Shown: positions 1 through 62,580 of the stretch, in pieces
Numbering within the stretch: the stretch's first letter is position 1
Layout: each line of letters begins with the position of its first letter
Origin: Prevotella sp.
GTDB taxonomy: Bacteria > Bacteroidota > Bacteroidia > Bacteroidales > Bacteroidaceae
Assembly (NCBI GenBank): GCA_017395215.1
Contig: JAFPVW010000079.1
Coordinates: 1-62,580 of the forward strand
Direction: 5' to 3'
Length of the DNA: 62,580 bases
Position numbers and translations under genes: made by a program
The notes under the pieces: model-generated
Seen by the model: only the letters and a program-made list of their open reading frames with translations
The model's database searches: none
What the model was told of the DNA's origin: nothing

Positions 1-12
1 ACCAACGAGACA

Positions 13-2190
13 ATGAAAAGACCGCTATTCTTAACCCTGCTACTGACCGCCATCGTCGCCCTGCCGACAGTGTCAAAGACCACCCGCGCACTCACCGAAA
101 AGGACATGGGTGCCTACCTCTTCACCTACTTCAGCGACCCGACCCACGGGCTGTTTATGGCCATCAGCTACGACGGCTATACGTTTACGGCCGTGAACAA
201 CGGCGAGCCGATCATCGCGGGCGACTCGATAGCCGAGCAGCACGGCATCCGCGACCCGCACATCTACCGGGCGCCCAACGGTAAGTTCTACATCGCCATG
301 ACCGACCTCCACATTTTCGGCAAGCAGAAGGGCATACGCACCTCGCAGTGGGAGCGCCCCGACGAGTTCGGCTGGGGCAACAATCGCGGACTGGTGCTGA
401 TGGCCTCCGACGACCTCATCCACTGGACGCACCACGTGGCGCGCATCGACCGCCTGTTCCCCGACCGCTTCGGGCAGTTGGGCTGCGCCTGGGCACCGCA
501 GACTATTTGGGACCCGCAAGTGGGCAAGCCGATGGTCTACTTCACTATCCGTCAGCAAGCCGGCGGCAACACCAAGCTCTACTACAGCTATGCCGATGAG
601 GCTTTCACAACGCTTGAGACCGAGCCGCAGCTGCTGTTCCAGTGTCCCGACACCACCATCCAGGTGCTCGATGCCGACATCTGCCCCATGCCCGACGGGC
701 GCTACTTCATGTCCTATGTGTACCAGGAGAACCCCGGCGGCATCAAGTATATGATTTCTGACCGCATCAACCACTTCGACGACTACCACGCCGAACAGAT
801 TGATACCGAGAGCGGTGCCTGCGAGGCACCGAACGTCTGGAAGCGCATCGGCGAGAAGAAGTGGGTGCTGATGTACGACGTGTTCAGCATTCATCCCAAC
901 AACTTCGGCTTCGTCGAGACCACCGACTTCAAGACGTTCACGCCCCTGGGCCGTTTCGGCGAGGGTAAGATGAAGTTGACTAACTTCACGTCGCCCAAGC
1001 ACGGCTCGGTCATCCACATCACCAAGGCCGAGGCCAAGCGCTTGGAGCAGTACTGGGCCGGGCAGCAGCGGAAGCCGAAGACCATCCGCAGCGGCGAGCT
1101 GTGGTACGACGACGGCGGGCGCCACATCAATGCCCACGGCGGCGGTGTGCTGAAATACGGCGACACCTACTACTGGTACGGCGAGAACAAGTCGGACTTC
1201 ACCAGCGACGCGCTGGTCGGCGTGATGTGCTACGCCTCGAAGGACCTCGTCAACTGGCGCAACTGCGGCGTGGCGCTGAGCGTCACCGAGCCGGCACCGG
1301 GGCAGGGCAACCGTCAGGGAGCCAGACGGCGCGGCGGTGCCACCACCGACTCCGACATCGAGCGCGGCTGCATCCTTGAGCGCCCGAAGGTAATATATAA
1401 TAAGGTGACGAAGAAGTTCTGCATGTGGTTCCACCTCGAACTGAAGGGTCAGGGCTACAATGCCGCCCGTTACGGCGTGGCCGTCGCCGACCGTCCCGAG
1501 GGTCCCTTCAAGTTCCTCTACTCGCAGCGCGCCAATGCGGGGACGTGGCCCGTCGACTTCGATGCCCAGGCTGTGGCGGTGACCGATACGCTCAACGCCG
1601 CCCATTATAAAGACTGGACACCGGCCTGGCTAAAGGCTATAGCCCAGGGCCTCTACGTGAAGCGCGACTTCGGCACGGGCCAGATGGCGCGCGACATGAC
1701 GCTCTACGTCGACGACGACGGACGGGCCTACCACATCTTCTCGAGCGAGGAGAACCTGACACTCCACATTGCCGAGCTGACCGCCGACTACCTGCACCAC
1801 ACCGGACGCTACGTCCGCGTAGCCCCCGCCGGCCACAACGAGGCGCCCGCCATCTTCAAGCACGACGGCACCTACTGGATGATTACCTCCGGCTGCACGG
1901 GCTGGGAACCCAACGAGGCCCGCATGTTCTCCGCCCCCAGCATCTGGGGACCGTGGACGCAGCACCCCAACCCCTGTCGCGGTCCGCTGGCCGAGAAGAC
2001 CTTTGGCGGTCAGAGCACCTTCATCCTGCCCGTCGACGGCCAGTACATCTTCATGGCCGACATCTGGCGCCCGGGCCATCCCCGCGATGCCCGCTACATC
2101 TGGCTCCCCATCGAGTTTGAGCAGGGCAAGCCCGTTGTCCGCTGGCGCGACGAGTGGCAGCCTACGCTGTCTTCGGCAACTGGTAAGTAA
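13..2190 (+). CDS. Tandem GH43 glycoside hydrolase (arabinogalactan-type)
   Basis: Secreted 725-residue protein with a signal peptide (about residues 1-26) and two five-bladed-propeller GH43-like domains, about 30-335 and 357-700. Domain 1 has the SDPTHG and IRDPHIY motifs, with Asp81 the likely catalytic base. Domain 2 begins INAHGGGVLKYGDTYYWYGE, resembling exo-beta-1,3-galactanase-type GH43 enzymes (subfamily 24 style), which lack the usual base at that site. It probably releases arabinose or galactose from plant arabinogalactan in the periplasm or at the surface; the substrate is inferred. The ATG at 13 directly precedes the signal peptide. No promoter is visible in the 12 bases upstream, so this may be the last gene of an operon. 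Its 3' end overlaps the convergent radical SAM gene by 29 bp. Confidence 0.85.
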   Translation: MKRPLFLTLLLTAIVALPTVSKTTRALTEKDMGAYLFTYFSDPTHGLFMAISYDGYTFTAVNNGEPIIAGDSIAEQHGIRDPHIYRAPNGKFYIAMTDLHIFGKQKGIRTSQWERPDEFGWGNNRGLVLMASDDLIHWTHHVARIDRLFPDRFGQLGCAWAPQTIWDPQVGKPMVYFTIRQQAGGNTKLYYSYADEAFTTLETEPQLLFQCPDTTIQVLDADICPMPDGRYFMSYVYQENPGGIKYMISDRINHFDDYHAEQIDTESGACEAPNVWKRIGEKKWVLMYDVFSIHPNNFGFVETTDFKTFTPLGRFGEGKMKLTNFTSPKHGSVIHITKAEAKRLEQYWAGQQRKPKTIRSGELWYDDGGRHINAHGGGVLKYGDTYYWYGENKSDFTSDALVGVMCYASKDLVNWRNCGVALSVTEPAPGQGNRQGARRRGGATTDSDIERGCILERPKVIYNKVTKKFCMWFHLELKGQGYNAARYGVAVADRPEGPFKFLYSQRANAGTWPVDFDAQAVAVTDTLNAAHYKDWTPAWLKAIAQGLYVKRDFGTGQMARDMTLYVDDDGRAYHIFSSEENLTLHIAELTADYLHHTGRYVRVAPAGHNEAPAIFKHDGTYWMITSGCTGWEPNEARMFSAPSIWGPWTQHPNPCRGPLAEKTFGGQSTFILPVDGQYIFMADIWRPGHPRDARYIWLPIEFEQGKPVVRWRDEWQPTLSSATGK

Positions 2191-2779
2191 ACTCGTCGAA
2201 GTCGGTAAAACCCATCTGTTCGAGTTGGCGGCGACTGCGCAGGCGGTCGCCGTCGCTGTTGTAACCTGGAATCAGGGGCAGGCGGATGGTGACCTTCGGC
2301 TGTAGGCCCTGTTCAGCCAGATAGCCGAGGTTGGCTACGACCTGGGCATTGTCGGCCTGGCAGTAGCTACGGTAGATGTCGGGCGACAGGTCCTTCACGT
2401 CCACGTAGTAGTGGTCCACGTAGGGCACCACCTGCTGCAGCCTGCTGAGCGGCACGTTGAGCGACGTCTCCATATAGATGTTCCACTCCGACGGGCATCG
2501 TCGGCAGAAGTCGGCAATGACGTCGCTGCGCAACAACGGTTCGCCGCCGCCGAAGCAGATGCCGCCACCCGTGGCCTGGAAGTAGAGGTCGTCGACGACC
2601 GTCTGCTGCAGGATTTCCTCCACCGACAGCCGCTGCCACACGCCGTCGGGTCGCAGGCACTGGCTGTTCAGACAGAAGCGGCAGCTGAGCGGACAGCCGT
2701 GGAAGGCCACCAGCGTGGTGACGCCCGTGCCGTCGGTGGTCAGCCGGTGGCGGCAGATGCCTATGAGCGGTACTTTCAT
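2162..2779 (-). CDS. Small radical SAM protein (PflA/NrdG-activase-like)
   Basis: A 205-residue protein. The cluster motif HGCPLSCRFC (CxxxCxxC) binds the 4Fe-4S cluster used to cleave S-adenosylmethionine, and GGGEPL is the SAM-contacting glycine motif. Length and layout resemble activases of glycyl-radical enzymes or of anaerobic ribonucleotide reductase, but no partner enzyme is nearby, so the substrate is unknown. The open frame extends upstream to 2995, but that part is an antisense shadow of the tonB-like gene. The ATG at 2779 gives MKVPLIG and overlaps the upstream stop in an ATGA arrangement, indicating translational coupling. The 3' end overlaps the GH43 gene by 29 bp. Confidence 0.85.
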   Translation of the reverse strand: MKVPLIGICRHRLTTDGTGVTTLVAFHGCPLSCRFCLNSQCLRPDGVWQRLSVEEILQQTVVDDLYFQATGGGICFGGGEPLLRSDVIADFCRRCPSEWNIYMETSLNVPLSRLQQVVPYVDHYYVDVKDLSPDIYRSYCQADNAQVVANLGYLAEQGLQPKVTIRLPLIPGYNSDGDRLRSRRQLEQMGFTDFDEFTYQLPKTA

Positions 2780-3624
2780 TTCAGGCGGAAGGTTACGGGG
2801 ATGGTGTATTTCACGGCCACCGTCACGCCGTTCTGTCGGCCGGGAATCCATTTGGGCATGGCATTGACCACGCGCAGCGCTTCGGCATCGAGCAGCGGGT
2901 CGAGGCTCTTGGCGACCTTCGCCTGGCTGATGCTGCCGTCGCGCTCTACCACGAAGGTCACGATGACGCGGCCCTGAATGCAGCTCTCTTCGCACTCCGG
3001 CGGGTACTGTATGCTGCTCGCCAAATACTCCATCAGCTTCCTGTCACCACCCGGGAACATCGGCATCTGCTCGGCTATGTCGCCAAATACTTTCGTGGTA
3101 TCGGGCGCCATCATCTGCAATTCGGCCATAATGCTGGTGTCTACCCCACCTAACACCTGCTCATCTTCCTCCTGCGTCACGAGCGGAGCCTTCGGGGCAG
3201 GGACGGCTTGCCTTGACTGTTGCTCCTTGACGAAACTGGCCGTGTCGGGCTCTTCGGGCACGGCCACCTTGCCCACTACCATTACGTGCTCTGAGTCGCA
3301 TCTGGCTTCCGACTCGTGATAATCCACGTCGCCCCTCAACGCTTCGGGTTTCTCGGTGACGGCCTTCGTGCCTGCGGAGGTGCAGGCCGACAGCAGACCG
3401 ACCGACACGCCAATCAGCGACACCGCCCGGCCTAACTGCCGCCTCAGTCCGAGCTGCCGTTCCAGATAGCGCACCTCGGCCTCGCAGGCGGGACAGGTGC
3501 CGAGGCACGGCCCCTCGTAGTGGCACTCGCGCGGTTCATACTTAATGTCGTTGGCCTCGGCTATTTGCTTGCGGATGGCCTTCAGCGTCTTGCAAGTTGA
3601 TTTTCCTTTTACCATAGTCTTCAT
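2776..3624 (-). CDS. TonB-family energy-transducer-like protein with Cys-rich N-terminus
   Basis: 282 residues. The C-terminal ~90 residues form a TonB C-terminal domain (FPGG..LMEYL..SIQYPPE...GRVIVTFVVERDGSI...LDAEALRVVNAMPKWIPGRQNG). A short hydrophobic segment at about 65-80 (AVSLIGVSVGLLSACTS) anchors it or may act as a lipobox. The N-terminal ~60 residues before it hold several cysteines (ECHYEGPCLGTCPACEAE), which could bind metal. TonB proteins pass inner-membrane energy to outer-membrane transporters, but no ExbB/ExbD or transporter is near, so it may be an accessory homologue. ATG at 3624; a second ATG at 3615 is possible. A TAACTTTG promoter lies just upstream, and it is coupled to the radical SAM gene. 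Confidence 0.8.
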   Translation of the reverse strand: MKTMVKGKSTCKTLKAIRKQIAEANDIKYEPRECHYEGPCLGTCPACEAEVRYLERQLGLRRQLGRAVSLIGVSVGLLSACTSAGTKAVTEKPEALRGDVDYHESEARCDSEHVMVVGKVAVPEEPDTASFVKEQQSRQAVPAPKAPLVTQEEDEQVLGGVDTSIMAELQMMAPDTTKVFGDIAEQMPMFPGGDRKLMEYLASSIQYPPECEESCIQGRVIVTFVVERDGSISQAKVAKSLDPLLDAEALRVVNAMPKWIPGRQNGVTVAVKYTIPVTFRLK

Positions 3625-3646
3625 TGCTTTTATAGGTTTCTGCCTG

Positions 3647-3654
3647 CAAAGTTA
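3647..3654 (-). promoter_or_regulatory. Promoter -7 box for the tonB-like/radical SAM operon
   Basis: Reads TAACTTTG on the minus strand, matching the Bacteroidetes TAnnTTTG box. A TTG -33 element lies at 3675-3677 with a 20-nt spacer. The start codon is 22 nt downstream. Confidence 0.7.
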
Positions 3655-3778
3655 GGAAAAAACTACGCATCGCGCAATACCCTGACCGCCCTTGACACGC
3701 ATGTAAATGGCTACATGCCTGAAACACAGAAAGATACGCTAACGCCTACGCGCTGCTTTGACACATCAGATAAGATGA

Positions 3779-4609
3779 TTACTGCGTGCGGCGCGCCTTG
3801 ACCATACACCAAACGCCGATGACGACAAACGGGATGGAGAGAATCTGTCCCATGTCGATGGGCAGTGAGGCCTCGAAAGCCTCTTGAATCTCCTTCGTGT
3901 ACTCTATGAGGAAGCGGAAGGCGAAGATATAGGTCAGGCACAGGCCGAAATACCAGCCGGTGCCGATCTTCTGTGGCCACTTCTTGTGCAGTGCCCACAT
4001 CAGGACGAAGAGCAGGGCGTAGGCGATGGCCTCGTAGAGCTGGCTGGGATGGCGTGGCAACTGGTCGACCTTCTCGAAGATGAACGCCCATGACACATCT
4101 GTCGGCTTGCCGATAATCTCGCTGTTCATCAGGTTGCCCAGTCGGATGAAGCATGCGGTGGTGCCTGTGGCAATGGCAATGTTGTCGAGTACCGTCCACA
4201 GGCTCAGTTTCGTTCGCTTGCAGTAGAGCCATAAGGCGAACATCAGTCCTGCCGTGCCGCCGTGGGAGGCCAGTCCGGCGTAGCCGGTCATCTTCCAGCC
4301 GCCGTCGGGCAGGAAGTGGATGGGCAGCAGCATCTCGACGAAACCCTTGAACGAAGTGAGGAAATAGTCGGGCTGGTAGAAGATGCAGTGGCCCAGGCGT
4401 GCGCCGATGAGGATGCCTATGAAGCAGTAGAAGAACAGCGGGTCGAACAGCTCGTCCTTGATTTTCTGTTCCTTGTAGAGCCTCTTAACTACGAAGTAGG
4501 CTATGGCCAGTCCGAAGAGCCAGCACAGTGAGTACCAGCGGAAGGAGTACGAGCCGATGCTGAACGCCTCTAACGACGGGTTCCAGAGGGTGTAAAGTAG
4601 TGTGTTCAT
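3779..4609 (-). CDS. lgt: Prolipoprotein diacylglyceryl transferase
   Basis: Transfers diacylglycerol from phosphatidylglycerol to the lipobox Cys of prolipoproteins in the inner membrane, the first step of lipoprotein maturation. The 276-residue polytopic protein has the key family motifs: ASHGGTAG with the catalytic-region His, [13 protein letters not shown] with the signature Arg and Glu, and RFLIEYTKE near the C-terminus. Length is normal. It starts 20 nt after the GH30 stop and has no promoter of its own, so it is probably the last gene of the suf-rnhB-GH35-GH30 run. Lipoproteins that would need it are encoded nearby (DUF4923, thioredoxin-like, CxxC lipoprotein). Confidence 0.95.
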
Positions 4610-4629
4610 TGTTTAATGTGTTCTTTTCG

Positions 4630-7101
4630 TCATTTGATATATTTCTTGCCGTTAATGATATAGATGCCTTTGCCAAGGCTGCCTGAGGCGACGCGGCGCC
4701 CGGAGAGGTCGTAGACATCGGGGCGCGGCAGTGCTGCGGGGTCGTTGCTCAATTGGCCAATGCCATCGGCAGTCTGTGCCTTCCCCAGCGGGAAGAGCAT
4801 CCACTGGCGGTGTGTGGGCGTGGTGTTGCCGTCCAGATAATGCCAGATGGTGACCGTCGTACCAGCGTTTGATGACGCATTTGTAAGGTCAAAGCCGTGG
4901 GAGCGGCCGCGACTGGCCAGGATCTTGAAGTAGGGATAGTCAACTTTGTCGATGTAGAAAGTCTGCTCGCTGGCCGTTGCCGTCTGTGCCGTGAGCGACG
5001 AGCTGCCGTTGGCGCGGTGAGCCGTCAGCCGCAGTCCGAGGGCGTTCTGTAGGCCATAGGTGCCATTGCCCTCGTCGGTCAGTCTCCAGCGTTGCGACTT
5101 GCCGTAGTCCGTATCTTCTATTGTCACCTTGCTGCCTTTGGCCGAAAGTGCACGCATAGTCTCCTGGCGCGGCACGATAAGATACTCACAGCCGTCGGCC
5201 AGCAGTTCCGTGGGTTCGGTGTAGGCCGAGCGGAGCGGTATGATCAGTGTCGTGATGCTCTGTGAGGGCAGCTTCAGGGTGAGTGTGCTGCCGTCGATTG
5301 CAACGCTGCTGAGTGCGCTGGCGAGGTTCTCGCTGGCCGAGGTGCGATAGGCACGGATGCTGCTGCGCTCGGGCATTTCCTCGAACAGCGACAGGTCGAT
5401 GATATGTGCGGCGGTGGCACCTTCGTTCAGGGCCACCAGCACAAGCGTGTCGCGGGCAACATTGACGGCTGCCAGCGACTGCGGACAGAGCGAGGTGACG
5501 ATGTCGTAACCGCGGAGGATGAAGCGTGAGCACTGCTGGCGCACGTAGAAGTTCTTCACCTTCGAATAGGTCTGGTTGGCAAAGCTGCCGCGGATGGTGC
5601 ACCACTGGTCGTTGGCCTCCTCCATGTACTGCCAGTCAATCCAGGCCTCGGGCTGAATGTAGCGCATGTCGTCGAAGAGGCGCTGCGCCATGGCGAGGTT
5701 GCCGCCGATGCCGTTGCCGCCCGAGCCGGTCTCGCTCATCCACAGGTCCTTGCCCGTCTGGTGGGCCAGCTGGGCACAGCGGGCACGGTCGACGTTGTTG
5801 CCCGAATAGGTGTGGGTGTTCCACTGTCCCACCAATTTGTCAGCACCAGCCGAGATGAAGCGCTTGAAGCCCTCGACAGCCAGTCCGACGTTAGTCTCGT
5901 CGGCCACTGAGATGACGGTGCTCAGGCCCGACTCGCGCAAGATGGGAGCCAGCACGCGCACGAACTTTATTTGCGACTCGTAGTCGAAGTGGCAGCCCTC
6001 CTGCGGACCGTTGGCATACCAGAAGCCTGTGACCGACTCATTGAACGGCTCCAGCGTCTTGAACTCGATGCCGTACTCGTCCTTGTAGTGCTTGCACACG
6101 TCCACCAGATAGTGGGCAAACTCCTCGTAGTACTCGGGCCGCAGGTTATCCTTGCCGCCGTCCACGTTGCCGCTGACGCATCCGCTGTAGGTCATGTAGT
6201 AGGGACAGGAGTTGCTGAACGCCTCGAACACGGCGTCGGGGCGCTTCTCCTTGATCTTGAGCAATATCTTGCGCTGGGCAGCATCGCGCTCCCAGTGGTA
6301 CACGTCGCCGCTGAAGTCCTTGAAGCCCTCCATCTCGGCGCGCAAGCCCTTGCCGCGCCCCATGTGGTGCTGGTCGCAGTGGCGGTTCTCGGGGTCGTCG
6401 CCACCGCCGATGTTGTAGCGGAAGTGACTGTAGTTCAGTCCGGTAGGGCTAACCAGCCAGCTGATAATCTCGTCAATCTTCTTGTCCGACCACTTGCCAC
6501 ACTGGCCAGCCCACCAGCAGAGCGACACGCCCCAGCCGTCGAAATGCTGGCGTACCACCTGCGGACTTACCATGTAGCGGGCGGTGTCGGCAGGCGGTGT
6601 CTGTCGGACATTGTCGCTGAAGTACCACTGGTGCTTCAGGTCGTTTCCCTCCTTGTTGGTATACACCTTCTGGTGGCCGTCATTGCTGTCGGTACCCAAG
6701 TACTTGTCGTTAGCCTTGCAGCGCAGTTTCACATACTTGCTCATGGCCGGCTCGATGGCCCATTTGGCATCGTCGGCTGACGGGTCGGTGGTAAACGTAG
6801 AGTTCCACTGGCCCGTCAGCGACAGGTATCGCTGCTGTCCCTCCACCTGAATAGTGTAATAGCCCTGTCCAACGGGCACAAAGGTGAGCTTCTGCGGGTT
6901 ACTCTTCGTGGGCGACTCTATCCATCCGCCGTCGTCGGTACCCCTCTCCAGGTGGTTGCCGCTGCTGTGCATCAGATACAAGGTCGTGGCCTCGCTGAAA
7001 CTCGTCTGGCCGCTGATGATGCCACACGCCATACACGCCACTGCGACCAGCAAAAGCCGGAGGAACGTATGTTCAAACTGTTTCAAGACACGTATTCTCA
7101 T
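4630..7101 (-). CDS. GH30 endo-glycanase (galactanase-like) with T9SS-type tail
   Basis: 823 residues: N-terminal hydrophobic signal (about 10-31), a ricin-like or beta-trefoil segment (35-160), a GH30 TIM barrel plus beta-side domain (175-640), a second trefoil-like region (645-790), and a C-terminal tail DVYDLSGRRV...KGIYIINGKK typical of type IX secretion cargo in Prevotella. The acid/base is Glu355 (EPFNE) and the nucleophile Glu457 (WMSETGSG). The FDGWGVSLCWWA entry resembles endo-beta-1,6-galactanases of GH30, which fits the adjacent GH35; a xylanase or glucanase role cannot be excluded. The start codon directly follows the GH35 stop (TAAATG), so the two are translationally linked. Confidence 0.88.
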   Translation of the reverse strand: MRIRVLKQFEHTFLRLLLVAVACMACGIISGQTSFSEATTLYLMHSSGNHLERGTDDGGWIESPTKSNPQKLTFVPVGQGYYTIQVEGQQRYLSLTGQWNSTFTTDPSADDAKWAIEPAMSKYVKLRCKANDKYLGTDSNDGHQKVYTNKEGNDLKHQWYFSDNVRQTPPADTARYMVSPQVVRQHFDGWGVSLCWWAGQCGKWSDKKIDEIISWLVSPTGLNYSHFRYNIGGGDDPENRHCDQHHMGRGKGLRAEMEGFKDFSGDVYHWERDAAQRKILLKIKEKRPDAVFEAFSNSCPYYMTYSGCVSGNVDGGKDNLRPEYYEEFAHYLVDVCKHYKDEYGIEFKTLEPFNESVTGFWYANGPQEGCHFDYESQIKFVRVLAPILRESGLSTVISVADETNVGLAVEGFKRFISAGADKLVGQWNTHTYSGNNVDRARCAQLAHQTGKDLWMSETGSGGNGIGGNLAMAQRLFDDMRYIQPEAWIDWQYMEEANDQWCTIRGSFANQTYSKVKNFYVRQQCSRFILRGYDIVTSLCPQSLAAVNVARDTLVLVALNEGATAAHIIDLSLFEEMPERSSIRAYRTSASENLASALSSVAIDGSTLTLKLPSQSITTLIIPLRSAYTEPTELLADGCEYLIVPRQETMRALSAKGSKVTIEDTDYGKSQRWRLTDEGNGTYGLQNALGLRLTAHRANGSSSLTAQTATASEQTFYIDKVDYPYFKILASRGRSHGFDLTNASSNAGTTVTIWHYLDGNTTPTHRQWMLFPLGKAQTADGIGQLSNDPAALPRPDVYDLSGRRVASGSLGKGIYIINGKKYIK

Positions 7102-9513
7102 TTATTGCAGGATAAAAATGCGGAAGTTCTTCACCGAGCCGGGAGCGCCCTGCTCAGCGCGCGGCAGGTACTCCAAGGCGCTGACGGTCTGCACCGAGCC
7201 GAGGTCGATGACCAGCAGGTGGGGAGTCTGAGCCGACTTCTCCGTCTGCCAGTAGGTAGACTCCTGCAGGTCGAAGACCTTGTCGCCTAAGTGGTTGCCG
7301 TTTTCCTCCTCAGAGTTGGCGTACTTTGTCTTCCATGGCTCGCGGCTCAAGCGCTTGCCGTCCTGACCTTGCAGATAGAGCTCGGCAATGGCGGCGCGGT
7401 CGCCATCCTTCTGGGTGCTGAGGCACTCTATGGCTAAGAAGCGACCCTTCTGCGGGGCGTTGAACTTGATGGTCTGCCAGCCGTTGCCAGCCTTGAAGGC
7501 TCCAGTGGCGACGGGGGTGGCTGAGTTGAGGTCGGGCTTGTCACCGATGTTGTTGTGCTTGTTCGACTTCTCCAACTGCAGCTTGTTCAGTTCAGGCTCG
7601 GCCTGGCCCCAGACGACGGCCTCCTTCGGACCGACGATGTCAAGCACGATGATTTCGTTCTTGCCCTTCTTCAGCCAGCAGCCGGGGACGTAGAGCGTCT
7701 GCTGCGGACCTATCGACCAGATGCGGCCCATGGCGTGGCCGTTCACGTAGACCTGACCCTTGCCCCATGTCTCGAAGTTCAGGAACGTGTCGCCTACCTT
7801 CTTCAGCGTGAAGTAGCCACGGTGGTAACCGGGCTTCATAATGTCGCTGAGCTTCTTCGACCCCTCATAGCCCTGTGTAAAGGCGAGTGCAGGAACGCTC
7901 CCTTTCACCTTGCCGGCAGCTACCTGGTCGTTGACGCCTTTCACCATGTCAAGTGTCTTCACTGCTGTCTCGTAGTCATCGGGAATGGCTACATTCATCC
8001 AGTTCTTTGGCGTCAGCACCATCTCAATGTCGTCTTTCTCCGTTGTCAGCGTGACGTTGCCTACGATGCCCTTGAAGTCCTTGATGGCACGGCCGAAGTT
8101 GATGCGCCCCATGCCTTCGACGATGATAATCAGTTCGGCGCCTTTCTTCACGGCAGGGATGGTGAGCGACTTCTCGTTCTTCACGCGGTCAATCTTACCA
8201 ATATATTTGTTGTCGATAAACACCTGGGCGAAGTCGTGGAATTCGCCGGTGAGCACGCTCTGCGAAGTAATCTCGGGCAGGCGGGTTGAGTACATCATCG
8301 TGCCCCAGCCCATATCCATCTCCTCGAAGGTCTTGGGTGCACCATTGACGGGCTTGGTCATGGCGGCCATGAAGGGCGCGAACTCCTTCAACTCAAACTT
8401 CGGAACGGTGATGATGGGCATCGGGGCCTTGGGCACATTGGGCATCTTCTTGCCATCGTTGTATTTCTCCATCATCTTGCGCAGTTCCCAGAATTTCGGG
8501 GTGGCCAGACCATATTCGTTGATGGGGGCATCGTAGTCATAGGAGGTGACGTCGGGGGCAAAGCCGGGGCTGTTGGCGCCGGCCCAATGGCCGAACGAGG
8601 TGCCGCCGTGGGTCATGTAGAGCGAGAAACTGATGCCCTTCGACAGCATTTCATCCATACCCTCTACCATGTCCTTGGCCGGGCGCGTCTCGTGACGGGC
8701 GCCCCACTTGTCGAACCAGCCGCTCCAGAACTCAGAGCACATCTTCGGGGCATTGGGGCGCAGCTCGCCGAGGCGGCGGAATTGCTGGTCGATGTTGGCA
8801 CCTGTGCCGAAGTTCATGGTCCACGTCAGGTCGTCCAAACCGTTCTTCTCGAAGTTGCTGGACCAGTCGCACTGAAAGAGCGACAGCTCCTTGCCATAGA
8901 TGCTGCGCAGACAGTCGCGAATCTCGCTGACGTAAGGTTTGTCCTCGCCATACGAGCCGTATTCGTTCTCCACCTGAATCATGATGATGGGACCGCCGTT
9001 CTGGATGGTCAGCGGCTTCAGCTGCTCGCCCACCTTCTCCTCGAATATCTTCACGCGCTCCATAAAATAAGGATCACGCTCGCGCAGGCGAATATCCTTT
9101 TTCTTTAAGAGCCACCAGGGCAGACCGCCCATCTCCCACTCGGCGCAGACGTAGGGACCGGGGCGCACGATGACGTAGAGGCCGTTCTTCTGAGCCAGCC
9201 GGCAGAACTCTGCCACATCGTTGTTGCCCGTGAAGTCGAACTGTCCCTCACGCTGCTCATGGATGTTCCAGAAGATGTAGATGCACACGGCGTTCATGCC
9301 AAGCGCCTTGCACATCTTGATGCGGTGCTCCCAGTAGGGGCGCGGAATACGCGGGTAGTGTACTTCGGCTGCCTTCACGATGAAGGGCTGGCCGTTCAGG
9401 AGGAATGTCTTGTCGCCCGTGGTGAACGTTCCGGGCTTTTGTGCGGCAAAGCCTGTGGCGGGCATCAAGGTCATCAATGCCGCCAAGGCCAATTGTTTTA
9501 GGATATTGGTCAT
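7102..9513 (-). CDS. GH35 beta-galactosidase with C-terminal discoidin-like domain
   Basis: 803 residues with a signal peptide (1-24). The GH35 barrel covers about 28-350: IYIFWNIHEQREGQFDF, the acid/base Glu184 in VENEYGSYG, and the nucleophile Glu261 in MCSEFWSGWFD. Galactose-binding beta-sandwich domains follow, and an F5/8 type C-like domain occupies about 660-803 (LVIDLGSVQTVSALEYLPRAEQGAPGSVKNFRIFI). It removes terminal beta-galactose, probably from arabinogalactan side chains together with the GH30 enzyme. It lies 18 nt after the DUF4923 gene with no promoter between. Confidence 0.93.
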   Translation of the reverse strand: MTNILKQLALAALMTLMPATGFAAQKPGTFTTGDKTFLLNGQPFIVKAAEVHYPRIPRPYWEHRIKMCKALGMNAVCIYIFWNIHEQREGQFDFTGNNDVAEFCRLAQKNGLYVIVRPGPYVCAEWEMGGLPWWLLKKKDIRLRERDPYFMERVKIFEEKVGEQLKPLTIQNGGPIIMIQVENEYGSYGEDKPYVSEIRDCLRSIYGKELSLFQCDWSSNFEKNGLDDLTWTMNFGTGANIDQQFRRLGELRPNAPKMCSEFWSGWFDKWGARHETRPAKDMVEGMDEMLSKGISFSLYMTHGGTSFGHWAGANSPGFAPDVTSYDYDAPINEYGLATPKFWELRKMMEKYNDGKKMPNVPKAPMPIITVPKFELKEFAPFMAAMTKPVNGAPKTFEEMDMGWGTMMYSTRLPEITSQSVLTGEFHDFAQVFIDNKYIGKIDRVKNEKSLTIPAVKKGAELIIIVEGMGRINFGRAIKDFKGIVGNVTLTTEKDDIEMVLTPKNWMNVAIPDDYETAVKTLDMVKGVNDQVAAGKVKGSVPALAFTQGYEGSKKLSDIMKPGYHRGYFTLKKVGDTFLNFETWGKGQVYVNGHAMGRIWSIGPQQTLYVPGCWLKKGKNEIIVLDIVGPKEAVVWGQAEPELNKLQLEKSNKHNNIGDKPDLNSATPVATGAFKAGNGWQTIKFNAPQKGRFLAIECLSTQKDGDRAAIAELYLQGQDGKRLSREPWKTKYANSEEENGNHLGDKVFDLQESTYWQTEKSAQTPHLLVIDLGSVQTVSALEYLPRAEQGAPGSVKNFRIFILQ

Positions 9514-9531
9514 AGTAGTATGTTTTTTAGG

Positions 9532-10134
9532 TTATTTGCTGAAGTCGAAGCCTAAGCGCAGACCGTCGTAGGTCTTGCTGATTTCGCCCACGGCCTGGAT
9601 GTTCTGGTTGCCGCTCATGGCAGCCATTGCCTGCAGGATGGTCAACAGCTTCGAACTCTCAAAGAGCAGTCCGATGCCGGTGTAGTTGCGCTTGGCGTAG
9701 CAGTTGATGGTCAGCAGCATGCTCTGCAGCGTCACCTTGCTCGAGGCCTCGTCGTAGGTCCACTTGCCGCTCATCGGCGTGCCGCGGAAGGTAGCCGTGT
9801 AAGTGCCGTCCTGCTTGAATGTGACGTTCGTGTTCTGGCTCGTGATGCCTATCTGCTGGTAGTAGGGCAGGGCCTTCTCCTTGATGCGGGTGGCAGCCAC
9901 CTCACCGCCGGCCTTGGCCAGCAGGTTCTCGCTGGTGAAGGCGCAGCCGGGGCCGCTGTAGTTCCACGCACCGATCAGGTCCTGAGCCGTCACCTTCTGT
10001 GCGCCGATGACGCTGATTATCACGTTGCCGAGGGTTCCTCCCTGCAGGATACCGCCGAGAATGTTTCCTTGTGTTCCACAGCTGGTAACGATCATTGCCA
10101 CAGCTGCCAATACGATTGCTTTTACTTTCTTCAT
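9532..10134 (-). CDS. DUF4923-family lipoprotein
   Basis: 200-residue lipoprotein with signal MKKVKAIVLAAVAMIVTSCG; Cys19 is the predicted lipidated residue. The body is a small beta-rich lipocalin-like domain (LIGAWNYSGPGCAF...NVTFKQDGTYTATFRGTPMSGKWTYD) matching, from memory, DUF4923, a Bacteroidales family of unknown function. It lies 22 nt after rnhB in the suf run. Function unknown; attachment to the outer membrane is inferred from the lipobox. Confidence 0.8.
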   Translation of the reverse strand: MKKVKAIVLAAVAMIVTSCGTQGNILGGILQGGTLGNVIISVIGAQKVTAQDLIGAWNYSGPGCAFTSENLLAKAGGEVAATRIKEKALPYYQQIGITSQNTNVTFKQDGTYTATFRGTPMSGKWTYDEASSKVTLQSMLLTINCYAKRNYTGIGLLFESSKLLTILQAMAAMSGNQNIQAVGEISKTYDGLRLGFDFSK

Positions 10135-10156
10135 GATGTAAGTTATTTAATTGGTT

Positions 10157-10834
10157 TTAATCTTCAAACTGCAGACTCAGCTGTCCGTCGCCGAGCAGGT
10201 TGTAGCTCATGCGGTGGTAGGGCGTGGTGCCATACTGGCGGATGGCCTCGCGGTGAGCCTTCGTCGGGTAGCCCTTGTTCTTCTGCCAGTCGTACTGCGG
10301 ATACTCCTTGGCCAGCTGGTTCATATAGTCGTCGCGGTAGGTCTTGGCCAGTATCGAGGCGGCCGCAATGGCCATGTACTTGCCGTCGCCCTTGACGATG
10401 GTGGTGTGGGGCAGGTCCTGGTATTTCTTGAACCGGTTGCCGTCGACGATGATGGCCTCGGGTCTCACTTTCAGCTGGTCCAGTGCGCGGTGCATGGCCA
10501 GTATCGAGGCGTTGAGGATGTTGATCTTGTCAATCTCCTCGGGCGTGACGATGCCCACGGCCCACGCCACGGCGTCGCGCTCTATCTGTTCGCGCAGTTC
10601 ATAGCGGCGCTTCTCCGTCAGCTGCTTCGAGTCGTTCAGCAGCGGGTTCTCATAGCCGTCGGGCAGGATGACTGCCGCCGCATAGACGCTGCCCGCCAGG
10701 CAGCCCCGTCCGGCCTCGTCGCAGCCGGCCTCGATGAGGCCGTCGTAGTAATGGGGGAGAAGAAGACTCTCCCCCGACCCCTCCCTGTGAGGGAGGGGAG
10801 TGTTTACCTTTACGCTATCTCTATTCTCTTTCAT
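10157..10834 (-). CDS. rnhB: Ribonuclease HII whose start lies inside a repeat element
   Basis: Cleaves RNA strands and single ribonucleotides embedded in DNA. The conserved body starts at about residue 32 ([28 protein letters not shown], with the DEAGRG metal-binding motif) and runs to the C-terminus, including [20 protein letters not shown]. The first ~28 residues are not family sequence. They are encoded by a double-hairpin repeat (10764-10885): the ATG at 10834 sits between its arms and [12 protein letters not shown] is the left arm translated. No other ATG lies between this one and the conserved body, so the element appears to provide the start. Downstream of sufS in the same run. Confidence 0.92.
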
Positions 10835-10885
10835 TGCTTTGGTATTTACTCCCCTCCCTCACAGGGAGGGGCCGGGGGTGGGTCT
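10764..10885. repeat. Double-hairpin GC-rich element, copy 1 (rnhB start)
   Basis: Two inverted 38-nt arms, 10764-10801 and 10848-10885, differing at only 3 positions. Each arm contains a smaller hairpin CCCTCCCTGTGAGGGAGGG and, at the outer end, a GGGGGTGGGTC-type block. The 46-nt centre carries the rnhB start codon. A partial extra block (GACGGGGGTGGGTC) lies at 10891-10904, next to the sufS stop. Confidence 0.9.
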
Positions 10886-10906
10886 TGTGGGGACGGGGGT
10901 GGGTCG

Positions 10907-12121
10907 CTAAAACATTTGTACGACGCGGCGCAGTCCGGCCACGAGCGCGTCAATCTCCTCTTTCGTATTATACATGGCAAACGAGGCGCGCACCGTCCCG
11001 CTGATACCGAGGCGGTCCATCAGCGGCTGGGCGCAGTGGTGCCCCGTGCGCACGGCGATGCCGAGGCGGTCGAGCAGCGTACCGATGTCCAGATGGTGGA
11101 TGCCGCCGACGTTGAAGCTGACTACCGCGTCGTGCGGCTCCTCCGGTCCGTAAATCGTCACCCCGTCAATCGTCCGCAGCTCGTCCATACAGTAGCGCGT
11201 CAGCCCCTTCTCGTGCGCCTCGACTCTGTCGAGGCCAATGGCGTTCAGGTAGTTTATGGCCGTTGCCAGCCCGTGCGTCGCCACATAGTCGGGCGTGCCC
11301 GCCTCAAACTTAAACGGCAGCCGCTCGAAGGTAGTGCGCTCCCACGTCACCTTGTCAATCATCTCGCCGCCGCCCTGGTAAGGTGGCAGCTTCTCAAGCC
11401 ACTCCTCCTTGCCAAAGAGCACGCCGATGCCCGTAGGCCCGTACATCTTATGTCCGCTGAAGGCCAGGAAGTCGCAGTCCAGCTGCTGCACGTCAATCTT
11501 CAGGTGCGGCGCACTCTGCGCCGCATCCACCAGCACCGGCACCCCTTTCTCGTGTGCCGCTTCTATGATGCGGCCGACGGGGTTCACCGTCCCCAGCACG
11601 TTGCTCACGTGGGCCAGGCTCACCAGCCGTGTCCGCTCTGTTATCTGTGCTGCAACAGTGTTGCAGCATAGCTGACCGTCGTCAGTGATGGGCAGGTGGC
11701 GCACCACGATGCCGCGCTGCATGGCCTGCAGCTGCCACGGCACGATGTTCGAGTGGTGCTCCATGTCGGTGACCAGCACCTCGTCGCCCGCCTGCATCTG
11801 CGACTGGCAGAACGTCTGGGCCACCAGGTTGATGGCCTCCGTCGTGCCCCGCGTGAAGATGACCTCCTCCGTCTTGCGGGCATTGATAAACTGGCGCACC
11901 GTTTCGCGGGCCGCCTCGTGCAGGTCGGTGGCCTGCTGCGACAGGTAGTGTACGCCGCGGTGGACGTTGGCGTTGACGTTCAGATACTCTTCGCGCATAG
12001 CGTCGAGCACGCACAGCGGCTTCTGCGTCGTCGCCGCATTGTCGAGATACACCAGCGGCCGGCCGTACACCTCTCTCCCCAATATCGGGAAGTCCTCACG
12101 CACCTTGTTTATATCATACAT
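10907..12121 (-). CDS. sufS: Cysteine desulfurase SufS
   Basis: PLP enzyme that takes sulfur from cysteine for Fe-S cluster assembly. 404 residues, normal length. Visible: N-terminal VREDFPIL..EVYGRPLVYLDNAATTQKP, the region DFLAFSGHKMYGPTGIGVLFGK containing the PLP-binding Lys in SGHK, and the Cys-loop VRTGHHCAQPLMDRL with the persulfide Cys. It follows sufD after 27 nt; that spacer and the sufD stop lie in a degenerate CTCAACTC tract. There is no SufE or SufU nearby to accept the persulfide. Cytosolic. Confidence 0.96.
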   Translation of the reverse strand: MYDINKVREDFPILGREVYGRPLVYLDNAATTQKPLCVLDAMREEYLNVNANVHRGVHYLSQQATDLHEAARETVRQFINARKTEEVIFTRGTTEAINLVAQTFCQSQMQAGDEVLVTDMEHHSNIVPWQLQAMQRGIVVRHLPITDDGQLCCNTVAAQITERTRLVSLAHVSNVLGTVNPVGRIIEAAHEKGVPVLVDAAQSAPHLKIDVQQLDCDFLAFSGHKMYGPTGIGVLFGKEEWLEKLPPYQGGGEMIDKVTWERTTFERLPFKFEAGTPDYVATHGLATAINYLNAIGLDRVEAHEKGLTRYCMDELRTIDGVTIYGPEEPHDAVVSFNVGGIHHLDIGTLLDRLGIAVRTGHHCAQPLMDRLGISGTVRASFAMYNTKEEIDALVAGLRRVVQMF

Positions 12122-12154
12122 ATACTCAACTCCTTACTCCTCAACTCCTCACTT
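12122..12154. repeat. Degenerate CTCAACTCCT-type tract between sufD and sufS
   Basis: Imperfect tandem of CTCAACTCCT/CTCACTTCTC units fills the whole sufD-sufS spacer and includes the sufD stop codon. The same unit type recurs in frame at 15921-15958 and in short form at 47395-47411. Confidence 0.6.
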
Positions 12155-13528
12155 ACACAGTTTGCATCCCTCACACTTGTTCAGCTCGCCGCGGAAGCGC
12201 TTCTCGATGAGATAGTGCAGGCGGTCGCGCAGCGGCTCCAGTTGCATCTTGTCGATGACCTCGTTGATGAAGGCATTCTGCAGCAGCAGTTTCGCCTCCT
12301 GCAGTGAGATACCGCGCTGCCGCATATAGAACAGCGCCGCGTCGTTGAGCTGGCCCACCGTCGAGCCGTGGGCGCACTTCACGTCGTCGGCATAGATTTC
12401 GAGCATCGGCTGGGTGTACATCCGGGCCTCCTTCGTGGCCGTCAGGTTCTGGTTGGTCATCTGCGACGTCGTCTTCTGTGCACCGTGCTCCACCAGCACC
12501 CGTCCGGCAAAGGCCCCCGTGGCCTTGTCGTCGAGCACGTATTTATACAGTTCGTTCGACGTGCAGTGGGTGGCGCGGTGCGTTATCAGCGTGTTGTTGT
12601 CGACGTGCTGCTGCTTGTCGGCGATGACGCAGCCGCAGCACTGGCACTCGGCGCCCTCGCCCGACAGCGTCAGGTCGAGCTTGTTGCGCGTCACGCCGTT
12701 GTGCAGGGTGATGACATTATGGGTGACGCGGCTGTCGCGCTGCTGGTCGATGTAGACATTGCTCACGCGCACGTTCTTGGCGTGGGTCTCCTCTAAGCAG
12801 TATAGGTCGAGCTGTGCATTCTCGCCCACGAAGGCCTCGATGACCTGCGTGGCCAGGAAGTGGCGGTCGTCGGCAGCGTGGTCGCAGAACAGCAGTTTGA
12901 CTTCAGCACCCTCCTCCAGGACGATGAGCACACGGCGGTTCACCATCAGGTCGACGTCCGAGCGCAGGATATTGATGACCTGCACGGCACGGTCCACCTT
13001 CACGCCGCGCGGCACGTAGACGTAGAGACCGTCCTGCGCCAGCATCGTGTTCAGGTCGGTGACGGCGTCGCCGTCTTTTCCCGCCAGCCGGTTATAGTGC
13101 ACGGTGGTGGCAAAGTCCTTCAGCGAACCGATGACGACGCCTTCGGGCAGATGGGCGCTGGGCAGGGCCTGGGCGTAGAACTGATCGTTGACCACGAAGT
13201 AGAGCGAGGTCGAGAGGTTGGGCACGTCGCAGCTGAACGACCGGTAGGGGTCGACGGGAATCTGCAGGCGGTTCAGGTTCAGGCCGTAGTCAGGCTCGAA
13301 GAGCTTCGCTATGTCGGTGTACTTGTAGCGCTCCACCTTCTTCGTAGGAAAGCCGCCCGCCTTGAAACGCCCGAACGCCTCGTCGCGCACGGCGTTCATC
13401 ACGTCGCTGCTGTGCCCGCAGATCATCTGCCGGCACTGCTCGTAGAGTTCTATGTATTGGAGTCCCGCCCCCATCCCCTCCCTGTCAGGGCGGGGCGTAG
13501 ATACTGTTGCTGTTGTCTTCTCCGTCAT
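12149..13528 (-). CDS. sufD: Fe-S cluster assembly protein SufD
   Basis: Scaffold subunit of the SufBCD complex. 459 residues with the right-handed beta-helix core and the C-terminal signature VKCAHGSTVGQLNDAALFYMRQRGISLQEAKLLLQNAFINEVI. The extreme C-terminus CEGCKLCK is Cys-rich. The N-terminus MTEKTTATVSTPRPDREGMG is not family-like: the start codon (13526-13528) and following residues are encoded inside a repeat element (13461-13595); SufD-like sequence begins at about residue 25. SufC lies 28 nt upstream. Cytosolic. Confidence 0.95.
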   Translation of the reverse strand: MTEKTTATVSTPRPDREGMGAGLQYIELYEQCRQMICGHSSDVMNAVRDEAFGRFKAGGFPTKKVERYKYTDIAKLFEPDYGLNLNRLQIPVDPYRSFSCDVPNLSTSLYFVVNDQFYAQALPSAHLPEGVVIGSLKDFATTVHYNRLAGKDGDAVTDLNTMLAQDGLYVYVPRGVKVDRAVQVINILRSDVDLMVNRRVLIVLEEGAEVKLLFCDHAADDRHFLATQVIEAFVGENAQLDLYCLEETHAKNVRVSNVYIDQQRDSRVTHNVITLHNGVTRNKLDLTLSGEGAECQCCGCVIADKQQHVDNNTLITHRATHCTSNELYKYVLDDKATGAFAGRVLVEHGAQKTTSQMTNQNLTATKEARMYTQPMLEIYADDVKCAHGSTVGQLNDAALFYMRQRGISLQEAKLLLQNAFINEVIDKMQLEPLRDRLHYLIEKRFRGELNKCEGCKLCK

Positions 13529-13595
13529 AATCCTCGTTACTTAGTCTGTCAGGTAATTACTCCCCTCCATTCAGGGAGGGGTCGGGGGTGGGTCT
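13461..13595. repeat. Double-hairpin element, copy 2 (sufC/sufD junction)
   Basis: Arms at 13461-13498 and 13559-13595 in inverted orientation, less similar to each other than in copy 1. The outer part encodes the C-terminus of SufC (RPTPDPSLNGGE), the sufC stop is at the inner edge of one arm (13557-13559), and the sufD start is in the centre. The element therefore forms the whole gene junction. Confidence 0.88.
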
Positions 13596-14330
13596 CTTTA
13601 TCCAGTCATACCCGTGCTCCTGAATCTCCTTGGCCAGCTCCGTGCCGCCCGTCTTCACGATGCGCCCCTGGTATAGCACGTGGACATACTGCGGCCGGAT
13701 CATCTCAAGCAGCCGGTCGTAGTGGGTGATGACGATGCAGCTCGTCTCTGGCGTCTGCAGCTTGTTCACGCCCTCGGCGACGATGCGCATGGCGTCGACG
13801 TCAAGGCCGGAGTCCGTCTCGTCGAGGATGCTGAGCTTCGGCTCGAGCATGGCCATCTGGAAAATCTCGTTGCGCTTCTTCTCGCCGCCGCTGAAGCCCT
13901 CGTTCACCGAGCGGTTGGCCAGCTTCGAGTCCAGCTCCACAATCTTCCGCTTCTCGCGCATCAGCTTCAGAAACTCTGCCGCGTTCATCGGCTCCAGGCC
14001 CTGCGCCTTGCGCCGCTCGTTGATGGCCGCCTTCATGAAGTTGGTCATCGACACGCCGGGAATCTCCACCGGGTACTGGAACGAGAGGAACAGCCCCTCG
14101 TGGGCCCGCTCCTCGGGTTTCATCTCAAGCAGGTTCTTGCCGTTGAACCAGGCCTCGCCCTCGGTCACCTCGTAGAGCGGGTTGCCCACGAGCACGGCCG
14201 ACAGCGTCGACTTGCCCGAGCCGTTCGGACCCATGATGGCGTGCGTCTCGCCGTCGTTGACCACCAGGTCAATGCCTTTCAATATCTCTTTCTCGCCTAT
14301 TCGGGCGTGTAAATTGCGTACCTCTAACAT
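13557..14330 (-). CDS. sufC: Fe-S assembly ATPase SufC
   Basis: ABC-type ATPase of the SufBCD complex. 257 residues: Walker A GPNGSGKST, signature FSGGEKKRNEIFQ, Walker B LSILDETDSGLD and the His loop VITHYDR. SufC proteins normally end near KELEEKGYDWI; here KEIQEHGYDWIK is followed by RPTPDPSLNGGE and the stop, all encoded by the repeat element. First gene of the sufCDS run, with its own TACCTTTG promoter. The usual upstream neighbour sufB is ~29.5 kb away. Confidence 0.96.
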   Translation of the reverse strand: MLEVRNLHARIGEKEILKGIDLVVNDGETHAIMGPNGSGKSTLSAVLVGNPLYEVTEGEAWFNGKNLLEMKPEERAHEGLFLSFQYPVEIPGVSMTNFMKAAINERRKAQGLEPMNAAEFLKLMREKRKIVELDSKLANRSVNEGFSGGEKKRNEIFQMAMLEPKLSILDETDSGLDVDAMRIVAEGVNKLQTPETSCIVITHYDRLLEMIRPQYVHVLYQGRIVKTGGTELAKEIQEHGYDWIKRPTPDPSLNGGE

Positions 14331-14374
14331 GGTGTTTACACTTTTCTTCTGTCTTGCAAATCTTACATTTCCTG

Positions 14375-14382
14375 CAAAGGTA
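14375..14382 (-). promoter_or_regulatory. Promoter -7 box for sufCDS
   Basis: TACCTTTG on the minus strand, 44 nt upstream of the sufC ATG. No clear -33 TTG at the expected distance. In a genome with an intact suf operon this promoter would not be needed. Confidence 0.65.
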
Positions 14383-14516
14383 CGAAAATATAATCTGAGT
14401 TTTAGTAACCGGGATTATATTTTATACACAATTAACAAAGTCGGAATCAGCGAGCGGCGTTTGCCGGGGACAATGATTTATCTGGCGAAACGCTTGTGTA
14501 AGTCCTGCTTTTTTCG

Positions 14517-14524
14517 TACCTTTG
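14517..14524 (+). promoter_or_regulatory. Promoter -7 box for the nuclease-helicase
   Basis: TACCTTTG with a TTG -33 element at 14494-14496 (20-nt spacer). It lies 15 nt before the ATG at 14540, so the 5' leader is very short, and it argues against any start upstream of 14540. Confidence 0.7.
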
Positions 14525-14539
14525 CGCTCTGAAGCTGAT

Positions 14540-17500
14540 ATGACTGTAGAGGAACTTTTTGAACGATGCCTGGAACTGGCGACGACGGAACCGTCGGCAG
14601 CAGGCAACCGCTTTATGCACGAGACGCTGGTGCTGTGCTGCGCCGAGGGGCTGAAGTCGGCGGGTACGGGCTTCGGCAACCTGTTCTCGCAGGTCGACTA
14701 CCTGGCGAAGCGGTGTGGCATGCAGACAGCGGAGCGGATGGCGGTGCAGCAGATGCGGCGCCACTCCAACCACGCTAAGGTGCTGGGCCGCGAGGAGTGG
14801 CTGCACGACGTGCGGGCGCTGGCGCTGTTTGTCTCGGCGGTGTTCAAGGCGGGTGTTCCCGGTGAACTGCTGCAGCGGCTGCCGCTCCAGCCAGTCAGCA
14901 CAGAGGCCCTGCCGGCCGTCAATGCACGCTATATACGCTGCGTCGTCAGCCGCTTCGACGGGCAGACCATCTGGGCCGACACGGCCGACAGCGGGCACGT
15001 CGAGGTGGACTGTTCGGAGCATGAGTACCTGGGCAAGATGCTGCGCGAGGGGATGCAGCTGAACCTGCTCGACAGCCACGCGGAGGGAGAGCGTGTGCAG
15101 CCCGGCCTGGTGGTGGTGGAGCCCGACTTCCTGTTGGACATCTCGGCGCTGGCCCACTGCTTCCAAGGCAGCTACGGCCACCATCCGCTCTTCTACACGA
15201 CTGAGCGGCTCAGGCCTCGCGGCAACTCGCAGGCGATGCTCCTCGGTAATTTTGCCGGGGCGGCACTCGACGACATCATTCACGACAGCGAGGCGCCACT
15301 GAGCGACACGATGAACAGCTTCTTCCGCGAGCAGGCGCTGCAGTTCACCACCTGCGACGACTTCAACCCCCAGCGGTTTGTCGACGATGCCCGCCAGCAG
15401 TCGGCAAACATCCGCGAGGCCGTCGAGGCACTCTTCGGCCAGGACTACGACCGCCAGAAGGCGCTGCTCGAGCCGTCGTTCGTCTGCGAACAGCTGGGCC
15501 TGCAGGGGCGCATCGACCTGATGACCAGCGACATGCGACTGTTAGTGGAGCAGAAGTCGGGCAAGAACTACAACCTCGAACGCTACGCCCAGCCGACGGG
15601 CACCGGCCTGCAGAAGGAGGAGCACTATGTGCAGCTGCTGCTCTACTACGGCATCCTGCGCTATAACTTCGGGCGCACCGACTCGCAGGTCGACATCCGC
15701 CTGCTCTACTCGCGCTACCCCGCTGCCCGCGGACTGCTCTACGTCAACTTCTACCGCGAGCTGTTCCGCGAGGCCATCCGTCTGCGCAACCGGATTGTGG
15801 CCACCGAGATGCTCATTGTCCGCGAGGGCTTCGGCCGCATCCTGCCGCTATTGCGCGCCGACGTCGTCTTCAAGGGTGCCGAGCGCGACGGCTACTTCCA
15901 CCGCTACGTGGAACCGCCCCTTTCACTCCTCACTTCTCACCTTTCACTTCTCACTCCAATAGAGCGTGCCTACTACGAGCGCATGATGACCTTCGTCTAC
16001 CGCGAACAGCTGCTGGCGAAGGTTGGCCGGCAGGAGGGGCAGGGCGGTGCCGTGAGCGACCTGTGGAACATGCCGCTGGCCGAGAAGCAGGAGACGGGCA
16101 ACATCATACTGGGCAACGAGGCGAACCCCACGCTGAACTTCCGCCGGGGCGACATGGTCTATCTCTACAACTACGACGGCGACGAGCCCGACGTGCGCAA
16201 GGCTATATTATATAAAGGTACGATAGAGCAGATGGGCAGCGACGGCGTGAAGGTTAGGCTCGCCGACGAGCAGCAGGGCATCGACCCGATGAAGCAGGGG
16301 CGCTGGGCCATCGAGCACGCCGGCAGCGACATGAACACCACGAGTGCCATCAAGAGTCTGCACCAGTTCATCACGTCGGCCCCCCGCAAGCGGGCACTGC
16401 TCTTGGGCCAGCGCGAGCCCGAGGCCGATGCGTCGCTACGGCTCTCACGCCAGTACCACCCCCACTATGACGACGTGCTGCTGCGCGCCAAGCAGGCCCG
16501 CGACTACTTCCTGCTCGTCGGACCGCCGGGAACAGGCAAGACGTCGATGGCGCTCCGGTTTATGGTGGAGGAGGCCGAGGGCGACCTGTTGCTGATGAGC
16601 TACACGAATCGCGCCGTCGACGAGATCTGCGCCATGCTGGAGGACAGCGGGCAGGACTACCTGCGCATAGGCAACGAGACATCGTGCGACCCGCGCTTCA
16701 GGGACCGCCTGCTGGAGAACAGGCTCGGCGAGAAGCCCAAGCTCGACGACATACGCCGGCGCATCGAGGCCACGCCCATCGTCGTCGGCACCACGTCGAT
16801 GCTGCAGGCGCGGCCCTGGATTTTCCAGCTGAAGCACTTCGCGCTGTGCATCGTCGACGAGGCCTCGCAGATTCTGGAGCCGGGACTCGTCGGACTGCTC
16901 AGCAGCGACAGCATCGACCGCTTCATACTCGTCGGCGACCACAAGCAGCTGCCCGCCGTCGTGCAGCAGTCGGAGCAGGAGTCAAGGGTCGACGACCCGC
17001 TGCTCAACGCCATCGGCATCAACGACTGCCGCCAATCGCTCTTCGAGCGCCTGCTGAACTGGGAGCGCCGCTGCGGGCGCACACGGTTTACCGGCATTCT
17101 GCGCAAGCAGGGCCGTATGCACCCCGACATTGCCCGGTTCCCCAACGAGATGTTCTACCACAGCGAGCGGCTGGAGCCGGTACCCTTGGAGCACCAGCTC
17201 GACACGTCGCTGCACTACGACCTGCCCTCGGACGACGCCCTCGACGACCTGCTGAAGCAGCACCGCGTCCTCTTCTTTGACAGCGACTCCCAAAATGCCC
17301 ACATTGCCCATAATCCCCATAATGCCCATCACCCCCACACCTTCTCCGACAAGACGAACCCCGCCGAGGCGCGCATCGTGGCCGACCTGCTGCGGCGCAT
17401 CTGCCGATTCTACGGCGGCCGCTTCGACCCGCTGAAGACGGTGGGCGTCATCGTGCCCTACCGCAACCAGATAACCATGATCCGCCAGGAGATAGCGCAG

Positions 17501-17788
17501 CTGGGTCTGCCCCAACTGGAACAGATCTCCATCGACACCGTGGAGCGCTACCAAGGGTCGCAGCGCGACGTCATCATCTACTCGTTCACCGTCAGCCGGC
17601 CCTATCAGCTCGACTTCCTCACCAGCAACTGCTTCACTGAGGACGGCCGCACCATCGACCGCAAGCTGAACGTCGCCATCACCCGCGCCCGCTGCCAGCT
17701 CCTGATGACGGGCAACGCCCGGCTGCTGCGCCGCAACCCCGTCTTCGCCCAGCTGACAAGCAGTTGCTGCAACTGCTGTCGCCCTTGA
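14540..17788 (+). CDS. Dna2-like nuclease-helicase (PD-(D/E)XK + SF1B)
   Basis: 1082 residues. The N-terminal half carries a Cas4/Dna2-type nuclease motif: Asp326 in GRIDLM and Glu337-Gln-Lys339 in VEQKSGK, with downstream QLLLYYGILRYN. The C-terminal half is a superfamily 1B helicase: Walker A GPPGTGKTS at ~661, DEASQ at ~773, GDHKQLPAVVQ, and C-terminal VERYQGSQRDVIIYSFT...LNVAITRARCQL. A role in DNA end processing or repair is inferred from the family. Two low-complexity in-frame tracts interrupt it: LSLLTSHLSLLTP (~460-473) and QNAHIAHNPHNAHHPH (~917-933), both translated tandem repeats. The ATG at 14540 is chosen because the -7 box lies just upstream. Confidence 0.87.
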   Translation: MTVEELFERCLELATTEPSAAGNRFMHETLVLCCAEGLKSAGTGFGNLFSQVDYLAKRCGMQTAERMAVQQMRRHSNHAKVLGREEWLHDVRALALFVSAVFKAGVPGELLQRLPLQPVSTEALPAVNARYIRCVVSRFDGQTIWADTADSGHVEVDCSEHEYLGKMLREGMQLNLLDSHAEGERVQPGLVVVEPDFLLDISALAHCFQGSYGHHPLFYTTERLRPRGNSQAMLLGNFAGAALDDIIHDSEAPLSDTMNSFFREQALQFTTCDDFNPQRFVDDARQQSANIREAVEALFGQDYDRQKALLEPSFVCEQLGLQGRIDLMTSDMRLLVEQKSGKNYNLERYAQPTGTGLQKEEHYVQLLLYYGILRYNFGRTDSQVDIRLLYSRYPAARGLLYVNFYRELFREAIRLRNRIVATEMLIVREGFGRILPLLRADVVFKGAERDGYFHRYVEPPLSLLTSHLSLLTPIERAYYERMMTFVYREQLLAKVGRQEGQGGAVSDLWNMPLAEKQETGNIILGNEANPTLNFRRGDMVYLYNYDGDEPDVRKAILYKGTIEQMGSDGVKVRLADEQQGIDPMKQGRWAIEHAGSDMNTTSAIKSLHQFITSAPRKRALLLGQREPEADASLRLSRQYHPHYDDVLLRAKQARDYFLLVGPPGTGKTSMALRFMVEEAEGDLLLMSYTNRAVDEICAMLEDSGQDYLRIGNETSCDPRFRDRLLENRLGEKPKLDDIRRRIEATPIVVGTTSMLQARPWIFQLKHFALCIVDEASQILEPGLVGLLSSDSIDRFILVGDHKQLPAVVQQSEQESRVDDPLLNAIGINDCRQSLFERLLNWERRCGRTRFTGILRKQGRMHPDIARFPNEMFYHSERLEPVPLEHQLDTSLHYDLPSDDALDDLLKQHRVLFFDSDSQNAHIAHNPHNAHHPHTFSDKTNPAEARIVADLLRRICRFYGGRFDPLKTVGVIVPYRNQITMIRQEIAQLGLPQLEQISIDTVERYQGSQRDVIIYSFTVSRPYQLDFLTSNCFTEDGRTIDRKLNVAITRARCQLLMTGNARLLRRNPVFAQLTSSCCNCCRP
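15921..15958. repeat. In-frame CTCACTTCTC-type tract in the helicase gene
   Basis: Imperfect tandem repeat of TCACTTCTCACCTT-type units, encoding LSLLTSHLSLLTP between the nuclease and helicase regions. Frame is kept. Confidence 0.75.
17291..17340. repeat. In-frame CCCATAATG-type tract in the helicase gene
   Basis: About 50 nt of imperfect 9-nt repeats (CCCATAATG/CCCACATTG), translated as NAHIAHNPHNAHHPH within the helicase domain. Frame is kept. Confidence 0.8.
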
Positions 17789-17829
17789 TTTCTCTATAGC
17801 CCAAGTCGTTCTGAAAAAGTTATATTTTT

Positions 17830-18119
17830 ATCCGTCACATCCGTCACCGCCTTGTAATGTTTTGATATTCTGCCGTTTACGGGGTGACGGATGCTGGTGA
17901 CGGGTGACGGATGCCGCTAAGCAGTGCGCAGCCGTTTGTTCACCGCCCATGAACAAAGATTCACTGGCCGTGAATATTCTCAAGCTTGCAGACTCATCGT
18001 AAAAAGGCGGACGACACTATCCTGTGTCGCCCGCCATCCGTCACCCGTTACCCTTATCCGTCACCGCGTAAACAGCTGATTTTCAGCACTGTTACGGCAA
18101 GGTGACGGATGTGACGGAT
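17830..18119. repeat. Intergenic element A with 9-mer terminal inverted repeats
   Basis: Fills the 336-bp gap between the convergent helicase and C10 peptidase genes. Ends are perfect 19-nt inverted repeats (17830-17848 and 18101-18119) made of two ATCCGTCAC-like 9-mers. More copies of the unit occur in both orientations inside. The two ends each start a ~53-nt sub-block bounded by TCCGTCACC...GGTGACGGA, and these sub-blocks are inverted relatives of one another. Internal parts: TTTGTTCA-7nt-TGAACAAA (17935-17957), ATTCAC-5nt-GTGAAT just after it, and a 12-bp hairpin at 18006-18035. No coding sequence is apparent. It may act as a bidirectional terminator. Confidence 0.8.
18006..18035. terminator. 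Hairpin inside element A, probable bidirectional terminator
   Basis: Arms GGCGGACGACAC and GTGTCGCCCGCC around a 6-nt loop (one mismatch), preceded by A5. It lies between the convergent ends of the helicase and peptidase genes. Confidence 0.5.
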
Positions 18120-18124
18120 TTTTT

Positions 18125-20548
18125 TTAATCTTGTGACTGTAGCTCAATGATTTTACTGATGAGGGTCACGATGTCGATGATGTCCACCTTCGTGTCTTCG
18201 TTCAGGTCAGCATTTGCCGGCAGTTCTGACCGCTTGCCCGTCAGGTATTCTATCAGCGGGGTCACGTCTTCAGCCGTCAGCAAGCCGTCGCCGTCAGTGT
18301 CGCCGGGGACGGGGTCTGGATCAGGTTCTACGGCGGGGGCGGTGTAGGTGAACTCTATATCCCACCAGTTGGTTTTAAACATCTGCCAAGTATTACCGCC
18401 GTAGGTCGTACAGTATTGTGGGTCAATGCAATAACTCTCGCCATCAATCAGCCCTTCGAAAGTCAGAGACGCTGTCACCTTGTCACCGGGTACGATAACA
18501 AAATCTTGTGAATATGTGTCATTCTCACTTGAATACCCCCATAGATTACCATCTACCGGAGTCCATAGATGAGATATAAACTTATTATAGTAAGGCACAT
18601 CTCCAACATTCTCCACAGTCATCGTGTAAGTGGCTTTACCGCCGTTCTCAAATGTTAACTCGCCGTCGACCTGGTTTAGGTTCACAGTGCCTGACGGGGC
18701 TTCTCCAATGGAAACCGTACCATCACCGATACAATTCTGTCCTTCAGGGTCGGTGGCCACCCAAAGGTTCCATGTGCCTGTCACATTAGGAGTAAAGTAG
18801 AAACATACGTTCTCACTACCGTTGGCAGGTATAGCCGAACCAGAAACATACACGTAGCTACCCTTGTTATCGTTTAAGCTGGCGAACAGATAAAGGGAAG
18901 AGGTGTAGTCGTCTGCGCTATTATTGACAGTAACGGTCACTGGCAGAGTCGTTCCAGGAAACGTGTTTCCGGTAACAACAAAGTTGTTGGCACTCAGATT
19001 AACTGTTGGGTGTTGAACGACAGTAGTTTCACCTCCGGATACGATAACTTCATAATACAAACACGAGGGAATGCAGCGTTTCCATTCGCCGTTTAGTTTA
19101 CTGACTGGTACGATGATGTGACAGCCTTCGTCAAAAGTGTACTGGGATAAGTCAAACTCAAAGTGTTCCTCCCACCAAGAACCTGGAGGAAGGATACTAT
19201 TCTCCCAATCTTCGTAAGTATTATCAAGTACTGTAAGTCCTCCGTCTGACTTGAGTTCTGCTATTCCTAATCCAAATCCGTATTCTCTGTTGTTCGCATT
19301 CTGAAGCATCATCGATATCGTTGTCTCGTTCTTCAGCATCGGATTCATGGCTGTTGCCACTATATCATAGGTAACTGATGGTGATTCGTTGATTGGTTGA
19401 ATGCCGACAATGGCACTGCAGCCGAAGATAAAGCCTGAGCGTCTGCCGTCGTTATAGGGATTGGTAGCTTGTAGCTTGAAGAAGCCGTCGTGAAGGCCAC
19501 CCCATCCCCAGTTGAAATGATAGCGTCCTTCGTTGTCGTAGCCGTCGCAAATGAAGGCATGGCCTTCATTTGCATCGGAATGCCCGTCATAAATGATGGG
19601 CCGCTTGTTGGCCAGTTCGTTGTAGATTATTTCGTCCCATTCGGCAACGGAGTAGTTGTTGCGCTTCAACGACTGCCAATTAGAGTCGTAGTCAAAGTAC
19701 TTGACCATATTACCAACCAGTGTGTTTTGGTCTGAAGAAGAACCATCGATGCCGTACTGCATGTTGGCAGCCCAGCCAGCATAGAGCATCAGCTCGGCCA
19801 CGGCTTTCGCAGCATCCGACCCGGCATCAGTTTCGTTGTAGTTTGTTTTCATATTATCCCACTGAAACACCGTTGATTCCAGGCTGTTTGAAGTGGCAGT
19901 TAGGTTGGATAGATATCCAGGCAGCACCTCCGTGTTGCCTTTGGGACATCTGTGGTAGTACATGATTTGGGCACCAGCAGTGGCTACACAGCCCGTGCAA
20001 GTGAAGTTTTCGCCAATCAGAGGACAATAAATATTATAGATGCCGTCGGTATTGTTGTTCTTGTATATTCCGTCTTGGTTTAGGTATGTGTTCCCTTGGC
20101 TCCACGTTGTGGCAATCAGGGGGGGGATGGGGGCATGCAGAGCTACTTCTTGGCGAGGCAAACGACTCTCGGCGCGTCCCTCGGCTGGCAACTGCTGCAG
20201 GGCCTCAATCTCGATAGTCATCTGACTGAGCCACTCCTTCAGTGCGGGGGGCAGGTTGTCTTCGTCGTAGGAGCCCTGCGTGGTATAGCCGAGGATGGCA
20301 TCGGTGCGGTCGTCGCCTGAGACGACGACGAAGCCACCGTCGTTGGCGGCGTTGAACACGTAGAGGGGCTGGTCGGCAGCAGGAGCCTTGTTGCCCTGCT
20401 GGCTGGTCGCGTCGATCTGCTTACCCTTCAGCTGCATAAACTTGGCGGCCGCCTCGCGGGCCTGCTGCCGGTTCACCGTGGCTGCTGTGGCAGCTGTGGC
20501 AGCTGTGACGATGAGCAATGTCAGTAGTAAATTCAGTAGTCTTTTCAT
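18125..20548 (-). CDS. C10 family cysteine peptidase with dockerin-like C-terminus
   Basis: 807-residue secreted peptidase of the streptopain/interpain type. Signal peptide about 1-24, a Spi-type prodomain (25-140), and the catalytic domain with Cys187 in CTGCVATAGAQIMYYH and His330 in GHAFICDGYDNEGRYHFNWGWGG. Beta-sandwich domains follow. The C-terminal ~58 residues contain DTDGDGLLTAEDVTPLIEYL and DLNEDTKVDIIDIVTLISKI, a pair of Ca-binding loops like type I dockerins. The ATG at 20548 starts the signal peptide; the frame upstream is a shadow of the previous gene plus a hexamer repeat. An 8-C run at 20119-20126 (coding strand) encodes part of HAPIPPLIA. Last gene of the pyrE-argH run. Confidence 0.88.
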   Translation of the reverse strand: MKRLLNLLLTLLIVTAATAATAATVNRQQAREAAAKFMQLKGKQIDATSQQGNKAPAADQPLYVFNAANDGGFVVVSGDDRTDAILGYTTQGSYDEDNLPPALKEWLSQMTIEIEALQQLPAEGRAESRLPRQEVALHAPIPPLIATTWSQGNTYLNQDGIYKNNNTDGIYNIYCPLIGENFTCTGCVATAGAQIMYYHRCPKGNTEVLPGYLSNLTATSNSLESTVFQWDNMKTNYNETDAGSDAAKAVAELMLYAGWAANMQYGIDGSSSDQNTLVGNMVKYFDYDSNWQSLKRNNYSVAEWDEIIYNELANKRPIIYDGHSDANEGHAFICDGYDNEGRYHFNWGWGGLHDGFFKLQATNPYNDGRRSGFIFGCSAIVGIQPINESPSVTYDIVATAMNPMLKNETTISMMLQNANNREYGFGLGIAELKSDGGLTVLDNTYEDWENSILPPGSWWEEHFEFDLSQYTFDEGCHIIVPVSKLNGEWKRCIPSCLYYEVIVSGGETTVVQHPTVNLSANNFVVTGNTFPGTTLPVTVTVNNSADDYTSSLYLFASLNDNKGSYVYVSGSAIPANGSENVCFYFTPNVTGTWNLWVATDPEGQNCIGDGTVSIGEAPSGTVNLNQVDGELTFENGGKATYTMTVENVGDVPYYNKFISHLWTPVDGNLWGYSSENDTYSQDFVIVPGDKVTASLTFEGLIDGESYCIDPQYCTTYGGNTWQMFKTNWWDIEFTYTAPAVEPDPDPVPGDTDGDGLLTAEDVTPLIEYLTGKRSELPANADLNEDTKVDIIDIVTLISKIIELQSQD

Positions 20549-20561
20549 AATAATATAGGTT

Positions 20562-20603
20562 ATCGTTATTGTTTTCGTTATCGTTCCCGTTCCCGTTTTC
20601 GTC
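20562..20603. repeat. Hexamer tandem tract upstream of the C10 peptidase
   Basis: Seven tandem hexamers of the form GTTnnC/T on the plus strand (GTTATC, GTTATT, GTTTTC, GTTCCC and others), between the lipoprotein stop and the peptidase start. It occupies most of the 53-nt spacer. Confidence 0.75.
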
Positions 20604-21198
20604 AGTTCCATGCCCGGAGCACTGCTCCGTCGAAGGCGGCGTTGTATGTGTAGAGCTGTCTGCCGCCCTCGCCCTGGGCCACTACACCGTTGTTCACGTC
20701 GTAGCTGCGCTTGCAGCGGGCGCATTGCAGCTGCTGGCCGTTCGGGCTCCACGTCAGCGGGTAGTTGGTACCGCCATACTGGTCTAGGCAGTTGGCGCAC
20801 TGGCCCTCGTAGCAGACGAACATCCCCGTGTAGCTGCTGCGCCCGATGATGATGGCGTTGCTGGCCCCGAGCACGCAGCGGGTGCTGTTCTCCTTCTTGC
20901 TGGTCAGGGTGATGTCCTCCTCGGCTTGGTCGTAGTTGCGCGTGGTCAGGATATGTCGCACACCGCCCACCATCTTTGCCCTGACGGTCATGAAGTGGCC
21001 GGGGTTGCCCAAAGCCACCGTCAGCTGGCAGGGGGCGGGATGGAGCGTCGCGTCGAAGATGAAGTAGCAGGCATGGCCGCGATAGACGCTGTTCTCAACG
21101 TCGTCGCAGGCCCAAAAAAGCATGAGGAAGAATACCCACCCCCAGCCCCTCCCCAAATGGAGGGGTGTAGACACTATGCTATGGACAAATCTCCTCAT
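20602..21198 (-). CDS. Lipoprotein with two CxxC pairs; N-terminus built from a repeat element
   Basis: 198 residues. The first ~24 residues (MRRFVHSIVSTPLHLGRGWG...) are encoded by the repeat element at 21131-21254, including the start codon; the hydrophobic FFLMLFWAC then acts as signal and lipobox. The C-terminal half has CANC (with an extra upstream Cys) and CARC, spaced like a Rieske-type or zinc-ribbon fold but with Cys only, so a Rieske 2Fe-2S cluster with His ligands is not supported. Function unknown; redox or metal binding is possible. It follows argH and precedes the C10 peptidase. Confidence 0.7.
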   Translation of the reverse strand: MRRFVHSIVSTPLHLGRGWGWVFFLMLFWACDDVENSVYRGHACYFIFDATLHPAPCQLTVALGNPGHFMTVRAKMVGGVRHILTTRNYDQAEEDITLTSKKENSTRCVLGASNAIIIGRSSYTGMFVCYEGQCANCLDQYGGTNYPLTWSPNGQQLQCARCKRSYDVNNGVVAQGEGGRQLYTYNAAFDGAVLRAWN

Positions 21199-21254
21199 AT
21201 CTGCGATGATGGTAACTATGCCCCTCCATTCAGGGAGGGGTTAGGGGTGGGTCT
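21131..21254. repeat. Double-hairpin element, copy 3 (argH/lipoprotein junction)
   Basis: Inverted arms at 21131-21168 and 21217-21254. The right arm encodes the end of ArgH (ETHP) and its TAA stop within CCCCTAACCCC; the centre carries the start codon of the lipoprotein (21196-21198); the left arm encodes TPLHLGRGWGWV. Same layout as at sufC/sufD. Confidence 0.88.
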
Positions 21255-22581
21255 CCAATAGTTTGCGTTCGGCCTCGGTCACGCGCTCGAAGGCAAAACC
21301 TTCGAGCACACGGTCCATCAGGGCGGCGATGCGGTCGTTGCAGAGGTTGCCGATGCTGCCCTCGTGGGTGTGGTGGATATTCTTGTCGGGCGTGAACTGT
21401 CCGGCTTCGATGTCGAGTCCCACCTTCTTGTAGGCGTCGCGGAAGGGCATGCCGCTGGCGGCGAGGCGGTTGACCTCCTCGACCGAGAACATCGGGTCGT
21501 ACATCGGGTTGTCGAGGATATGCTCGTTCACCTCTATCTTATTGATGATGTAGGCCGTCATCTGCAGGCAGTCCTTCAGCTCGTCGAAGGCAGGCAGGAA
21601 CACCTCTTTTATAATCTGCAGGTCGCGGAAGTAGCCCACGGGCAGGTTGTTCTTGATGAGCGTTATCTGGTAGGGCAGGCCCTGCAGCTTGTTCGACTTG
21701 GCGCGGATGAGCTCGAAGACGTCGGGGTTCTTCTTGTGCGGCATGATCGACGAGCCGGTGGTACACTCCTTCGGCAGCTTGACGAAGGAGAAGTTCTGTG
21801 AGTTGAACAGGCAGGCGTCGAAGGCCAGCTTGGCCAGCGTGCCGGCAATGGCGGCGATGGCGAAGCTGACGCCCACCTCCATCTTGCCGCGCCCCATCTG
21901 GGCGTAGACCACGTTGTAGTCCATCGAGTCGAATCCCAGCAGCTCGGTGGTCATCGTGCGGTTCAGGGGGAACGAGCTTCCGTAGCCGGCAGCCGAACCG
22001 AGCGGGTTGCGGTTGGTCATGCGGTAGGCGGCCTGCAGGAAGAGCATATCGTCGCAGAGACTCTCGGCGTAGGCGCCGAACCACAGTCCGAACGACGACG
22101 GCATGGCCACCTGCAGGTGGGTATAGCCCGGCATGAGCACGTCCTTGTACTGCTCTGATTTCTGCAGCAGTTCGTCGAAGAGCGTCTTCACCTCGTCGGC
22201 GATGTCCATCAGCTGGTGGCGCGTGAAGAGCTTCAGGTCTACCAGCACCTGGTCGTTGCGCGAGCGGCCGGAGTGAATCTTCTTTCCCATGTCGCCGAGG
22301 CGGCGCGTCAGCAGCATCTCCACCTGCGAGTGGACGTCCTCGACGTCGTCCTCGATCGTGAACTCGCCGCGCTCGCATAGCTCGTAGATGTTCTTCAGTT
22401 CGGCGAGCAGCACGGGCAGCTCGTCCTTGCCAATCAGTCCGATGCTCTCGAGCATCGTGATGTGGGCCATCGAGCCCAGCACGTCGTACTTCGCCAGATA
22501 GAGGTCCATCTCGCGGTCGCGGCCCACGGTGAACCGGTCAATCTCCTTGTTTACCTCAAAGTTCTTTTCCCAGAGCTTCAT
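21241..22581 (-). CDS. argH: Argininosuccinate lyase
   Basis: Splits argininosuccinate into arginine and fumarate, the last step of arginine synthesis. 446 residues. Visible: KIHSGRSRNDQVLVDLKLF, the TPGYTHLQ-like MPGYTHLQVAMPSSFG, and the fumarase/lyase signature GSSIMPHKKNPD with the catalytic Ser. The C-terminus ...RKLLETHP and the stop codon are encoded by repeat copy 3. Preceded by an SRPBCC gene (15 nt) and pyrE. Cytosolic. Confidence 0.96.
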   Translation of the reverse strand: MKLWEKNFEVNKEIDRFTVGRDREMDLYLAKYDVLGSMAHITMLESIGLIGKDELPVLLAELKNIYELCERGEFTIEDDVEDVHSQVEMLLTRRLGDMGKKIHSGRSRNDQVLVDLKLFTRHQLMDIADEVKTLFDELLQKSEQYKDVLMPGYTHLQVAMPSSFGLWFGAYAESLCDDMLFLQAAYRMTNRNPLGSAAGYGSSFPLNRTMTTELLGFDSMDYNVVYAQMGRGKMEVGVSFAIAAIAGTLAKLAFDACLFNSQNFSFVKLPKECTTGSSIMPHKKNPDVFELIRAKSNKLQGLPYQITLIKNNLPVGYFRDLQIIKEVFLPAFDELKDCLQMTAYIINKIEVNEHILDNPMYDPMFSVEEVNRLAASGMPFRDAYKKVGLDIEAGQFTPDKNIHHTHEGSIGNLCNDRIAALMDRVLEGFAFERVTEAERKLLETHP

Positions 22582-22596
22582 AGTTCTAATCGAAAA

Positions 22597-23028
22597 TTAC
22601 ACATATTCTATCTGTGCCAGCGCGTCGGCGATCTTCTCAACGCCGTCCTGCAGCGGTCCGGAGACCATGCCCTTGATGAACGGGTTCAGCTCGGCCTTCA
22701 CCGTCACCTTTATCTTGCTCGACTGCTCGTCGACGGGCAGCATCTGCACCCAGACATTGAAGGGCACGGGCGACTGTGCCGTCTCAAACTTCACGCACTT
22801 AGGCTCCTCGCGCTCGACGACGCGCAGCTTCAGCTCGCCCACGGGGGGCACATTGATGCTGATGGTGTCGGCATCGAACGAGAAGTCCTTCACTTTGTCC
22901 TCAGGTATGCGGTCGCGCACCTTCTCCAGGTTGCGCAGGTCGCTGATGTTGCGGTAGACCGCCTCCTGCGAGTAGGGAATCTGCTTCACGCTACTCTCAA
23001 ACTTTGATGTATTGTCAAATAATCCCAC
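22597..23028 (-). CDS. SRPBCC-family protein
   Basis: 143 residues. Starts with KFESSVKQIPYSQEAVYRNISDLRNLEKVRDRIP and ends with a long amphipathic helix (IKGMVSGPLQDGVEKIADALAQIEYV), the start-related lipid-transfer/polyketide-cyclase layout. Ligand unknown. The frame opens with GTG at 23028. Conserved between pyrE and argH in Bacteroidales from general knowledge; the co-directional spacing supports one operon. Probably cytosolic. Confidence 0.8.
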   Translation of the reverse strand: MGLFDNTSKFESSVKQIPYSQEAVYRNISDLRNLEKVRDRIPEDKVKDFSFDADTISINVPPVGELKLRVVEREEPKCVKFETAQSPVPFNVWVQMLPVDEQSSKIKVTVKAELNPFIKGMVSGPLQDGVEKIADALAQIEYV

Positions 23029-23064
23029 CTTATGTTGATTTACGGATTTACGATTTTCGATTGG

Positions 23065-23697
23065 CTACTGCTTCCACGTCGAGGGCGACTGGCGCCACTC
23101 GGCCAGCACGGCCTTCTCCTCTTCCTTGATATAGCCCGTCTTGGCAGCTTCCTCGATGACGGCATCGTAGTTGCTCAGCGTGATGAGCTTCACGCCGGCA
23201 GCCTTGAAAGCCTCCTCGGCCACGGGGAAGCCGTAGGTGAACGATGCCACCATGCCGATGACCTCGACACCATACTGGCGCAGGGCCTCGACGGCCTTCA
23301 GCGACGAGCCGCCGGTGGAGATGAGGTCCTCGACCACCACCACCTTCGTGCCCTTCTCAATCTCGCCCTCCACCTGGTTGCCCATGCCGTGGTCCTTCGG
23401 CTTCGGGCGCACGTAGCAGTAGGGCAGACCCAGTTCCTCGGCCACCAGTGCCCCCTGGGCAATGGCGCCCGTAGCCACGCCGGCTACGGCCTCAGCCTCG
23501 GGGAAGTTCTCCTGGATGGCGTGGCACAGGGCCAGCTTCACGAAGGAGCGCAGCCGGGGGAAGCCGAGCGTCTTGCGGTTGTCGGTATAGATGGGTGACT
23601 TCCAGCCGCTGGCCCACGTGAAAGGCTCCTGCGGCTGCAGCTTGATGGCCTTGATGTCCATCAGCTTGCGTGCGAATTGACTTTTAATACTTTCCAT
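23065..23697 (-). CDS. pyrE: Orotate phosphoribosyltransferase
   Basis: Joins orotate to PRPP in pyrimidine synthesis. 210 residues: SPIYTDNRKTLGFP, YCYVRPKPKDHGMGNQVEG with the catalytic loop, and the PRPP-binding motif VVVVEDLISTGGSSL. The ATG at 23697 (MESIKSQFARKLM) is preferred over 23751 because the -7 promoter box lies at 23719-23726, between the two. First gene of the pyrE-SRPBCC-argH-lipoprotein-peptidase run. Confidence 0.96.
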   Translation of the reverse strand: MESIKSQFARKLMDIKAIKLQPQEPFTWASGWKSPIYTDNRKTLGFPRLRSFVKLALCHAIQENFPEAEAVAGVATGAIAQGALVAEELGLPYCYVRPKPKDHGMGNQVEGEIEKGTKVVVVEDLISTGGSSLKAVEALRQYGVEVIGMVASFTYGFPVAEEAFKAAGVKLITLSNYDAVIEEAAKTGYIKEEEKAVLAEWRQSPSTWKQ

Positions 23698-23718
23698 ATT
23701 CCTGTTGGTTTGAGGGTG

Positions 23719-23726
23719 CAAAGGTA
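23719..23726 (-). promoter_or_regulatory. Promoter -7 box for pyrE operon
   Basis: TACCTTTG on the minus strand, 21 nt upstream of the pyrE ATG. It lies just downstream of the rnr stop, separating the two transcription units. Confidence 0.65.
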
Positions 23727-23772
23727 CGAAATCTTTATGAATAAATGCCATGACGGAGCGTTTTTTTAGCGC

Positions 23773-26013
23773 TTAATCGTCGGCCAGGGTGAAGTCGAGC
23801 TGGCGCTTCTCCAGGTTGGCCCGTGCCACCTTGATGCGGATGGGGTCGCCCAGCTGGTACTTCGAGTGGTGGCGACGGCCGATGAGACAGTAGTGGGCCT
23901 CGTCGAACTCGTAGTAGTCGCCGCTGAGGTCGTGCATGGGCACCATACCCTCGCAGTGATTCTCATCGATTTCGACGTAGATGCCATAAGACTGTATGCC
24001 CGAGATGTGGCCGTCGAAGCACTGCCCGATCTTGTCGCCCATGAACTCCACCATCTTGTACTTGATGCTGTCGCGCTCGGCGTTGGCGGCAGTCTGCTCC
24101 ATATCGCTCGAGTGCTCGCAGAGTTCCTCGTAATGCTCCTGATTGGCGCTCCGGCCGCCGTCCTGATAGCGGGTCAGCAGGCGGTGGACCATCGTGTCGG
24201 GATAGCGGCGGATGGGCGAGGTGAAGTGGGTGTAGTAGTCGAAGGCCAGTCCGTAGTGGCCGATGTTATGGGTCGAATACTTGGCCTTCATCATGGCGCG
24301 CAGGGCGACGGTCTCAATGAGTTTCTGCTCCTTGCTGCCCGCAGCCTCGTCCATCAGGGCATTCAGCGACTTCGAGATGGCACCTTTCGTGCCGCTGGTC
24401 TTCAGCTTATAGCCGAAGGGGGCGACAACCTGGCGCAGCGACTCCAGCTTCTGGGGGTCGGGCTGGTCGTGGACGCGGTAGACGAAGGTCTTCTTGGCCT
24501 TGGCCCCCCTCTTATCCCCCGAGGGGGAAGAAGCCTCCCCTCGGGGAGGTTTGGAGGGGGCTCCGATGCTCTCGGCAACGGTGCGGTTAGCTAACAGCAT
24601 GAATTCCTCGATGAGCTTGTTGGCATCCTTCGACGTCTTGAAATAGGCGCGGACGGGCTTGCCGTCAGCGTCGATGTCGAAGTGCAGCTCCTCGCGGTCG
24701 AACTTCACGGCGCCGTTCTTGAAGCGCCGCTCGCGCAGTTTCTTGGCCAGCGCGTCGAGCTTGATGAGCTCGGCAGCGTACTCGCCCTTGTAGGGGTTGT
24801 TCTTCGTGGCGGGCGGTGCGGGCTGTCCAGTGCCGTCCTTGACGCCGTTGTCCTCTAACAGCTGCTGTACCTCCTCGTAGGCATAGCGGCGGTTGCTGCG
24901 GATGACGGTGTGGGTCAGATGCCACGACTTGATGTTGGCATCGTCGTCCAAGATGAAGATGACGCTGTAGCAGAGCTTATCCTCGTCGGGGCGCAGCGAG
25001 CAGATGAAGTTGCAGAGCCGCTCAGGCAGCATCGGGATGGTGCGGTCGACGAGGTAGACGCTCGTGGCCCGCTTCTGTGCCTCCTTGTCGATGATGCTGC
25101 CCTCCTTGACATAGTGGGTGACGTCGGCAATGTGGACGCCGACCTCCCATAAAGCCCCTTTCTTCCTGATCGACAGCGCATCGTCGAAGTCCTTGGCATC
25201 CTTCGGGTCGATGGTGCAGGTCCACACGTCGCGGAAGTCCTCGCGGCGGGCTATCTCCTCGGGGGTGATGCCCGGATCAATCTTCTTCGCGGCATCCTCC
25301 ACGGTCTTCGGGTACTTATAGGGCAGACCATACTGTGCTAAGATGGCGTGCATCTCGACGTTGTTGTCGCCCTCCTTGCCGAGCACGTCAACGACCTCGC
25401 CGACAATGTTCTTCGACTCCTTCGACGGCCACTGCGTAATCTTCACCACGGCCTTCTCGCCGTCCTTGCCGCCCTTCAGCTTCTTCTTCGGTATCAGGAT
25501 GTCGTGGACGAAGATATTTCCCTCGGTAATGAGGAAGGCAAAGTCCTTCTCCACCTTCAGCTTACCCACGGCCTGGTCGGTCTTGTGGCTCAGGATCTCA
25601 GTCACCATCGCCTCCTTGATGTGGTTCTGGCGGCGGGCCATCATCGCCACGCGGACGCGGTCGCCGTTGAGGGCGAACATCGAGTTGCGCTCCGACACGA
25701 AGATGGGCGTACCACCATCGTCGGGCAGGAACGAGTTCTTGCCGTTGGCCTTGCGGATGAACGTGCCCTCCTGCACCTGACCTTTCTGGTTCAGGCGGTA
25801 CTCATTGTCGCTCACCTTCGACAGATAGTCGTCCCAGCACATCTCGTCGAGCGCGTCGATGGCCAGCATCTTCGCCGGATGCGTGTCGAGCTTCAGTGCC
25901 CTGAAGATATACTTCAGCGAGAACGTTTCATTAGGACTTGCCGTGAACAACCCCTGCAGGGCCTCGGCCACGGCCTTCTTTGACAGTCGTTTTCCACCTC
26001 TCTTCTTTCCCAT
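23773..26013 (-). CDS. rnr: Ribonuclease R
   Basis: 3'-5' exoribonuclease that digests structured RNA. 746 residues: N-terminal winged-helix and cold-shock domains, the RNB catalytic core with TIDPKDAKDFDDALS and its Asp cluster, and a C-terminal S1 domain (IGQCFDGHISGIQSYGIYVEI). The ATG at 26013 (MGKKRGGKRLSKKAVAEAL) is chosen; the frame continues upstream to 26169, but the promoter box at 26044-26051 lies in between. A foreign in-frame stretch SKPPRGEASSPSGDKRGAK at ~484-503 comes from a repeat element within the RNB domain. Short basic C-terminal tails common in RNase R are absent. Confidence 0.95.
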   Translation of the reverse strand: MGKKRGGKRLSKKAVAEALQGLFTASPNETFSLKYIFRALKLDTHPAKMLAIDALDEMCWDDYLSKVSDNEYRLNQKGQVQEGTFIRKANGKNSFLPDDGGTPIFVSERNSMFALNGDRVRVAMMARRQNHIKEAMVTEILSHKTDQAVGKLKVEKDFAFLITEGNIFVHDILIPKKKLKGGKDGEKAVVKITQWPSKESKNIVGEVVDVLGKEGDNNVEMHAILAQYGLPYKYPKTVEDAAKKIDPGITPEEIARREDFRDVWTCTIDPKDAKDFDDALSIRKKGALWEVGVHIADVTHYVKEGSIIDKEAQKRATSVYLVDRTIPMLPERLCNFICSLRPDEDKLCYSVIFILDDDANIKSWHLTHTVIRSNRRYAYEEVQQLLEDNGVKDGTGQPAPPATKNNPYKGEYAAELIKLDALAKKLRERRFKNGAVKFDREELHFDIDADGKPVRAYFKTSKDANKLIEEFMLLANRTVAESIGAPSKPPRGEASSPSGDKRGAKAKKTFVYRVHDQPDPQKLESLRQVVAPFGYKLKTSGTKGAISKSLNALMDEAAGSKEQKLIETVALRAMMKAKYSTHNIGHYGLAFDYYTHFTSPIRRYPDTMVHRLLTRYQDGGRSANQEHYEELCEHSSDMEQTAANAERDSIKYKMVEFMGDKIGQCFDGHISGIQSYGIYVEIDENHCEGMVPMHDLSGDYYEFDEAHYCLIGRRHHSKYQLGDPIRIKVARANLEKRQLDFTLADD
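24502..24562. repeat. CCCCCGAGGGGG-type element in rnr
   Basis: Compact inverted pair of GGCCCCCCTCTTATCCCCCG-like arms, each containing a CCC(C)CGAGGGG(G) mini-hairpin. Encodes KPPRGEASSPSGDKRGA in frame inside the RNB domain of RNase R. Confidence 0.85.
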
Positions 26014-26043
26014 AGTCTTTTTAAGTTTTTTGGTTTCTGAGGG

Positions 26044-26051
26044 CAAAGATA
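26044..26051 (-). promoter_or_regulatory. Promoter -7 box for rnr
   Basis: TATCTTTG on the minus strand with a TTG -33 element at 26071-26073 (19-nt spacer), 30 nt before the rnr ATG. Divergent from the GH51 promoter 43 nt away. Confidence 0.7.
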
Positions 26052-26094
26052 CAAAAATATTGAGAAATGGCAACCGTTTATGGAGTTTTTTTTG

Positions 26095-26102
26095 TAACTT
26101 TG
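26095..26102 (+). promoter_or_regulatory. Promoter -7 box for the GH51-GH51-GH105 operon
   Basis: TAACTTTG, 30 nt before the ATG at 26133. The -33 side is AT-rich but without a clear TTG. Confidence 0.65.
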
Positions 26103-26132
26103 CGCTCAGATTTGCAATAACTAAGAAAAACG

Positions 26133-28679
26133 ATGAACAAAAAACTACTGACAATGGCCCTGGCGGCACTCTGTTCCATTGGTGTTGCGGCTCAGTCCAC
26201 AGACTCTTGTACCGTATTCATATATTCGCCCGGACAGAGCGCCGGACTGCACCTCGCCGTCGGCGGCGAAGACTCGTGGCGCGACGTCGGACAGCTCTGT
26301 GGCAGCGACTACGGCACGTGGGGCGCCGAGAAGCGCATGCACCACCCCTCGGTCTGCCGCGCCGCCGACGGCACGTGGCGCCTGGTGTTCCAGGTCAACG
26401 ACCGTGCGCCGCTCTTCGCCGCTGCCTACAGTCGCGACCTCGTCAACTGGCGGCCGCAGGACTATCCCATCATGACCACCGCCAAATGTCTTGAGCCGGT
26501 CGTCTTCCCCAATCCCGACGGGACGTTCGATATCTATTACAAATCGCCGCAGGGCAAGCGCTGGACGTCGGCCACGCCAAACTTCCGCGACTTCACCCCC
26601 GACCAAGCCAGCGAAATCAGCGACGACGCCTGGATACGCGACACGGCCACCGTCGGCGGCAAACTCTATGAGGGCAACTGCTTCGAGATTTCCTCGGCGG
26701 AATGGTCGAAAATCGACGGCTTCTTCAAACAGCGCGCCACTGACGCCCGCCTCTCAGCCGAGCGCATGCACGACGACGCCACGCCCAACAGTGCGCTCAG
26801 CGGTTTTGCCGCTGAGACCACCCTCCGGGCCACGCTGACCGTCGACCAGAGCCGCCAGAAGCCCATCAGCGACAAGCTCATCGGCATCTTCTTCGAAGAC
26901 ATCAGCTATGCCGCCGACGGCGGCCTCTACGCCGAGCTCATCCAGAACCGCGACTTCGAATACAGCAGCCGCGACCGCCGCGAATGGACCGCCACCACCG
27001 CCTGGCGCTCTCAGCGTCCCTTAGAGATTGCCACCGAGAACCCGCTCAGCAAGAACAATCCGCACTACGCCCTGTTGTGGCCGAAAGACACCCTCTGGAA
27101 CGAGGGCTGGGACGGCATCGCCGTGGAGAAGGGTAAGAAGTACGACTTCTCGATGTACGTACTGGGCGGCGGTCAGAAGCAGGACTTTATTATTCTGCTC
27201 GTCGGCGAGGACGGTACTGTGCTTGCCAAGAGTAAACTGAAGACGGCGGCTGGTGCTTGGACGCAGTATGCCACCGTGCTCACCGCCAAAGGCAGCAATG
27301 CCAAAGCCCGGCTGGCCATCGTGCCGCTGAAGGCTGCTCACGTGGGTGTCGACATGATTTCTCTCTTCCCGCAGGAGACCTTCATGGGGCGCAAGAACGG
27401 CTTGCGCCGCGACCTGGCACAGGTGATTGCCGACCTGAAGCCGAAGTTCGTGCGCTTCCCCGGCGGTTGCATGACTCACGGTCAGGGACTGGAGAACATC
27501 TACCACTGGAACGAGACCGTCGGCCCGCTGCAGGACCGCAAGCCCGACTTCAACATCTGGCACTACCACCAGACGCGCGGACTGGGCTTCTATGAGTACT
27601 TCCAGTTCTGTGAGGACATCGGTGCCGAACCGCTGCCCGTGCTGGCTGCCGGCGTGCCCTGCCAGAACTCCGTCGCCGACGCCCGCGGCATCGGCGGACA
27701 GCAGGGCGGCATTCCGATGGACCAGATGCCGGCCTACATCCAGGAACTGCTCGACCTCATAGACTGGGCCAACGGCGACCCCGCCACCAGCGAGTGGGCC
27801 CGCAAGCGCGCCGAGGCCGGTCACCCCGCGCCCTTTAACCTTAAATATATAGGTATAGGCAACGAGGACATCATTGGCACCGTCTTCGAGGAGCGCTACA
27901 CGATGATTGCCCGCGCTATCCGCGCCAAATATCCCGACATCAAGATATGCGGCACCGTGGGCCCCTTCCACACGCCGAGTGCCGACTACCAGGAGGGTTG
28001 GGACTTTACCCGCCGCAACCCTGACCTGCAATATATGGTCGACGAGCACTACTACGAGTCGACGGGCTGGTTCATGCACCACCGCGACTACTACGACAAA
28101 TATTCAAGAGAAGCCCCCTCGGGGGCAGTAGGGGGGGCTACAAAGGTGTACCTTGGCGAGTGGGCCGCCTCGACCAACGTGAAGCGCCCCAACGTGGAGA
28201 CGGCACTGGCCGAAGCTCTCTACCTGACCGACATCGAGCGCAACGGCGACGTGGTCGAGATGACCAGCTACGCCCCGATGCTCTGTAAGGATGGCCACTC
28301 GAACTGGAACCCCGACATGATCTACTTCTCGAACACCGAGGTGCGCCCAACACCGGCCTACCATGTGCAGCGCCTCTTCTCCGTCTACGGCGGCGACACG
28401 TATGTCAATTCAAGATTGACAATTGACAATTCAAAACTCGCCCACCGCCTCGGTGCCAGCGTTGTTCGCAACAGCAAGACCGGCAAAACCTACGTCAAGC
28501 TGGTCAACGCCCTCCCCGTCTCGTTAGAGCTGACCGTCAACGGCCTCAGCATCCCCGCCGCCGCCCGTACTGAAGGCTTCGAGGGCAAGCCCGAAGACCG
28601 CCGCCTCGACATCAAGACCGGCGAGGCCGGCACCGCCATCGTCCTCCCGCCCTATTCCTTCCGCGCCATCGAACTCTAA
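26133..28679 (+). CDS. GH51 alpha-L-arabinofuranosidase with N-terminal GH43-like module
   Basis: 848 residues. Signal peptide 1-20; a partial five-bladed-propeller-like module (about 27-200: MHHPSVCRAADGTWRLVFQ, LEPVVFPNPDGTFDIYYKS); then a GH51 enzyme starting near 232, with acid/base Glu578 in IGIGNED and nucleophile Glu676 in KVYLGEWAA. It removes arabinofuranosyl side groups from arabinan or arabinoxylan. A repeat-derived insert (REAPSGAVGGA, ~660-670) ends only a few residues before the nucleophile strand, and a second tract (SRLTIDNSKL, ~758-768) lies in the C-terminal sandwich. First gene of a three-gene operon; the GH51b start is 12 nt downstream. Confidence 0.92.
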   Translation: MNKKLLTMALAALCSIGVAAQSTDSCTVFIYSPGQSAGLHLAVGGEDSWRDVGQLCGSDYGTWGAEKRMHHPSVCRAADGTWRLVFQVNDRAPLFAAAYSRDLVNWRPQDYPIMTTAKCLEPVVFPNPDGTFDIYYKSPQGKRWTSATPNFRDFTPDQASEISDDAWIRDTATVGGKLYEGNCFEISSAEWSKIDGFFKQRATDARLSAERMHDDATPNSALSGFAAETTLRATLTVDQSRQKPISDKLIGIFFEDISYAADGGLYAELIQNRDFEYSSRDRREWTATTAWRSQRPLEIATENPLSKNNPHYALLWPKDTLWNEGWDGIAVEKGKKYDFSMYVLGGGQKQDFIILLVGEDGTVLAKSKLKTAAGAWTQYATVLTAKGSNAKARLAIVPLKAAHVGVDMISLFPQETFMGRKNGLRRDLAQVIADLKPKFVRFPGGCMTHGQGLENIYHWNETVGPLQDRKPDFNIWHYHQTRGLGFYEYFQFCEDIGAEPLPVLAAGVPCQNSVADARGIGGQQGGIPMDQMPAYIQELLDLIDWANGDPATSEWARKRAEAGHPAPFNLKYIGIGNEDIIGTVFEERYTMIARAIRAKYPDIKICGTVGPFHTPSADYQEGWDFTRRNPDLQYMVDEHYYESTGWFMHHRDYYDKYSREAPSGAVGGATKVYLGEWAASTNVKRPNVETALAEALYLTDIERNGDVVEMTSYAPMLCKDGHSNWNPDMIYFSNTEVRPTPAYHVQRLFSVYGGDTYVNSRLTIDNSKLAHRLGASVVRNSKTGKTYVKLVNALPVSLELTVNGLSIPAAARTEGFEGKPEDRRLDIKTGEAGTAIVLPPYSFRAIEL
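28112..28139. repeat. CCCCCTCGGGGG-type element in GH51a
   Basis: Hairpin AGCCCCCTCGGGGG followed by CAGTAGGGGGGGCT; encodes EAPSGAVGGA in frame just upstream of the nucleophile strand. Contains a run of seven G (28131-28137). Confidence 0.8.
28405..28437. repeat. In-frame TTGACAATTGACAATT tract in GH51a
   Basis: Tandem TTGACAA units encoding NSRLTIDNSKL in the C-terminal beta-sandwich domain. Confidence 0.75.
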
Positions 28680-28691
28680 AACCCCATAACA

Positions 28692-31172
28692 ATGAAACAG
28701 AAAAACTTCCTCCTCATCGCCTGTTGGCTGTGCTGCGGCGCCGCCGCAGCCCAAGTCACCATCGACATCGACGCCAACCAGCGCGGCCCCAGAATCAGCC
28801 CCACCCACTACGGCATCTTCTTCGAAGACATCAACCACGCCGCCGACGGCGGCCTCTACGCCGAGCTCATCCGCAACCGCTCCTTCGAGGACGGCCCCCG
28901 CTACGGTGCCCCCGCCGACATGCAGGCCTGGTCAACCTATGCTGTGTCCCCGTCGCAGCTCACCGCCCGCCTCGTCCAGCCGTCGAAGAAGACGCCCCTG
29001 CTGAACAGCGTCCAGCAGAACGCCCTCGAGCTGACCATCAATGCCACGGCGGCACAGCCCGTCTGCCTCGTCAACGAGGGCTTCTGGGGCATCAACACCG
29101 TACAGGGCCGCACCTACCGCCTCAGCTTCTGGGCAAAGGGAAAATATAAGGGCAGTATCAAGGCCGTGCTGAAAGCCCACGAAGCCCACAAAGCCCCCCC
29201 TACGGCCCCCGAGGGGGCTTCTATACTGGCTGAAGCTATTGTGTCCCCCTCGGGGGACGAAAGGGGGGCCTCTTGGCGCAAGTACACCGCCGAGCTGACC
29301 GCCACCGGCAACGACCCGCAGGCGCAGTTCGCCCTCGTCTTCGACGGCAAGGGCACGTTGCAGCTGGATGTCGTCAGCCTCTTCCCGCCGACGTTCAAGA
29401 ACCGCGAGAACGGCCTGCGCCCCGACCTGGCCCAGATGCTCTTCGAGATGCACCCCAAGTTCATGCGCTTCCCCGGCGGCTGCTTCGTCGAGGGCCAGAT
29501 CTCGCCTGAGAACGCCTTCCGCTGGGAGCGCACCATAGGCCCCATTGAGGAGCGCCCCGGCCACTGGAACGTCAACTGGGGCTACCGCACCACCGACGGC
29601 ATTGGTTTCCACGAATACTTGCAGATGGCTGAAGACCTCGGTGCCAAGCCCCTCTACGTGGTGAATGTCGGACTGTGGCACGGCGGCATGACGCCCGTAG
29701 ACTCGCTGCAGCCGTGGATTGACGAGACGCTGGCCGCCCTGGAGTATGCCAACGGTCCGGTGACGTCGAAGTACGGCGCCCTGCGCGCCAAGAACGGCCA
29801 TCCGGCTCCGTTCAACATCGAGTACTTAGAGATTGGCAACGAGAACAACCAGCCCGACCCCCGCCAGCAGAGCGACCACTACTACGACCGCTTCAAGCTG
29901 TTCAAGGAGCAGATACTGAAGAAGTACCCGAAGATGCACCTTATTGGCAATGTCGCTGCCTGGGGCACCGACACGCCGACGTGGGACAGCCAGGAGAGCG
30001 TCGAACTCCTCGACGAGCACTACTACCGCAACCCGGCCTGGTTTGCCGACAACTTCCACAAGTACGACACCTACGACCGCCGCGGACCGAAGATCTACGT
30101 CGGCGAGTATGCCGTGACCAGCGGCTTCGGCAACCTGGGCAACATGAACGCCGCCCTCGGCGAGGCCGTCTACATGATGGGCATGGAGAACAACAGCGAC
30201 ATCGTGCCGCTGAACAGCTACGCCCCCATCTTCGTCAACGAGAACGACGCCCGCTGGCGCCCCGACATGATACGCTTCTCGTCGAGCCGCGTCATGGGTA
30301 CGCCGTCGTACTACGTACAGATGCTCATGCCCCGCAACATCGGCACGCAGGTGGTGAAGGTCAGCCAGACCAACCCCTACACGGGCATCGTCAAGCCCAT
30401 CACGCCAAAGCAGAGCCGCGTGGGCTACTCGGCGTGGGGCACAGAGGCCAGCTATACCCACTGCGAGCCGCTGCCCAAGAGTGGCAAGCCAGAGATCGTC
30501 AGCGGCAAGTGGGAGATAAACGACGACGTCCTGCAGCATAAGGGCCGTATGGAGGCCCCGCTGGCCGTCTGCCGTCAGACCATCGACAGCGATCACTATA
30601 CCATCAAGTGTCGTGCCCGCAAGGACAACGGCCACGAAGGCTTCATCATCGTGTTCAACTACGTTGACGAGCAGAACTACTGCTGGCTGAACTTCGGCGG
30701 ATGGGGCAACAGCCAGCACGCCATCGAGCAGATCAGCAGCGGCGGCAAGATTCAGGCCGACATCAAGCCCGGCCGCGTCGAGACGGGCCGCTGGTACGAC
30801 GTGACGCTGACCGTCAGCGGCGACAGCGTCAAGGCCTGGCTCGACAGCGACCTCATCTTCGACACCGTGCTGAAGCGTAACACGTCGCTCGGCGTCTTCT
30901 CGTCAGCCACCATCGACGAGGCTACGGGCGAGCTCATCGTCAAGGTGGTGAACTCACAGGAGGAGGGCACCACGGCCCGCCTGAACCTGAAGAACTTCGA
31001 CGTCAGGAGCGCCAAGCTCATCCGTCTGCGCGCCAACAGCGGTGAGGACGAGAACACGCTGCTGCAACCCACCAACATCAGTCCCACGGAGCACGAGCTG
31101 TCGCCGGAGTGCAACAGCATCGACGTGGAGTTGCCCGCCTACTCGCTAAACATTATCAGAATCAAGAAATAA
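28692..31172 (+). CDS. GH51 alpha-L-arabinofuranosidase with carbohydrate-binding domains
   Basis: 826 residues with signal peptide (1-21). The GH51 core opens at ISPTHYGIFFEDINHAADGGLYAELI, interrupted by a CBM4/9-like sandwich (about 75-240), then the barrel with acid/base Glu384 in EIGNENN and nucleophile Glu472 in KIYVGEYAV. A C-terminal concanavalin-like region (about 620-740; GHEGFIIVFNYVDEQNYCWLNFGGWGN) may bind glycan. A ~30-residue repeat-encoded segment (HEAHKAPPTAPEG...SPSGDERGAS, ~163-193) interrupts the CBM. Second of three operon genes; the GH105 start follows its stop after 3 nt. Probably shares arabinan side-chain removal with GH51a. Confidence 0.93.
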   Translation: MKQKNFLLIACWLCCGAAAAQVTIDIDANQRGPRISPTHYGIFFEDINHAADGGLYAELIRNRSFEDGPRYGAPADMQAWSTYAVSPSQLTARLVQPSKKTPLLNSVQQNALELTINATAAQPVCLVNEGFWGINTVQGRTYRLSFWAKGKYKGSIKAVLKAHEAHKAPPTAPEGASILAEAIVSPSGDERGASWRKYTAELTATGNDPQAQFALVFDGKGTLQLDVVSLFPPTFKNRENGLRPDLAQMLFEMHPKFMRFPGGCFVEGQISPENAFRWERTIGPIEERPGHWNVNWGYRTTDGIGFHEYLQMAEDLGAKPLYVVNVGLWHGGMTPVDSLQPWIDETLAALEYANGPVTSKYGALRAKNGHPAPFNIEYLEIGNENNQPDPRQQSDHYYDRFKLFKEQILKKYPKMHLIGNVAAWGTDTPTWDSQESVELLDEHYYRNPAWFADNFHKYDTYDRRGPKIYVGEYAVTSGFGNLGNMNAALGEAVYMMGMENNSDIVPLNSYAPIFVNENDARWRPDMIRFSSSRVMGTPSYYVQMLMPRNIGTQVVKVSQTNPYTGIVKPITPKQSRVGYSAWGTEASYTHCEPLPKSGKPEIVSGKWEINDDVLQHKGRMEAPLAVCRQTIDSDHYTIKCRARKDNGHEGFIIVFNYVDEQNYCWLNFGGWGNSQHAIEQISSGGKIQADIKPGRVETGRWYDVTLTVSGDSVKAWLDSDLIFDTVLKRNTSLGVFSSATIDEATGELIVKVVNSQEEGTTARLNLKNFDVRSAKLIRLRANSGEDENTLLQPTNISPTEHELSPECNSIDVELPAYSLNIIRIKK
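29192..29271. repeat. CCCCCGAGGGGG-type element, paired, in GH51b
   Basis: Inverted arms 29192-29220 and 29241-29271, each with a CCCCCGAGGGGG or CCCCCTCGGGGG mini-hairpin and an outer GCCCCCC block, separated by ~20 nt. Translated in frame inside the carbohydrate-binding domain. Confidence 0.88.
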
Positions 31173-31175
31173 GCA

Positions 31176-32294
31176 ATGAGAAAACTACTCTTATCATTGA
31201 GCCTCTTCGCCGTGGCCACCGTGCAGGCGAAGCAGTGGACGCCTGACCAGGTGAAGGGCGTCATCCGGCAGGTGAATACCTACTGGCAACAGAACAACAA
31301 GGCCGAGGTGCGCTCCTTCTGGGACAACGCGGCCTACCACACCGGCAACATCGAGGTCTACAAGCTGCTGCAGGACCAGAAGATGCTCGACTACAGCATC
31401 CGCTGGGCCGAGCATAATGAGTGGAAGGGAGCCAAGGAGGCCGACCCTGCCAAGTGGAAGTACAAGAACTACGGCGAGGGCCAGGACTACGTCCTCTTCG
31501 GCGACTGGCAGATCTGCTTCCAGACGTACATCGACCTCTATAACATCAATAAGGACGAAAAACGTGTGGCCCGCGCCAAGGAGGTGATGGGCTACGAAGC
31601 CGACTCCGAGGCCAACGACTACTGGTGGTGGGCCGACGCCCTCTATATGGTCATGCCCGTGATGACGAAGATGTACAAGCTGACGGGCGACAAGAAGTAT
31701 CTCGACAAACTCTACGAGAACCTGCTCTACAGCGACGGCATCATGCTCGACAAGGAGACGGGACTCTACTTCCGCGACGGTAAGTACGTCTGGCCGAAGC
31801 ACAAGTCGGCTAACGGCAGGAAGGACTTCTGGGCACGAGGCGACGGATGGGTGCTCGCCGGACTGGCCAAGGTGCTGCAGGACATGCCTGAGTGGTACGT
31901 CCGCCAGCCCTTCTTTGTCGACAAGTACGTGGCGCTGGCCCGCGGCGTGGCCAAGCTCCAGCAGAAGGAGGGCTACTGGACGCGCTCGATGGCCGACCCC
32001 GACCACGCCCCCGGTCCCGAGACCTCGGGCACGGCCTTCTTCACCTACGGCCTGCTCTGGGGCGTCAACAACGGCTACCTGTCGAAGAAGGAGTTCAAGC
32101 CCGTCATCGACCGTGCCTGGCGCTACCTGACGGAGACCGCCCTTCAGTCGTCGGGCAAGGTGGGCTACGTGCAGCCCATCGGCGAGCGTGCCATTCCCGG
32201 CCAGACCGTCGACCAGAACAGCGAGGCCAACTTCGGCGTCGGCGCCTTCCTGCTCGCCGCTTGCGAATACGTAAGATATCTGCAAGGTCATTAA
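31176..32294 (+). CDS. GH105 unsaturated rhamnogalacturonyl/glucuronyl hydrolase
   Basis: 372 residues, signal peptide 1-18, a single (alpha/alpha)6 barrel. Motifs: WWWADALYMVMPVMTKM with the likely catalytic Asp, DFWARGDGWVLAGLAKVL, and SGTAFFTYGLLWGVNNGYL. Hydrolyses the unsaturated uronic acid left by pectin lyases, usually on rhamnogalacturonan oligosaccharides. It ends the arabinan/pectin operon; a strong terminator follows. Confidence 0.92.
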   Translation: MRKLLLSLSLFAVATVQAKQWTPDQVKGVIRQVNTYWQQNNKAEVRSFWDNAAYHTGNIEVYKLLQDQKMLDYSIRWAEHNEWKGAKEADPAKWKYKNYGEGQDYVLFGDWQICFQTYIDLYNINKDEKRVARAKEVMGYEADSEANDYWWWADALYMVMPVMTKMYKLTGDKKYLDKLYENLLYSDGIMLDKETGLYFRDGKYVWPKHKSANGRKDFWARGDGWVLAGLAKVLQDMPEWYVRQPFFVDKYVALARGVAKLQQKEGYWTRSMADPDHAPGPETSGTAFFTYGLLWGVNNGYLSKKEFKPVIDRAWRYLTETALQSSGKVGYVQPIGERAIPGQTVDQNSEANFGVGAFLLAACEYVRYLQGH

Positions 32295-32318
32295 TATTAC
32301 CTGTCATGATACTGGAAG

Positions 32319-32357
32319 CGCTTCCTTGCTGTCATCGCTTTTGTCAGCAAGGAAGCG
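32319..32357 (+). terminator. Terminator after the GH105 gene
   Basis: Perfect 13-bp stem CGCTTCCTTGCTG / CAGCAAGGAAGCG with a 13-nt loop, followed by ATGCTTTTATATAAA. It lies 24 nt after the GH105 stop. Otherwise the 145-bp gap up to the sigma factor gene holds only AT-rich sequence with no clear TAnnTTTG box. Confidence 0.8.
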
Positions 32358-32439
32358 ATGCTTTTATATAAAAATATTCGCAATCATTGCAATGTTTTTC
32401 CATCTTGTGTGTATATATAGGTAGAAGACAAAGCCAAAA

Positions 32440-32979
32440 ATGGAACAAGATTCAACCATCCTGATTAGCAACCTGCGACAGCGCAAGCCTGCCGCCTGCC
32501 AACAATTGCTCACAGAGTATGGTCCGGCGGTGTTTCGCATGGTACAACGCATCGTAACGCGCCGCGAGGATGCCGAAGAGGTCTATCAGGATGTGTTTGT
32601 CAAGGCCCTGCGCGGCATCGAGGGCTATAATCCCCGTCAGGCGTCGCTCGCTACATGGCTGGGCCGCATTGCCTACCACGAGTCGCTCAACTTCGTACGC
32701 GGCAAGAAGCCCGACATCGTCTATATGGACGACAGCGAGCTGGGCATCGACACGCTGGAGGCCCCCGACGATGCCCCGCCTGACGAACAGACCATCCGTC
32801 AGCTGGAACAAGCTCTGGCAATGCTGCCGTCCCACGAGCAGGCCATCGTCAGCATGTTCTACTACGACAACCAGAGCCTTGCCGACATTGCATTCGTCAC
32901 AGGCTCTATTCCCTCTACCGTCGGCTCACAGTTGAGCCGTATCCGCAAGAAACTCTACCGAATCATCAAAACGCTCTGA
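32440..32979 (+). CDS. ECF-type RNA polymerase sigma factor
   Basis: 179 residues with the sigma-70 region 2 (YGPAVFRMVQRIVTRREDAEEVYQDVFVKAL) and region 4 (LPSHEQAIVSMFYYDNQSLADIAFVTGSIPSTVGSQLSRIRKKLYR). Directs RNA polymerase to a small set of promoters. The next gene, 3 nt downstream, encodes a membrane protein with anti-sigma-like topology, so this is probably a paired surface-stress or signal-response switch. No FecR-type domain or TonB receptor is present, so it is not a standard CAZyme-locus sigma. Confidence 0.92.
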   Translation: MEQDSTILISNLRQRKPAACQQLLTEYGPAVFRMVQRIVTRREDAEEVYQDVFVKALRGIEGYNPRQASLATWLGRIAYHESLNFVRGKKPDIVYMDDSELGIDTLEAPDDAPPDEQTIRQLEQALAMLPSHEQAIVSMFYYDNQSLADIAFVTGSIPSTVGSQLSRIRKKLYRIIKTL

Positions 32980-32982
32980 ACA

Positions 32983-34005
32983 ATGAACGACATCAAAAAC
33001 GACAAGAACCTGCGCGAGGCTGTCAGCCGACGGGAGCAACAGTTGCCGCCCATACCTGATGACCTGAATGAAAGGGTGATGCAGAGCCTCGTTGAGCCCG
33101 AAACGGCTCCAAAGTCTCGCCGACTGTGGGTCTATGCCGCTGTAGCCGCTGCCGCCAGCATCGCCATGCTGATAGTTTTTAACTGGGGCAAGCAGCAGAA
33201 TCCGCAGGAGCCCGTCGTGGCACAGCAGAGTCCGCGACATCTAGCCAGCCCAGTCAGCGCAACCATCGTCTACCCAGAGGCCGTGCCCGACGAGCAGCCA
33301 GAGGAAAAGCCCGTATCGGCACTCAGCGAGGATACGCCTCAGCAGGCTGAGCCGGCATCAACGGAGGATGTCAGCCCCCACCAATCTCCCCTCGAAGAAG
33401 AGGCTCCCCCTCTTTGGGAGGGGGCGGGGGGGGAGGCTGAGCCCTTCTTCATTGCCTCCACATCCTATATGGTCACGCACAGGAACTACAGAGGCAGCCT
33501 CGCCACGTCGGAATCTGAGGAAGGCTCTGCAATCCAATTGTCGACGAAAACGGTATCACAGAACCGTCCCCAGAGACCCCAGATTCCCCTTCGTAAGCTG
33601 ACGAAGAAAGAAAGGAAACAGGTGGCAGTGCTCGGTGCCATTGCCACGAAGCGGTGGCATATCGACATCAGTTCGATGAACACCCTGCGCTATGGGTCGC
33701 GAGCAGTGACGTCTGACTTCTATCTGGAACTGCGAGGCGACACACTGCGTAGCTACCTGCCCTATCTGGGTGATGCCCATATGCCGACGATGTCGCCGTC
33801 GATAGGCCTGAACTTTGAGGAGCCTGTGCTGACCTACAAGGAGAGCAAGCTGAAGAAGTACACACAGATTGACATCGACGTGAGAACCCGTGAGGACTCC
33901 TACCACTATGTGGTTGAAGTGTACGACAATGGTCAGGCTTATATCCGTGTACGCTCGATGAACCGCGACCCCATCAGTTTCGACGGCACATTGGAAATCG
34001 AATAA
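32983..34005 (+). CDS. Membrane-anchored anti-sigma-like protein with C-terminal DUF4251
   Basis: 340 residues. A ~45-residue cytosolic N-terminus (LREAVSRREQQLPPIPDDLNERVM), one transmembrane helix (about 48-66, WVYAAVAAAASIAMLIVF), a Pro/Glu-rich periplasmic linker (70-200), then a DUF4251-like domain (RWHIDISSMNTLRYGSRAVTSDFYLELRGDTL...) to the end. Topology and position 3 nt after an ECF sigma gene suggest a sigma regulator; there is no direct family match to known anti-sigma domains. The linker holds repeat-derived sequence (SPLEEEAPPLWEGAGGEAEP), and a run of eight G (33426-33433) makes slippage possible. Confidence 0.75.
   Translation: MNDIKNDKNLREAVSRREQQLPPIPDDLNERVMQSLVEPETAPKSRRLWVYAAVAAAASIAMLIVFNWGKQQNPQEPVVAQQSPRHLASPVSATIVYPEAVPDEQPEEKPVSALSEDTPQQAEPASTEDVSPHQSPLEEEAPPLWEGAGGEAEPFFIASTSYMVTHRNYRGSLATSESEEGSAIQLSTKTVSQNRPQRPQIPLRKLTKKERKQVAVLGAIATKRWHIDISSMNTLRYGSRAVTSDFYLELRGDTLRSYLPYLGDAHMPTMSPSIGLNFEEPVLTYKESKLKKYTQIDIDVRTREDSYHYVVEVYDNGQAYIRVRSMNRDPISFDGTLEIE
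33384..33438. repeat. GC-rich repeat element in the linker of the DUF4251 protein
   Basis: CTCCCCCTCTTTGGGAGGGGGCGG-type hairpin preceded by TCTCCCCTCGAAGAAGAGG. Translated in frame. Includes G8 at 33426-33433. Confidence 0.75.
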
Positions 34006-34023
34006 CTAAATACCAACCGACCT

Positions 34024-35454
34024 ATGAAGAAAATACTGACCACCATCGCACTGGCACTCATCGCCAGCCTCGCCACAGCCCAGACGGGCATCACCTTTGT
34101 GGTCGACGAGAATCTCTCGCCTGTTGAAGATGATGCTATTGTGAAATACCAAAACAGTGGCGCTCAGGCGCTCAACGGGATTTTTCATGACGAAGGCGTT
34201 CCCGGCGACACCCACGCCATGATTGCCTGGAGCTTTGCTGACGACGAGAAGTTTTACACCTTTACCGGGAAGGATGTCTTCTTCAAGACGGTTGTGCGGG
34301 CCTACGCCGAGCACCGTCCGCTCGTGCTCTCGCCCGACATGATCTGGGTGCTTATCAGTCAGGGGTTCGCCCGCTATGTAAATGCCCACCCCGAGCAGTT
34401 GCGCGACCAGCTGGTGAACCACTCGGGGAAGATGGACCTCGTGGTACAGTCCGACAAGGACTTGCTCTCCGGCGATGCCGACTGGCAGAAACTGATGGCC
34501 GACTTCACGGCACAGATCAACGATGCCACCAAGGGCGACATCGCCAAGACCATCACCGCCGACTTCACTACCACTGGTATCACCGAGCGCATCACCTCGC
34601 AGATTACGCTGATGGAGACCATGAAGAGCTATTTCGACTATGTGGTCCATTATATAGCCTGCGGCATCCCTTCCGTTACGCTCACTGGTACACCTGAAGA
34701 TTGGCAGAAAGTGCTTGAGAAGACGCAGCAGCTGCAGAAATATGCCGTCGGCCCGTGGACGAAGCGCCTCATCCCCATCCTGACGGAGTTTGTCAAAGCC
34801 TCCGAGGGAAAGGCCGACCAAGCTTTCTGGCAGGGCATGGTCAAGAAACATCGTGTTGATAAATTGGCTGGTGGCGGGTGCGACTTCCGCAAACCTACGA
34901 AGCTGGACGGATGGATACTCAAGTTCTTCCCCGACGAGAACGGACAGACGCCCGACCAGGTGCCACACATGCACAAGATGCCGTCGGAGCGGGTGTATGT
35001 CGATTTCAAATACAAGGTCATCAGCCCTGCCGACGGTACGGTCCTCACTGATATCCCGATGCAGCTCGTGGCCGGCTTCATCGGAACCGAAGTGGACACC
35101 CTGACACATGCCCTTACGCCCAAGATGGGGTGGGTGGTCAGACAGATGGAGGGCAGCGACAGCATCGTGAAACAACTCCAGAAGATGGACTCAGAGGATT
35201 CCTTCTTCGGCATCGAGTTGCGCGTGAACAAAGTGCCCGAACACCTTGCCCAGTTGCCGCACATCAAGCGGCTGACCCTCTACTTTACCGACAAAGTCGA
35301 GCTGCCCGAGTGGTTCTATGGCCTGCAGATTGACAACCTGCGCATCAATGGCGAGATGACCGACGAGCAGGAAGCCGCCATCTGGAAGCATTTCCCCAAT
35401 GCCATTCTCAATTCAAAGGGAGCCGCATCAAGGAGCAACATGCCGGCAAGATGA
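34024..35454 (+). CDS. DUF4419-family secreted protein
   Basis: 476 residues, signal peptide 1-20. Matches from memory the DUF4419 family: HRPLVLSPDMIWVLISQGFARYVNAHPE near the N-terminus, YIACGIPSVTLTGTPEDWQKV in the middle, and LDGWILKFFP. Function unknown. It starts 18 nt after the anti-sigma-like gene and is followed by a terminator, so it belongs to the sigma-factor operon. Confidence 0.82.
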   Translation: MKKILTTIALALIASLATAQTGITFVVDENLSPVEDDAIVKYQNSGAQALNGIFHDEGVPGDTHAMIAWSFADDEKFYTFTGKDVFFKTVVRAYAEHRPLVLSPDMIWVLISQGFARYVNAHPEQLRDQLVNHSGKMDLVVQSDKDLLSGDADWQKLMADFTAQINDATKGDIAKTITADFTTTGITERITSQITLMETMKSYFDYVVHYIACGIPSVTLTGTPEDWQKVLEKTQQLQKYAVGPWTKRLIPILTEFVKASEGKADQAFWQGMVKKHRVDKLAGGGCDFRKPTKLDGWILKFFPDENGQTPDQVPHMHKMPSERVYVDFKYKVISPADGTVLTDIPMQLVAGFIGTEVDTLTHALTPKMGWVVRQMEGSDSIVKQLQKMDSEDSFFGIELRVNKVPEHLAQLPHIKRLTLYFTDKVELPEWFYGLQIDNLRINGEMTDEQEAAIWKHFPNAILNSKGAASRSNMPAR

Positions 35455-35515
35455 AACCGTCGACTATTTTGAAGACGGTTCCAGTAACTCCTAAAAAGCG
35501 TGCTGATTAAATTTC

Positions 35516-35547
35516 AAGCCGAAAGTTTTGCGCTTTCGGCTTTTTTG
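35516..35547 (+). terminator. Terminator after the sigma/DUF4419 operon
   Basis: Perfect 10-bp stem AAGCCGAAAG / CTTTCGGCTT with a 7-nt loop and a trailing T run. It overlaps the -33 region of the next promoter. Confidence 0.85.
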
Positions 35548-35549
35548 TT

Positions 35550-35557
35550 TACTTTTG
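35550..35557 (+). promoter_or_regulatory. Promoter -7 box for the DUF2264 gene
   Basis: TACTTTTG, with TTTTG at 35526-35530 as a possible -33 element (19-nt spacer) inside the loop of the preceding terminator. Confidence 0.65.
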
Positions 35558-35594
35558 CATCCTGAACAGCCAAGAAATACTAAAACAAATACCT

Positions 35595-36860
35595 ATGAAG
35601 AAAGCAATTATTCTACTGATGGCGCTGATGGCGCTGACTCCCGTTGAGGCTAAGAAGGTGAAGAAGGCGATGCAGACCGACCGCGAGTATTGGTGCGAGC
35701 TGACTTACAAGATGGCACAGCCTGTGTTGGAGAATATGGCCAAGGGCGAACTGCAGAAGAACATGAAGACGGAGTTCTCGCCCTCGTTCGACAACCGTAA
35801 CCGCAAGGTGGTCTACATGGAGACCTTCGGGCGCCTGATGGCGGGCATCGCCCCGTGGCTCTCGCTACCCGACGACGACACCGCCGAGGGACACCTGCGA
35901 CACCAGCTGCGCGAGTGGGCACTGGCCTCGTATAAGAACAGCGTCGACCCGCAGTCGCCCGACTATCTCGTCTGGGGTGCCTCCGGCCAGAATCTCGTGG
36001 ACGCCGCCTACATCGCCGAGTCGTTCATCCGCGCCTACGATGCCCTGTGGGTGCCGCTCGACCAAACCACGAAGGACCGCTACATCGCAGAGTTCAAGAA
36101 ACTGCGCTCCATTGAGCCGCCCTACACCAACTGGTTCCTCTTCTCCTCGGTTATCGAGAGCTTCATTGCCAAGGCCGTGGGTCTGAAGGAGTACGACGAT
36201 TTCCGCGTGATGATGACCATCCGCAAGGTCGAGGAGTGGTATGTGGGCGACGGCTGGTATGCCGACGGCCCCGTCTTCGCCTTCGACTACTACTCGAGCT
36301 ACGTCTTCCACGCCATGTACCTCGAGACGCTGCAGAACATGATCGACGCCAAGGCCAACACCCGCTTGGAATACAAGAAGTACTACGACCGTGCGCTGAA
36401 GCGCGCCCAGAAGTTCAGTATTATCCTCGAGCGCTTCATCTCGCCTGAGGGCACCTTCCCCGTCATCGGCCGGAGCACGCCCTACCGTCTTGCTGCCATG
36501 CAGCCCCTGGCCCTGATGGCGTGGTACCAGAAGCTGCCGAAGGACCTGTCGAACGGACAGGTGCGCGCCGCCCTCACCGCCGTTATGCACCGAATGTTCG
36601 ACCAACAGCAGAACTATAACGATGCTGGTTTCCTGACCATCGGCTTTTGCGGCTCGCAGCCTGAGACGGCCGACTGGTACACCAACAACGGCTCGCTCTA
36701 CATGACCAGTCTCTCGTTCATGCCCCTCGGTCTGCCCGCCGACCATCCGTTCTGGACCGACAAGGCCGAGCCGTGGACGCAGGTCAAGGCCTGGGGCGGC
36801 CAGCCCTTCCCGAAGGACCATCGTTGGGCCGATGATATCCAGACAAAGGACAGATGGTAG
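35595..36860 (+). CDS. DUF2264 protein, probable glucuronidase-type enzyme
   Basis: 421 residues, signal peptide 1-19. An all-helical barrel with DUF2264 features: YMETFGRLMAGIAPWL, PPYTNWFLFSSVIESFIAKA, VGDGWYADGPVFAFDYYSSYVFHAMYL, and SPEGTFPVIGRSTPYRLAAMQPL. Some DUF2264 proteins are, to my knowledge, exo-beta-glucuronidases acting on arabinogalactan (CAZy GH154); that would suit the other enzymes here, but activity is inferred. Single-gene unit with its own promoter; it meets the convergent wbqC-like gene with only 6 nt between. Confidence 0.8.
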   Translation: MKKAIILLMALMALTPVEAKKVKKAMQTDREYWCELTYKMAQPVLENMAKGELQKNMKTEFSPSFDNRNRKVVYMETFGRLMAGIAPWLSLPDDDTAEGHLRHQLREWALASYKNSVDPQSPDYLVWGASGQNLVDAAYIAESFIRAYDALWVPLDQTTKDRYIAEFKKLRSIEPPYTNWFLFSSVIESFIAKAVGLKEYDDFRVMMTIRKVEEWYVGDGWYADGPVFAFDYYSSYVFHAMYLETLQNMIDAKANTRLEYKKYYDRALKRAQKFSIILERFISPEGTFPVIGRSTPYRLAAMQPLALMAWYQKLPKDLSNGQVRAALTAVMHRMFDQQQNYNDAGFLTIGFCGSQPETADWYTNNGSLYMTSLSFMPLGLPADHPFWTDKAEPWTQVKAWGGQPFPKDHRWADDIQTKDRW

Positions 36861-36866
36861 GAATAA

Positions 36867-37514
36867 TCAGAGGTAGAAGATAGCCTCCGGCCCCATATTG
36901 AACAGCAGGTCTACGATGCTGAGGTTCGGCTGAAAGCCGTGCTTCGCCTCGTAGACCTGATAGTATCTGCGTGGGGTGAAGTCAGGGTCGGGTGCCGGGT
37001 GCTTGGGGTTTATGGATTCGCGGTAATCGGTGAAGGGTGAAGGGTGAAGGGTACGCTCGAGCTTGCTCGCTTTGCTTGCAAAGAAGGGAGGTTTCTGATA
37101 AGCGGTGGTGTAGTGGACGGTGGGCTGTATGTCGAGCAGTTCACAAAGCTTTTCGCGGATAGCCTCGTTGAAGTCGAAAAGGTAGTCCCAGCGCTGCTCA
37201 AAGAACGGGCGCAGGTCGTCTTCGTAGTACATGAAGAAGGGCGAGTCGCCGTAGGCCGACTGCAGGGCGTTCCAGTGCAGGTGGCGCCAGTTGCCGTGGT
37301 CGCTGATGCGGATATCCTTGATAAGTTGAGAGTTGCCCCGTTCCACGGGAACAGTCAGCACTTGTGTGCCCTGTGTGGTGGCAATGACGCAGCGGTTGCG
37401 GTAGGTCTGCTTCTGGAATGTCTCGTGGCGCTCTATCCACGCCTCGTCGGCGCGGTAGAGCTTCTGGTACCACTGCACGGGCCCGAAGTAGGTCGTTGAG
37501 AGCAGCGCGTTCAT
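36867..37514 (-). CDS. WbqC-like family protein
   Basis: 215 residues. N-terminal LLSTTYFGPVQWYQKLYRADEAWIERHETFQKQTYRNRCVIATTQG and WRHLHWNALQSAYGDSPFFMYYEDDL are typical of the WbqC family, often next to glycan or lipopolysaccharide genes; biochemical role unclear. The ATG at 37514 is preferred (MNALLST); it follows the lepB2 stop after 1 nt. A tandem GTGAAGG tract (37029-37052) encodes TLHPSPFT in frame. Last gene of GH43-dapB-lepB-lepB2-wbqC. Confidence 0.85.
   Translation of the reverse strand: MNALLSTTYFGPVQWYQKLYRADEAWIERHETFQKQTYRNRCVIATTQGTQVLTVPVERGNSQLIKDIRISDHGNWRHLHWNALQSAYGDSPFFMYYEDDLRPFFEQRWDYLFDFNEAIREKLCELLDIQPTVHYTTAYQKPPFFASKASKLERTLHPSPFTDYRESINPKHPAPDPDFTPRRYYQVYEAKHGFQPNLSIVDLLFNMGPEAIFYL
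37029..37052. repeat. In-frame GGTGAAG tandem tract in the wbqC-like gene
   Basis: Three and a half copies of the 7-nt unit GGTGAAG on the plus strand, translated as LHPSPFT in the minus-strand gene. Confidence 0.75.
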
Positions 37515-37515
37515 C

Positions 37516-38013
37516 TTATCGTGACAGCAGCAGTCGGTCGGTGTCGTAGCCATTCCAGAAGAGACTGCCAGGGGCGTGGTTATATACAATAAGGAACACG
37601 CGCCCGATAATCTGCTCCTCGCGAATCAGTCCGAAACGGTCGATCATATAGTAGTCGTGCTTGGCGCAACTGGCTTTCCCCGGCACGACGAAGGTACGCC
37701 CCTGCCACTTGACGGTGTCGCCGGGCAAGCCCGTACACTGGCCTACAGAGACATTGCCGACGGTGTCGTCGACGGCCACATAGTCGCCTTTATCGACGGC
37801 CTGCCAGCACAGCCGTCCGTAGGAGAAGAGTCCCTCGCCCCCCGTGCGCAGGCCATACGACCAACGGTTCACCATCACCCTGTCGCCCGCCTTGAACGCC
37901 GGCTCCAACTGAGAGCCGGGCACGGTATAGATGGTAAAGACCAGCGCGCGGAACGCCATCATCACGACGAACGCCACCGCCAGCGCCAAAAGGAACTTCA
38001 GCGTACTGCGCAT
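37516..38013 (-). CDS. Signal peptidase I paralogue lacking the catalytic Lys
   Basis: 165 residues, one N-terminal transmembrane helix (about 6-29). It keeps the Ser box in altered form (VPGSQLEPAFKAGDRVMVNR, Ser34), but the Lys box that reads YVKRCVGLPG in the neighbouring lepB reads SVGQCTGLPG here, so the general-base Lys is Gly91 and the next Arg is Gln92. The GDNRxxSxDSR box is also lost (YYMIDRFGLIREEQIIGR). Probably not a Ser/Lys protease; it may assist or regulate LepB. It lies between lepB and the wbqC-like gene, with 39 nt to lepB. Confidence 0.87.
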   Translation of the reverse strand: MRSTLKFLLALAVAFVVMMAFRALVFTIYTVPGSQLEPAFKAGDRVMVNRWSYGLRTGGEGLFSYGRLCWQAVDKGDYVAVDDTVGNVSVGQCTGLPGDTVKWQGRTFVVPGKASCAKHDYYMIDRFGLIREEQIIGRVFLIVYNHAPGSLFWNGYDTDRLLLSR

Positions 38014-38052
38014 GTCAGGTATGTCGCTATATTATAGCGACAGACAGAACGG

Positions 38053-39486
38053 CTACTTGATGTTGTCGACGAAGCGGAACAGACGGCTCCAGCGGATGCC
38101 GTTCATGCCACGGCGGTCGGGGTCGCTCGACCACCAGATGAAGATGGGCTTGCCGACGATGTGGTCCTCGGGCACAAAGCCCCAGTAGCGCGAGTCGGCG
38201 GAGTTGTGGCGGTTGTCGCCCTGCATCCAGTAGTAGTCCAGCTTGAACGTATATTCATTAGATTCTTTGCCGTTGATATAGATTTTCCCGTCCTTCACCT
38301 CGAGCTGGTTGCCCTCATAGGCACGGATGGGCCGCTCGTAGATGGGCAGGTTGTCGAGTGTCAGCTTGATGCTCTCGCCCTTCTTCGGAATCCAGATGGG
38401 GCCGTAGTTGTCGCGCGTCCAGTGCATGTTGCCGTTCTGCGGGTAGATGTCGCGCTCCTCGGCCTCGGTGTTCAGCGTGATGCTCTCCACCAGGTCCTTG
38501 CGGGCACCGAGCACGTCGACGGCGTGCTTCGTCAGCGGCATGTAGCCCATCTGGTTGAGCTGCATGAGGTCCTCCATCGAGATGCCCAGCTCCTGCATCA
38601 GCTCGTCGGGCAGTCCCTGCTTCAGCTTGACGTGGTAGGTGTACTGCACGTTGTCGGGCTCTTTGTTGGCCTTGCCGTCGAGGTAGACGATGCGATTCTT
38701 GATCTGCAGTGTCTGACCGGGCAGGCCGACGCAGCGCTTCACGTAGTTCTCGCGACGGTCGGTGGGGCGCGTTGACACGCCGCCGAAGTCGCCGAAGTGG
38801 TCGAGGATGACCTGCCGTCCCGTGTTATAGACGGTCTGGAAGAACTTCAGCCGCTGCTCGGCGCTGAGCGAGTCAGGGTCGGGATGGTTGGGCAGGGCCT
38901 GATAGCCCAGCATATAGCACAGGTGGTAATACTCCGTCTGGTACTGCTGGTTGTTGCAGATGGTGTCGCCGGCGGGATAGTTGAACACGACGATATCGTT
39001 CAGTTCGACCTGTCCGAGACCCTTCACGCGGCGGTAGTCCCACTGCGGCCACTCGATGTACGACTTGCACTCGAAGACGGGCAGCGTGTGCTGCGTCAGG
39101 GGCATCGTCAGCGGCGTCTGCGGTATGCGTGGACCGTACGACACCTTCGACACGAACAGGTAGTCGCCCGTCAGCAGCGACTTCTCGAGCGAGCTCGACG
39201 GGATGACGTAGTTCTGGAAGAAGAACAGGTTGATGAAGTAGACGGCCACGAGGGCGAATACGAGGGCGTCGACCCACGACATGACCCACTTCACCGGGCC
39301 TTCCGACTCCTTCCACCACTGCCACTTGATTTTCTTCGAGATATATGCGTCGTAGATGAACGGCACTACCAACAGTCCCCACCACGACTTTACCCAGTAG
39401 AGGAACAGCAGGTAGAGCACCAGCACAACGATGAACTTAGCCCACTGCTTCCGGGGGTCCAGTTTTTCTTTCTTCTTTGTTTTCAT
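38053..39486 (-). CDS. lepB: Signal peptidase I
   Basis: Removes signal peptides from exported proteins at the inner membrane. 477 residues, long as usual for Bacteroidetes: two or three N-terminal membrane segments, Ser box YVIPSSSLEKSLLTGDYLFVSK, a large insertion, Lys box NYVKRCVGLPGQ and the C-terminal GDNRHNSADSRYWGFVPEDHIVGK. It starts 3 nt after dapB. It should process the secreted hydrolases of this window. Confidence 0.95.
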   Translation of the reverse strand: MKTKKKEKLDPRKQWAKFIVVLVLYLLFLYWVKSWWGLLVVPFIYDAYISKKIKWQWWKESEGPVKWVMSWVDALVFALVAVYFINLFFFQNYVIPSSSLEKSLLTGDYLFVSKVSYGPRIPQTPLTMPLTQHTLPVFECKSYIEWPQWDYRRVKGLGQVELNDIVVFNYPAGDTICNNQQYQTEYYHLCYMLGYQALPNHPDPDSLSAEQRLKFFQTVYNTGRQVILDHFGDFGGVSTRPTDRRENYVKRCVGLPGQTLQIKNRIVYLDGKANKEPDNVQYTYHVKLKQGLPDELMQELGISMEDLMQLNQMGYMPLTKHAVDVLGARKDLVESITLNTEAEERDIYPQNGNMHWTRDNYGPIWIPKKGESIKLTLDNLPIYERPIRAYEGNQLEVKDGKIYINGKESNEYTFKLDYYWMQGDNRHNSADSRYWGFVPEDHIVGKPIFIWWSSDPDRRGMNGIRWSRLFRFVDNIK

Positions 39487-39489
39487 AGC

Positions 39490-40311
39490 TTAAAACTTAA
39501 ACATATCCGAGATTGTCAGCAGACCCTCGTGGTCCTTGGTGTACTCAGCAGCCAGGACGGCACCTAAGGCAAAGCCCTTGCGCGAGTGGGCGTCGTGGCT
39601 GATGGTGATGAGGTCGGCATCCGAGTCATAGCGGATGGTGTGGATGCCAGGCACTTCGCCCCGGCGGTAAGAAACAATGGGCAGCAAAGCCTCCCCAAGC
39701 CCCTCCGAAGGAGGGGGTGTCTGGTTACCGGAAGCAGCGGAATTATGTAATTCAACATCCCCTCCTTCGGAGGGGCTTGGGGAGGCCTCGAGATGCCCTT
39801 CCCATCCTTTGATGCGGTCAATCTCGGCCACAATCTCCTCGGCCAGCGTGATAGCCGTGCCGCTGGGGTGGTCGAGCTTGTGCACGTGGTGCGTCTCCTC
39901 CATCTCCACGTCGTACTGCGGGAACTGGTTCATGATTTTGGCTAAGTAGCGGTTTACGGCCGAGAAGATGGCTACGCCAATAGAGAAGTTCGAGGCCCAG
40001 AAGAGGGTGGAGGGTTGAGGGTTGAGGGCGGAGGGAGTGCATGCCTTGCGCACGTCGTCGCCGTGCTCCTTCATCCAGCCCGTCGAGCCCGATACCACCT
40101 TCACGCCCTTGGCCCACGCCTTCAGGTAGTTGCCGTAGGCCACCTGCGGGGTGGTGAACTCAATGGCCACGTCGGCCGATGCAAACTCAGGACTGTCGAA
40201 GTCCTGCTGGTTGTCAATGTCGATGATGCTCACAATCTCGTGGCCACGTTCCAGGGCAATCTGCTCAATCATCTTGCCCATCTTGCCGTAGCCTATCAAT
40301 GCTATTTTCAT
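39490..40311 (-). CDS. dapB: 4-hydroxy-tetrahydrodipicolinate reductase with repeat-encoded inserts
   Basis: NAD(P)H-dependent reductase of lysine and diaminopimelate synthesis. 273 residues: N-terminal nucleotide-binding GYGKMGKMIE, WASNFSIGV, and the substrate loop HHVHKLDHPSGTAITLAEEI. Two foreign in-frame stretches: SALNPQPSTLF (~92-102, a degenerate tract) just before the WASNFS strand, and EASPSPSEGG...TPPPSEGLGEA (~174-208, paired hairpin element) in the loop before YRRGEVPGIHTI. Without them the length is near the family norm. Starts 4 nt after the GH43 stop and precedes lepB by 3 nt. Cytosolic. Confidence 0.95.
   Translation of the reverse strand: MKIALIGYGKMGKMIEQIALERGHEIVSIIDIDNQQDFDSPEFASADVAIEFTTPQVAYGNYLKAWAKGVKVVSGSTGWMKEHGDDVRKACTPSALNPQPSTLFWASNFSIGVAIFSAVNRYLAKIMNQFPQYDVEMEETHHVHKLDHPSGTAITLAEEIVAEIDRIKGWEGHLEASPSPSEGGDVELHNSAASGNQTPPPSEGLGEALLPIVSYRRGEVPGIHTIRYDSDADLITISHDAHSRKGFALGAVLAAEYTKDHEGLLTISDMFKF
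39687..39788. repeat. Double-hairpin element, copy 4 (inside dapB)
   Basis: Inverted arms 39687-39720 and 39755-39788, differing at 2 of 34 positions (AAGCCTCCCCAAGCCCCTCC...). Each arm has a CCCCTCCGAAGGAGGGG mini-hairpin. 34-nt centre. Translated in full, about 34 residues. Confidence 0.92.
40004..40036. repeat. In-frame GAGGGTT tandem tract in dapB
   Basis: Tandem GAGGGTT/GAGGGTG units encoding LNPQPSTL, immediately before the conserved WASNFS segment. Confidence 0.75.
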
Positions 40312-40315
40312 ACCT

Positions 40316-42106
40316 TTATCTTATTACTTTCTTACCGTTTACTATATAGACGCCCCTTCGCCCAGGCTCACCGACGCGCCGCCCCTGCAGATCAAACATC
40401 GTCTCCTTCCTCGTTTGTTGCGATTTCATCGCAACCCCGCTTATGCCCGTCAGGTCGTCGCCCGTGCGGTATCCCCACACCGTGACGCCGCTGTTGGCCA
40501 GTGCCGTGAAGGCCACCGTCTTCTTCGTCTGGCTCGGCTCCATCGTCTGCTCCACCATCACGCCCTTGTACACAGTCGTGCCTATCTTGATGTTCACATA
40601 CGACGTGCCCTCCTCGGCGATGCTCCATGTGCCCGTGCGGCTGCCGCTGATGGTGCCGTCGGCGTGCAGTATAATCTCCTCGGGCGTCGCCAGTTCCTTG
40701 TTGGCGTGATCCAGTCCGTACTTATGTATCAGCAGCTGGTAGGTGCCCGCTATCAGTGGCGTGGCCACCTGCTGCGTCGTGGCGATGTCGGCGCTCTTCA
40801 CCTTCTCGCCCGTGTACTCGAAGGGCGCGGCCACGAGCCAGCCGTTCTGGTTCTGGAACACCTGGTGGACGCGCACCTGATGGCCCTCGCCGCCGTTCTG
40901 GAAGCGGCTGTGATAGATCAGGTACGTGCGCCCGTCCTCGGCGGCGATGATGGAGTTGTGGCCCTGCGCCCGCTCACCGTCAGTGGCAATCATGTCGCCC
41001 CACTTTCCGTAGGCACCGAAGATGTTCACGCCGCGCGTGTCGGCACCGGGGCCGAAGTTCAGCGCGTAGTTCTGGAAGATGGCATTCTTACCTTGCGCAT
41101 CGACGTAGGGACCGTCGGGCTTCCTCGAGCGGAACACGCGCATCTGGTAGCCGCCCTTCTGCTCCAGTCCGCCGTAGGTGACGAACAGGAAGTAGTAGTC
41201 GCCGATATGTTCGATATACGAGGCCTCGCCCGACACGTAGTAGCCGCCCGCCACCTTCTTGCCGAAGTAGGGGTCGCTGGTCACGCCGTCGGTCGAGCCG
41301 CCCGTCGAGGGATATTTCACGTCGTAGTCGCGCAGACCGGTGTTCTCGTCGAGCTCCAGCATCCAGATGCCGCCGCTCCACGAGCCGTACGACATCCAGA
41401 GCCGTCCGTCTTCGTCGTAGAACACGCAGGGGTCGATGCAGTGCGGCCAGCGGCGACCCCAGTTGCTGCCGGTGTTATAGCGGCCGGGCAGACTGTTCTG
41501 CGTGCCGATGGCCAGCTCGAGGTCGGTATTCTTATAGTTGAGGCTTGCGGGTGCGCCAGCCACGTTGAAGCCGCTGATGACGACCGGAGCCTGATAGACG
41601 TAGGGGCCCGCAATGTTCTTCGACGTCAGCAGGATGATGCTCGAGTTCCAGTGAGGCCCGTTGATGCTCAGGTACATGCACCACAGCTGCAGCACGGGGT
41701 TGTAGATGACGTCGGGCGCCCACATGTTGCCGTTGACGCTATAGTCGCCGTAGGCTGCCGACCATGCCTGAGCGTCGAACTTCAGCTCGCGCTCCTCGCC
41801 GCCCACGGTGACCGTCTTCGTCATGTTCGTCACGAAGGCTTTCTCGTTGGCTACGTTGCTCACCGTCGTGCCCGCACTGTTCACTGTGCCCCACAGCGAA
41901 TTGACAGCCGACCAGTTCATCATGTCCTTCGAGCGGGCTGTGGCGCGGTGCGATCCGAAGATGTAGTAGAATTGCGAGTTTGGCACCCACACCACCGACG
42001 GGTCGTGGACACTCACACGATTCAGCGTATAACCGCTGGCAGGCACACTCGCTGCCAGCGCCAACACCGACACAAACAAGAGGATAGAATGCTTCATCTG
42101 CTTCAT
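40316..42106 (-). CDS. GH43 arabinan-active hydrolase with T9SS-type tail
   Basis: 596 residues. Signal peptide 1-25; GH43 propeller with VHDPSVVWVPNSQFYYIFGSH (catalytic-base Asp), NMWAPDVIYNPVLQLWCMYLS, CIDPCVFYDEDGRLWMSYGS and SGEASYIEHIGDYYFLFV, resembling endo-1,5-alpha-L-arabinanases. A C-terminal beta-domain (~455-560) and the tail MFDLQGRRVGEPGRRGVYIVNGKK mark it as type IX cargo. ATG at 42106, with a second at 42097. It is followed after 4 nt by dapB, so a secreted glycanase leads an operon of housekeeping genes. Confidence 0.9.
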   Translation of the reverse strand: MKQMKHSILLFVSVLALAASVPASGYTLNRVSVHDPSVVWVPNSQFYYIFGSHRATARSKDMMNWSAVNSLWGTVNSAGTTVSNVANEKAFVTNMTKTVTVGGEERELKFDAQAWSAAYGDYSVNGNMWAPDVIYNPVLQLWCMYLSINGPHWNSSIILLTSKNIAGPYVYQAPVVISGFNVAGAPASLNYKNTDLELAIGTQNSLPGRYNTGSNWGRRWPHCIDPCVFYDEDGRLWMSYGSWSGGIWMLELDENTGLRDYDVKYPSTGGSTDGVTSDPYFGKKVAGGYYVSGEASYIEHIGDYYFLFVTYGGLEQKGGYQMRVFRSRKPDGPYVDAQGKNAIFQNYALNFGPGADTRGVNIFGAYGKWGDMIATDGERAQGHNSIIAAEDGRTYLIYHSRFQNGGEGHQVRVHQVFQNQNGWLVAAPFEYTGEKVKSADIATTQQVATPLIAGTYQLLIHKYGLDHANKELATPEEIILHADGTISGSRTGTWSIAEEGTSYVNIKIGTTVYKGVMVEQTMEPSQTKKTVAFTALANSGVTVWGYRTGDDLTGISGVAMKSQQTRKETMFDLQGRRVGEPGRRGVYIVNGKKVIR

Positions 42107-42146
42107 TTTGTTCTGTCGTTCGACGACTCTTAAAGATATTTGGTTG

Positions 42147-42154
42147 CAAAATTA
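42147..42154 (-). promoter_or_regulatory. Promoter -7 box for the GH43-dapB-lepB operon
   Basis: TAATTTTG on the minus strand, 40 nt before the GH43 ATG. Divergent from the DUF2851 promoter. Confidence 0.6.
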
Positions 42155-42196
42155 CACATATTTTTCGAAAAACCTTGCAGAATTACCTTTTTTTAG

Positions 42197-42204
42197 TATC
42201 TTTG
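42197..42204 (+). promoter_or_regulatory. Promoter -7 box for the DUF2851 gene
   Basis: TATCTTTG with a TTG at 42175-42177 (19-nt spacer), 26 nt before the ATG at 42231. Supports that start over 42108. Confidence 0.7.
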
Positions 42205-42230
42205 CCGACAAAAACGAGCGATTCTGGCTT

Positions 42231-43541
42231 ATGGAGATACTCCTGCACTACACTTGGAAGCACAAGATGCTGCCGCTGAAAGAGTTGACGACAACCGACG
42301 GCCGCGAGGTGGAAATCATCGACCCGGGACTGCACAACCGCAACGCCGGGCCCGACTTCTTCAATGCCAAGGTGCGCATTGGCGGCACCCTCTGGGTGGG
42401 CAACGTCGAGATTCACGACCGCGCTTCCGACTGGTACCAGCACGGCCACGACGGCGACCCGCGCTACGACAACGTCGTGCTCCACGTCTGCGAGGTGGCC
42501 GATACCGACGTGCGCACCTCCGACGGCCACTACATCCCGCAGCTGCAGCTCAGCGTGCCCCAGCAGGTGCGCGATAATTACGACGAGCTGCTGCGCACCG
42601 ACCAGTACCCGCCCTGCTACAAGATTATCCCCGACCTCAGCGCACTCACCGTCCACGCCTGGATGGCAGCATTGCAGACCGAGCGTTTAGAGCGCAAGAC
42701 CGACGACATTCGCCGTCGTGCCGAGCAGTGTGGCGGCTCGTGGGAGGATGCCTACTTCGTCACGCTGGCCCGTAACTACGGCTTCGGCATCAACAGCGAA
42801 GCCTTCGAGCAGTGGGCGCTCAACGTGCCCATGAACGCCGTGGCCCACCACCGCGACGACCTCTTCCAGATAGAGGCAATCTTCCTCGGACAGGCCGGAC
42901 TCCTCGAGCTCGACACTGTGCCCAAGCACTGCCAGCAGGACGCCCTCAACGACGGCTACCTGGCCCGTCTGCGCAACGAGTACCAGTATCTGGCCCATAA
43001 GTTCTCGATGCAGCCGATGGATGCCCGCCAGTGGAACTTCCTGCGCCTGCGGCCCCAGAACTTCCCCCACATCCGTCTGGCCCAGCTGGCCAATCTCTAC
43101 TACGAGGGGCGGGTCGGTCTGAGCCAGCTCATCGACTGCAAGACCGTCGACCAGCTGAAGACGCTGCTCGCCACCCACGTCACGCCCTACTGGGAGACCC
43201 ACTACGCCTTCGGCTCACAGAGCACGAAGAACGCCAAGCGCCTCAGTGCCAGCTCCATCAACGTGCTCATCATCAACACGGCCATCCCCGTGCTCTTTGC
43301 CGTGGGCCGCCATCGCCAGAAGGAGGAGCTCTGCGACCGTGCCTTCGACCTGCTCGAACAGCTGCGCCCCGAGCAGAACCACATCATCCGCCTTTGGCAG
43401 GAGTGCGGACTGCCCGTCGGGTCGGCCGGCGACTCACAGGCTCTCATCCAGCTGAAGCGCGAATACTGTGACCGCCGCGACTGTCTGCGCTGCCGCATCG
43501 GCTACGAATACCTGAAAAAGGGAGTCCCCGCCCGCCTATGA
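42231..43541 (+). CDS. DUF2851-family protein
   Basis: 436 residues, no signal peptide. Begins MEILLHYTWKHKMLPLKEL with GLHNRNAGPDFFNAKVRIGGTLWVGNVEIHDRASDWYQHGHDGDPRYDNVVLHV, diagnostic of DUF2851, a Bacteroidetes family of unknown role. The GPDF...G(N)VEIH layout is reminiscent of nuclease folds, but this is not demonstrated. C-terminal Cys residues CDRRDCLRCR could bind metal. The start is set by the promoter box. Single-gene unit convergent with sufB. Confidence 0.85.
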   Translation: MEILLHYTWKHKMLPLKELTTTDGREVEIIDPGLHNRNAGPDFFNAKVRIGGTLWVGNVEIHDRASDWYQHGHDGDPRYDNVVLHVCEVADTDVRTSDGHYIPQLQLSVPQQVRDNYDELLRTDQYPPCYKIIPDLSALTVHAWMAALQTERLERKTDDIRRRAEQCGGSWEDAYFVTLARNYGFGINSEAFEQWALNVPMNAVAHHRDDLFQIEAIFLGQAGLLELDTVPKHCQQDALNDGYLARLRNEYQYLAHKFSMQPMDARQWNFLRLRPQNFPHIRLAQLANLYYEGRVGLSQLIDCKTVDQLKTLLATHVTPYWETHYAFGSQSTKNAKRLSASSINVLIINTAIPVLFAVGRHRQKEELCDRAFDLLEQLRPEQNHIIRLWQECGLPVGSAGDSQALIQLKREYCDRRDCLRCRIGYEYLKKGVPARL

Positions 43542-43561
43542 TTGCCAATCGCACTTTTGAA

Positions 43562-43833
43562 CCGACACTTCCTACACTTCCTGCACCTGGACCCGCTCTG
43601 GGATTTATTCATTGGCGGTGAACAAATAAAAGGCGCCGGGTTTTGCGCAAAACCCGGCGCCTTTTTGGCAAAACCCGGCGCCTTTTGTCAAAGACCCTAC
43701 ACCTTATCCGACACCTGACCTCAGAGACTGTTCCACCGGCTTAGGGGGATTTCTGTAAATTCGCCAGAAGATGCGCCGCTCTCCGGAGAGCGCAAATACA
43801 TACCTTAGGTGTAGGAAGTGTAGGAAGTGTCGG
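43562..43833. repeat. Intergenic element B with 9-mer terminal inverted repeats
   Basis: Fills most of the 333-bp gap between the convergent DUF2851 and sufB genes. Ends are 27-nt inverted repeats (43562-43588 and 43807-43833, one mismatch) made of 9-mers like ACACTTCCT; partial copies lie at ~43695-43718. Inside: TTTATTCA-7nt-TGAACAAA (43604-43626), which on the minus strand matches the 23-nt core of element A at 21 of 23 positions, a perfect 17-bp hairpin at 43628-43665, and an extra half-arm of that hairpin at 43667-43687. No coding sequence is apparent. Confidence 0.82.
43628..43665. terminator. Strong bidirectional terminator in element B
   Basis: Perfect 17-bp stem, arms AAAAGGCGCCGGGTTTT and its complement around GCGC, with A and T runs at both ends. 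Suited to terminate both DUF2851 and sufB transcripts. Confidence 0.8.
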
Positions 43834-43874
43834 TTGTTTCTTTTTCTTCGCCTTACACCGCGCGCGCACGAGAA

Positions 43875-45341
43875 CTACCCGACCGTCCCTTCGAGCGACA
43901 CCGACAGCAGCTTCTGCGCCTCGACGGCAAACTCCATCGGCAGCTTTTGCAGCACCTCCTTGGCGTAGCCGTTGACAATGAGGCCGACAGCCTGCTCGGT
44001 AGGGATGCCGCGCTGGTTGCAGTAGAAGAGCTGGTCCTCTGAGATTTTCGAGGTCGTGGCCTCGTGCTCGAAGATGGCCGTGTCGTTGTGCACGTCCATG
44101 TAGGGGAACGTGTGGGCACCGCAGTTGCTGCCAAGGAGCAGCGAGTCGCACGACGAGTAGTTGCGGGCACCGTCGGCAGTGGCTGTGGCGCGCACCAGTC
44201 CGCGGTACGAGTTCTGCGAGTGGCCGGCTGAGATGCCCTTCGAGATGATAGTCGACTTGGTGTTGCGGCCGATGTGTATCATCTTTGTGCCTGTGTCGGC
44301 CTCCTGGTAGTTGTTGGTGACGGCCACGGAGTAGAACTCCGCCACGCTGTTGTCGCCGCGCAGGATGCACGACGGGTATTTCCACGTGAGGGCCGAGCCC
44401 GTCTCCACCTGCGTCCACGACAGCTTCGAGTCGACGCCGTCGAGCAGGCCGCGCTTCGTCACGAGGTTCAGCACGCCGCCGCGGCCGTGCTCGTCGCCGG
44501 GGTACCAGTTTTGGACGGTGGAGTACTTCACCTCGGCACGGTCCTTGACGATGATCTCGACGATGGCCGCGTGCAGCTGGTTCTCGTCGCGCATAGGGGC
44601 GGTGCAGCCCTCAAGGTAGGAGACGTAGCTGTCGTCGTCGGCCACAATGAGCGTTCGCTCAAACTGGCCGGTGTTGCGGGCGTTGATGCGGAAGTAGCTG
44701 CTTAGCTCCATCGGGCAGCGCACGCCCTTGGGAATGTAGACGAACGACCCGTCGCTGAAGACGGCGGAGTTGAGCGCGGCAAAGAAGTTGTCCTTATAAG
44801 GCACCACCGACCCTAAGTACTGGCGCACCAGGTCGCCGTGCTCCTTGATGGCCTCGCCGATGGAGCAGAAGATGACGCCCTTCTCGCGCAGCTTCTCCTT
44901 GAATGTGGTCTTCACTGAGACGGAGTCCATGATGGCATCGACGGCGGTGTTGCCGCTAAGGGCGAGACGCTCCTCGAGGGGGATGCCGAGTTTGTCGAAG
45001 GTCTTCTCGAGCTCGGGGTCGATAGTCCCCTCCGCACCTCCCCCCGCAGGGCTGGCTTTCTTCACCGTCGGGTCGGCGTAGTAGGAGATGGCCTGGTAGT
45101 CGATAGGTGGAACGTGGACGTGGCCCCACTTCGGCTCCGTCTGCTCCTGCCAGTAGCGGAAGGCGCGGAGGCGGAAGTCGAGCATCCACCCGGGCTCGCC
45201 CTTCTTGGCTGAAATGAGCCGGACGACGTCTTCGTTCAGCCCTTTCTCTATGATTTCCGTATGCACGTCGGTGGTGAAGCCGAACTCATATTTCTGTTCG
45301 GCGATGCGACGCACAAGTTCGTTGTTCTCGTTAGTTTCCAT
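43875..45341 (-). CDS. sufB: Fe-S cluster assembly protein SufB, separated from sufCDS
   Basis: Core scaffold of SufBCD. 488 residues: [73 protein letters not shown], and the C-terminal [21 protein letters not shown] signature. A short Gly/Pro-rich stretch ([11 protein letters not shown], ~93-103) may be repeat-derived. Its start overlaps the phosphatase gene by 11 nt, so it is translated from the rimP-nusA-infB transcript. In other Bacteroidales sufB is normally followed by sufC; here element B follows and sufC is ~29.5 kb downstream in the same direction. Confidence 0.96.
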
Positions 45342-47397
45342 GAGTCTTCATATATTTGATGGCGAGCATCGTCAGGTCGTCGCTCTGCTCGGCATTGCCC
45401 ACGAAGCGGTGGACGGACGTGTCCATTTCCCCTACTATAGCGGCTGGCTGGCCTGTATCCTCGCCAGTGAACGAATTAGCCACATCGATGATACGCTGTT
45501 CGCCAAACTGGGCATGCGTGACGTCTTCGGCCTCGTTGAGTCCGTCGGTATAGAGGAAGATGGTTGACTGGGGTTCCAATTCTATTTGTTGGCAGGTAAA
45601 CGTCCAGTCGTTCACGATGCCGATGGGAAGGTTGGGGTCGCAGGGCAGCAGGCTGACGTTGCGGCTGACGATTAGCGGCGAATTATGACCGGCATTGCAG
45701 TAGTGCAGCAGACCCGAGTGAAGGTCGATCACACCGACGAAGAGCGTGACGAACATACTCGTCTCGTTACCGTCGGCCATGGCCTTGTTGAGGGTCTTGA
45801 CTATGTGGTGCGGCTCTGCCACATGGGCAGAAATGTTGCGGAACAGCGAGCGGGTGACCGCCATCACGAGTGAGGCGGGTACGCCCTTGCCCGAGACGTC
45901 GCCGATGCAGAAGAACAGCTGTTCGTCGCGGATGAAGAAGTCGAACAGGTCGCCGCCCACGTCCTTGGCCGGCGTCAGCGTGCCGTAGATGTCGATGTCG
46001 TCGCGCTCGGGGTAGGGCGGGAACGTCTTCGGCAGCATCGACATCTGTATGTCGTGGGCCACCCTCAGCTCGTTCTCGATGGCGGCCTTCGAGGCGGTGG
46101 TCTTCTTGAGTTCGTCAACGTAATCGGAGAGTGAGTGCTGCATGCCCTCGAACGAGTCGCGCAGCAGGCGTATCTCGTCGTTGTGCTTGATGCGGGGCAG
46201 GGGCGTATTGAAGTTTCCCTTGGCCACCTCGCCTGCCGAGTCGGCCAGCTTCTTCAGCGGATTGGTAGCGCGCTTGATGATGATGCGGCCCACGATGCGC
46301 GTTACCAACAGGGCGATGGCAATAAGTATCAGCATGACGGTGCCCGTGACCATGCCTATGCCGTCGACCAGCATTCTGGGCACGGCCAGGGCTATCGACC
46401 AACTGGTACCCTCAACGGGCTCGTAGAACATGTAGGCGTTGTAGCCGTCAAAGTCGAAGTATTCAAAGTGGGCGGGCTCTCCCTCTGCATCGCTGTAGAA
46501 TCCCCTGTTGCCTGCCGCCATTCTGCGGCCTATTTCATCGTCGATGGTGTCGGCAGTTGCCTTGGCACACTCGAAGTAGTTGCCCTTGATGACGAGACTG
46601 GTGTCGGGATGGGCTATGTAAGAACCGTCCTTGTCGATGATGAAGTTGTAGGAGAAGAGCCGCCACCGACGGTCCCTCATTTCTTCCAGTCCGGCATTGC
46701 CAGAGCCGCTAATCTCGTGGGGATCACTGCCTATATAGACGCTGAAAGAATTTCCCTCATAGTCCATGCCCCTGATACGCTTTCCGCTGAACCAGCCCAG
46801 CGACAGGTCGGCACCGACGACGGCCACCGTCCGGCCCTGCTTGTCGTGGACGGGCATCAGCCAGGCCACGAGCGGTATGGAGTCGGTAGCGTCGAAGAAC
46901 GGCTTCGACCAATAGCTGCTGTCAGCCTTCATGGCCTTGGTGAACCACTCGGCCTTCAGGTAGTCATGGGCGGCATCGCCGACGAAGCGCCTCTCTACCT
47001 GTCCGCTGTCGCCCTTGACGACGAGCGGACAGAACCAGCGGCCTTTCTGGGGGTAGTAGTCGGCCACGAAACTGATGCCACAGCTGCGCACATGCGGATT
47101 GCCGGTGACAATCTGCTCCATGATGTCCGCCATCTTGTCGGGCTGGCCAAGGTTGTCTTCTATCTGCGCGCGGTGGTTGATGGTGCCGAGCGCGACTTCC
47201 TGGGTGATGGCCCTGATGCTGGAATGGCTGACCGCCAGGTAACTCTTGTAGAGATCCTGCTCCTCTTCCTTGATGAGGCCGTCGGCCAGCTTGTAGATGT
47301 AGTATGAGGCGAGAGCCATCACAATAAGCTGCGTGAGGGCAATCCCCCACGTCAGCCGTTTTGCGAAAGAGCGTATCTTACCCTTCTTCTGCTTCAC
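45331..47397 (-). CDS. Membrane PP2C/SpoIIE-type serine phosphatase with sensor domain and HAMP
   Basis: 688 residues. N-terminal transmembrane helix (about 14-36), an extracytoplasmic dCache-like sensor (40-325), a second helix (~340-365), HAMP ([40 protein letters not shown]), and a C-terminal SpoIIE-type phosphatase: [42 protein letters not shown]. It likely dephosphorylates an anti-sigma antagonist in a partner-switch pathway; no partner is visible here. The start is GTG at 47397: a TAA lies in frame two codons upstream. It begins 10 nt after infB and overlaps sufB. Confidence 0.9.
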
Positions 47398-47407
47398 TTC
47401 TTACTCC

Positions 47408-50284
47408 TTAGAGTTTCTGCTCCACCTCAATCTCGGTGAAGGTCTCGATGATGTCGCCCACCTCGATGTCGTCCCAGTTGACGAGCGAGATACCGCACTC
47501 CAGGCCCGTAGCCACCTCCTTGGCGTCGTCCTTGTAACGCTTCAGGGCGTCGATGTTGGCGGTGTGGATGACGATACCGTCGCGGATGACGCGGGCCTTG
47601 TCCTTGTTGTGCACCTTGCCCTCGGTGACGAGACCGCCGGCCACGGTGCCCACCTTCGAAATCTTGAACACCTGCTTGACCTCGATCTCGCCGGTGACGA
47701 TTTCCTTCTTCACCTTGTCGAGCATGCCCTGCATGGTAGACTTCACCTCGTCGATGGCGTCGTATATAATAGAATAGGTGTTGATCTCCACACCCTCGCG
47801 CTCGGCCAGGCGGCGGGCGTCGGCCGACGGGCGTACCTGGAAGCCGACGATGATGGCATCGGAGGCCGAAGCCAGCATGACGTCGTTCTCGCTGATCTGG
47901 CCGACGGCCTTGGCGATGACGTTGACCTGCACCTTCTCGGTCGAGAGCTTGATGAACGAGTCGCTGAGGGCCTCGATACTACCGTCGGTGTCGCCCTTGA
48001 CGATGATGTTCAGCTCGTGGAACTCGCCGAGTGCGATGCGGTGCGACAGTTCGTCGAGGCCGAGCTTCGTCGTCGTGCGCAGGCTCTGCTCGCGCTGCAG
48101 CTGTGTACGCTTGTTGGTGATTTCGCGCGCCTCCTGCTCGGTCTCCATGATGTGGAACGAGTCGCCGGCGGTCGGTGCGCCGTTCAAGCCGAGGATGATG
48201 GCGGGCTCGGCGGGACCGGCCTGCTCGATGCGCTGGTTGCGCTCGTTGAACATGGCCTTGATGCGGCCGTAGCTCGTTCCGGCGACGACGATGTCGCCCT
48301 GCTTCAGCGTACCGTTAGAGACGAGCACCGTCGACACGTAGCCGCGGCCCTTGTCGAGCGAACTCTCGATGATAGAGCCCGTAGCCTTGCGGTTGGGGTT
48401 GGCCTTCAGGTCGAGCATTTCGGCTTCGAGCAGCACCTTTTCGAGCAGCTCGTCGACGCCGATGCCCTTCTTGGCCGAAATCTCCTGACACTGGTACTTA
48501 CCGCCCCAGTCCTCGACCAGCAGGTTCATGTTGGCCAGGTCCTCGCGTATCTTGTCGGGGTTGGCACCCGGCTTGTCAATCTTGTTGATGGCAAACACCA
48601 TCGGCACGTTGGCAGCCTGGGCGTGGGCGATGGCCTCCTTGGTGGTAGGCATCACCGAGTCGTCGGCGGCAACGATGATGATGGCGATATCCGTCACCTG
48701 GGCACCACGGGCACGCATGGCGGTAAAGGCCTCGTGACCCGGCGTGTCGAGGAAGGTGATGCGGCGGCCGTCCTTCAGCTTCACGTTGTAGGCACCGATG
48801 TGCTGCGTGATGCCGCCGGCCTCACCGGCGATGACGTTGGTGTTGCGTATGAAGTCGAGCAGCGACGTCTTACCGTGGTCGACGTGACCCATGACGGTGA
48901 CGATGGGGGCGCGGCTGACGAGATCGTTCTCATCGTCCTCCTCCTCGGTAATGGCATTCTGAACCTCAGCCGAGACGTACTCGGTGGTGAAGCCGAACTC
49001 GTCGGCTACGATGTTGATGGTCTCTGCGTCGAGGCGCTGGTTGATGCTCACCATGATGCCGATAGACATACAGGTACCGATGACCTGATTGACGCCGACG
49101 TTCATCATCGTGGCCAGCTCGCTGACGGTCACAAACTCCGTCAGCTTCAGCACCTTCGACTGAGCTGCCTCGGCTGCCATCTCCTCGCTGATGCGCTCCT
49201 GTACGGCGTCGCGCTTCTCGCGGCGGTACTTGGCACCCTTCTTGTTCTGGTTCTTCGTGGTCAGACGGGCCAGCGTCTCCTTGACCTGGCGTGCCACGTC
49301 CTCCTCGTTCACCTCGAGCGGCTTCTGCGGGCGGTTCTTGTTCTTCTTGTTCTTGCCGCCACCCTGCTGCTGTTGCTGCTGGTTGGTGTCGCCCTTCGGC
49401 TTGTTCTTCTTATTCTTGTTCTGGCTGTCGTTCTTGGCCTCGGCCTCGATGTCGACGCGCTCCTTGCCAATGCGCACGCGCTTCTTCTTCTCGCTGCGCT
49501 GCTGGGCCAGCTTCTCCTCGCGCTCCTTCTTCTTCTCCTCCTTCGACTTCTTCTTCGGGCGGGTACTCTGGTTCAGCGCGTCGAGATCGATCTTGCCGAG
49601 CACGTTCACCTTCGGGGCCAGCTTGGCCTCGCTCTTCAGCGTGAACACCTTGGGACCCGTCTCGGCAGGCTGGTCGGCGGGCTTGGCAGGCTCTTCAGCA
49701 GGAGCCGCTTTCTCGTTGGCGACAGCAGGTGCCGGTTCTTTCACGGTCTTTGTCTCGGTCTTGGGGGCCGCTTCCTCTTTCTTTTCGGGTTCGGCAGGTT
49801 TGGAAACCTCCTTCACGGGAGTGTCGGCAGGCTTCGTGGCAGCTTCAATCTTGGCCTCGGGCTTTTTGGGCTCCTCGGGTTTCTTTTCTTCCTTCGCCGG
49901 ACTCACGGCAGCAGTCTCAGGCTTGGGAGCTTTTTCTGAAACGACAGGCGACGGGGGTGTGGCCGGGCGCTTGTTAAGGCTGTCCAGGTCAATCTTTCCA
50001 AGTGGCTTGAACTGCTGGCGGGGCTCCGGCTTCAGGACTTCCTCTTCTTTCTTCTTCTGTTCTTTATCTTTCTTTTTCGGGAAAATCTTCTCGGCTTGCT
50101 TCTTGATGGCCTTGTCACCATTGAACTCGTTGACCAGCGCCTCGTATTGCTCGTCGCTGATCTTTGTGTTTGTGGTGATGTCATCCTTCACCTCGCCGAG
50201 GCGATTTTTCTTTTTCAGGAAATCAACTGCCGTTTGAAGTCCTATGTTCAGTTCTGATAGTACTTTATTTAATCTTACTCCCAT
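47408..50284 (-). CDS. infB: Translation initiation factor IF-2
   Basis: Brings initiator tRNA to the 30S subunit with GTP. 958 residues: N-terminal helical domain, a long Lys/Glu/Pro/Ala-rich linker (~60-330), then the G domain with [29 protein letters not shown] and [10 protein letters not shown], and C-terminal domains ending [19 protein letters not shown]. Normal for the phylum. It lies 135 nt downstream of nusA with a repeat-rich spacer. Confidence 0.97.
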
Positions 50285-50419
50285 TCTTGTTGCTGTTGGG
50301 TGTTAGTTGTTGGTTGTTGGTTTTGTGTTATGGCATTGGATGTTCCGAACATGGGGGATTGATGAATAGCCACACCCTTTAGGCTATCATCCAACACCCA
50401 TCACCCAGCACCTTGACGT
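50285..50419. other. nusA-infB spacer with tandem tracts and a hairpin
   Basis: 135 nt without a gene. Contains tandem GTTGTTG/GTTGGTT units (50287-50325), an opposing AACACCC/ATCACCC tract (50390-50412), and a hairpin with GATGAATAGCC / GGCTATCATC arms (~50360-50391, one bulge). No promoter box was found. It may modulate readthrough into infB. Confidence 0.5.
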
Positions 50420-51679
50420 TTATTCGAACTCGGCCCTCAGGATGTTCAGCACCTCGTCGACGGTCTCCTCCTCGAGGTCGGCCTTCTCGATGAGCATCTC
50501 GCGCGGAGCATTGAGCACAGCCTTGGCCGTGTCAAGACCGATGGCCTTGATGGAGTCGATGATCCACTGGTCGATCTCGTCGGAGAACTCGTCCAGATAG
50601 ATGTCCTCGTCCTCGGTTCCCTCGCTGACGACGCGGAACACGTCGATGGTGTGCTCTGTCAGCATAGAAGCCAGCTTGATGTTCATACCGCCCTTACCGA
50701 TAGCCAGGCTCACCTCCTCAGGCTGCAGGTAGACCTCGGCCTTGTGGTTCTCCTCGTCGAGCGTGATGCTGCTGACCTTGGCCGGCGACAGCGCACGCTG
50801 GATGAAGAGCTGGGTGTTGCTGGTGTAGTTGATGACGTCGATGTTCTCGCCGCCAAGCTCGCGGACGATGCCGTGGACGCGGCTGCCCTTCACGCCGACG
50901 CAGGCACCCACCGGGTCGATGCGCTCGTCGTAGCTCTCGACGGCAATCTTGGCACGCTCGCCCGGCATGCGGGCCACGCGCTTGATGGTGATCAGACCGT
51001 CGTTGATCTCGGGAACCTCAGCCTCCAACAGGCGCTCCAGGAAAACTGGGCTGGTGCGTGAGAGGATGATACGCGGGTTGTTGTTCTCGTTCTGAACCTC
51101 CTTGACGATGGCGCGCACGGTCTCGCCCTTGTGGTAGTTGTCGGCGGGAATCTGCTCCGACTTCGGCAGGTGCAGCTCGTTGCCCTCGTCGTCCATCAGC
51201 AGCACTTCGCGCTTCCACATCTGGTAGACCTCGCCGCTGACAACGGTGTTCACCTTGTCCTTGTACTTCTGGTACAGCGAGTCGTGCTCAAGCTCCAGAA
51301 TCTTCGAGGCCAGCGTCTGGCGCAGGTTCAGGATGGCGCGGCGGCCGAACTTCTGGAAGTCCACCTCCTCAGAAACCTCTTCGCCCACCTCGTAGTCGGG
51401 CTCAATCTTCTGGGCCTCGCTCAGGGCTATTTCCTTGTTCTCGTCCTTGACCTCACCGTCCTCAACCACAATGCGGTTGCGGTGGATTTCGAAGTCGCCC
51501 TTGTCGGGGTTTACGATCACGTCGAAGTTCTCGTCCGACCCGAACATCTTGGCGATGACGTTGCGGAAGCTTTCCTCGAGCACGCTGACCAGTGTGGTGC
51601 GGTCGATGTTCTTCGTCTCTTTAAATTCCTGAAAGGTCTCAATCATCGATGGGCCTTTCGCATCTTTCTTTGTTGCCAT
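50420..51679 (-). CDS. nusA: Transcription termination/antitermination factor NusA
   Basis: RNA polymerase-associated factor. 419 residues: N-terminal polymerase-binding domain (MIETFQEFKETKNIDRTTLVSVLEESFRNVIAKMFG), an S1 domain, and KH domains (IDPVGACVGVKGSRVHGIVRELGGENIDVINY; EVSLAIGKGGMNIKLASMLTEHTIDV). A C-terminal acidic helical segment follows. The gene lies 13 nt after rimP. Confidence 0.97.
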   Translation of the reverse strand: MATKKDAKGPSMIETFQEFKETKNIDRTTLVSVLEESFRNVIAKMFGSDENFDVIVNPDKGDFEIHRNRIVVEDGEVKDENKEIALSEAQKIEPDYEVGEEVSEEVDFQKFGRRAILNLRQTLASKILELEHDSLYQKYKDKVNTVVSGEVYQMWKREVLLMDDEGNELHLPKSEQIPADNYHKGETVRAIVKEVQNENNNPRIILSRTSPVFLERLLEAEVPEINDGLITIKRVARMPGERAKIAVESYDERIDPVGACVGVKGSRVHGIVRELGGENIDVINYTSNTQLFIQRALSPAKVSSITLDEENHKAEVYLQPEEVSLAIGKGGMNIKLASMLTEHTIDVFRVVSEGTEDEDIYLDEFSDEIDQWIIDSIKAIGLDTAKAVLNAPREMLIEKADLEEETVDEVLNILRAEFE

Positions 51680-51692
51680 TTATTATTGTTTT

Positions 51693-52160
51693 TTATTTGA
51701 ATGCTAACAGGTATTTCACCGACTTCACCTCATCCATGGAAAAGGTCTTGTCGGTGTCGACAATAACAGGGCGCTTCTTGCCCTCAACGGTCTGCTTCTC
51801 CTGGACGGTAATGGTAAAGTTGCGGTCTTCGACAGCCTTGAGAATGCCTTTCTGCTTCTGGCCGTCCAGCTGCAGCACCTCCACCTCGTCGCCGATGTGG
51901 TTCTTGTACTGCTGCTCTACCTTGAAGGGCTGGCCGAGACCCGCTGAGCCCACTTCCAGCTCATAGTCGCCGAGTTCGTCGCCCAGCTTTTCCTGCAGGA
52001 ACCGGCTCAGTTCGGCGCAGTCTTCAATCCAGACGCCGTCGGCATGGTCGATTTCGATTACGATACGGTCGTCGGCACCGAAAATAATGTCTACCAGGAA
52101 GTAGTCGTTGCCTTGCAGCCACTCTTCCACAAATGTCGTTACAACTTCTTTGTTAATCAT
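51693..52160 (-). CDS. rimP: Ribosome maturation factor RimP
   Basis: Needed for 30S subunit assembly. 155 residues: YFLVDIIFGADDRIVIEIDHADGVWIEDCAELSRFLQEKL and the typical ELEVGSAGLGQPFK followed by an Sm-like C-terminal domain. First gene of the rimP-nusA-infB-phosphatase-sufB run, with a promoter at 52226-52233 and a leader hairpin. Confidence 0.95.
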   Translation of the reverse strand: MINKEVVTTFVEEWLQGNDYFLVDIIFGADDRIVIEIDHADGVWIEDCAELSRFLQEKLGDELGDYELEVGSAGLGQPFKVEQQYKNHIGDEVEVLQLDGQKQKGILKAVEDRNFTITVQEKQTVEGKKRPVIVDTDKTFSMDEVKSVKYLLAFK

Positions 52161-52187
52161 CTAATCATGTTAATTATAATGCAAATG

Positions 52188-52213
52188 AGAGACCCTTCCG
52201 GGCCTCTCATTCC
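52188..52213 (-). promoter_or_regulatory. Leader hairpin upstream of rimP
   Basis: Stem ATGAGAGACCC / GGGCCTCTCAT (11 bp including one G-U type pair) with a TTCC loop, between the rimP promoter and its start codon. Only a weak T-run follows on the minus strand. It could be an attenuator or an mRNA 5'-end stabiliser; it could also be the end of the upstream S41 transcript. Confidence 0.5.
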
Positions 52214-52225
52214 ACTGAACGGGTG

Positions 52226-52233
52226 CAAAGGTA
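52226..52233 (-). promoter_or_regulatory. Promoter -7 box for rimP-nusA-infB
   Basis: TACCTTTG on the minus strand with TTTG at the -33 position (52254-52257, 20-nt spacer). Confidence 0.75.
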
Positions 52234-52273
52234 CGAAGATTTTCTTAAACCGCCAAACTTTTGCGCCGTTTTT

Positions 52274-54037
52274 TTAGGCGATGGCGTCGAATACGGTCAT
52301 CGGTGACTTCTTTTTGAGTGCGACGGGAGCCGACGCCTTCTTGGGAAGCTGGATGGCTGATGTCGTCGCCTTGGCTTTCTTGGGCGTCAGCAGCCTGCGG
52401 TATTCGTCGGGCGACTGCAGCAGGCGGATGGCCTCCTTCAGCTGCTTGTCGTGCTGCAGGCCGGCCTCAATGCTGCCTGCCTGATAGTAGTAGGCGGCAA
52501 TGATGTCGAGCTCCAGCATCTGGCGCAGAATGTCCTCGTGCTTGTCGATGTCGGTGGCCACGTCGTGCTTCAGCTTGCTCTCCAACAGGTCGAAGGCTTC
52601 CTTGGCCTGCTCGTAGTAGCCCTCAGCCTTGGCCGTGCTGACAAGCTCCTTCAGCTGCTTCTGGCTCACGGGGTCGTAGGTGAAGCCGCTTTTGACGACG
52701 CACTGCTTGAAGTCGTTGAAGTCGGTATCCGAGAGGTGGAACTCCCGTGGCGGCGCTATCGTAGGATGTTTGCTAATATAGTCGACCACCCAGTCGAACA
52801 TCACCTCGGTGGAGTCCTGGCCCGAGGCCGAGAGATAGTAGGCAATGTTGGGGATGGTGTCGTTGCGCACCTCGACATCGGGCTTGATACCGCCGCCGTC
52901 GCGCACCTCACGACCGGCACGTGTGTAGAACACATGTGTCAGTGAGTCGGCTACACGTTCGCGGTAGCCGCCTGTTCCGTCGCGGCGGTAGTTGATGGCT
53001 TGGATACAGCGCCCGCTGGGTATGTAGTACTTTGAGGTGGTCACCTTCAGGTTGGTGTTGTAAGGCATGTCGAACGGCACTTGCACCAGTCCCTTCCCGT
53101 ATGTACGCGTACCTAATATTATTCCACGGTCAAGGTCCTGCAGGGCGCCGCTGGTAATTTCGCTGGCCGAGGCCGTCTCGCCATTGACCAGTACCACCAG
53201 CGGAATCACCGTGTCGACTGGTTCCAGCCGGGTCTTGTAGGCGTGGTTGGCCTGACTGATCTTGCCACGGTTCTCGACGATGGGCTGGTCTTTGCCCACC
53301 CAGAGGTTCACTATGTCGACAGCCTCCATCTCGGAGCCGCCGCCGTTGCTGCGCAGGTCGAAGACGAGCGACGTGGCGCCCTGCTTCTTCAGGTCGACGA
53401 AGGCACGGCGCACCTCCTTGGCACAGCCCTCTGTAAACTGGTTCAGGTTAATGTAGCCGACGCCGCCCTCCAGCAGGCCGTAGTAGGGCAGTTCCGGCAG
53501 TTTGATGGCGCGGCGCGTCAGTTTGAAGTTCATCTTCTTACCCGTCGTCGGGCGCAGGACCTTCACCACGAAGTTGGTGCCGGCATCGCCGCGCAGATGA
53601 CTGCTGACGTAGCTCACGTCCTTGTCGGTCACCAGCGAGTCGTCGATGCTCAGTATGATGTCGCCTTTTTTCAACCCCACCTCAGAGGCAGGCATGTTCT
53701 CGTAAGGCTCGTCGACCACCACCCGCTTCAGCTTCTGATGGTAGCGTATGAGGGCACCTATGCCGGCATACTTGCCCGTGAGCATCATCTTCAGGTTCTT
53801 GCCCTCGCTCTCGGAGTAGTATTCGGTGTAGGGGTCCAGCGAACGGAGCATGGCCTTGATGCCCGTCCCGATTACCTCGCCGGGGTTCAGGGTGTCAACG
53901 TATGTCAAGTCCAGATTCTTGTAGAGCTGGTTGAAGATGTCTAAGTTCTTGGCTACTTCGAGGTTATGGTTCTTCTGTGCACTGCCTGTCAGCGCGAGCA
54001 GCAGCAGGAACAGGGGAGCGAAATATCTTTTCATCAT
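52274..54037 (-). CDS. S41 family (C-terminal processing) peptidase
   Basis: Secreted serine protease of the CtpA/tail-specific group, about 587 residues. Signal peptide 1-20, N-terminal helical region, PDZ domain (VGLKKGDIILSIDDSLVTDKDV), and the S41 core with VNGETASASEITSGALQD (catalytic Ser) and GTRTYGKGLVQ (catalytic Lys). The frame opens with GTG at 54040; two ATGs follow at once (54037, 54034). Own promoter upstream. Acts in the periplasm on unidentified proteins. Confidence 0.93.
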   Translation of the reverse strand: MMKRYFAPLFLLLLALTGSAQKNHNLEVAKNLDIFNQLYKNLDLTYVDTLNPGEVIGTGIKAMLRSLDPYTEYYSESEGKNLKMMLTGKYAGIGALIRYHQKLKRVVVDEPYENMPASEVGLKKGDIILSIDDSLVTDKDVSYVSSHLRGDAGTNFVVKVLRPTTGKKMNFKLTRRAIKLPELPYYGLLEGGVGYINLNQFTEGCAKEVRRAFVDLKKQGATSLVFDLRSNGGGSEMEAVDIVNLWVGKDQPIVENRGKISQANHAYKTRLEPVDTVIPLVVLVNGETASASEITSGALQDLDRGIILGTRTYGKGLVQVPFDMPYNTNLKVTTSKYYIPSGRCIQAINYRRDGTGGYRERVADSLTHVFYTRAGREVRDGGGIKPDVEVRNDTIPNIAYYLSASGQDSTEVMFDWVVDYISKHPTIAPPREFHLSDTDFNDFKQCVVKSGFTYDPVSQKQLKELVSTAKAEGYYEQAKEAFDLLESKLKHDVATDIDKHEDILRQMLELDIIAAYYYQAGSIEAGLQHDKQLKEAIRLLQSPDEYRRLLTPKKAKATTSAIQLPKKASAPVALKKKSPMTVFDAIA

Positions 54038-54065
54038 CACGGTCTTATTAGTCTATGAAGGACTG

Positions 54066-54073
54066 CAAAGTTA
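54066..54073 (-). promoter_or_regulatory. Promoter -7 box for the S41 peptidase
   Basis: TAACTTTG on the minus strand, 28 nt before the start codon. Divergent from the esterase promoter. Confidence 0.6.
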
Positions 54074-54137
54074 CGCATTATTGCAAGAATAAAAGAATAA
54101 AAGCGGGAATATTTTTCGTTTTTTATGTTTTTTGTGC

Positions 54138-54145
54138 TATCTTTG
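54138..54145 (+). promoter_or_regulatory. Promoter -7 box for the esterase gene
   Basis: TATCTTTG, 26 nt before the ATG at 54172; supports that start over the in-frame ATG at 54055. Confidence 0.65.
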
Positions 54146-54171
54146 CACGCGAAACCAATAAAAACAATGCG

Positions 54172-54996
54172 ATGAAGACTTTTAAGCAACTACTGATGAT
54201 TGTCATGACCTCAATTGCAATGACTGCTACGGCCCAGCAGGGCAAAACCCTCAACCTCTGGCCCGACGGGGCGCCCAACACCAATGGGAACCTGACCGAC
54301 ACGGCGCGGGTAAGCATCTTCCTGCCCAATGCGAAGAAAGCGACGGGGCGCGCCGTCGTCATCTGCCCTGGCGGCGGCTATACCCACCTCGCCATGCAGC
54401 ATGAGGGTACCGACTGGGCACCGTTCTTCAACCGTCAGGGCATTGCTGTCGTCGTGCTGAAATACCGTATGCCCCGCGGCAACTACGAAGTGCCCGTCAG
54501 CGATGCCGAGGAGGCCATCAGGCTGGTGCGCCGTAATGCCAAGGAGTGGCACATCGACCCCCAGCAGGTGGGCATCATGGGAAGTTCGGCCGGCGGGCAC
54601 CTGGCCTCAACCGTCGCAACGCAGTCAAAGGGCGATGCCGCTCCCAACTTCCAGATTCTGTTTTATCCCGTCATTACGATGGACCCCACCTATACCCACA
54701 TGGGGTCGCACGACAACCTCTTGGGCAAAAGTCCCAAGAAGAAGCTGGAGCGGCAGTACAGCAGTGAGCAGCAGGTTACACGTGCCACGCCCCGGGCCTT
54801 TATCGCCCTGAGCGACGATGACGGAGCCGTGCAGCCTGCCAACGGCGTGAACTATTATCTGGAGTGCTGTCGCCACGACGTGCCAGCCTCGCTGCACGTC
54901 TATCCCACCGGTGGCCACGGATGGGGCTACCGCGAGTCGTTCGTGTACCATATTGAGATGGTGCTCGAACTGAAAGCCTGGCTGCAGACGTTCTAA
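54172..54996 (+). CDS. Secreted alpha/beta hydrolase, probable carbohydrate esterase
   Basis: 274 residues, signal peptide 1-20 (MKTFKQLLMIVMTSIAMTAT). Oxyanion motif CPGGGYTHLAMQHEG, nucleophile in GIMGSSAGGHLAS, acid in LSDDDGAV, and His in GGHGWG. The family includes acetylxylan and feruloyl esterases that remove ester groups from plant polysaccharides; the substrate is inferred. The ATG at 54172 follows the promoter box; the frame upstream to 54055 is not used. Its 3' end overlaps the convergent thioredoxin-like gene by 4 bp. Confidence 0.87.
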   Translation: MKTFKQLLMIVMTSIAMTATAQQGKTLNLWPDGAPNTNGNLTDTARVSIFLPNAKKATGRAVVICPGGGYTHLAMQHEGTDWAPFFNRQGIAVVVLKYRMPRGNYEVPVSDAEEAIRLVRRNAKEWHIDPQQVGIMGSSAGGHLASTVATQSKGDAAPNFQILFYPVITMDPTYTHMGSHDNLLGKSPKKKLERQYSSEQQVTRATPRAFIALSDDDGAVQPANGVNYYLECCRHDVPASLHVYPTGGHGWGYRESFVYHIEMVLELKAWLQTF

Positions 54997-56144
54997 AGCA
55001 GAGCCCTGATTTCTGCGTCCAGATCCTTCATCTGGCTTGACCGTTTCACGAGGTTGTTCTGGCGGTCGATGAGGAAGAATTCGGGCAGTGACGGAACATT
55101 ATACGACACGAGGAGCGGCGAGCTCAGACCCTCGGCGTCGCGCACGCTAATCCAAGGCAGTGCATCAGTCATCTGCTTCCAGAAGTGCTCATCCTCGTCG
55201 AGCGACACCTGGAAGATTTCCAGCCCCTGAGCGTGGTATTTGTTATAGTACTCACGGAGCGAGAGGATACGCTTCGGCGAGTCGGCCAGTCCGAAGATGT
55301 GGAAGTCGAGCAGCACGACCTTGCCTTTTTGGTCGGTCAGACGTTGTATGCGGCCGTGGTTATCGGTCAGCTGAACCTCTATCACGCCCGACTCTACAAT
55401 CTTGCTTTGGTCGATGGCCTGAGCCTGTCGTCGTGACTCCATGATACGCACATTCTTCATGCCTTCGATGGCAATGTTGTGCAGGTTTTCGCCACGCTCG
55501 GCACCGGGGTGGAACGTGTCCCAGCTGGTTGCCACGGCGGCAAACACCTTGATGTCGTCGGCATTGTTCTTGGGGTCGAAGATGAGCCACGGTCCTAATG
55601 TCTGGAACAGGGCGAAGTAGGAGTAGCTCTGGTAGGGTTCTTTAAAGATATAGTCGCGCTTCACTTCCTCCTTGTATGTGTTCAGCATGCGCTGCAGCGA
55701 GTCGCGAAGTTCGTCGTTCGACAGGGTGCCGCCGCCTTCGAGAGCGATGACGCGCTCCTGCAGGTCAATCTGCTTCAGGGCCAGCTCCTTGATTTTCTGG
55801 TTGTTCTCCGAGCCGCTGACCTCGTAGACGGTGCTCATCTGCGGATAGCGTGCCTTGATGGTGACAGTCTCGGTCGAGTCGATGGCTACATTGACAATCT
55901 GGTCGCCGATGCGCAGTCGGTAGAACTCTGGTGCCTCGGGAGCCTCGCCGCTGAACTCAAACCGCCCGTCGGCGGTGAGCGTCGTCTGGCCAGCCTCCTC
56001 AATGCCGTTCAGTCCGACGTGCTCGAAGTACAGTACGGAGTCCTTGGCGCCGGCCACTTCGCCCTCAACGTGGAACTTGTTGCTGTCGCAGGCAGCCATC
56101 ATTGCCGCTGCGACGCCTATCATCAGTATCTTTGTGGTCTTCAT
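54993..56144 (-). CDS. DUF4369/thioredoxin-like lipoprotein without CxxC
   Basis: 383 residues. Lipoprotein signal MKTTKILMIGVAAAMMAACD (Cys19); an N-terminal DUF4369-like domain (FHVEGEVAGAKDSVLYFEH...GRFEFSGEAPEAPEFYRLRI), a helical middle, and a C-terminal TlpA/AhpC-type thioredoxin fold (GKVVLLDFHIFGLADSPKRILSLREYYNKYHAQGLEIFQVSLDED...VPSLPEFFLID). The CxxC usually found after LLDFW is absent, so it is unlikely to be a standard disulfide reductase. Last gene of the porU-porV-ispF-kinase run. Confidence 0.85.
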   Translation of the reverse strand: MKTTKILMIGVAAAMMAACDSNKFHVEGEVAGAKDSVLYFEHVGLNGIEEAGQTTLTADGRFEFSGEAPEAPEFYRLRIGDQIVNVAIDSTETVTIKARYPQMSTVYEVSGSENNQKIKELALKQIDLQERVIALEGGGTLSNDELRDSLQRMLNTYKEEVKRDYIFKEPYQSYSYFALFQTLGPWLIFDPKNNADDIKVFAAVATSWDTFHPGAERGENLHNIAIEGMKNVRIMESRRQAQAIDQSKIVESGVIEVQLTDNHGRIQRLTDQKGKVVLLDFHIFGLADSPKRILSLREYYNKYHAQGLEIFQVSLDEDEHFWKQMTDALPWISVRDAEGLSSPLLVSYNVPSLPEFFLIDRQNNLVKRSSQMKDLDAEIRALL

Positions 56145-56194
56145 CTTTGTGCTTCGTCTTGATTGCTGTTCGGGGGTCCGCCTCTCTACGCCTG

Positions 56195-57697
56195 TCAGCG
56201 CAGTTCCAGAATAAAGCGGGTGCCCTTGCTGTATTCAGGGTCAACCGTCAGGTCGCCCTTCATCTTCAGCGCCATCTGCTTGCAGATAGGCAGACCGAGA
56301 CCGTCACCCTTGGCGAGGTCGTGGACTTTGAGGAACGGCTTGAAGATGTCCTCGCGCTGATCCTCGGGAATGCCGCTGCCCGTGTCGGTCACCATGATCT
56401 GGTTTGTGTGGGGGCCGCGCTTCTTGAACGTCAACTTGATGGTTCCACCTTCGGGAGTAAACTCGGCGGCGTTGCCGAGCAGGTGGCTGACGATGTGGGT
56501 CACGTATTCCTTGTTTAATTTGACGCTCATCTTTGGTGCGTCCACCGTCAGCGTGACACCTTTCTTCACTTTTCCGCGAATCTGGCCGATGAGTTCCTCG
56601 CAGAACGGCTGAATCTGTGTATCCTCCTTCTCCACGGCGTCGTCGGCGGTATTTTCAATCTCCGACAGTGTCTGGATATGGTCGGTGAACTGTTGCAGGG
56701 CACGAACCTCAGGCAGGTGGTTGTCAAGCTTCTGCAGTGTAGGAGCCATCTGTGTAGAGATGTTGCTGATGAACTTTGCCTTCAGGGCATTGCTTTCGTT
56801 GGCCAGCTGGATGACGTTCTTCTGCTTGCGGCTCAAGACGATATAGCGCAGCAGCACAACGGCACCGATGGCCAGTGCAGCAGCCAGGGCCAAGGCCAGG
56901 ATGCCAAGTCCGATGATGGTGGCCCAGCGCGTCGAGAGCGAGCTGTCCTTGTCGACGATGGTAGCCTGCTGAGTGGCTATTTGCTCCTTCAGCGCCCCAA
57001 TCTCGTCGGCCACCTTCTGGGCGTTTGCCGAGTCTTTCCAGGCGATGTAGTTGCTGTACGACTGCGCCACCATGTTGGCATTGCCCGACTTACGGCCGTT
57101 TTCTATCAGTGTCTTGTAGACCTCGTCCACCTTGCCATACTCCTTCTGCTTGGTCAGTTTGTCAGCCATCTGCTTGAACACGGCGTTGCCCTGTGCGGTC
57201 AGCCCGAAGGTGTAATAGTAGATGGCCTTGTTGTAAAGCAGGTCGTCCTTGATGTGCTCGTCGCCCGACTGGTTGGCAAAGGCTTCGAGGCGTCCCAGCT
57301 GCTCCAGGGCACTGGGACTGCGGCGCATCTTGATATACATCTGCATGCGCTCCTTGGTGGTCAGGTAGTGGAGGGCGGCCTTGCCGGCGGCATCGAGCTT
57401 GCTGGCCACGATGGTCTGGTCGGCACGGCGCAGCAGGTCGAAGGCTTCCTGGTAGAAGTTCTCCTTGTAATAGAGAGCCGTGGCCTTGACGGCACACTCC
57501 ACGCCGGGTTTCACCTGCCCCTTGTTGGCGTAGTCGTTGAAGGCATGGATGAACGTCGAGCGAGCCTTGGCAATCTCTTTGTTCTGGTCAATGGCTTCTG
57601 CTTTCTGGTGAAGTTCGCTTTTCTGTGTTTCCTGTGCCCTGACGAGAGGTGTTGACAGGAGCAGGCATGCGAGTAATATGAATGCTTTTCTACTCAT
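56195..57697 (-). CDS. TPR-containing histidine-kinase-like sensor lacking the phosphoacceptor His
   Basis: 500 residues. Signal peptide (1-21), periplasmic TPR-like helices (~25-250), one transmembrane helix (~258-283), a degenerate dimerisation helix (KAKFISNISTQMAPTLQKLDNH) and a good HATPase domain (HIVSHLLGNAAEFTPEGG, TDTGSGIPEDQ, KGDGLGLPICK). Where kinases have SHExRTPL, this has STQMAPTL, so the acceptor His is Thr or missing. It may bind ATP and act allosterically. The ATG at 57697 is 4 nt after the ispF stop. Confidence 0.85.
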   Translation of the reverse strand: MSRKAFILLACLLLSTPLVRAQETQKSELHQKAEAIDQNKEIAKARSTFIHAFNDYANKGQVKPGVECAVKATALYYKENFYQEAFDLLRRADQTIVASKLDAAGKAALHYLTTKERMQMYIKMRRSPSALEQLGRLEAFANQSGDEHIKDDLLYNKAIYYYTFGLTAQGNAVFKQMADKLTKQKEYGKVDEVYKTLIENGRKSGNANMVAQSYSNYIAWKDSANAQKVADEIGALKEQIATQQATIVDKDSSLSTRWATIIGLGILALALAAALAIGAVVLLRYIVLSRKQKNVIQLANESNALKAKFISNISTQMAPTLQKLDNHLPEVRALQQFTDHIQTLSEIENTADDAVEKEDTQIQPFCEELIGQIRGKVKKGVTLTVDAPKMSVKLNKEYVTHIVSHLLGNAAEFTPEGGTIKLTFKKRGPHTNQIMVTDTGSGIPEDQREDIFKPFLKVHDLAKGDGLGLPICKQMALKMKGDLTVDPEYSKGTRFILELR

Positions 57698-57701
57698 AAT
57701 G

Positions 57702-58190
57702 TTATTTGTTATTGTTGTCTTTCTCAATTAATACGACGGCGTAGGCCGAGATGCCCTCCTCGCGACCGGTGAAGCCGAGGCGTTCAGTGGTGGTGGCCTT
57801 GATGCTGACGTTGTCGGGGTCGGTGCCGATGATGCCGGCCAGACACTGCTGCATCTGCGGGATGTGCGGGTTCATCTTCGGCCGCTCGGCGCAGATGGTG
57901 GCGTCGAGGTTGACGAAGCGGTAGCCTTTCTGGGCTATCAGTTCGATGGTCTTCTCCAAGATAATCTTGCTGTCCATGCCGTCGGTCTCGGCGGCCGTGT
58001 CTGGGAAGTGGTAGCCGATGTCGCGCATGTTGGCAGCACCGAGCAGTGCGTCGCAGATGGCGTGTATCAGCACGTCGGCGTCGCTGTGGCCGAGCAAGCC
58101 CAGCCTGTGCTCAATCTTGATGCCGCCCATCCACAGTTCCCGGTCGGGAACCAGCTGGTGGACGTCGTAGCCCATTCCTACTCTTATCAT
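57702..58190 (-). CDS. ispF: 2-C-methyl-D-erythritol 2,4-cyclodiphosphate synthase
   Basis: Non-mevalonate isoprenoid pathway enzyme. 162 residues: zinc-site GMGYDVHQL, the GHSDADVLIHAICDALLGAANMRDIGYHFPDT signature, and RPKMNPHIPQMQQCLA near the C-terminus. Start overlaps the porV stop by 4 bp (ATGA). porU-porV-ispF is also the order in Porphyromonas gingivalis from memory. Cytosolic. Confidence 0.96.
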   Translation of the reverse strand: MIRVGMGYDVHQLVPDRELWMGGIKIEHRLGLLGHSDADVLIHAICDALLGAANMRDIGYHFPDTAAETDGMDSKIILEKTIELIAQKGYRFVNLDATICAERPKMNPHIPQMQQCLAGIIGTDPDNVSIKATTTERLGFTGREEGISAYAVVLIEKDNNNK

Positions 58191-59356
58191 TTGAACAAGT
58201 CTTTAAGTCCGTCCATGTCGAAGGCGAGGGTGAAGCGGAGCGTCTGGTCGAGGGGGTTCGAGCGGGCGGTCGAGATGACGTAGCCCACGTCGAGCGAGAA
58301 GACGCTCATGCGGAAGCCGCCACCGACGGTAAAGTATTTTAGGTTACCCTTCGACTCGGCCTGGTGGTGGTAGCCGGCGCGGATAGAGAACTGGTCGTGG
58401 TAGACGTACTCGGCACCCACCGACCACTGAATCTCGTCCATCTCCTCCTTGAAGCCGCCGGGGGCGTCGCTGAAGCTCTGGAACATACCCTTGATACTTC
58501 CCACGTCACTATAGTCGCGGCGCACGCGGTCCTGATATTCAGAGTTGCTCTCGCCCTCCTCCTGGCGGGGCACGGTGGGCACGAGCAGCTTGTTGGCATC
58601 GGCTGAGAACGAGAAGCGGTTGTACTCGTCGACCGGCACCATCAGCGAGGCGCCGAGACGCAGGTTGGCGGGAATGAACTGGCTCTCCTCGTCACCGTAG
58701 TAGCTGATCTTCGAGCCGATGTTGCGGACGTTCATACCCAGTCCCAGCTGGCACTCACGGCTGCCGAGCATCAAGTAGTTGTTATAGTACATGGCCAGGT
58801 CGGCGGCGAAGGCCGAGGCGGGCTTGGAGTCCTCGCTGTAGTCGAAGCGCAGGTCGCTGTAGATCCAGCGGATAGCGGCAGCCAGCGAGAAGCTCTCGCT
58901 GAGCATCAGCGAGTAGGCGGCGTCGAGCGACATCTCGTAGGGCCTCACGGTCATGTCGCTGTTCTCGTAGTCGGTATAGACCTCGCCGAGCGAGAAGTAG
59001 CGCAGCGAGCCCGAAATGGCCGAGTAGTCGCCGATGCGGTAGTAGCCGGCGACGTAGGCCAGGTCGATGTCGTTGACCAGCTGGCGGAGCCACGGGGTGT
59101 AGTTCAGTGCCACGCCGGCTCGGCTGATGCAGAAGGGGTACTTGGCGGGGTTCCAGTACTGTGAGTTGACGTCGGGGTCGGTTGCCACGCCGACGTCGCC
59201 CATGCCGGCACCGCGTGCATCGGGTGCAATGGTCTCACTGATGACGGCGTGCTCCACGGGGTTGAAGGTGGTTAGCTTGTCGTCGTCGGGGGCGGCAGCG
59301 GCACCGCCGCAGCACAGCGAACAGGCGGTGGCTAAAAGTAGTTTTCTTGCTTTCAT
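58187..59356 (-). CDS. porV: Type IX secretion outer-membrane protein PorV
   Basis: Outer-membrane beta-barrel (FadL-type) that carries type IX cargo from the translocon to the PorU attachment complex. 389 residues, signal peptide 1-22, then TIAPDARGAGMGDVGVATDPDVNSQYWNPAKY, diagnostic of PorV/LptO. Ends with an aromatic-rich barrel strand (LRFTLAFDM) and a short tail. 24 nt after porU; overlaps ispF. Confidence 0.93.
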   Translation of the reverse strand: MKARKLLLATACSLCCGGAAAAPDDDKLTTFNPVEHAVISETIAPDARGAGMGDVGVATDPDVNSQYWNPAKYPFCISRAGVALNYTPWLRQLVNDIDLAYVAGYYRIGDYSAISGSLRYFSLGEVYTDYENSDMTVRPYEMSLDAAYSLMLSESFSLAAAIRWIYSDLRFDYSEDSKPASAFAADLAMYYNNYLMLGSRECQLGLGMNVRNIGSKISYYGDEESQFIPANLRLGASLMVPVDEYNRFSFSADANKLLVPTVPRQEEGESNSEYQDRVRRDYSDVGSIKGMFQSFSDAPGGFKEEMDEIQWSVGAEYVYHDQFSIRAGYHHQAESKGNLKYFTVGGGFRMSVFSLDVGYVISTARSNPLDQTLRFTLAFDMDGLKDLFK

Positions 59357-59380
59357 CTTCTTAATAACGCGGTTATCCTG

Positions 59381-62300
59381 CTATTTATTGCCTAATATGA
59401 TGAGTTTCTTCGCTTTCGAGGCTTGCGAGCTGCCTTCCGAGGAGAGGCGCACGCGGTAGAGGTAGACGCCCGTGGATAGCCGGTGGCCGCCCGTTATGGT
59501 CAGGTCCCACGTGACGGTGTTGGCTCCGTCGGGAGAACCGCCGGACGCTGTCTCCGTGTGGTGCCAGAGCTGGCGGCCGGAGGTGTCGAAGACGTCAATC
59601 TCGATGTCGACCTGCGAGCCCGTGCGGTCGTGGGTGACGATGAAGGTGGTTTCCGTGGTGGCAGGGTTCTTGGTGCAGTCGATGCTGAAGATGGAAGGCT
59701 CCAGCCCCTTGACGACGTTGAACTCCAGCTCGGCCGTCGACGAGTTGTTCATCACGTCCCAGGCTCGGAACAGCAGCTTGTGCCTTCCGGCGGGGAGCTG
59801 TGGCAGGCTGTAGTTGAGCGAGCCGCTGCGGTAGTCGCCGAAGTCGAACTGGAAGTAGTCGTTCAGCACGTAGGTGGTGGTCATAGCGCCGTCGACAATC
59901 AGCTCCAGGTCGTGGCCGATGCCGCCGCCCGATACGTTGATGCCGTCCTTGTCGTAGAGCTCGGCGTGGAACAGCGGGGTGGCGTTGACATCGCCGCCGC
60001 TGACGAACGAGGTGGTGTTGAGGTAGCAGTAGATGTTGGGGCCTATGCCGTCGGTGGCAGTGGCATCGCCACTGCACAGCGAACAGTTGGTACTGTAGCC
60101 GCTGGCCTCCTGCTGCTTGTCGGCAGAGAGGGCGTAGAGGGTGATGAGGCCGTTGCCCTCGTTGTAGCTGATGTCCTTGGGCAGGGCGAAGCTGACCTTG
60201 AAGCGGCCTTGGCGCACGCTGTCGGTGCCCTGATAGAGCGTGTTGGGACGGTCCTTGAACGTGAGGGGAGAGTCAGCCGCCGAGGGGTCGTTCAGGCGGC
60301 AGGTCACCTCCTGTTCAACGTCCTTCACGGTGAGCGTCACCACGCCGTCGAAGGCCGGTGCGCCGACGATGTGACCCGCGATGCTGACCGTCTGGCCGAC
60401 CTTCAGCTGCACGGGCTCACCGTTGGCCGGCTCGCCGTTGATGCTGTCGACCACCATCTGCAGAGTGGGTGCGGCCAGCGTGAGGGCCGGGTCGCCGAGC
60501 AGGGTGAACTGCAGCTTGTTGGCCGTCTGGTCCATGCCGATGTCGTTGCCCTGACTCGACGGCGTCATCAGCAGGTTCTTGGCCAGTCGGGCAGCCTCGC
60601 CGATGGTGTAGCGGCGGCCCTCGGCATCGCGGCCCAGGACGTAGCGGGTATAGGCGCGGTTCATATAGCCGTTATACTGGGCATAGACGGTGCGCGTGGT
60701 GCCGTAGAAGGCAATGGCGCCGCCCTGCTTGTTGAGCATACAGGTCTCGCCGATGTTCTCCTCCTGACCGTCGAAGGGCATGATGTCGCACGAGGCCGTC
60801 AGCCACAAGGGCAGGCGCAGCGACGTAGCCGCTTCGAAGTCCGACAGGTGGAGCACCTGCTCGTGCGACATGGTGTAGGCAGCCCCGTGGCCGCTGTAGT
60901 TCATCAGCAGCGCGCCCTGCTGCATCTGCTGGCGTATGAGCTTGGTGACGTCGGGATAGCTGAAGCCCGTCGACGACGACTGCCGCTCGTAGGCATCCCA
61001 GTAGATTTTCTTGACGCTGAAGGCCGGGTGCTGTTCGCCGATGAGTGTTGCCACCGACTCGGCATCCTTCATGTGGCGGTTCGAGTCGCCGTCGTCGCCC
61101 ATGAAGCAGAGCGTGTTCTGCCAGGCACCGGCGTTCTCGTTCTGCATATAGCCGATGGTCTTGTCGACCATAATCTTAGCTTCTGCCTCCGTGCGTGCCG
61201 ACAGCCGGCCCACGGCGATGTCAGACTTGTCGCTGACCAGCATCGAGCCGCCCTCGCCGTCGTCCATCAGGCAGAAGTAGTCGTCGCTGACGTAGCAGTC
61301 GGTCTCGCTGAACGAGTTCTCGCTCTCGTAGCAGAGCAGGAAATCGTCGGGCGACGAGTTCTGCCAGACGGCGGTCTTCATGCGGTTGTCCCAGGCACCG
61401 TCGCCGAAGAGCAGCAGGTAGCGGGGCATGTCGGCCTCGGTCTCTGCACGGTCGTAGAGCATCCTCAGGTAGCGGCGGTAGGCGTTGGCGTCGGGCGTGC
61501 CGCTCGAGAACTCATTGAACAGCTCGTCGGCAGGCACGATGCGCACCCGCAGCGAGTCCTTCTGTTCGTGGTATGCCTTCAGCCGCTGGGCCTGGCCCAA
61601 TAGTTTCTGCGTCGTGGGGATGATGATGACCATATCGACCGCCGTGTCGGCGTGATGGTTCTGGTTGGTGATGTTGTAGACGTACTGCGGCACGGGGATG
61701 CTGGCCGTTGCCAGGTCGGGCCACGCCTGCGGGGTGTCGTAGCAGAGCGACAGATAGTCGAGGCGCAGGTTGGAGCCACCGGTCTGGCGGATGGTGACGG
61801 TGTTGTCCGCCAATAGCGGGTCTTCAACGGTAAAAGTCTTCGTGGTGGCGGCCGCCTTGCTGTAGCGGTCGGGCGACGTATTGACGATAACCGTTCCCAC
61901 CTCCTTGCCGTTCACCAGCACGCTGGCGGTAAAGGGACCATCGTGGGAGAGCACCACCGTGAGCTTGCCCTTCGAACCTTCGGGGGCGGCAAGCTGATAG
62001 GTGCGCTGCACGCCGGTGCCGAAGAGGCGGCTGTCGTACAGGTTGCGCCCGCCGTGGTACCAGGCGTAGTCGTCGACCTCGCTGAGCGAGTGGTAGTCGT
62101 TGGGGGTGGGGTAGTGGTCGGCCTTGAACTGCTCCTCGCTGACGGTCAGCGCCGTCGAGTCGTTCTCGGTCAGGAAGTAGTAGCCGTAGTCGCTGTAGGG
62201 ATTGCGGGTACGGGTGGTGGCGGTGTTGCTGCTCCAGCCCACGGGACCGACAGCATAGAAGAGCCGCCGTCCGCCGACGCTACACGTCGCCACCTCCTTC

Positions 62301-62580
62301 AGGTCGTCGGTCTCGCTGATGTAGTCGGCGGTCAGCCGCTCGGGCTGCAGGGCTCCGCCGTAGCCATAGATTTTCACCTTGCTGACGTCCGTAAACCCAG
62401 CCTTGCGCACCAGGTCGCTGGTAAGCTGGTAGACGCCCGACTCCGGCACGCGGATTTTGGCCCAGCGCCCGGTAGCAAGTACAGAAAGACCCACCCCCGG
62501 CCCCTCCCTGTAGGGAGGGGAGTAATTAGCTGTGCCCCGCGCCGCTGCCGCAGAAGGAGTATCTACTCCCCTCCCTACAG
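59381..62580 (-). CDS. porU: Type IX secretion sortase PorU, 5' end outside the window
   Basis: Gingipain-like (C25) protease that cuts the C-terminal sorting domain from type IX cargo and attaches it to the surface. About 1065 codons are visible: N-terminal VLATGRWAKIRVPESGVYQLT; catalytic region MNYSGHGAAYTMSHEQV (His) and WLTASCDIMPFD (Cys); C-terminal Ig-like and FlgD-like sorting tail (LSTGVYLYRVRLSSEGSSQASKAKKLIIL). The frame has no stop up to the right edge: upstream of LSVLATGR it continues through two arms of the repeat element, so an apparent GTG start at 62494 is rejected. Partial gene. Confidence 0.92.
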   Translation of the reverse strand, partial: VGRGVDTPSAAAARGTANYSPPYREGPGVGLSVLATGRWAKIRVPESGVYQLTSDLVRKAGFTDVSKVKIYGYGGALQPERLTADYISETDDLKEVATCSVGGRRLFYAVGPVGWSSNTATTRTRNPYSDYGYYFLTENDSTALTVSEEQFKADHYPTPNDYHSLSEVDDYAWYHGGRNLYDSRLFGTGVQRTYQLAAPEGSKGKLTVVLSHDGPFTASVLVNGKEVGTVIVNTSPDRYSKAAATTKTFTVEDPLLADNTVTIRQTGGSNLRLDYLSLCYDTPQAWPDLATASIPVPQYVYNITNQNHHADTAVDMVIIIPTTQKLLGQAQRLKAYHEQKDSLRVRIVPADELFNEFSSGTPDANAYRRYLRMLYDRAETEADMPRYLLLFGDGAWDNRMKTAVWQNSSPDDFLLCYESENSFSETDCYVSDDYFCLMDDGEGGSMLVSDKSDIAVGRLSARTEAEAKIMVDKTIGYMQNENAGAWQNTLCFMGDDGDSNRHMKDAESVATLIGEQHPAFSVKKIYWDAYERQSSSTGFSYPDVTKLIRQQMQQGALLMNYSGHGAAYTMSHEQVLHLSDFEAATSLRLPLWLTASCDIMPFDGQEENIGETCMLNKQGGAIAFYGTTRTVYAQYNGYMNRAYTRYVLGRDAEGRRYTIGEAARLAKNLLMTPSSQGNDIGMDQTANKLQFTLLGDPALTLAAPTLQMVVDSINGEPANGEPVQLKVGQTVSIAGHIVGAPAFDGVVTLTVKDVEQEVTCRLNDPSAADSPLTFKDRPNTLYQGTDSVRQGRFKVSFALPKDISYNEGNGLITLYALSADKQQEASGYSTNCSLCSGDATATDGIGPNIYCYLNTTSFVSGGDVNATPLFHAELYDKDGINVSGGGIGHDLELIVDGAMTTTYVLNDYFQFDFGDYRSGSLNYSLPQLPAGRHKLLFRAWDVMNNSSTAELEFNVVKGLEPSIFSIDCTKNPATTETTFIVTHDRTGSQVDIEIDVFDTSGRQLWHHTETASGGSPDGANTVTWDLTITGGHRLSTGVYLYRVRLSSEGSSQASKAKKLIILGNK
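62487..62580. repeat. Double-hairpin element, copy 5 (porU N-terminal region, cut by edge)
   Basis: Arm at 62487-62523 (AGACCCACCCCCGGCCCCTC...) and the beginning of an inverted arm at 62565-62580, 41 nt between. The porU frame reads through both (…SAAAARGTANYSPPYREG…). Confidence 0.88.

Follow-up and report, generated by a model that had tools for sequence, protein, structure and literature searches.

A family of GC-rich double-hairpin elements, probably mobile, adds loops and ends to ordinary enzymes of Prevotella

The window analyzed here, a 62,580-nt stretch from a fragmented rumen Prevotellaceae MAG (G000; 85% complete, 5.9% contaminated), carries GC-rich palindromic elements in and across Suf-like, RNase HII-like, and ArgH-like genes, dapB, and several further open frames (Table 1). 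All five copies reported in an earlier note on this DNA are present, the fifth truncated by the window end, together with four further in-frame GC-rich palindromes. Element 1 is also found in the related genome G149 (locus L140), and a similar element occupies the same junction in the more distant G153 (L139), while G150, G151, and G152 have no element there. At the site of element 2, G151 and G152 have no element and the aligned flanks lie just 26 to 27 nt apart. Element 3 is present as a full copy in G149 (L134) and as one arm with a similar core in G150 (L131).

Table 1. Palindromic elements in the window and their relation to genes (gene names other than dapB were assigned by reading translations)
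Feature	Position	Strand	Context
Element 1 (subfamily A)	10764..10886	.	Arms 10764-10801 and 10848-10886; left arm in frame at N-terminus of RNase HII-like gene 10157-10834 (-), with the called ATG in the spacer; right arm just beyond stop of SufS-like gene 10907-12121 (-)
Element 2 (subfamily A)	13461..13596	.	Spans SufC-like/SufD-like junction; gives C-terminal tail ..RPTPDPSLNGGE* and stop of SufC-like gene 13557-14330 (-), and start and N-terminus MTEKTTATVSTPRPDREGMGAG of SufD-like gene 12149-13528 (-)
Element 3 (subfamily A)	21131..21255	.	Spans end of ArgH-like gene and next gene; final codons and TAA stop of ArgH-like gene 21241-22581 (-) lie in right arm; left arm in frame within N-terminal region of adjacent gene 20602-21198 (-)
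Element 4 (subfamily B)	39687..39788	.	In-frame insert of ~34 aa within dapB 39490-40311 (-)
Element 5 (subfamily A), cut by window end	62487..62580	.	In frame near start of open frame 59381-62578 (-)
Family C-like hairpins	24500..24565	.	In frame within gene 23773-26169 (-)
Single family C arm	28105..28142	.	In frame within gene 26133-28679 (+), peptide SREAPSGAVGGA
Family C element	29186..29276	.	In frame within gene 28692-31172 (+), peptide AHKAPPTAPEGASILAEAIVSPSGDERGAS
Weak single arm, 21.4 bits	33406..33430	+	In frame within gene 32983-34005

Each element is an inverted pair of arms of ~38 to 48 nt around a short core, and each arm has a G-rich foot on the outside (such as GACCCACCCC) and a CCCCTCC..GGAGGGG-type hairpin on the inside. 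The outer ends of the arms are of the GGGTC(T) (GGGTCT), GGGCT (GGGCTT), GGGGTC, or GAGGC type. Palindromes of the form CCCCTCC..GGAGGGG number 133 genome-wide, compared with 1 in a reversed control; 8 lie in the window, and each of 100 shuffles of it gave 0. Across the examined set of 53 sequences (the window and 52 other stretches), 101 arms were joined into 66 elements using an arm HMM trained on the same loci that it then scored; these are the elements among those listed, on contigs up to C148 of 211, and the genome holds at least 66. Feet point outward in 34 of 38 neighboring arm pairs less than 250 nt apart (105-arm set) and in 8 of 8 neighboring pairs in Prevotella communis, an excess indicating that the orientation within pairs does not arise by chance. 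Using single-stranded DNA energies, the four complete window copies each fold into a single long hairpin (z of -3.8 to -12.2), which is the REPIN arrangement of two inverted REPs able to form one hairpin. The proposal that the five copies share one plan was correct insofar as these inverted pairs of hairpins do form a genuine family, but the copy at 39687 is of subfamily B, with the foot CTTGGGGAGGC rather than the GGGGGTGGGTC of the subfamily A copies; a further family, C, with CCCCCGAGGGGG hairpins, looks related to both. Arms are indeed more alike within a copy than between copies, though weakly so (mean identity of 0.856 versus 0.827; permutation p = 0.0014), a small effect that does not amount to strong coevolution of the arms.

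When translated, the arms yield stop-free Pro/Gly/charged peptides such as PTPxPSPxxGG. In other frames, subfamily A carries a stop at its inner edge (GGGGAGTAA/TAG), which lets one element donate an internal loop or a C-terminal tail depending on the frame. We found 44 of the 66 listed elements inside one open gene, 37 of them with coding signal on both sides, whereas REPINs are mostly extragenic. Because the in-frame status of these 44 follows from the calling procedure, what tests the pattern is whether any host is broken. The 22 elements outside a single open gene yielded no broken gene, as judged by Pfam matches on both sides (n = 9), Pfam matches on one side (n = 2), or reading only (n = 11). 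Many of these 22 lie at gene junctions and give protein ends, starts, or stops, and at nine junction elements the two flanking genes match different families. These results agree with the earlier note's view that the family is inserted within genes and over their boundaries while leaving reading frames intact, and the refuting conditions set out in that note did not refute it. The further claim that no copy creates a premature stop is true of gene cores; the copies at 13461 and 21131 do supply the last codons and stops of upstream genes and, with the copy at 10764, hold the called start codons of downstream genes, as expected from the suggestion that elements donate gene ends.

Inserts lie in frame within conserved domains. 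The insert falls inside a single Pfam domain match in MnmA, SNF2, AcrB, CN_hydrolase, rSAM, GH97_N, and DUF5107, while the Ala_racemase_N match breaks at the insert, as do PDB alignments around it in DapB, AcrB, and Alr. For DapB, the alignment to structure 1vm6 breaks at element 4, passing from 158 to 205 in the query and from 156 to 158 in the chain. Ordinary enzymes gain additional loops or termini from the elements, and, as with Rickettsia palindromic elements (RPEs), a palindrome lies in frame in many unrelated genes. The finished chromosome of the isolate P. communis E15-14 has the same pattern, with 10 of 17 elements internal to an open gene (hosts again named by reading translations). 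An assembly or binning artifact, which the fragmentation, incompleteness, and contamination of the MAG might invite, is refuted by this isolate; the same insertions also occur in independently assembled MAGs (G034 and G151 being apparently the same genome, with identical coordinates), and we give this explanation almost no credence.

Element-free orthologs, with which the earlier note had proposed to compare each host gene, do exist. Among 12 aligned relatives, dapB has the insert in 3 (L018, L019, and L020), lacks it in 8, and has a shorter, different insert in L060; by match length, 77 of 80 dapB loci are too short to contain it. The site is empty in 3 of 3 relatives for Alr, 2 of 2 for an RND gene (E34), 1 of 3 for MnmA, and 1 of 3 for CN_hydrolase, and for 7 of 24 flank queries (E18, E19, E21, E32, E43, E48, and E55) no relative retained both flanks. 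We classed 40 ortholog observations by reading alignments, leaving out the paralog G149:C108: in 8 (at 8 of 17 sites) the relative has a palindrome of a different family in the same position, 19 have no recognizable element, and 13 form the remaining class. Examples of differing families are A versus C in MnmA, SNF2, and RND and B versus C in MetG. One element core is inverted between species, with 42 of 42 nt matching. The core of the dapB element matches that of the metG element at 82%, and the core of the Alr element resembles one in G151, which suggests that some cores travel with arms. A near-identical source copy of the Alr element was not found in the 85%-complete genome, and flank alignments inspected by eye gave no consistent target-site duplication (the IS search covered Y1 families only).

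The swapped families, the inverted core, and the SufS/RNase HII junction, occupied in G000, G149, and the more distant G153 and empty in three other relatives, could reflect fixed insertion sites at which families replace one another, through homing or exchange of cassettes, instead of separate insertion events sorted by selection. We regard this as unlikely. Because tolerant loops are few, independent insertions at one loop are expected; nearly half of the ortholog observations (19/40) lack a recognizable element, divergence directly beside the element is not reduced between G000 and G149, and differing REPs near the same site in two Xanthomonas recB genes have already been reported (PMC3733652).

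In the same pair of genomes, 14 elements show 46 differences in 1332 positions within the element, compared with 479 in 6675 in host flanks; E9 and E57 follow the opposite trend. The dapB arms differ at 3 and 4 of 70 positions and the flanks at 53 and 67 of 400. Lower divergence inside elements is not predicted by plain selfish DNA. The conserved dapB arms and the strong hairpins would fit elements kept for a role in RNA (translation coupling, mRNA stability, or termination), with gene overlap incidental, but many elements lie deep within genes, distant from starts and stops, and an Rfam search of the window returned no family at threshold; we consider such a role improbable.

No gene flanked by family arms was found, nor a cognate RAYT flanked by the same REP as in REPIN systems, and the RAYT-type transposase with matching repeats that had been proposed as a check did not emerge; a RAYT gene may have been missed, given that the genome is only 85% complete. 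Among 62 Y1/RAYT loci, including weak matches and other families of the order, a single one, L294, has an A-like arm (26.0 bits), at a distance of ~1.2 kb from its gene. Conventional RAYTs were rejected as the mobilizer, as neither A nor B arms lie within 1.5 kb of either of the two Y1_Tnp genes in G000. Nor does Y1 presence track copy number (12/17 rich versus 11/21 poor genomes, p = 0.33; same-genus genomes at least 90% complete, tallied by hand, with genomes without matched rows counted as zero). Subclass 1.2-like genes (alignment A1) gave strong matches (E < 1e-15) in 5 of 26 genomes searched.

A divergent RAYT-like family of 340 to 430 aa, with MPDHLHGI and YLxDNPRRL motifs and a long C-terminal domain, offers another candidate. 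All 8 proteins compared have DHxH and a Tyr preceding NP, and family scores fall below curated cutoffs: the best NCBIfam match is NF047646 REP_Tyr_transpos in 6 of 6 (E = 9e-6 to 6e-13), and the five PDB matches are all transposases, at E of about 0.2 only. If the elements are the REPs of this family, each paralog would serve one palindrome family, as in REPtrons. Members occur in 14/17 genomes rich in copies and in 2/19 poor in them (Fisher p = 2.5e-5), in a comparison of hand-chosen genomes that ignores kinship and leaves out G149 and G150 (no palindrome count) and G063 and G075 (13 and 10 palindromes, no match); with two short matches (G065 and G053) scored as positive, the result is 14/17 versus 4/19 (p = 6e-4). 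The highest number of matches in one genome is 10 (G155; ~8 places once split matches are joined), and at L308 one palindrome type lies upstream, downstream, and inside the gene, a REPtron layout that most other recognized-gene loci lack. However, the L308 palindrome is CTATGCTGCAACA-type, not CCCCTCC, and none of the copies scanned has flanking subfamily A arms. Within the 58 loci of the family (52 with a recognized gene, and including duplicates and overlaps such as L305/L335, L306/L314, and L312/L315), only L315 has a dyad, of family B and ~0.8 kb away, with weaker single matches at L361 and L362. In the copy-rich genomes G003, G026, and G046 (99% complete), none of the RAYT-like queries matched significantly. 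We hold this assignment to be a substantial possibility, short of an even chance. A composite, in which an expanded lineage-specific RAYT-like family drives Prevotella "insertion sockets," surface loops with exchanging palindrome families and flippable in-frame cores, seems quite doubtful; if true, housekeeping proteins would gain exchangeable, invertible disordered loops.

Copies are dispersed, have a unit orientation, occupy orthologous sites that are empty elsewhere, lie in frame in conserved domains, and recur at the same sites in sister species. We think that the elements are probably mobile palindromes of the REPIN/RPE type, non-autonomous and moved in trans, whose in-frame insertions at loops, ends, and junctions survive. 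Copying to new places, both in genes and between genes, would be done by a transposase acting in trans, with the single-strand HUH/Y1 type as the most likely, and selection would then remove protein-breaking insertions, leaving in-frame ones at tolerant loops, termini, and junctions. The lack of an arm-flanked gene, of a RAYT-like match in three copy-rich genomes, of a consistent target duplication, and of an Alr source copy counts against this reading, as does the lower divergence within elements than in host flanks.

Rickettsia is the best-known case of palindromes that code for protein on a large scale. Prevotella adds a second lineage, unrelated to the first, in which some members are cultured, several families of elements coexist, and a given gene can have empty, occupied, and differently occupied alleles. 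This opens to testing the way in which selfish DNA gives rise to segments of proteins, the choice of loops that tolerate it, and the means by which the elements move. For annotation, repeated peptides such as RPTPNPSLxGGE at Prevotella loops or termini should be taken for translated repeats rather than domains. A separate lead is the divergent RAYT-like family, which scores below Pfam and NCBIfam cutoffs.

Intragenic invertons have inverted repeats inside a gene around an invertible segment, and one Prevotella element likewise has an inverted segment between its repeats, a single between-species case. REPIN/RAYT systems include the Bacteroidetes TnpA subclasses 1.2 and 2.6 (PMC6006769); subclass 1.2/2.6-like Y1 genes occur in these genomes and the inverted pair acts as one hairpin, but the palindromes at those genes differ from the family arms, save the one A-like arm. 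As described in PMC3733652, GTAG/CGTC REPs are hairpins with an outer tag, form tag-out HH dimers mostly 20 to 100 bp apart, supply stop codons to flanking genes, and are mainly intergenic with some intragenic copies; the CGTC class, including RPE-4 and RPE-6, is described there as having no transposase association. The Prevotella elements share the hairpin with outer foot, the foot-out pairs, stop donation, and intragenic copies, but their arms end without a GTAG or CGTC terminal tetranucleotide and they are mainly intragenic. Against the novelty suggested for them as in-frame gene-end donors, in-frame intragenic palindromes and stop-giving REPs are in print for other bacteria (PMC3733652 and PMC10969869). 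RPEs comprise several palindrome families of about 150 bp, in frame in unrelated genes, with almost half of the copies in R. conorii lying in genes (PMC10969869). The earlier choice of RPEs and REP/REPINs as the closest known systems is supported by the in-frame positions and inverted pairs, and several palindrome families in frame in unrelated genes match RPEs by description. The Prevotella elements differ from them in belonging to another phylum, in being GC-rich double hairpins, in having two thirds of the examined copies intragenic, and in the one inverted core. In contrast to the Rickettsia case, one position in a given gene can hold different repeats in related species.

The elements described in the earlier note were present at all five of the places it gave. 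In a complete copy, two arms lie in inverted orientation with their feet facing outward. Each arm has a G-rich foot on its outer side (GGGGGTGGGTC for subfamily A and CTTGGGGAGGC for subfamily B) and a CCCCTCC..GGAGGGG hairpin on its inner side; by eye, subfamily A arms extend inward as AGTAGATACC / GGTAATTACT. The window contains eight CCCCTCC..GGAGGGG palindromes, and 100 shuffles contained none. The source genome, G000 (3.6 Mb in 211 contigs, 85% complete), contains 133, compared to 1 for a control in which the same pattern was reversed. Each of the four complete window copies was predicted by folding to form a single long hairpin (z of -3.8 to -12.2). We sampled 52 G000 stretches around the matches listed, on contigs up to C148, and an arm profile HMM, built from the same fetched sequences on which it was run, identified 101 arms in 66 elements at E<1e-4 among those matches. 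At a looser cut-off (105 arms in G000), 34 of 38 neighboring pairs less than 250 nt apart were oriented foot-out. The arms had been proposed to match within a copy and to differ between copies; likeness was indeed higher within (0.856) than between copies (0.827; p 0.0014), but the difference is slight. The cores are short and for the most part mutually dissimilar. However, the dapB and metG elements have a core in common at 82%, and the core of the Alr element resembles that of one element in the related genome G151, indicating that at least some units move together with their core.

Because elements are also present in the finished chromosome of the isolate Prevotella communis E15-14 (NZ_CP091794.1; 23 palindromes), a MAG artefact was ruled out. 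The 17 stretches fetched from this chromosome held 17 elements, 10 of them internal to an open gene, and all 8 neighboring arm pairs less than 250 nt apart were foot-out. Two of the internal elements lie in the same 1,333-aa frame, which on reading resembles glutamate synthase.

We then considered position relative to genes. In G000, 44 of the 66 elements are internal to called open genes, and 37 of these show clear codon bias on both sides. By comparison, 86% of random 120-nt segments of the window lie within called genes; the elements thus show some avoidance of genes, although most are still found there. The in-frame status of internal elements follows from the definition used (inside a called open gene); the informative point is instead that no broken host gene was found among the 66 elements examined. 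Pfam scans identified, among other hosts, MnmA, MurF-alanine racemase, MetG, an SNF2 helicase, FeoA-FeoB, an ABC exporter, DsbD, RND pumps, an Mfd-like protein, and several glycosidases. A single Pfam domain match spans the insert in MnmA, SNF2, AcrB, CN_hydrolase, radical SAM, GH97_N, and DUF5107, and in DapB, AcrB, and Alr the alignments to PDB structures are interrupted around the insert. For 9 of the 22 non-internal elements, both flanking genes were scanned and matched different families; 2 others had one gene scanned, 3 window copies were assessed by eye, and 8 were assigned from reading frames alone. The junction-type window copies provide the C-termini and stop codons of SufC-like and ArgH-like genes and contain the called starts of RNase HII-like and SufD-like genes and one further gene.

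Element-free orthologues, which the earlier note had proposed for comparison, do exist. Among the best 80 of 518 dapB loci, 3 matches could accommodate the insert by their length and 77 could not; in an alignment of 12 relatives, the insert was present in L018, L019, and L020 and absent in 8, and L060 had a shorter, different one. The Alr site was empty in all three relatives despite flanks 95 to 97% identical in G149, so this insertion either is recent or was lost several times. We searched the joined flanks of 24 further sites in three relatives, with 17 sites yielding 40 orthologue observations. By reading, the same kind of element was present in 13, a different palindrome family occupied the same place in 8 (at 8 sites), and none or nothing recognizable was found in 19; no stop codons were found in the 40 segments. 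In G000, G149, G150, and G151, respectively, the MnmA site carries A, A, the related-looking family C, and no element; MetG carries B, B, none, and C; the RND site (E56) carries A, A, C, and none; and SNF2 carries partial A, A, not found, and C. In the L181 gene, the 42-nt core is an exact reverse complement (42/42 nt) between G000 and G149, with arms and flanks in the same order and both core orientations open-reading.

Between G000 and G149, 14 elements diverged less than their flanks: they differed at 46 of 1332 positions, compared to 84 of 816 in the nearest 30 nt of flank, 117 of 1680 from 31 to 90 nt out, and 278 of 4179 from 91 to 250 nt out; E9 and E57 showed the opposite direction. 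Between the window dapB and L019 and L020, the arms differed at 3 and 4 of 70 positions, the core at 11 and 16 of 33, and the flanks at 53 and 67 of 400. Possible explanations for these differences in rate include gene conversion between copies and selection acting on the DNA. Over the three reading frames, G000 arms were distributed 9/0/27 (foot-to-hairpin, n=36) and 27/8/3 (hairpin-to-foot, n=38), and P. communis arms 6/0/1 and 7/2/1; one frame is thus avoided in both, while the favored foot-to-hairpin frame differs. Reading the sequence of subfamily A places TAA or TAG at the arm's inner edge (GGGGAGTAA) in the unused frames. In such a stop-containing frame the element terminates the protein; the SufC-like gene (..RPTPDPSLNGGE, stop) is an example.

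A mobilizer with matching repeats, also suggested earlier, was not found among 62 Y1 loci or the scanned copies of a divergent family. G000 has two Y1_Tnp genes, whose YIHQNP motif fits Bacteroidetes subclass 2.6 of PMC6006769. The Y1_Tnp gene at L001 is flanked by its own palindrome, GGGGACAGTCCCC, and the sole A-like arm at the 62 loci, that of L294, lies ~1.2 kb from the L294 gene. Weak Y1 matches led to the divergent family, proteins of 340 to 430 aa that carry HUH and Tyr motifs and are extended by a long additional C-terminal region. The scores of this family do not reach the curated thresholds of either Pfam or NCBIfam, but the best NCBIfam match for 6 of 6 proteins scanned was REP-associated tyrosine transposase (RAYT). 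The family was present in 14 of 17 copy-rich versus 2 of 19 copy-poor genomes (p 2.5e-5, or 6e-4 counting two short matches) in hand-chosen genomes uncorrected for relatedness, with G149, G150, G063, and G075 left out. L308 has a REPtron layout, but its palindrome is of another type; a B dyad lies ~0.8 kb from L315. Since no A arm flanks the gene in any copy scanned and three copy-rich genomes gave no match, this family is only a candidate mobilizer. It is multi-copy (up to 10 matches per genome), and in several copies the stretch separating the HUH motif from the Tyr motif contains palindromes or low-complexity repeats.

Other repeats were also observed. Two different genes begin with a signal-peptide-like segment encoded by a palindromic GC-rich repeat (approximately TGTTGGCTGTGCTGCGGCGCCGCCGCAGCC), and a sequence similar to this repeat lies inside the RAYT-like gene L312. 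A dispersed inverted repeat of the GGGTGACGGATGC type has many matches in G149. Two loci of a one-contig genome (L268 and L269, G016:C1) hold tandem single-hairpin arrays of 44-nt period, with no frame of at least 100 aa listed.

Coordinates of elements, RAYT-like loci, and other repeats
Feature	Location	Description
Junction-type copies	window 10764, 13461, 21131	subfamily A
Inverted core	L181:1161-1202 vs L238:268-309	G000 vs G149
Second dapB insert	window ~39999-40038	in-frame, repeat-like SALNPQPSTL; also L021, L022; absent in other species
L316	G000:C96:32269-33417	divergent RAYT-like
L337	G000:C39:44170-45192	divergent RAYT-like
L344	G000:C174:38691-39761	divergent RAYT-like
L345	G000:C126:11520-12548	divergent RAYT-like
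L305, L306, L308-L318 and others		divergent RAYT-like
Frame beside RAYT	L001:1-864	reverse-transcriptase-like by reading; ends ~0.6 kb before conventional RAYT gene
Signal-peptide-like repeat	window 28712-28752, 59280-59332
Dispersed inverted repeat	window 17863-17916 / 18032-18085
Inverted 29-nt pair	window 43560-43588 / 43807-43835	AACCGACACTTCCTACACTTCCTGCACCT; 97% complementary, spacing 218 nt

Among the open-licence papers listed on Prevotella/Bacteroidetes REP, RAYT, REPIN, palindromic elements, and in-frame insertions, we found no earlier description of this element family. As far as those papers go, novelty lies in the lineage, the element families, the large proportion of intragenic copies, the core inversion, and the divergent RAYT-like proteins, as well as in the finding, for several genes, of different families at one site. 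PMC3733652 describes intragenic REPs, stop codons supplied by REPs, tag-out dimers, and two Xanthomonas recB genes whose REPs differ although they occupy approximately one position; the Prevotella elements are alike in their intragenic copies, stop-codon donation, outward-facing dimers, and different families at one site. They also resemble the Rickettsia palindromic elements, which likewise occur as in-frame copies in genes (PMC10969869).
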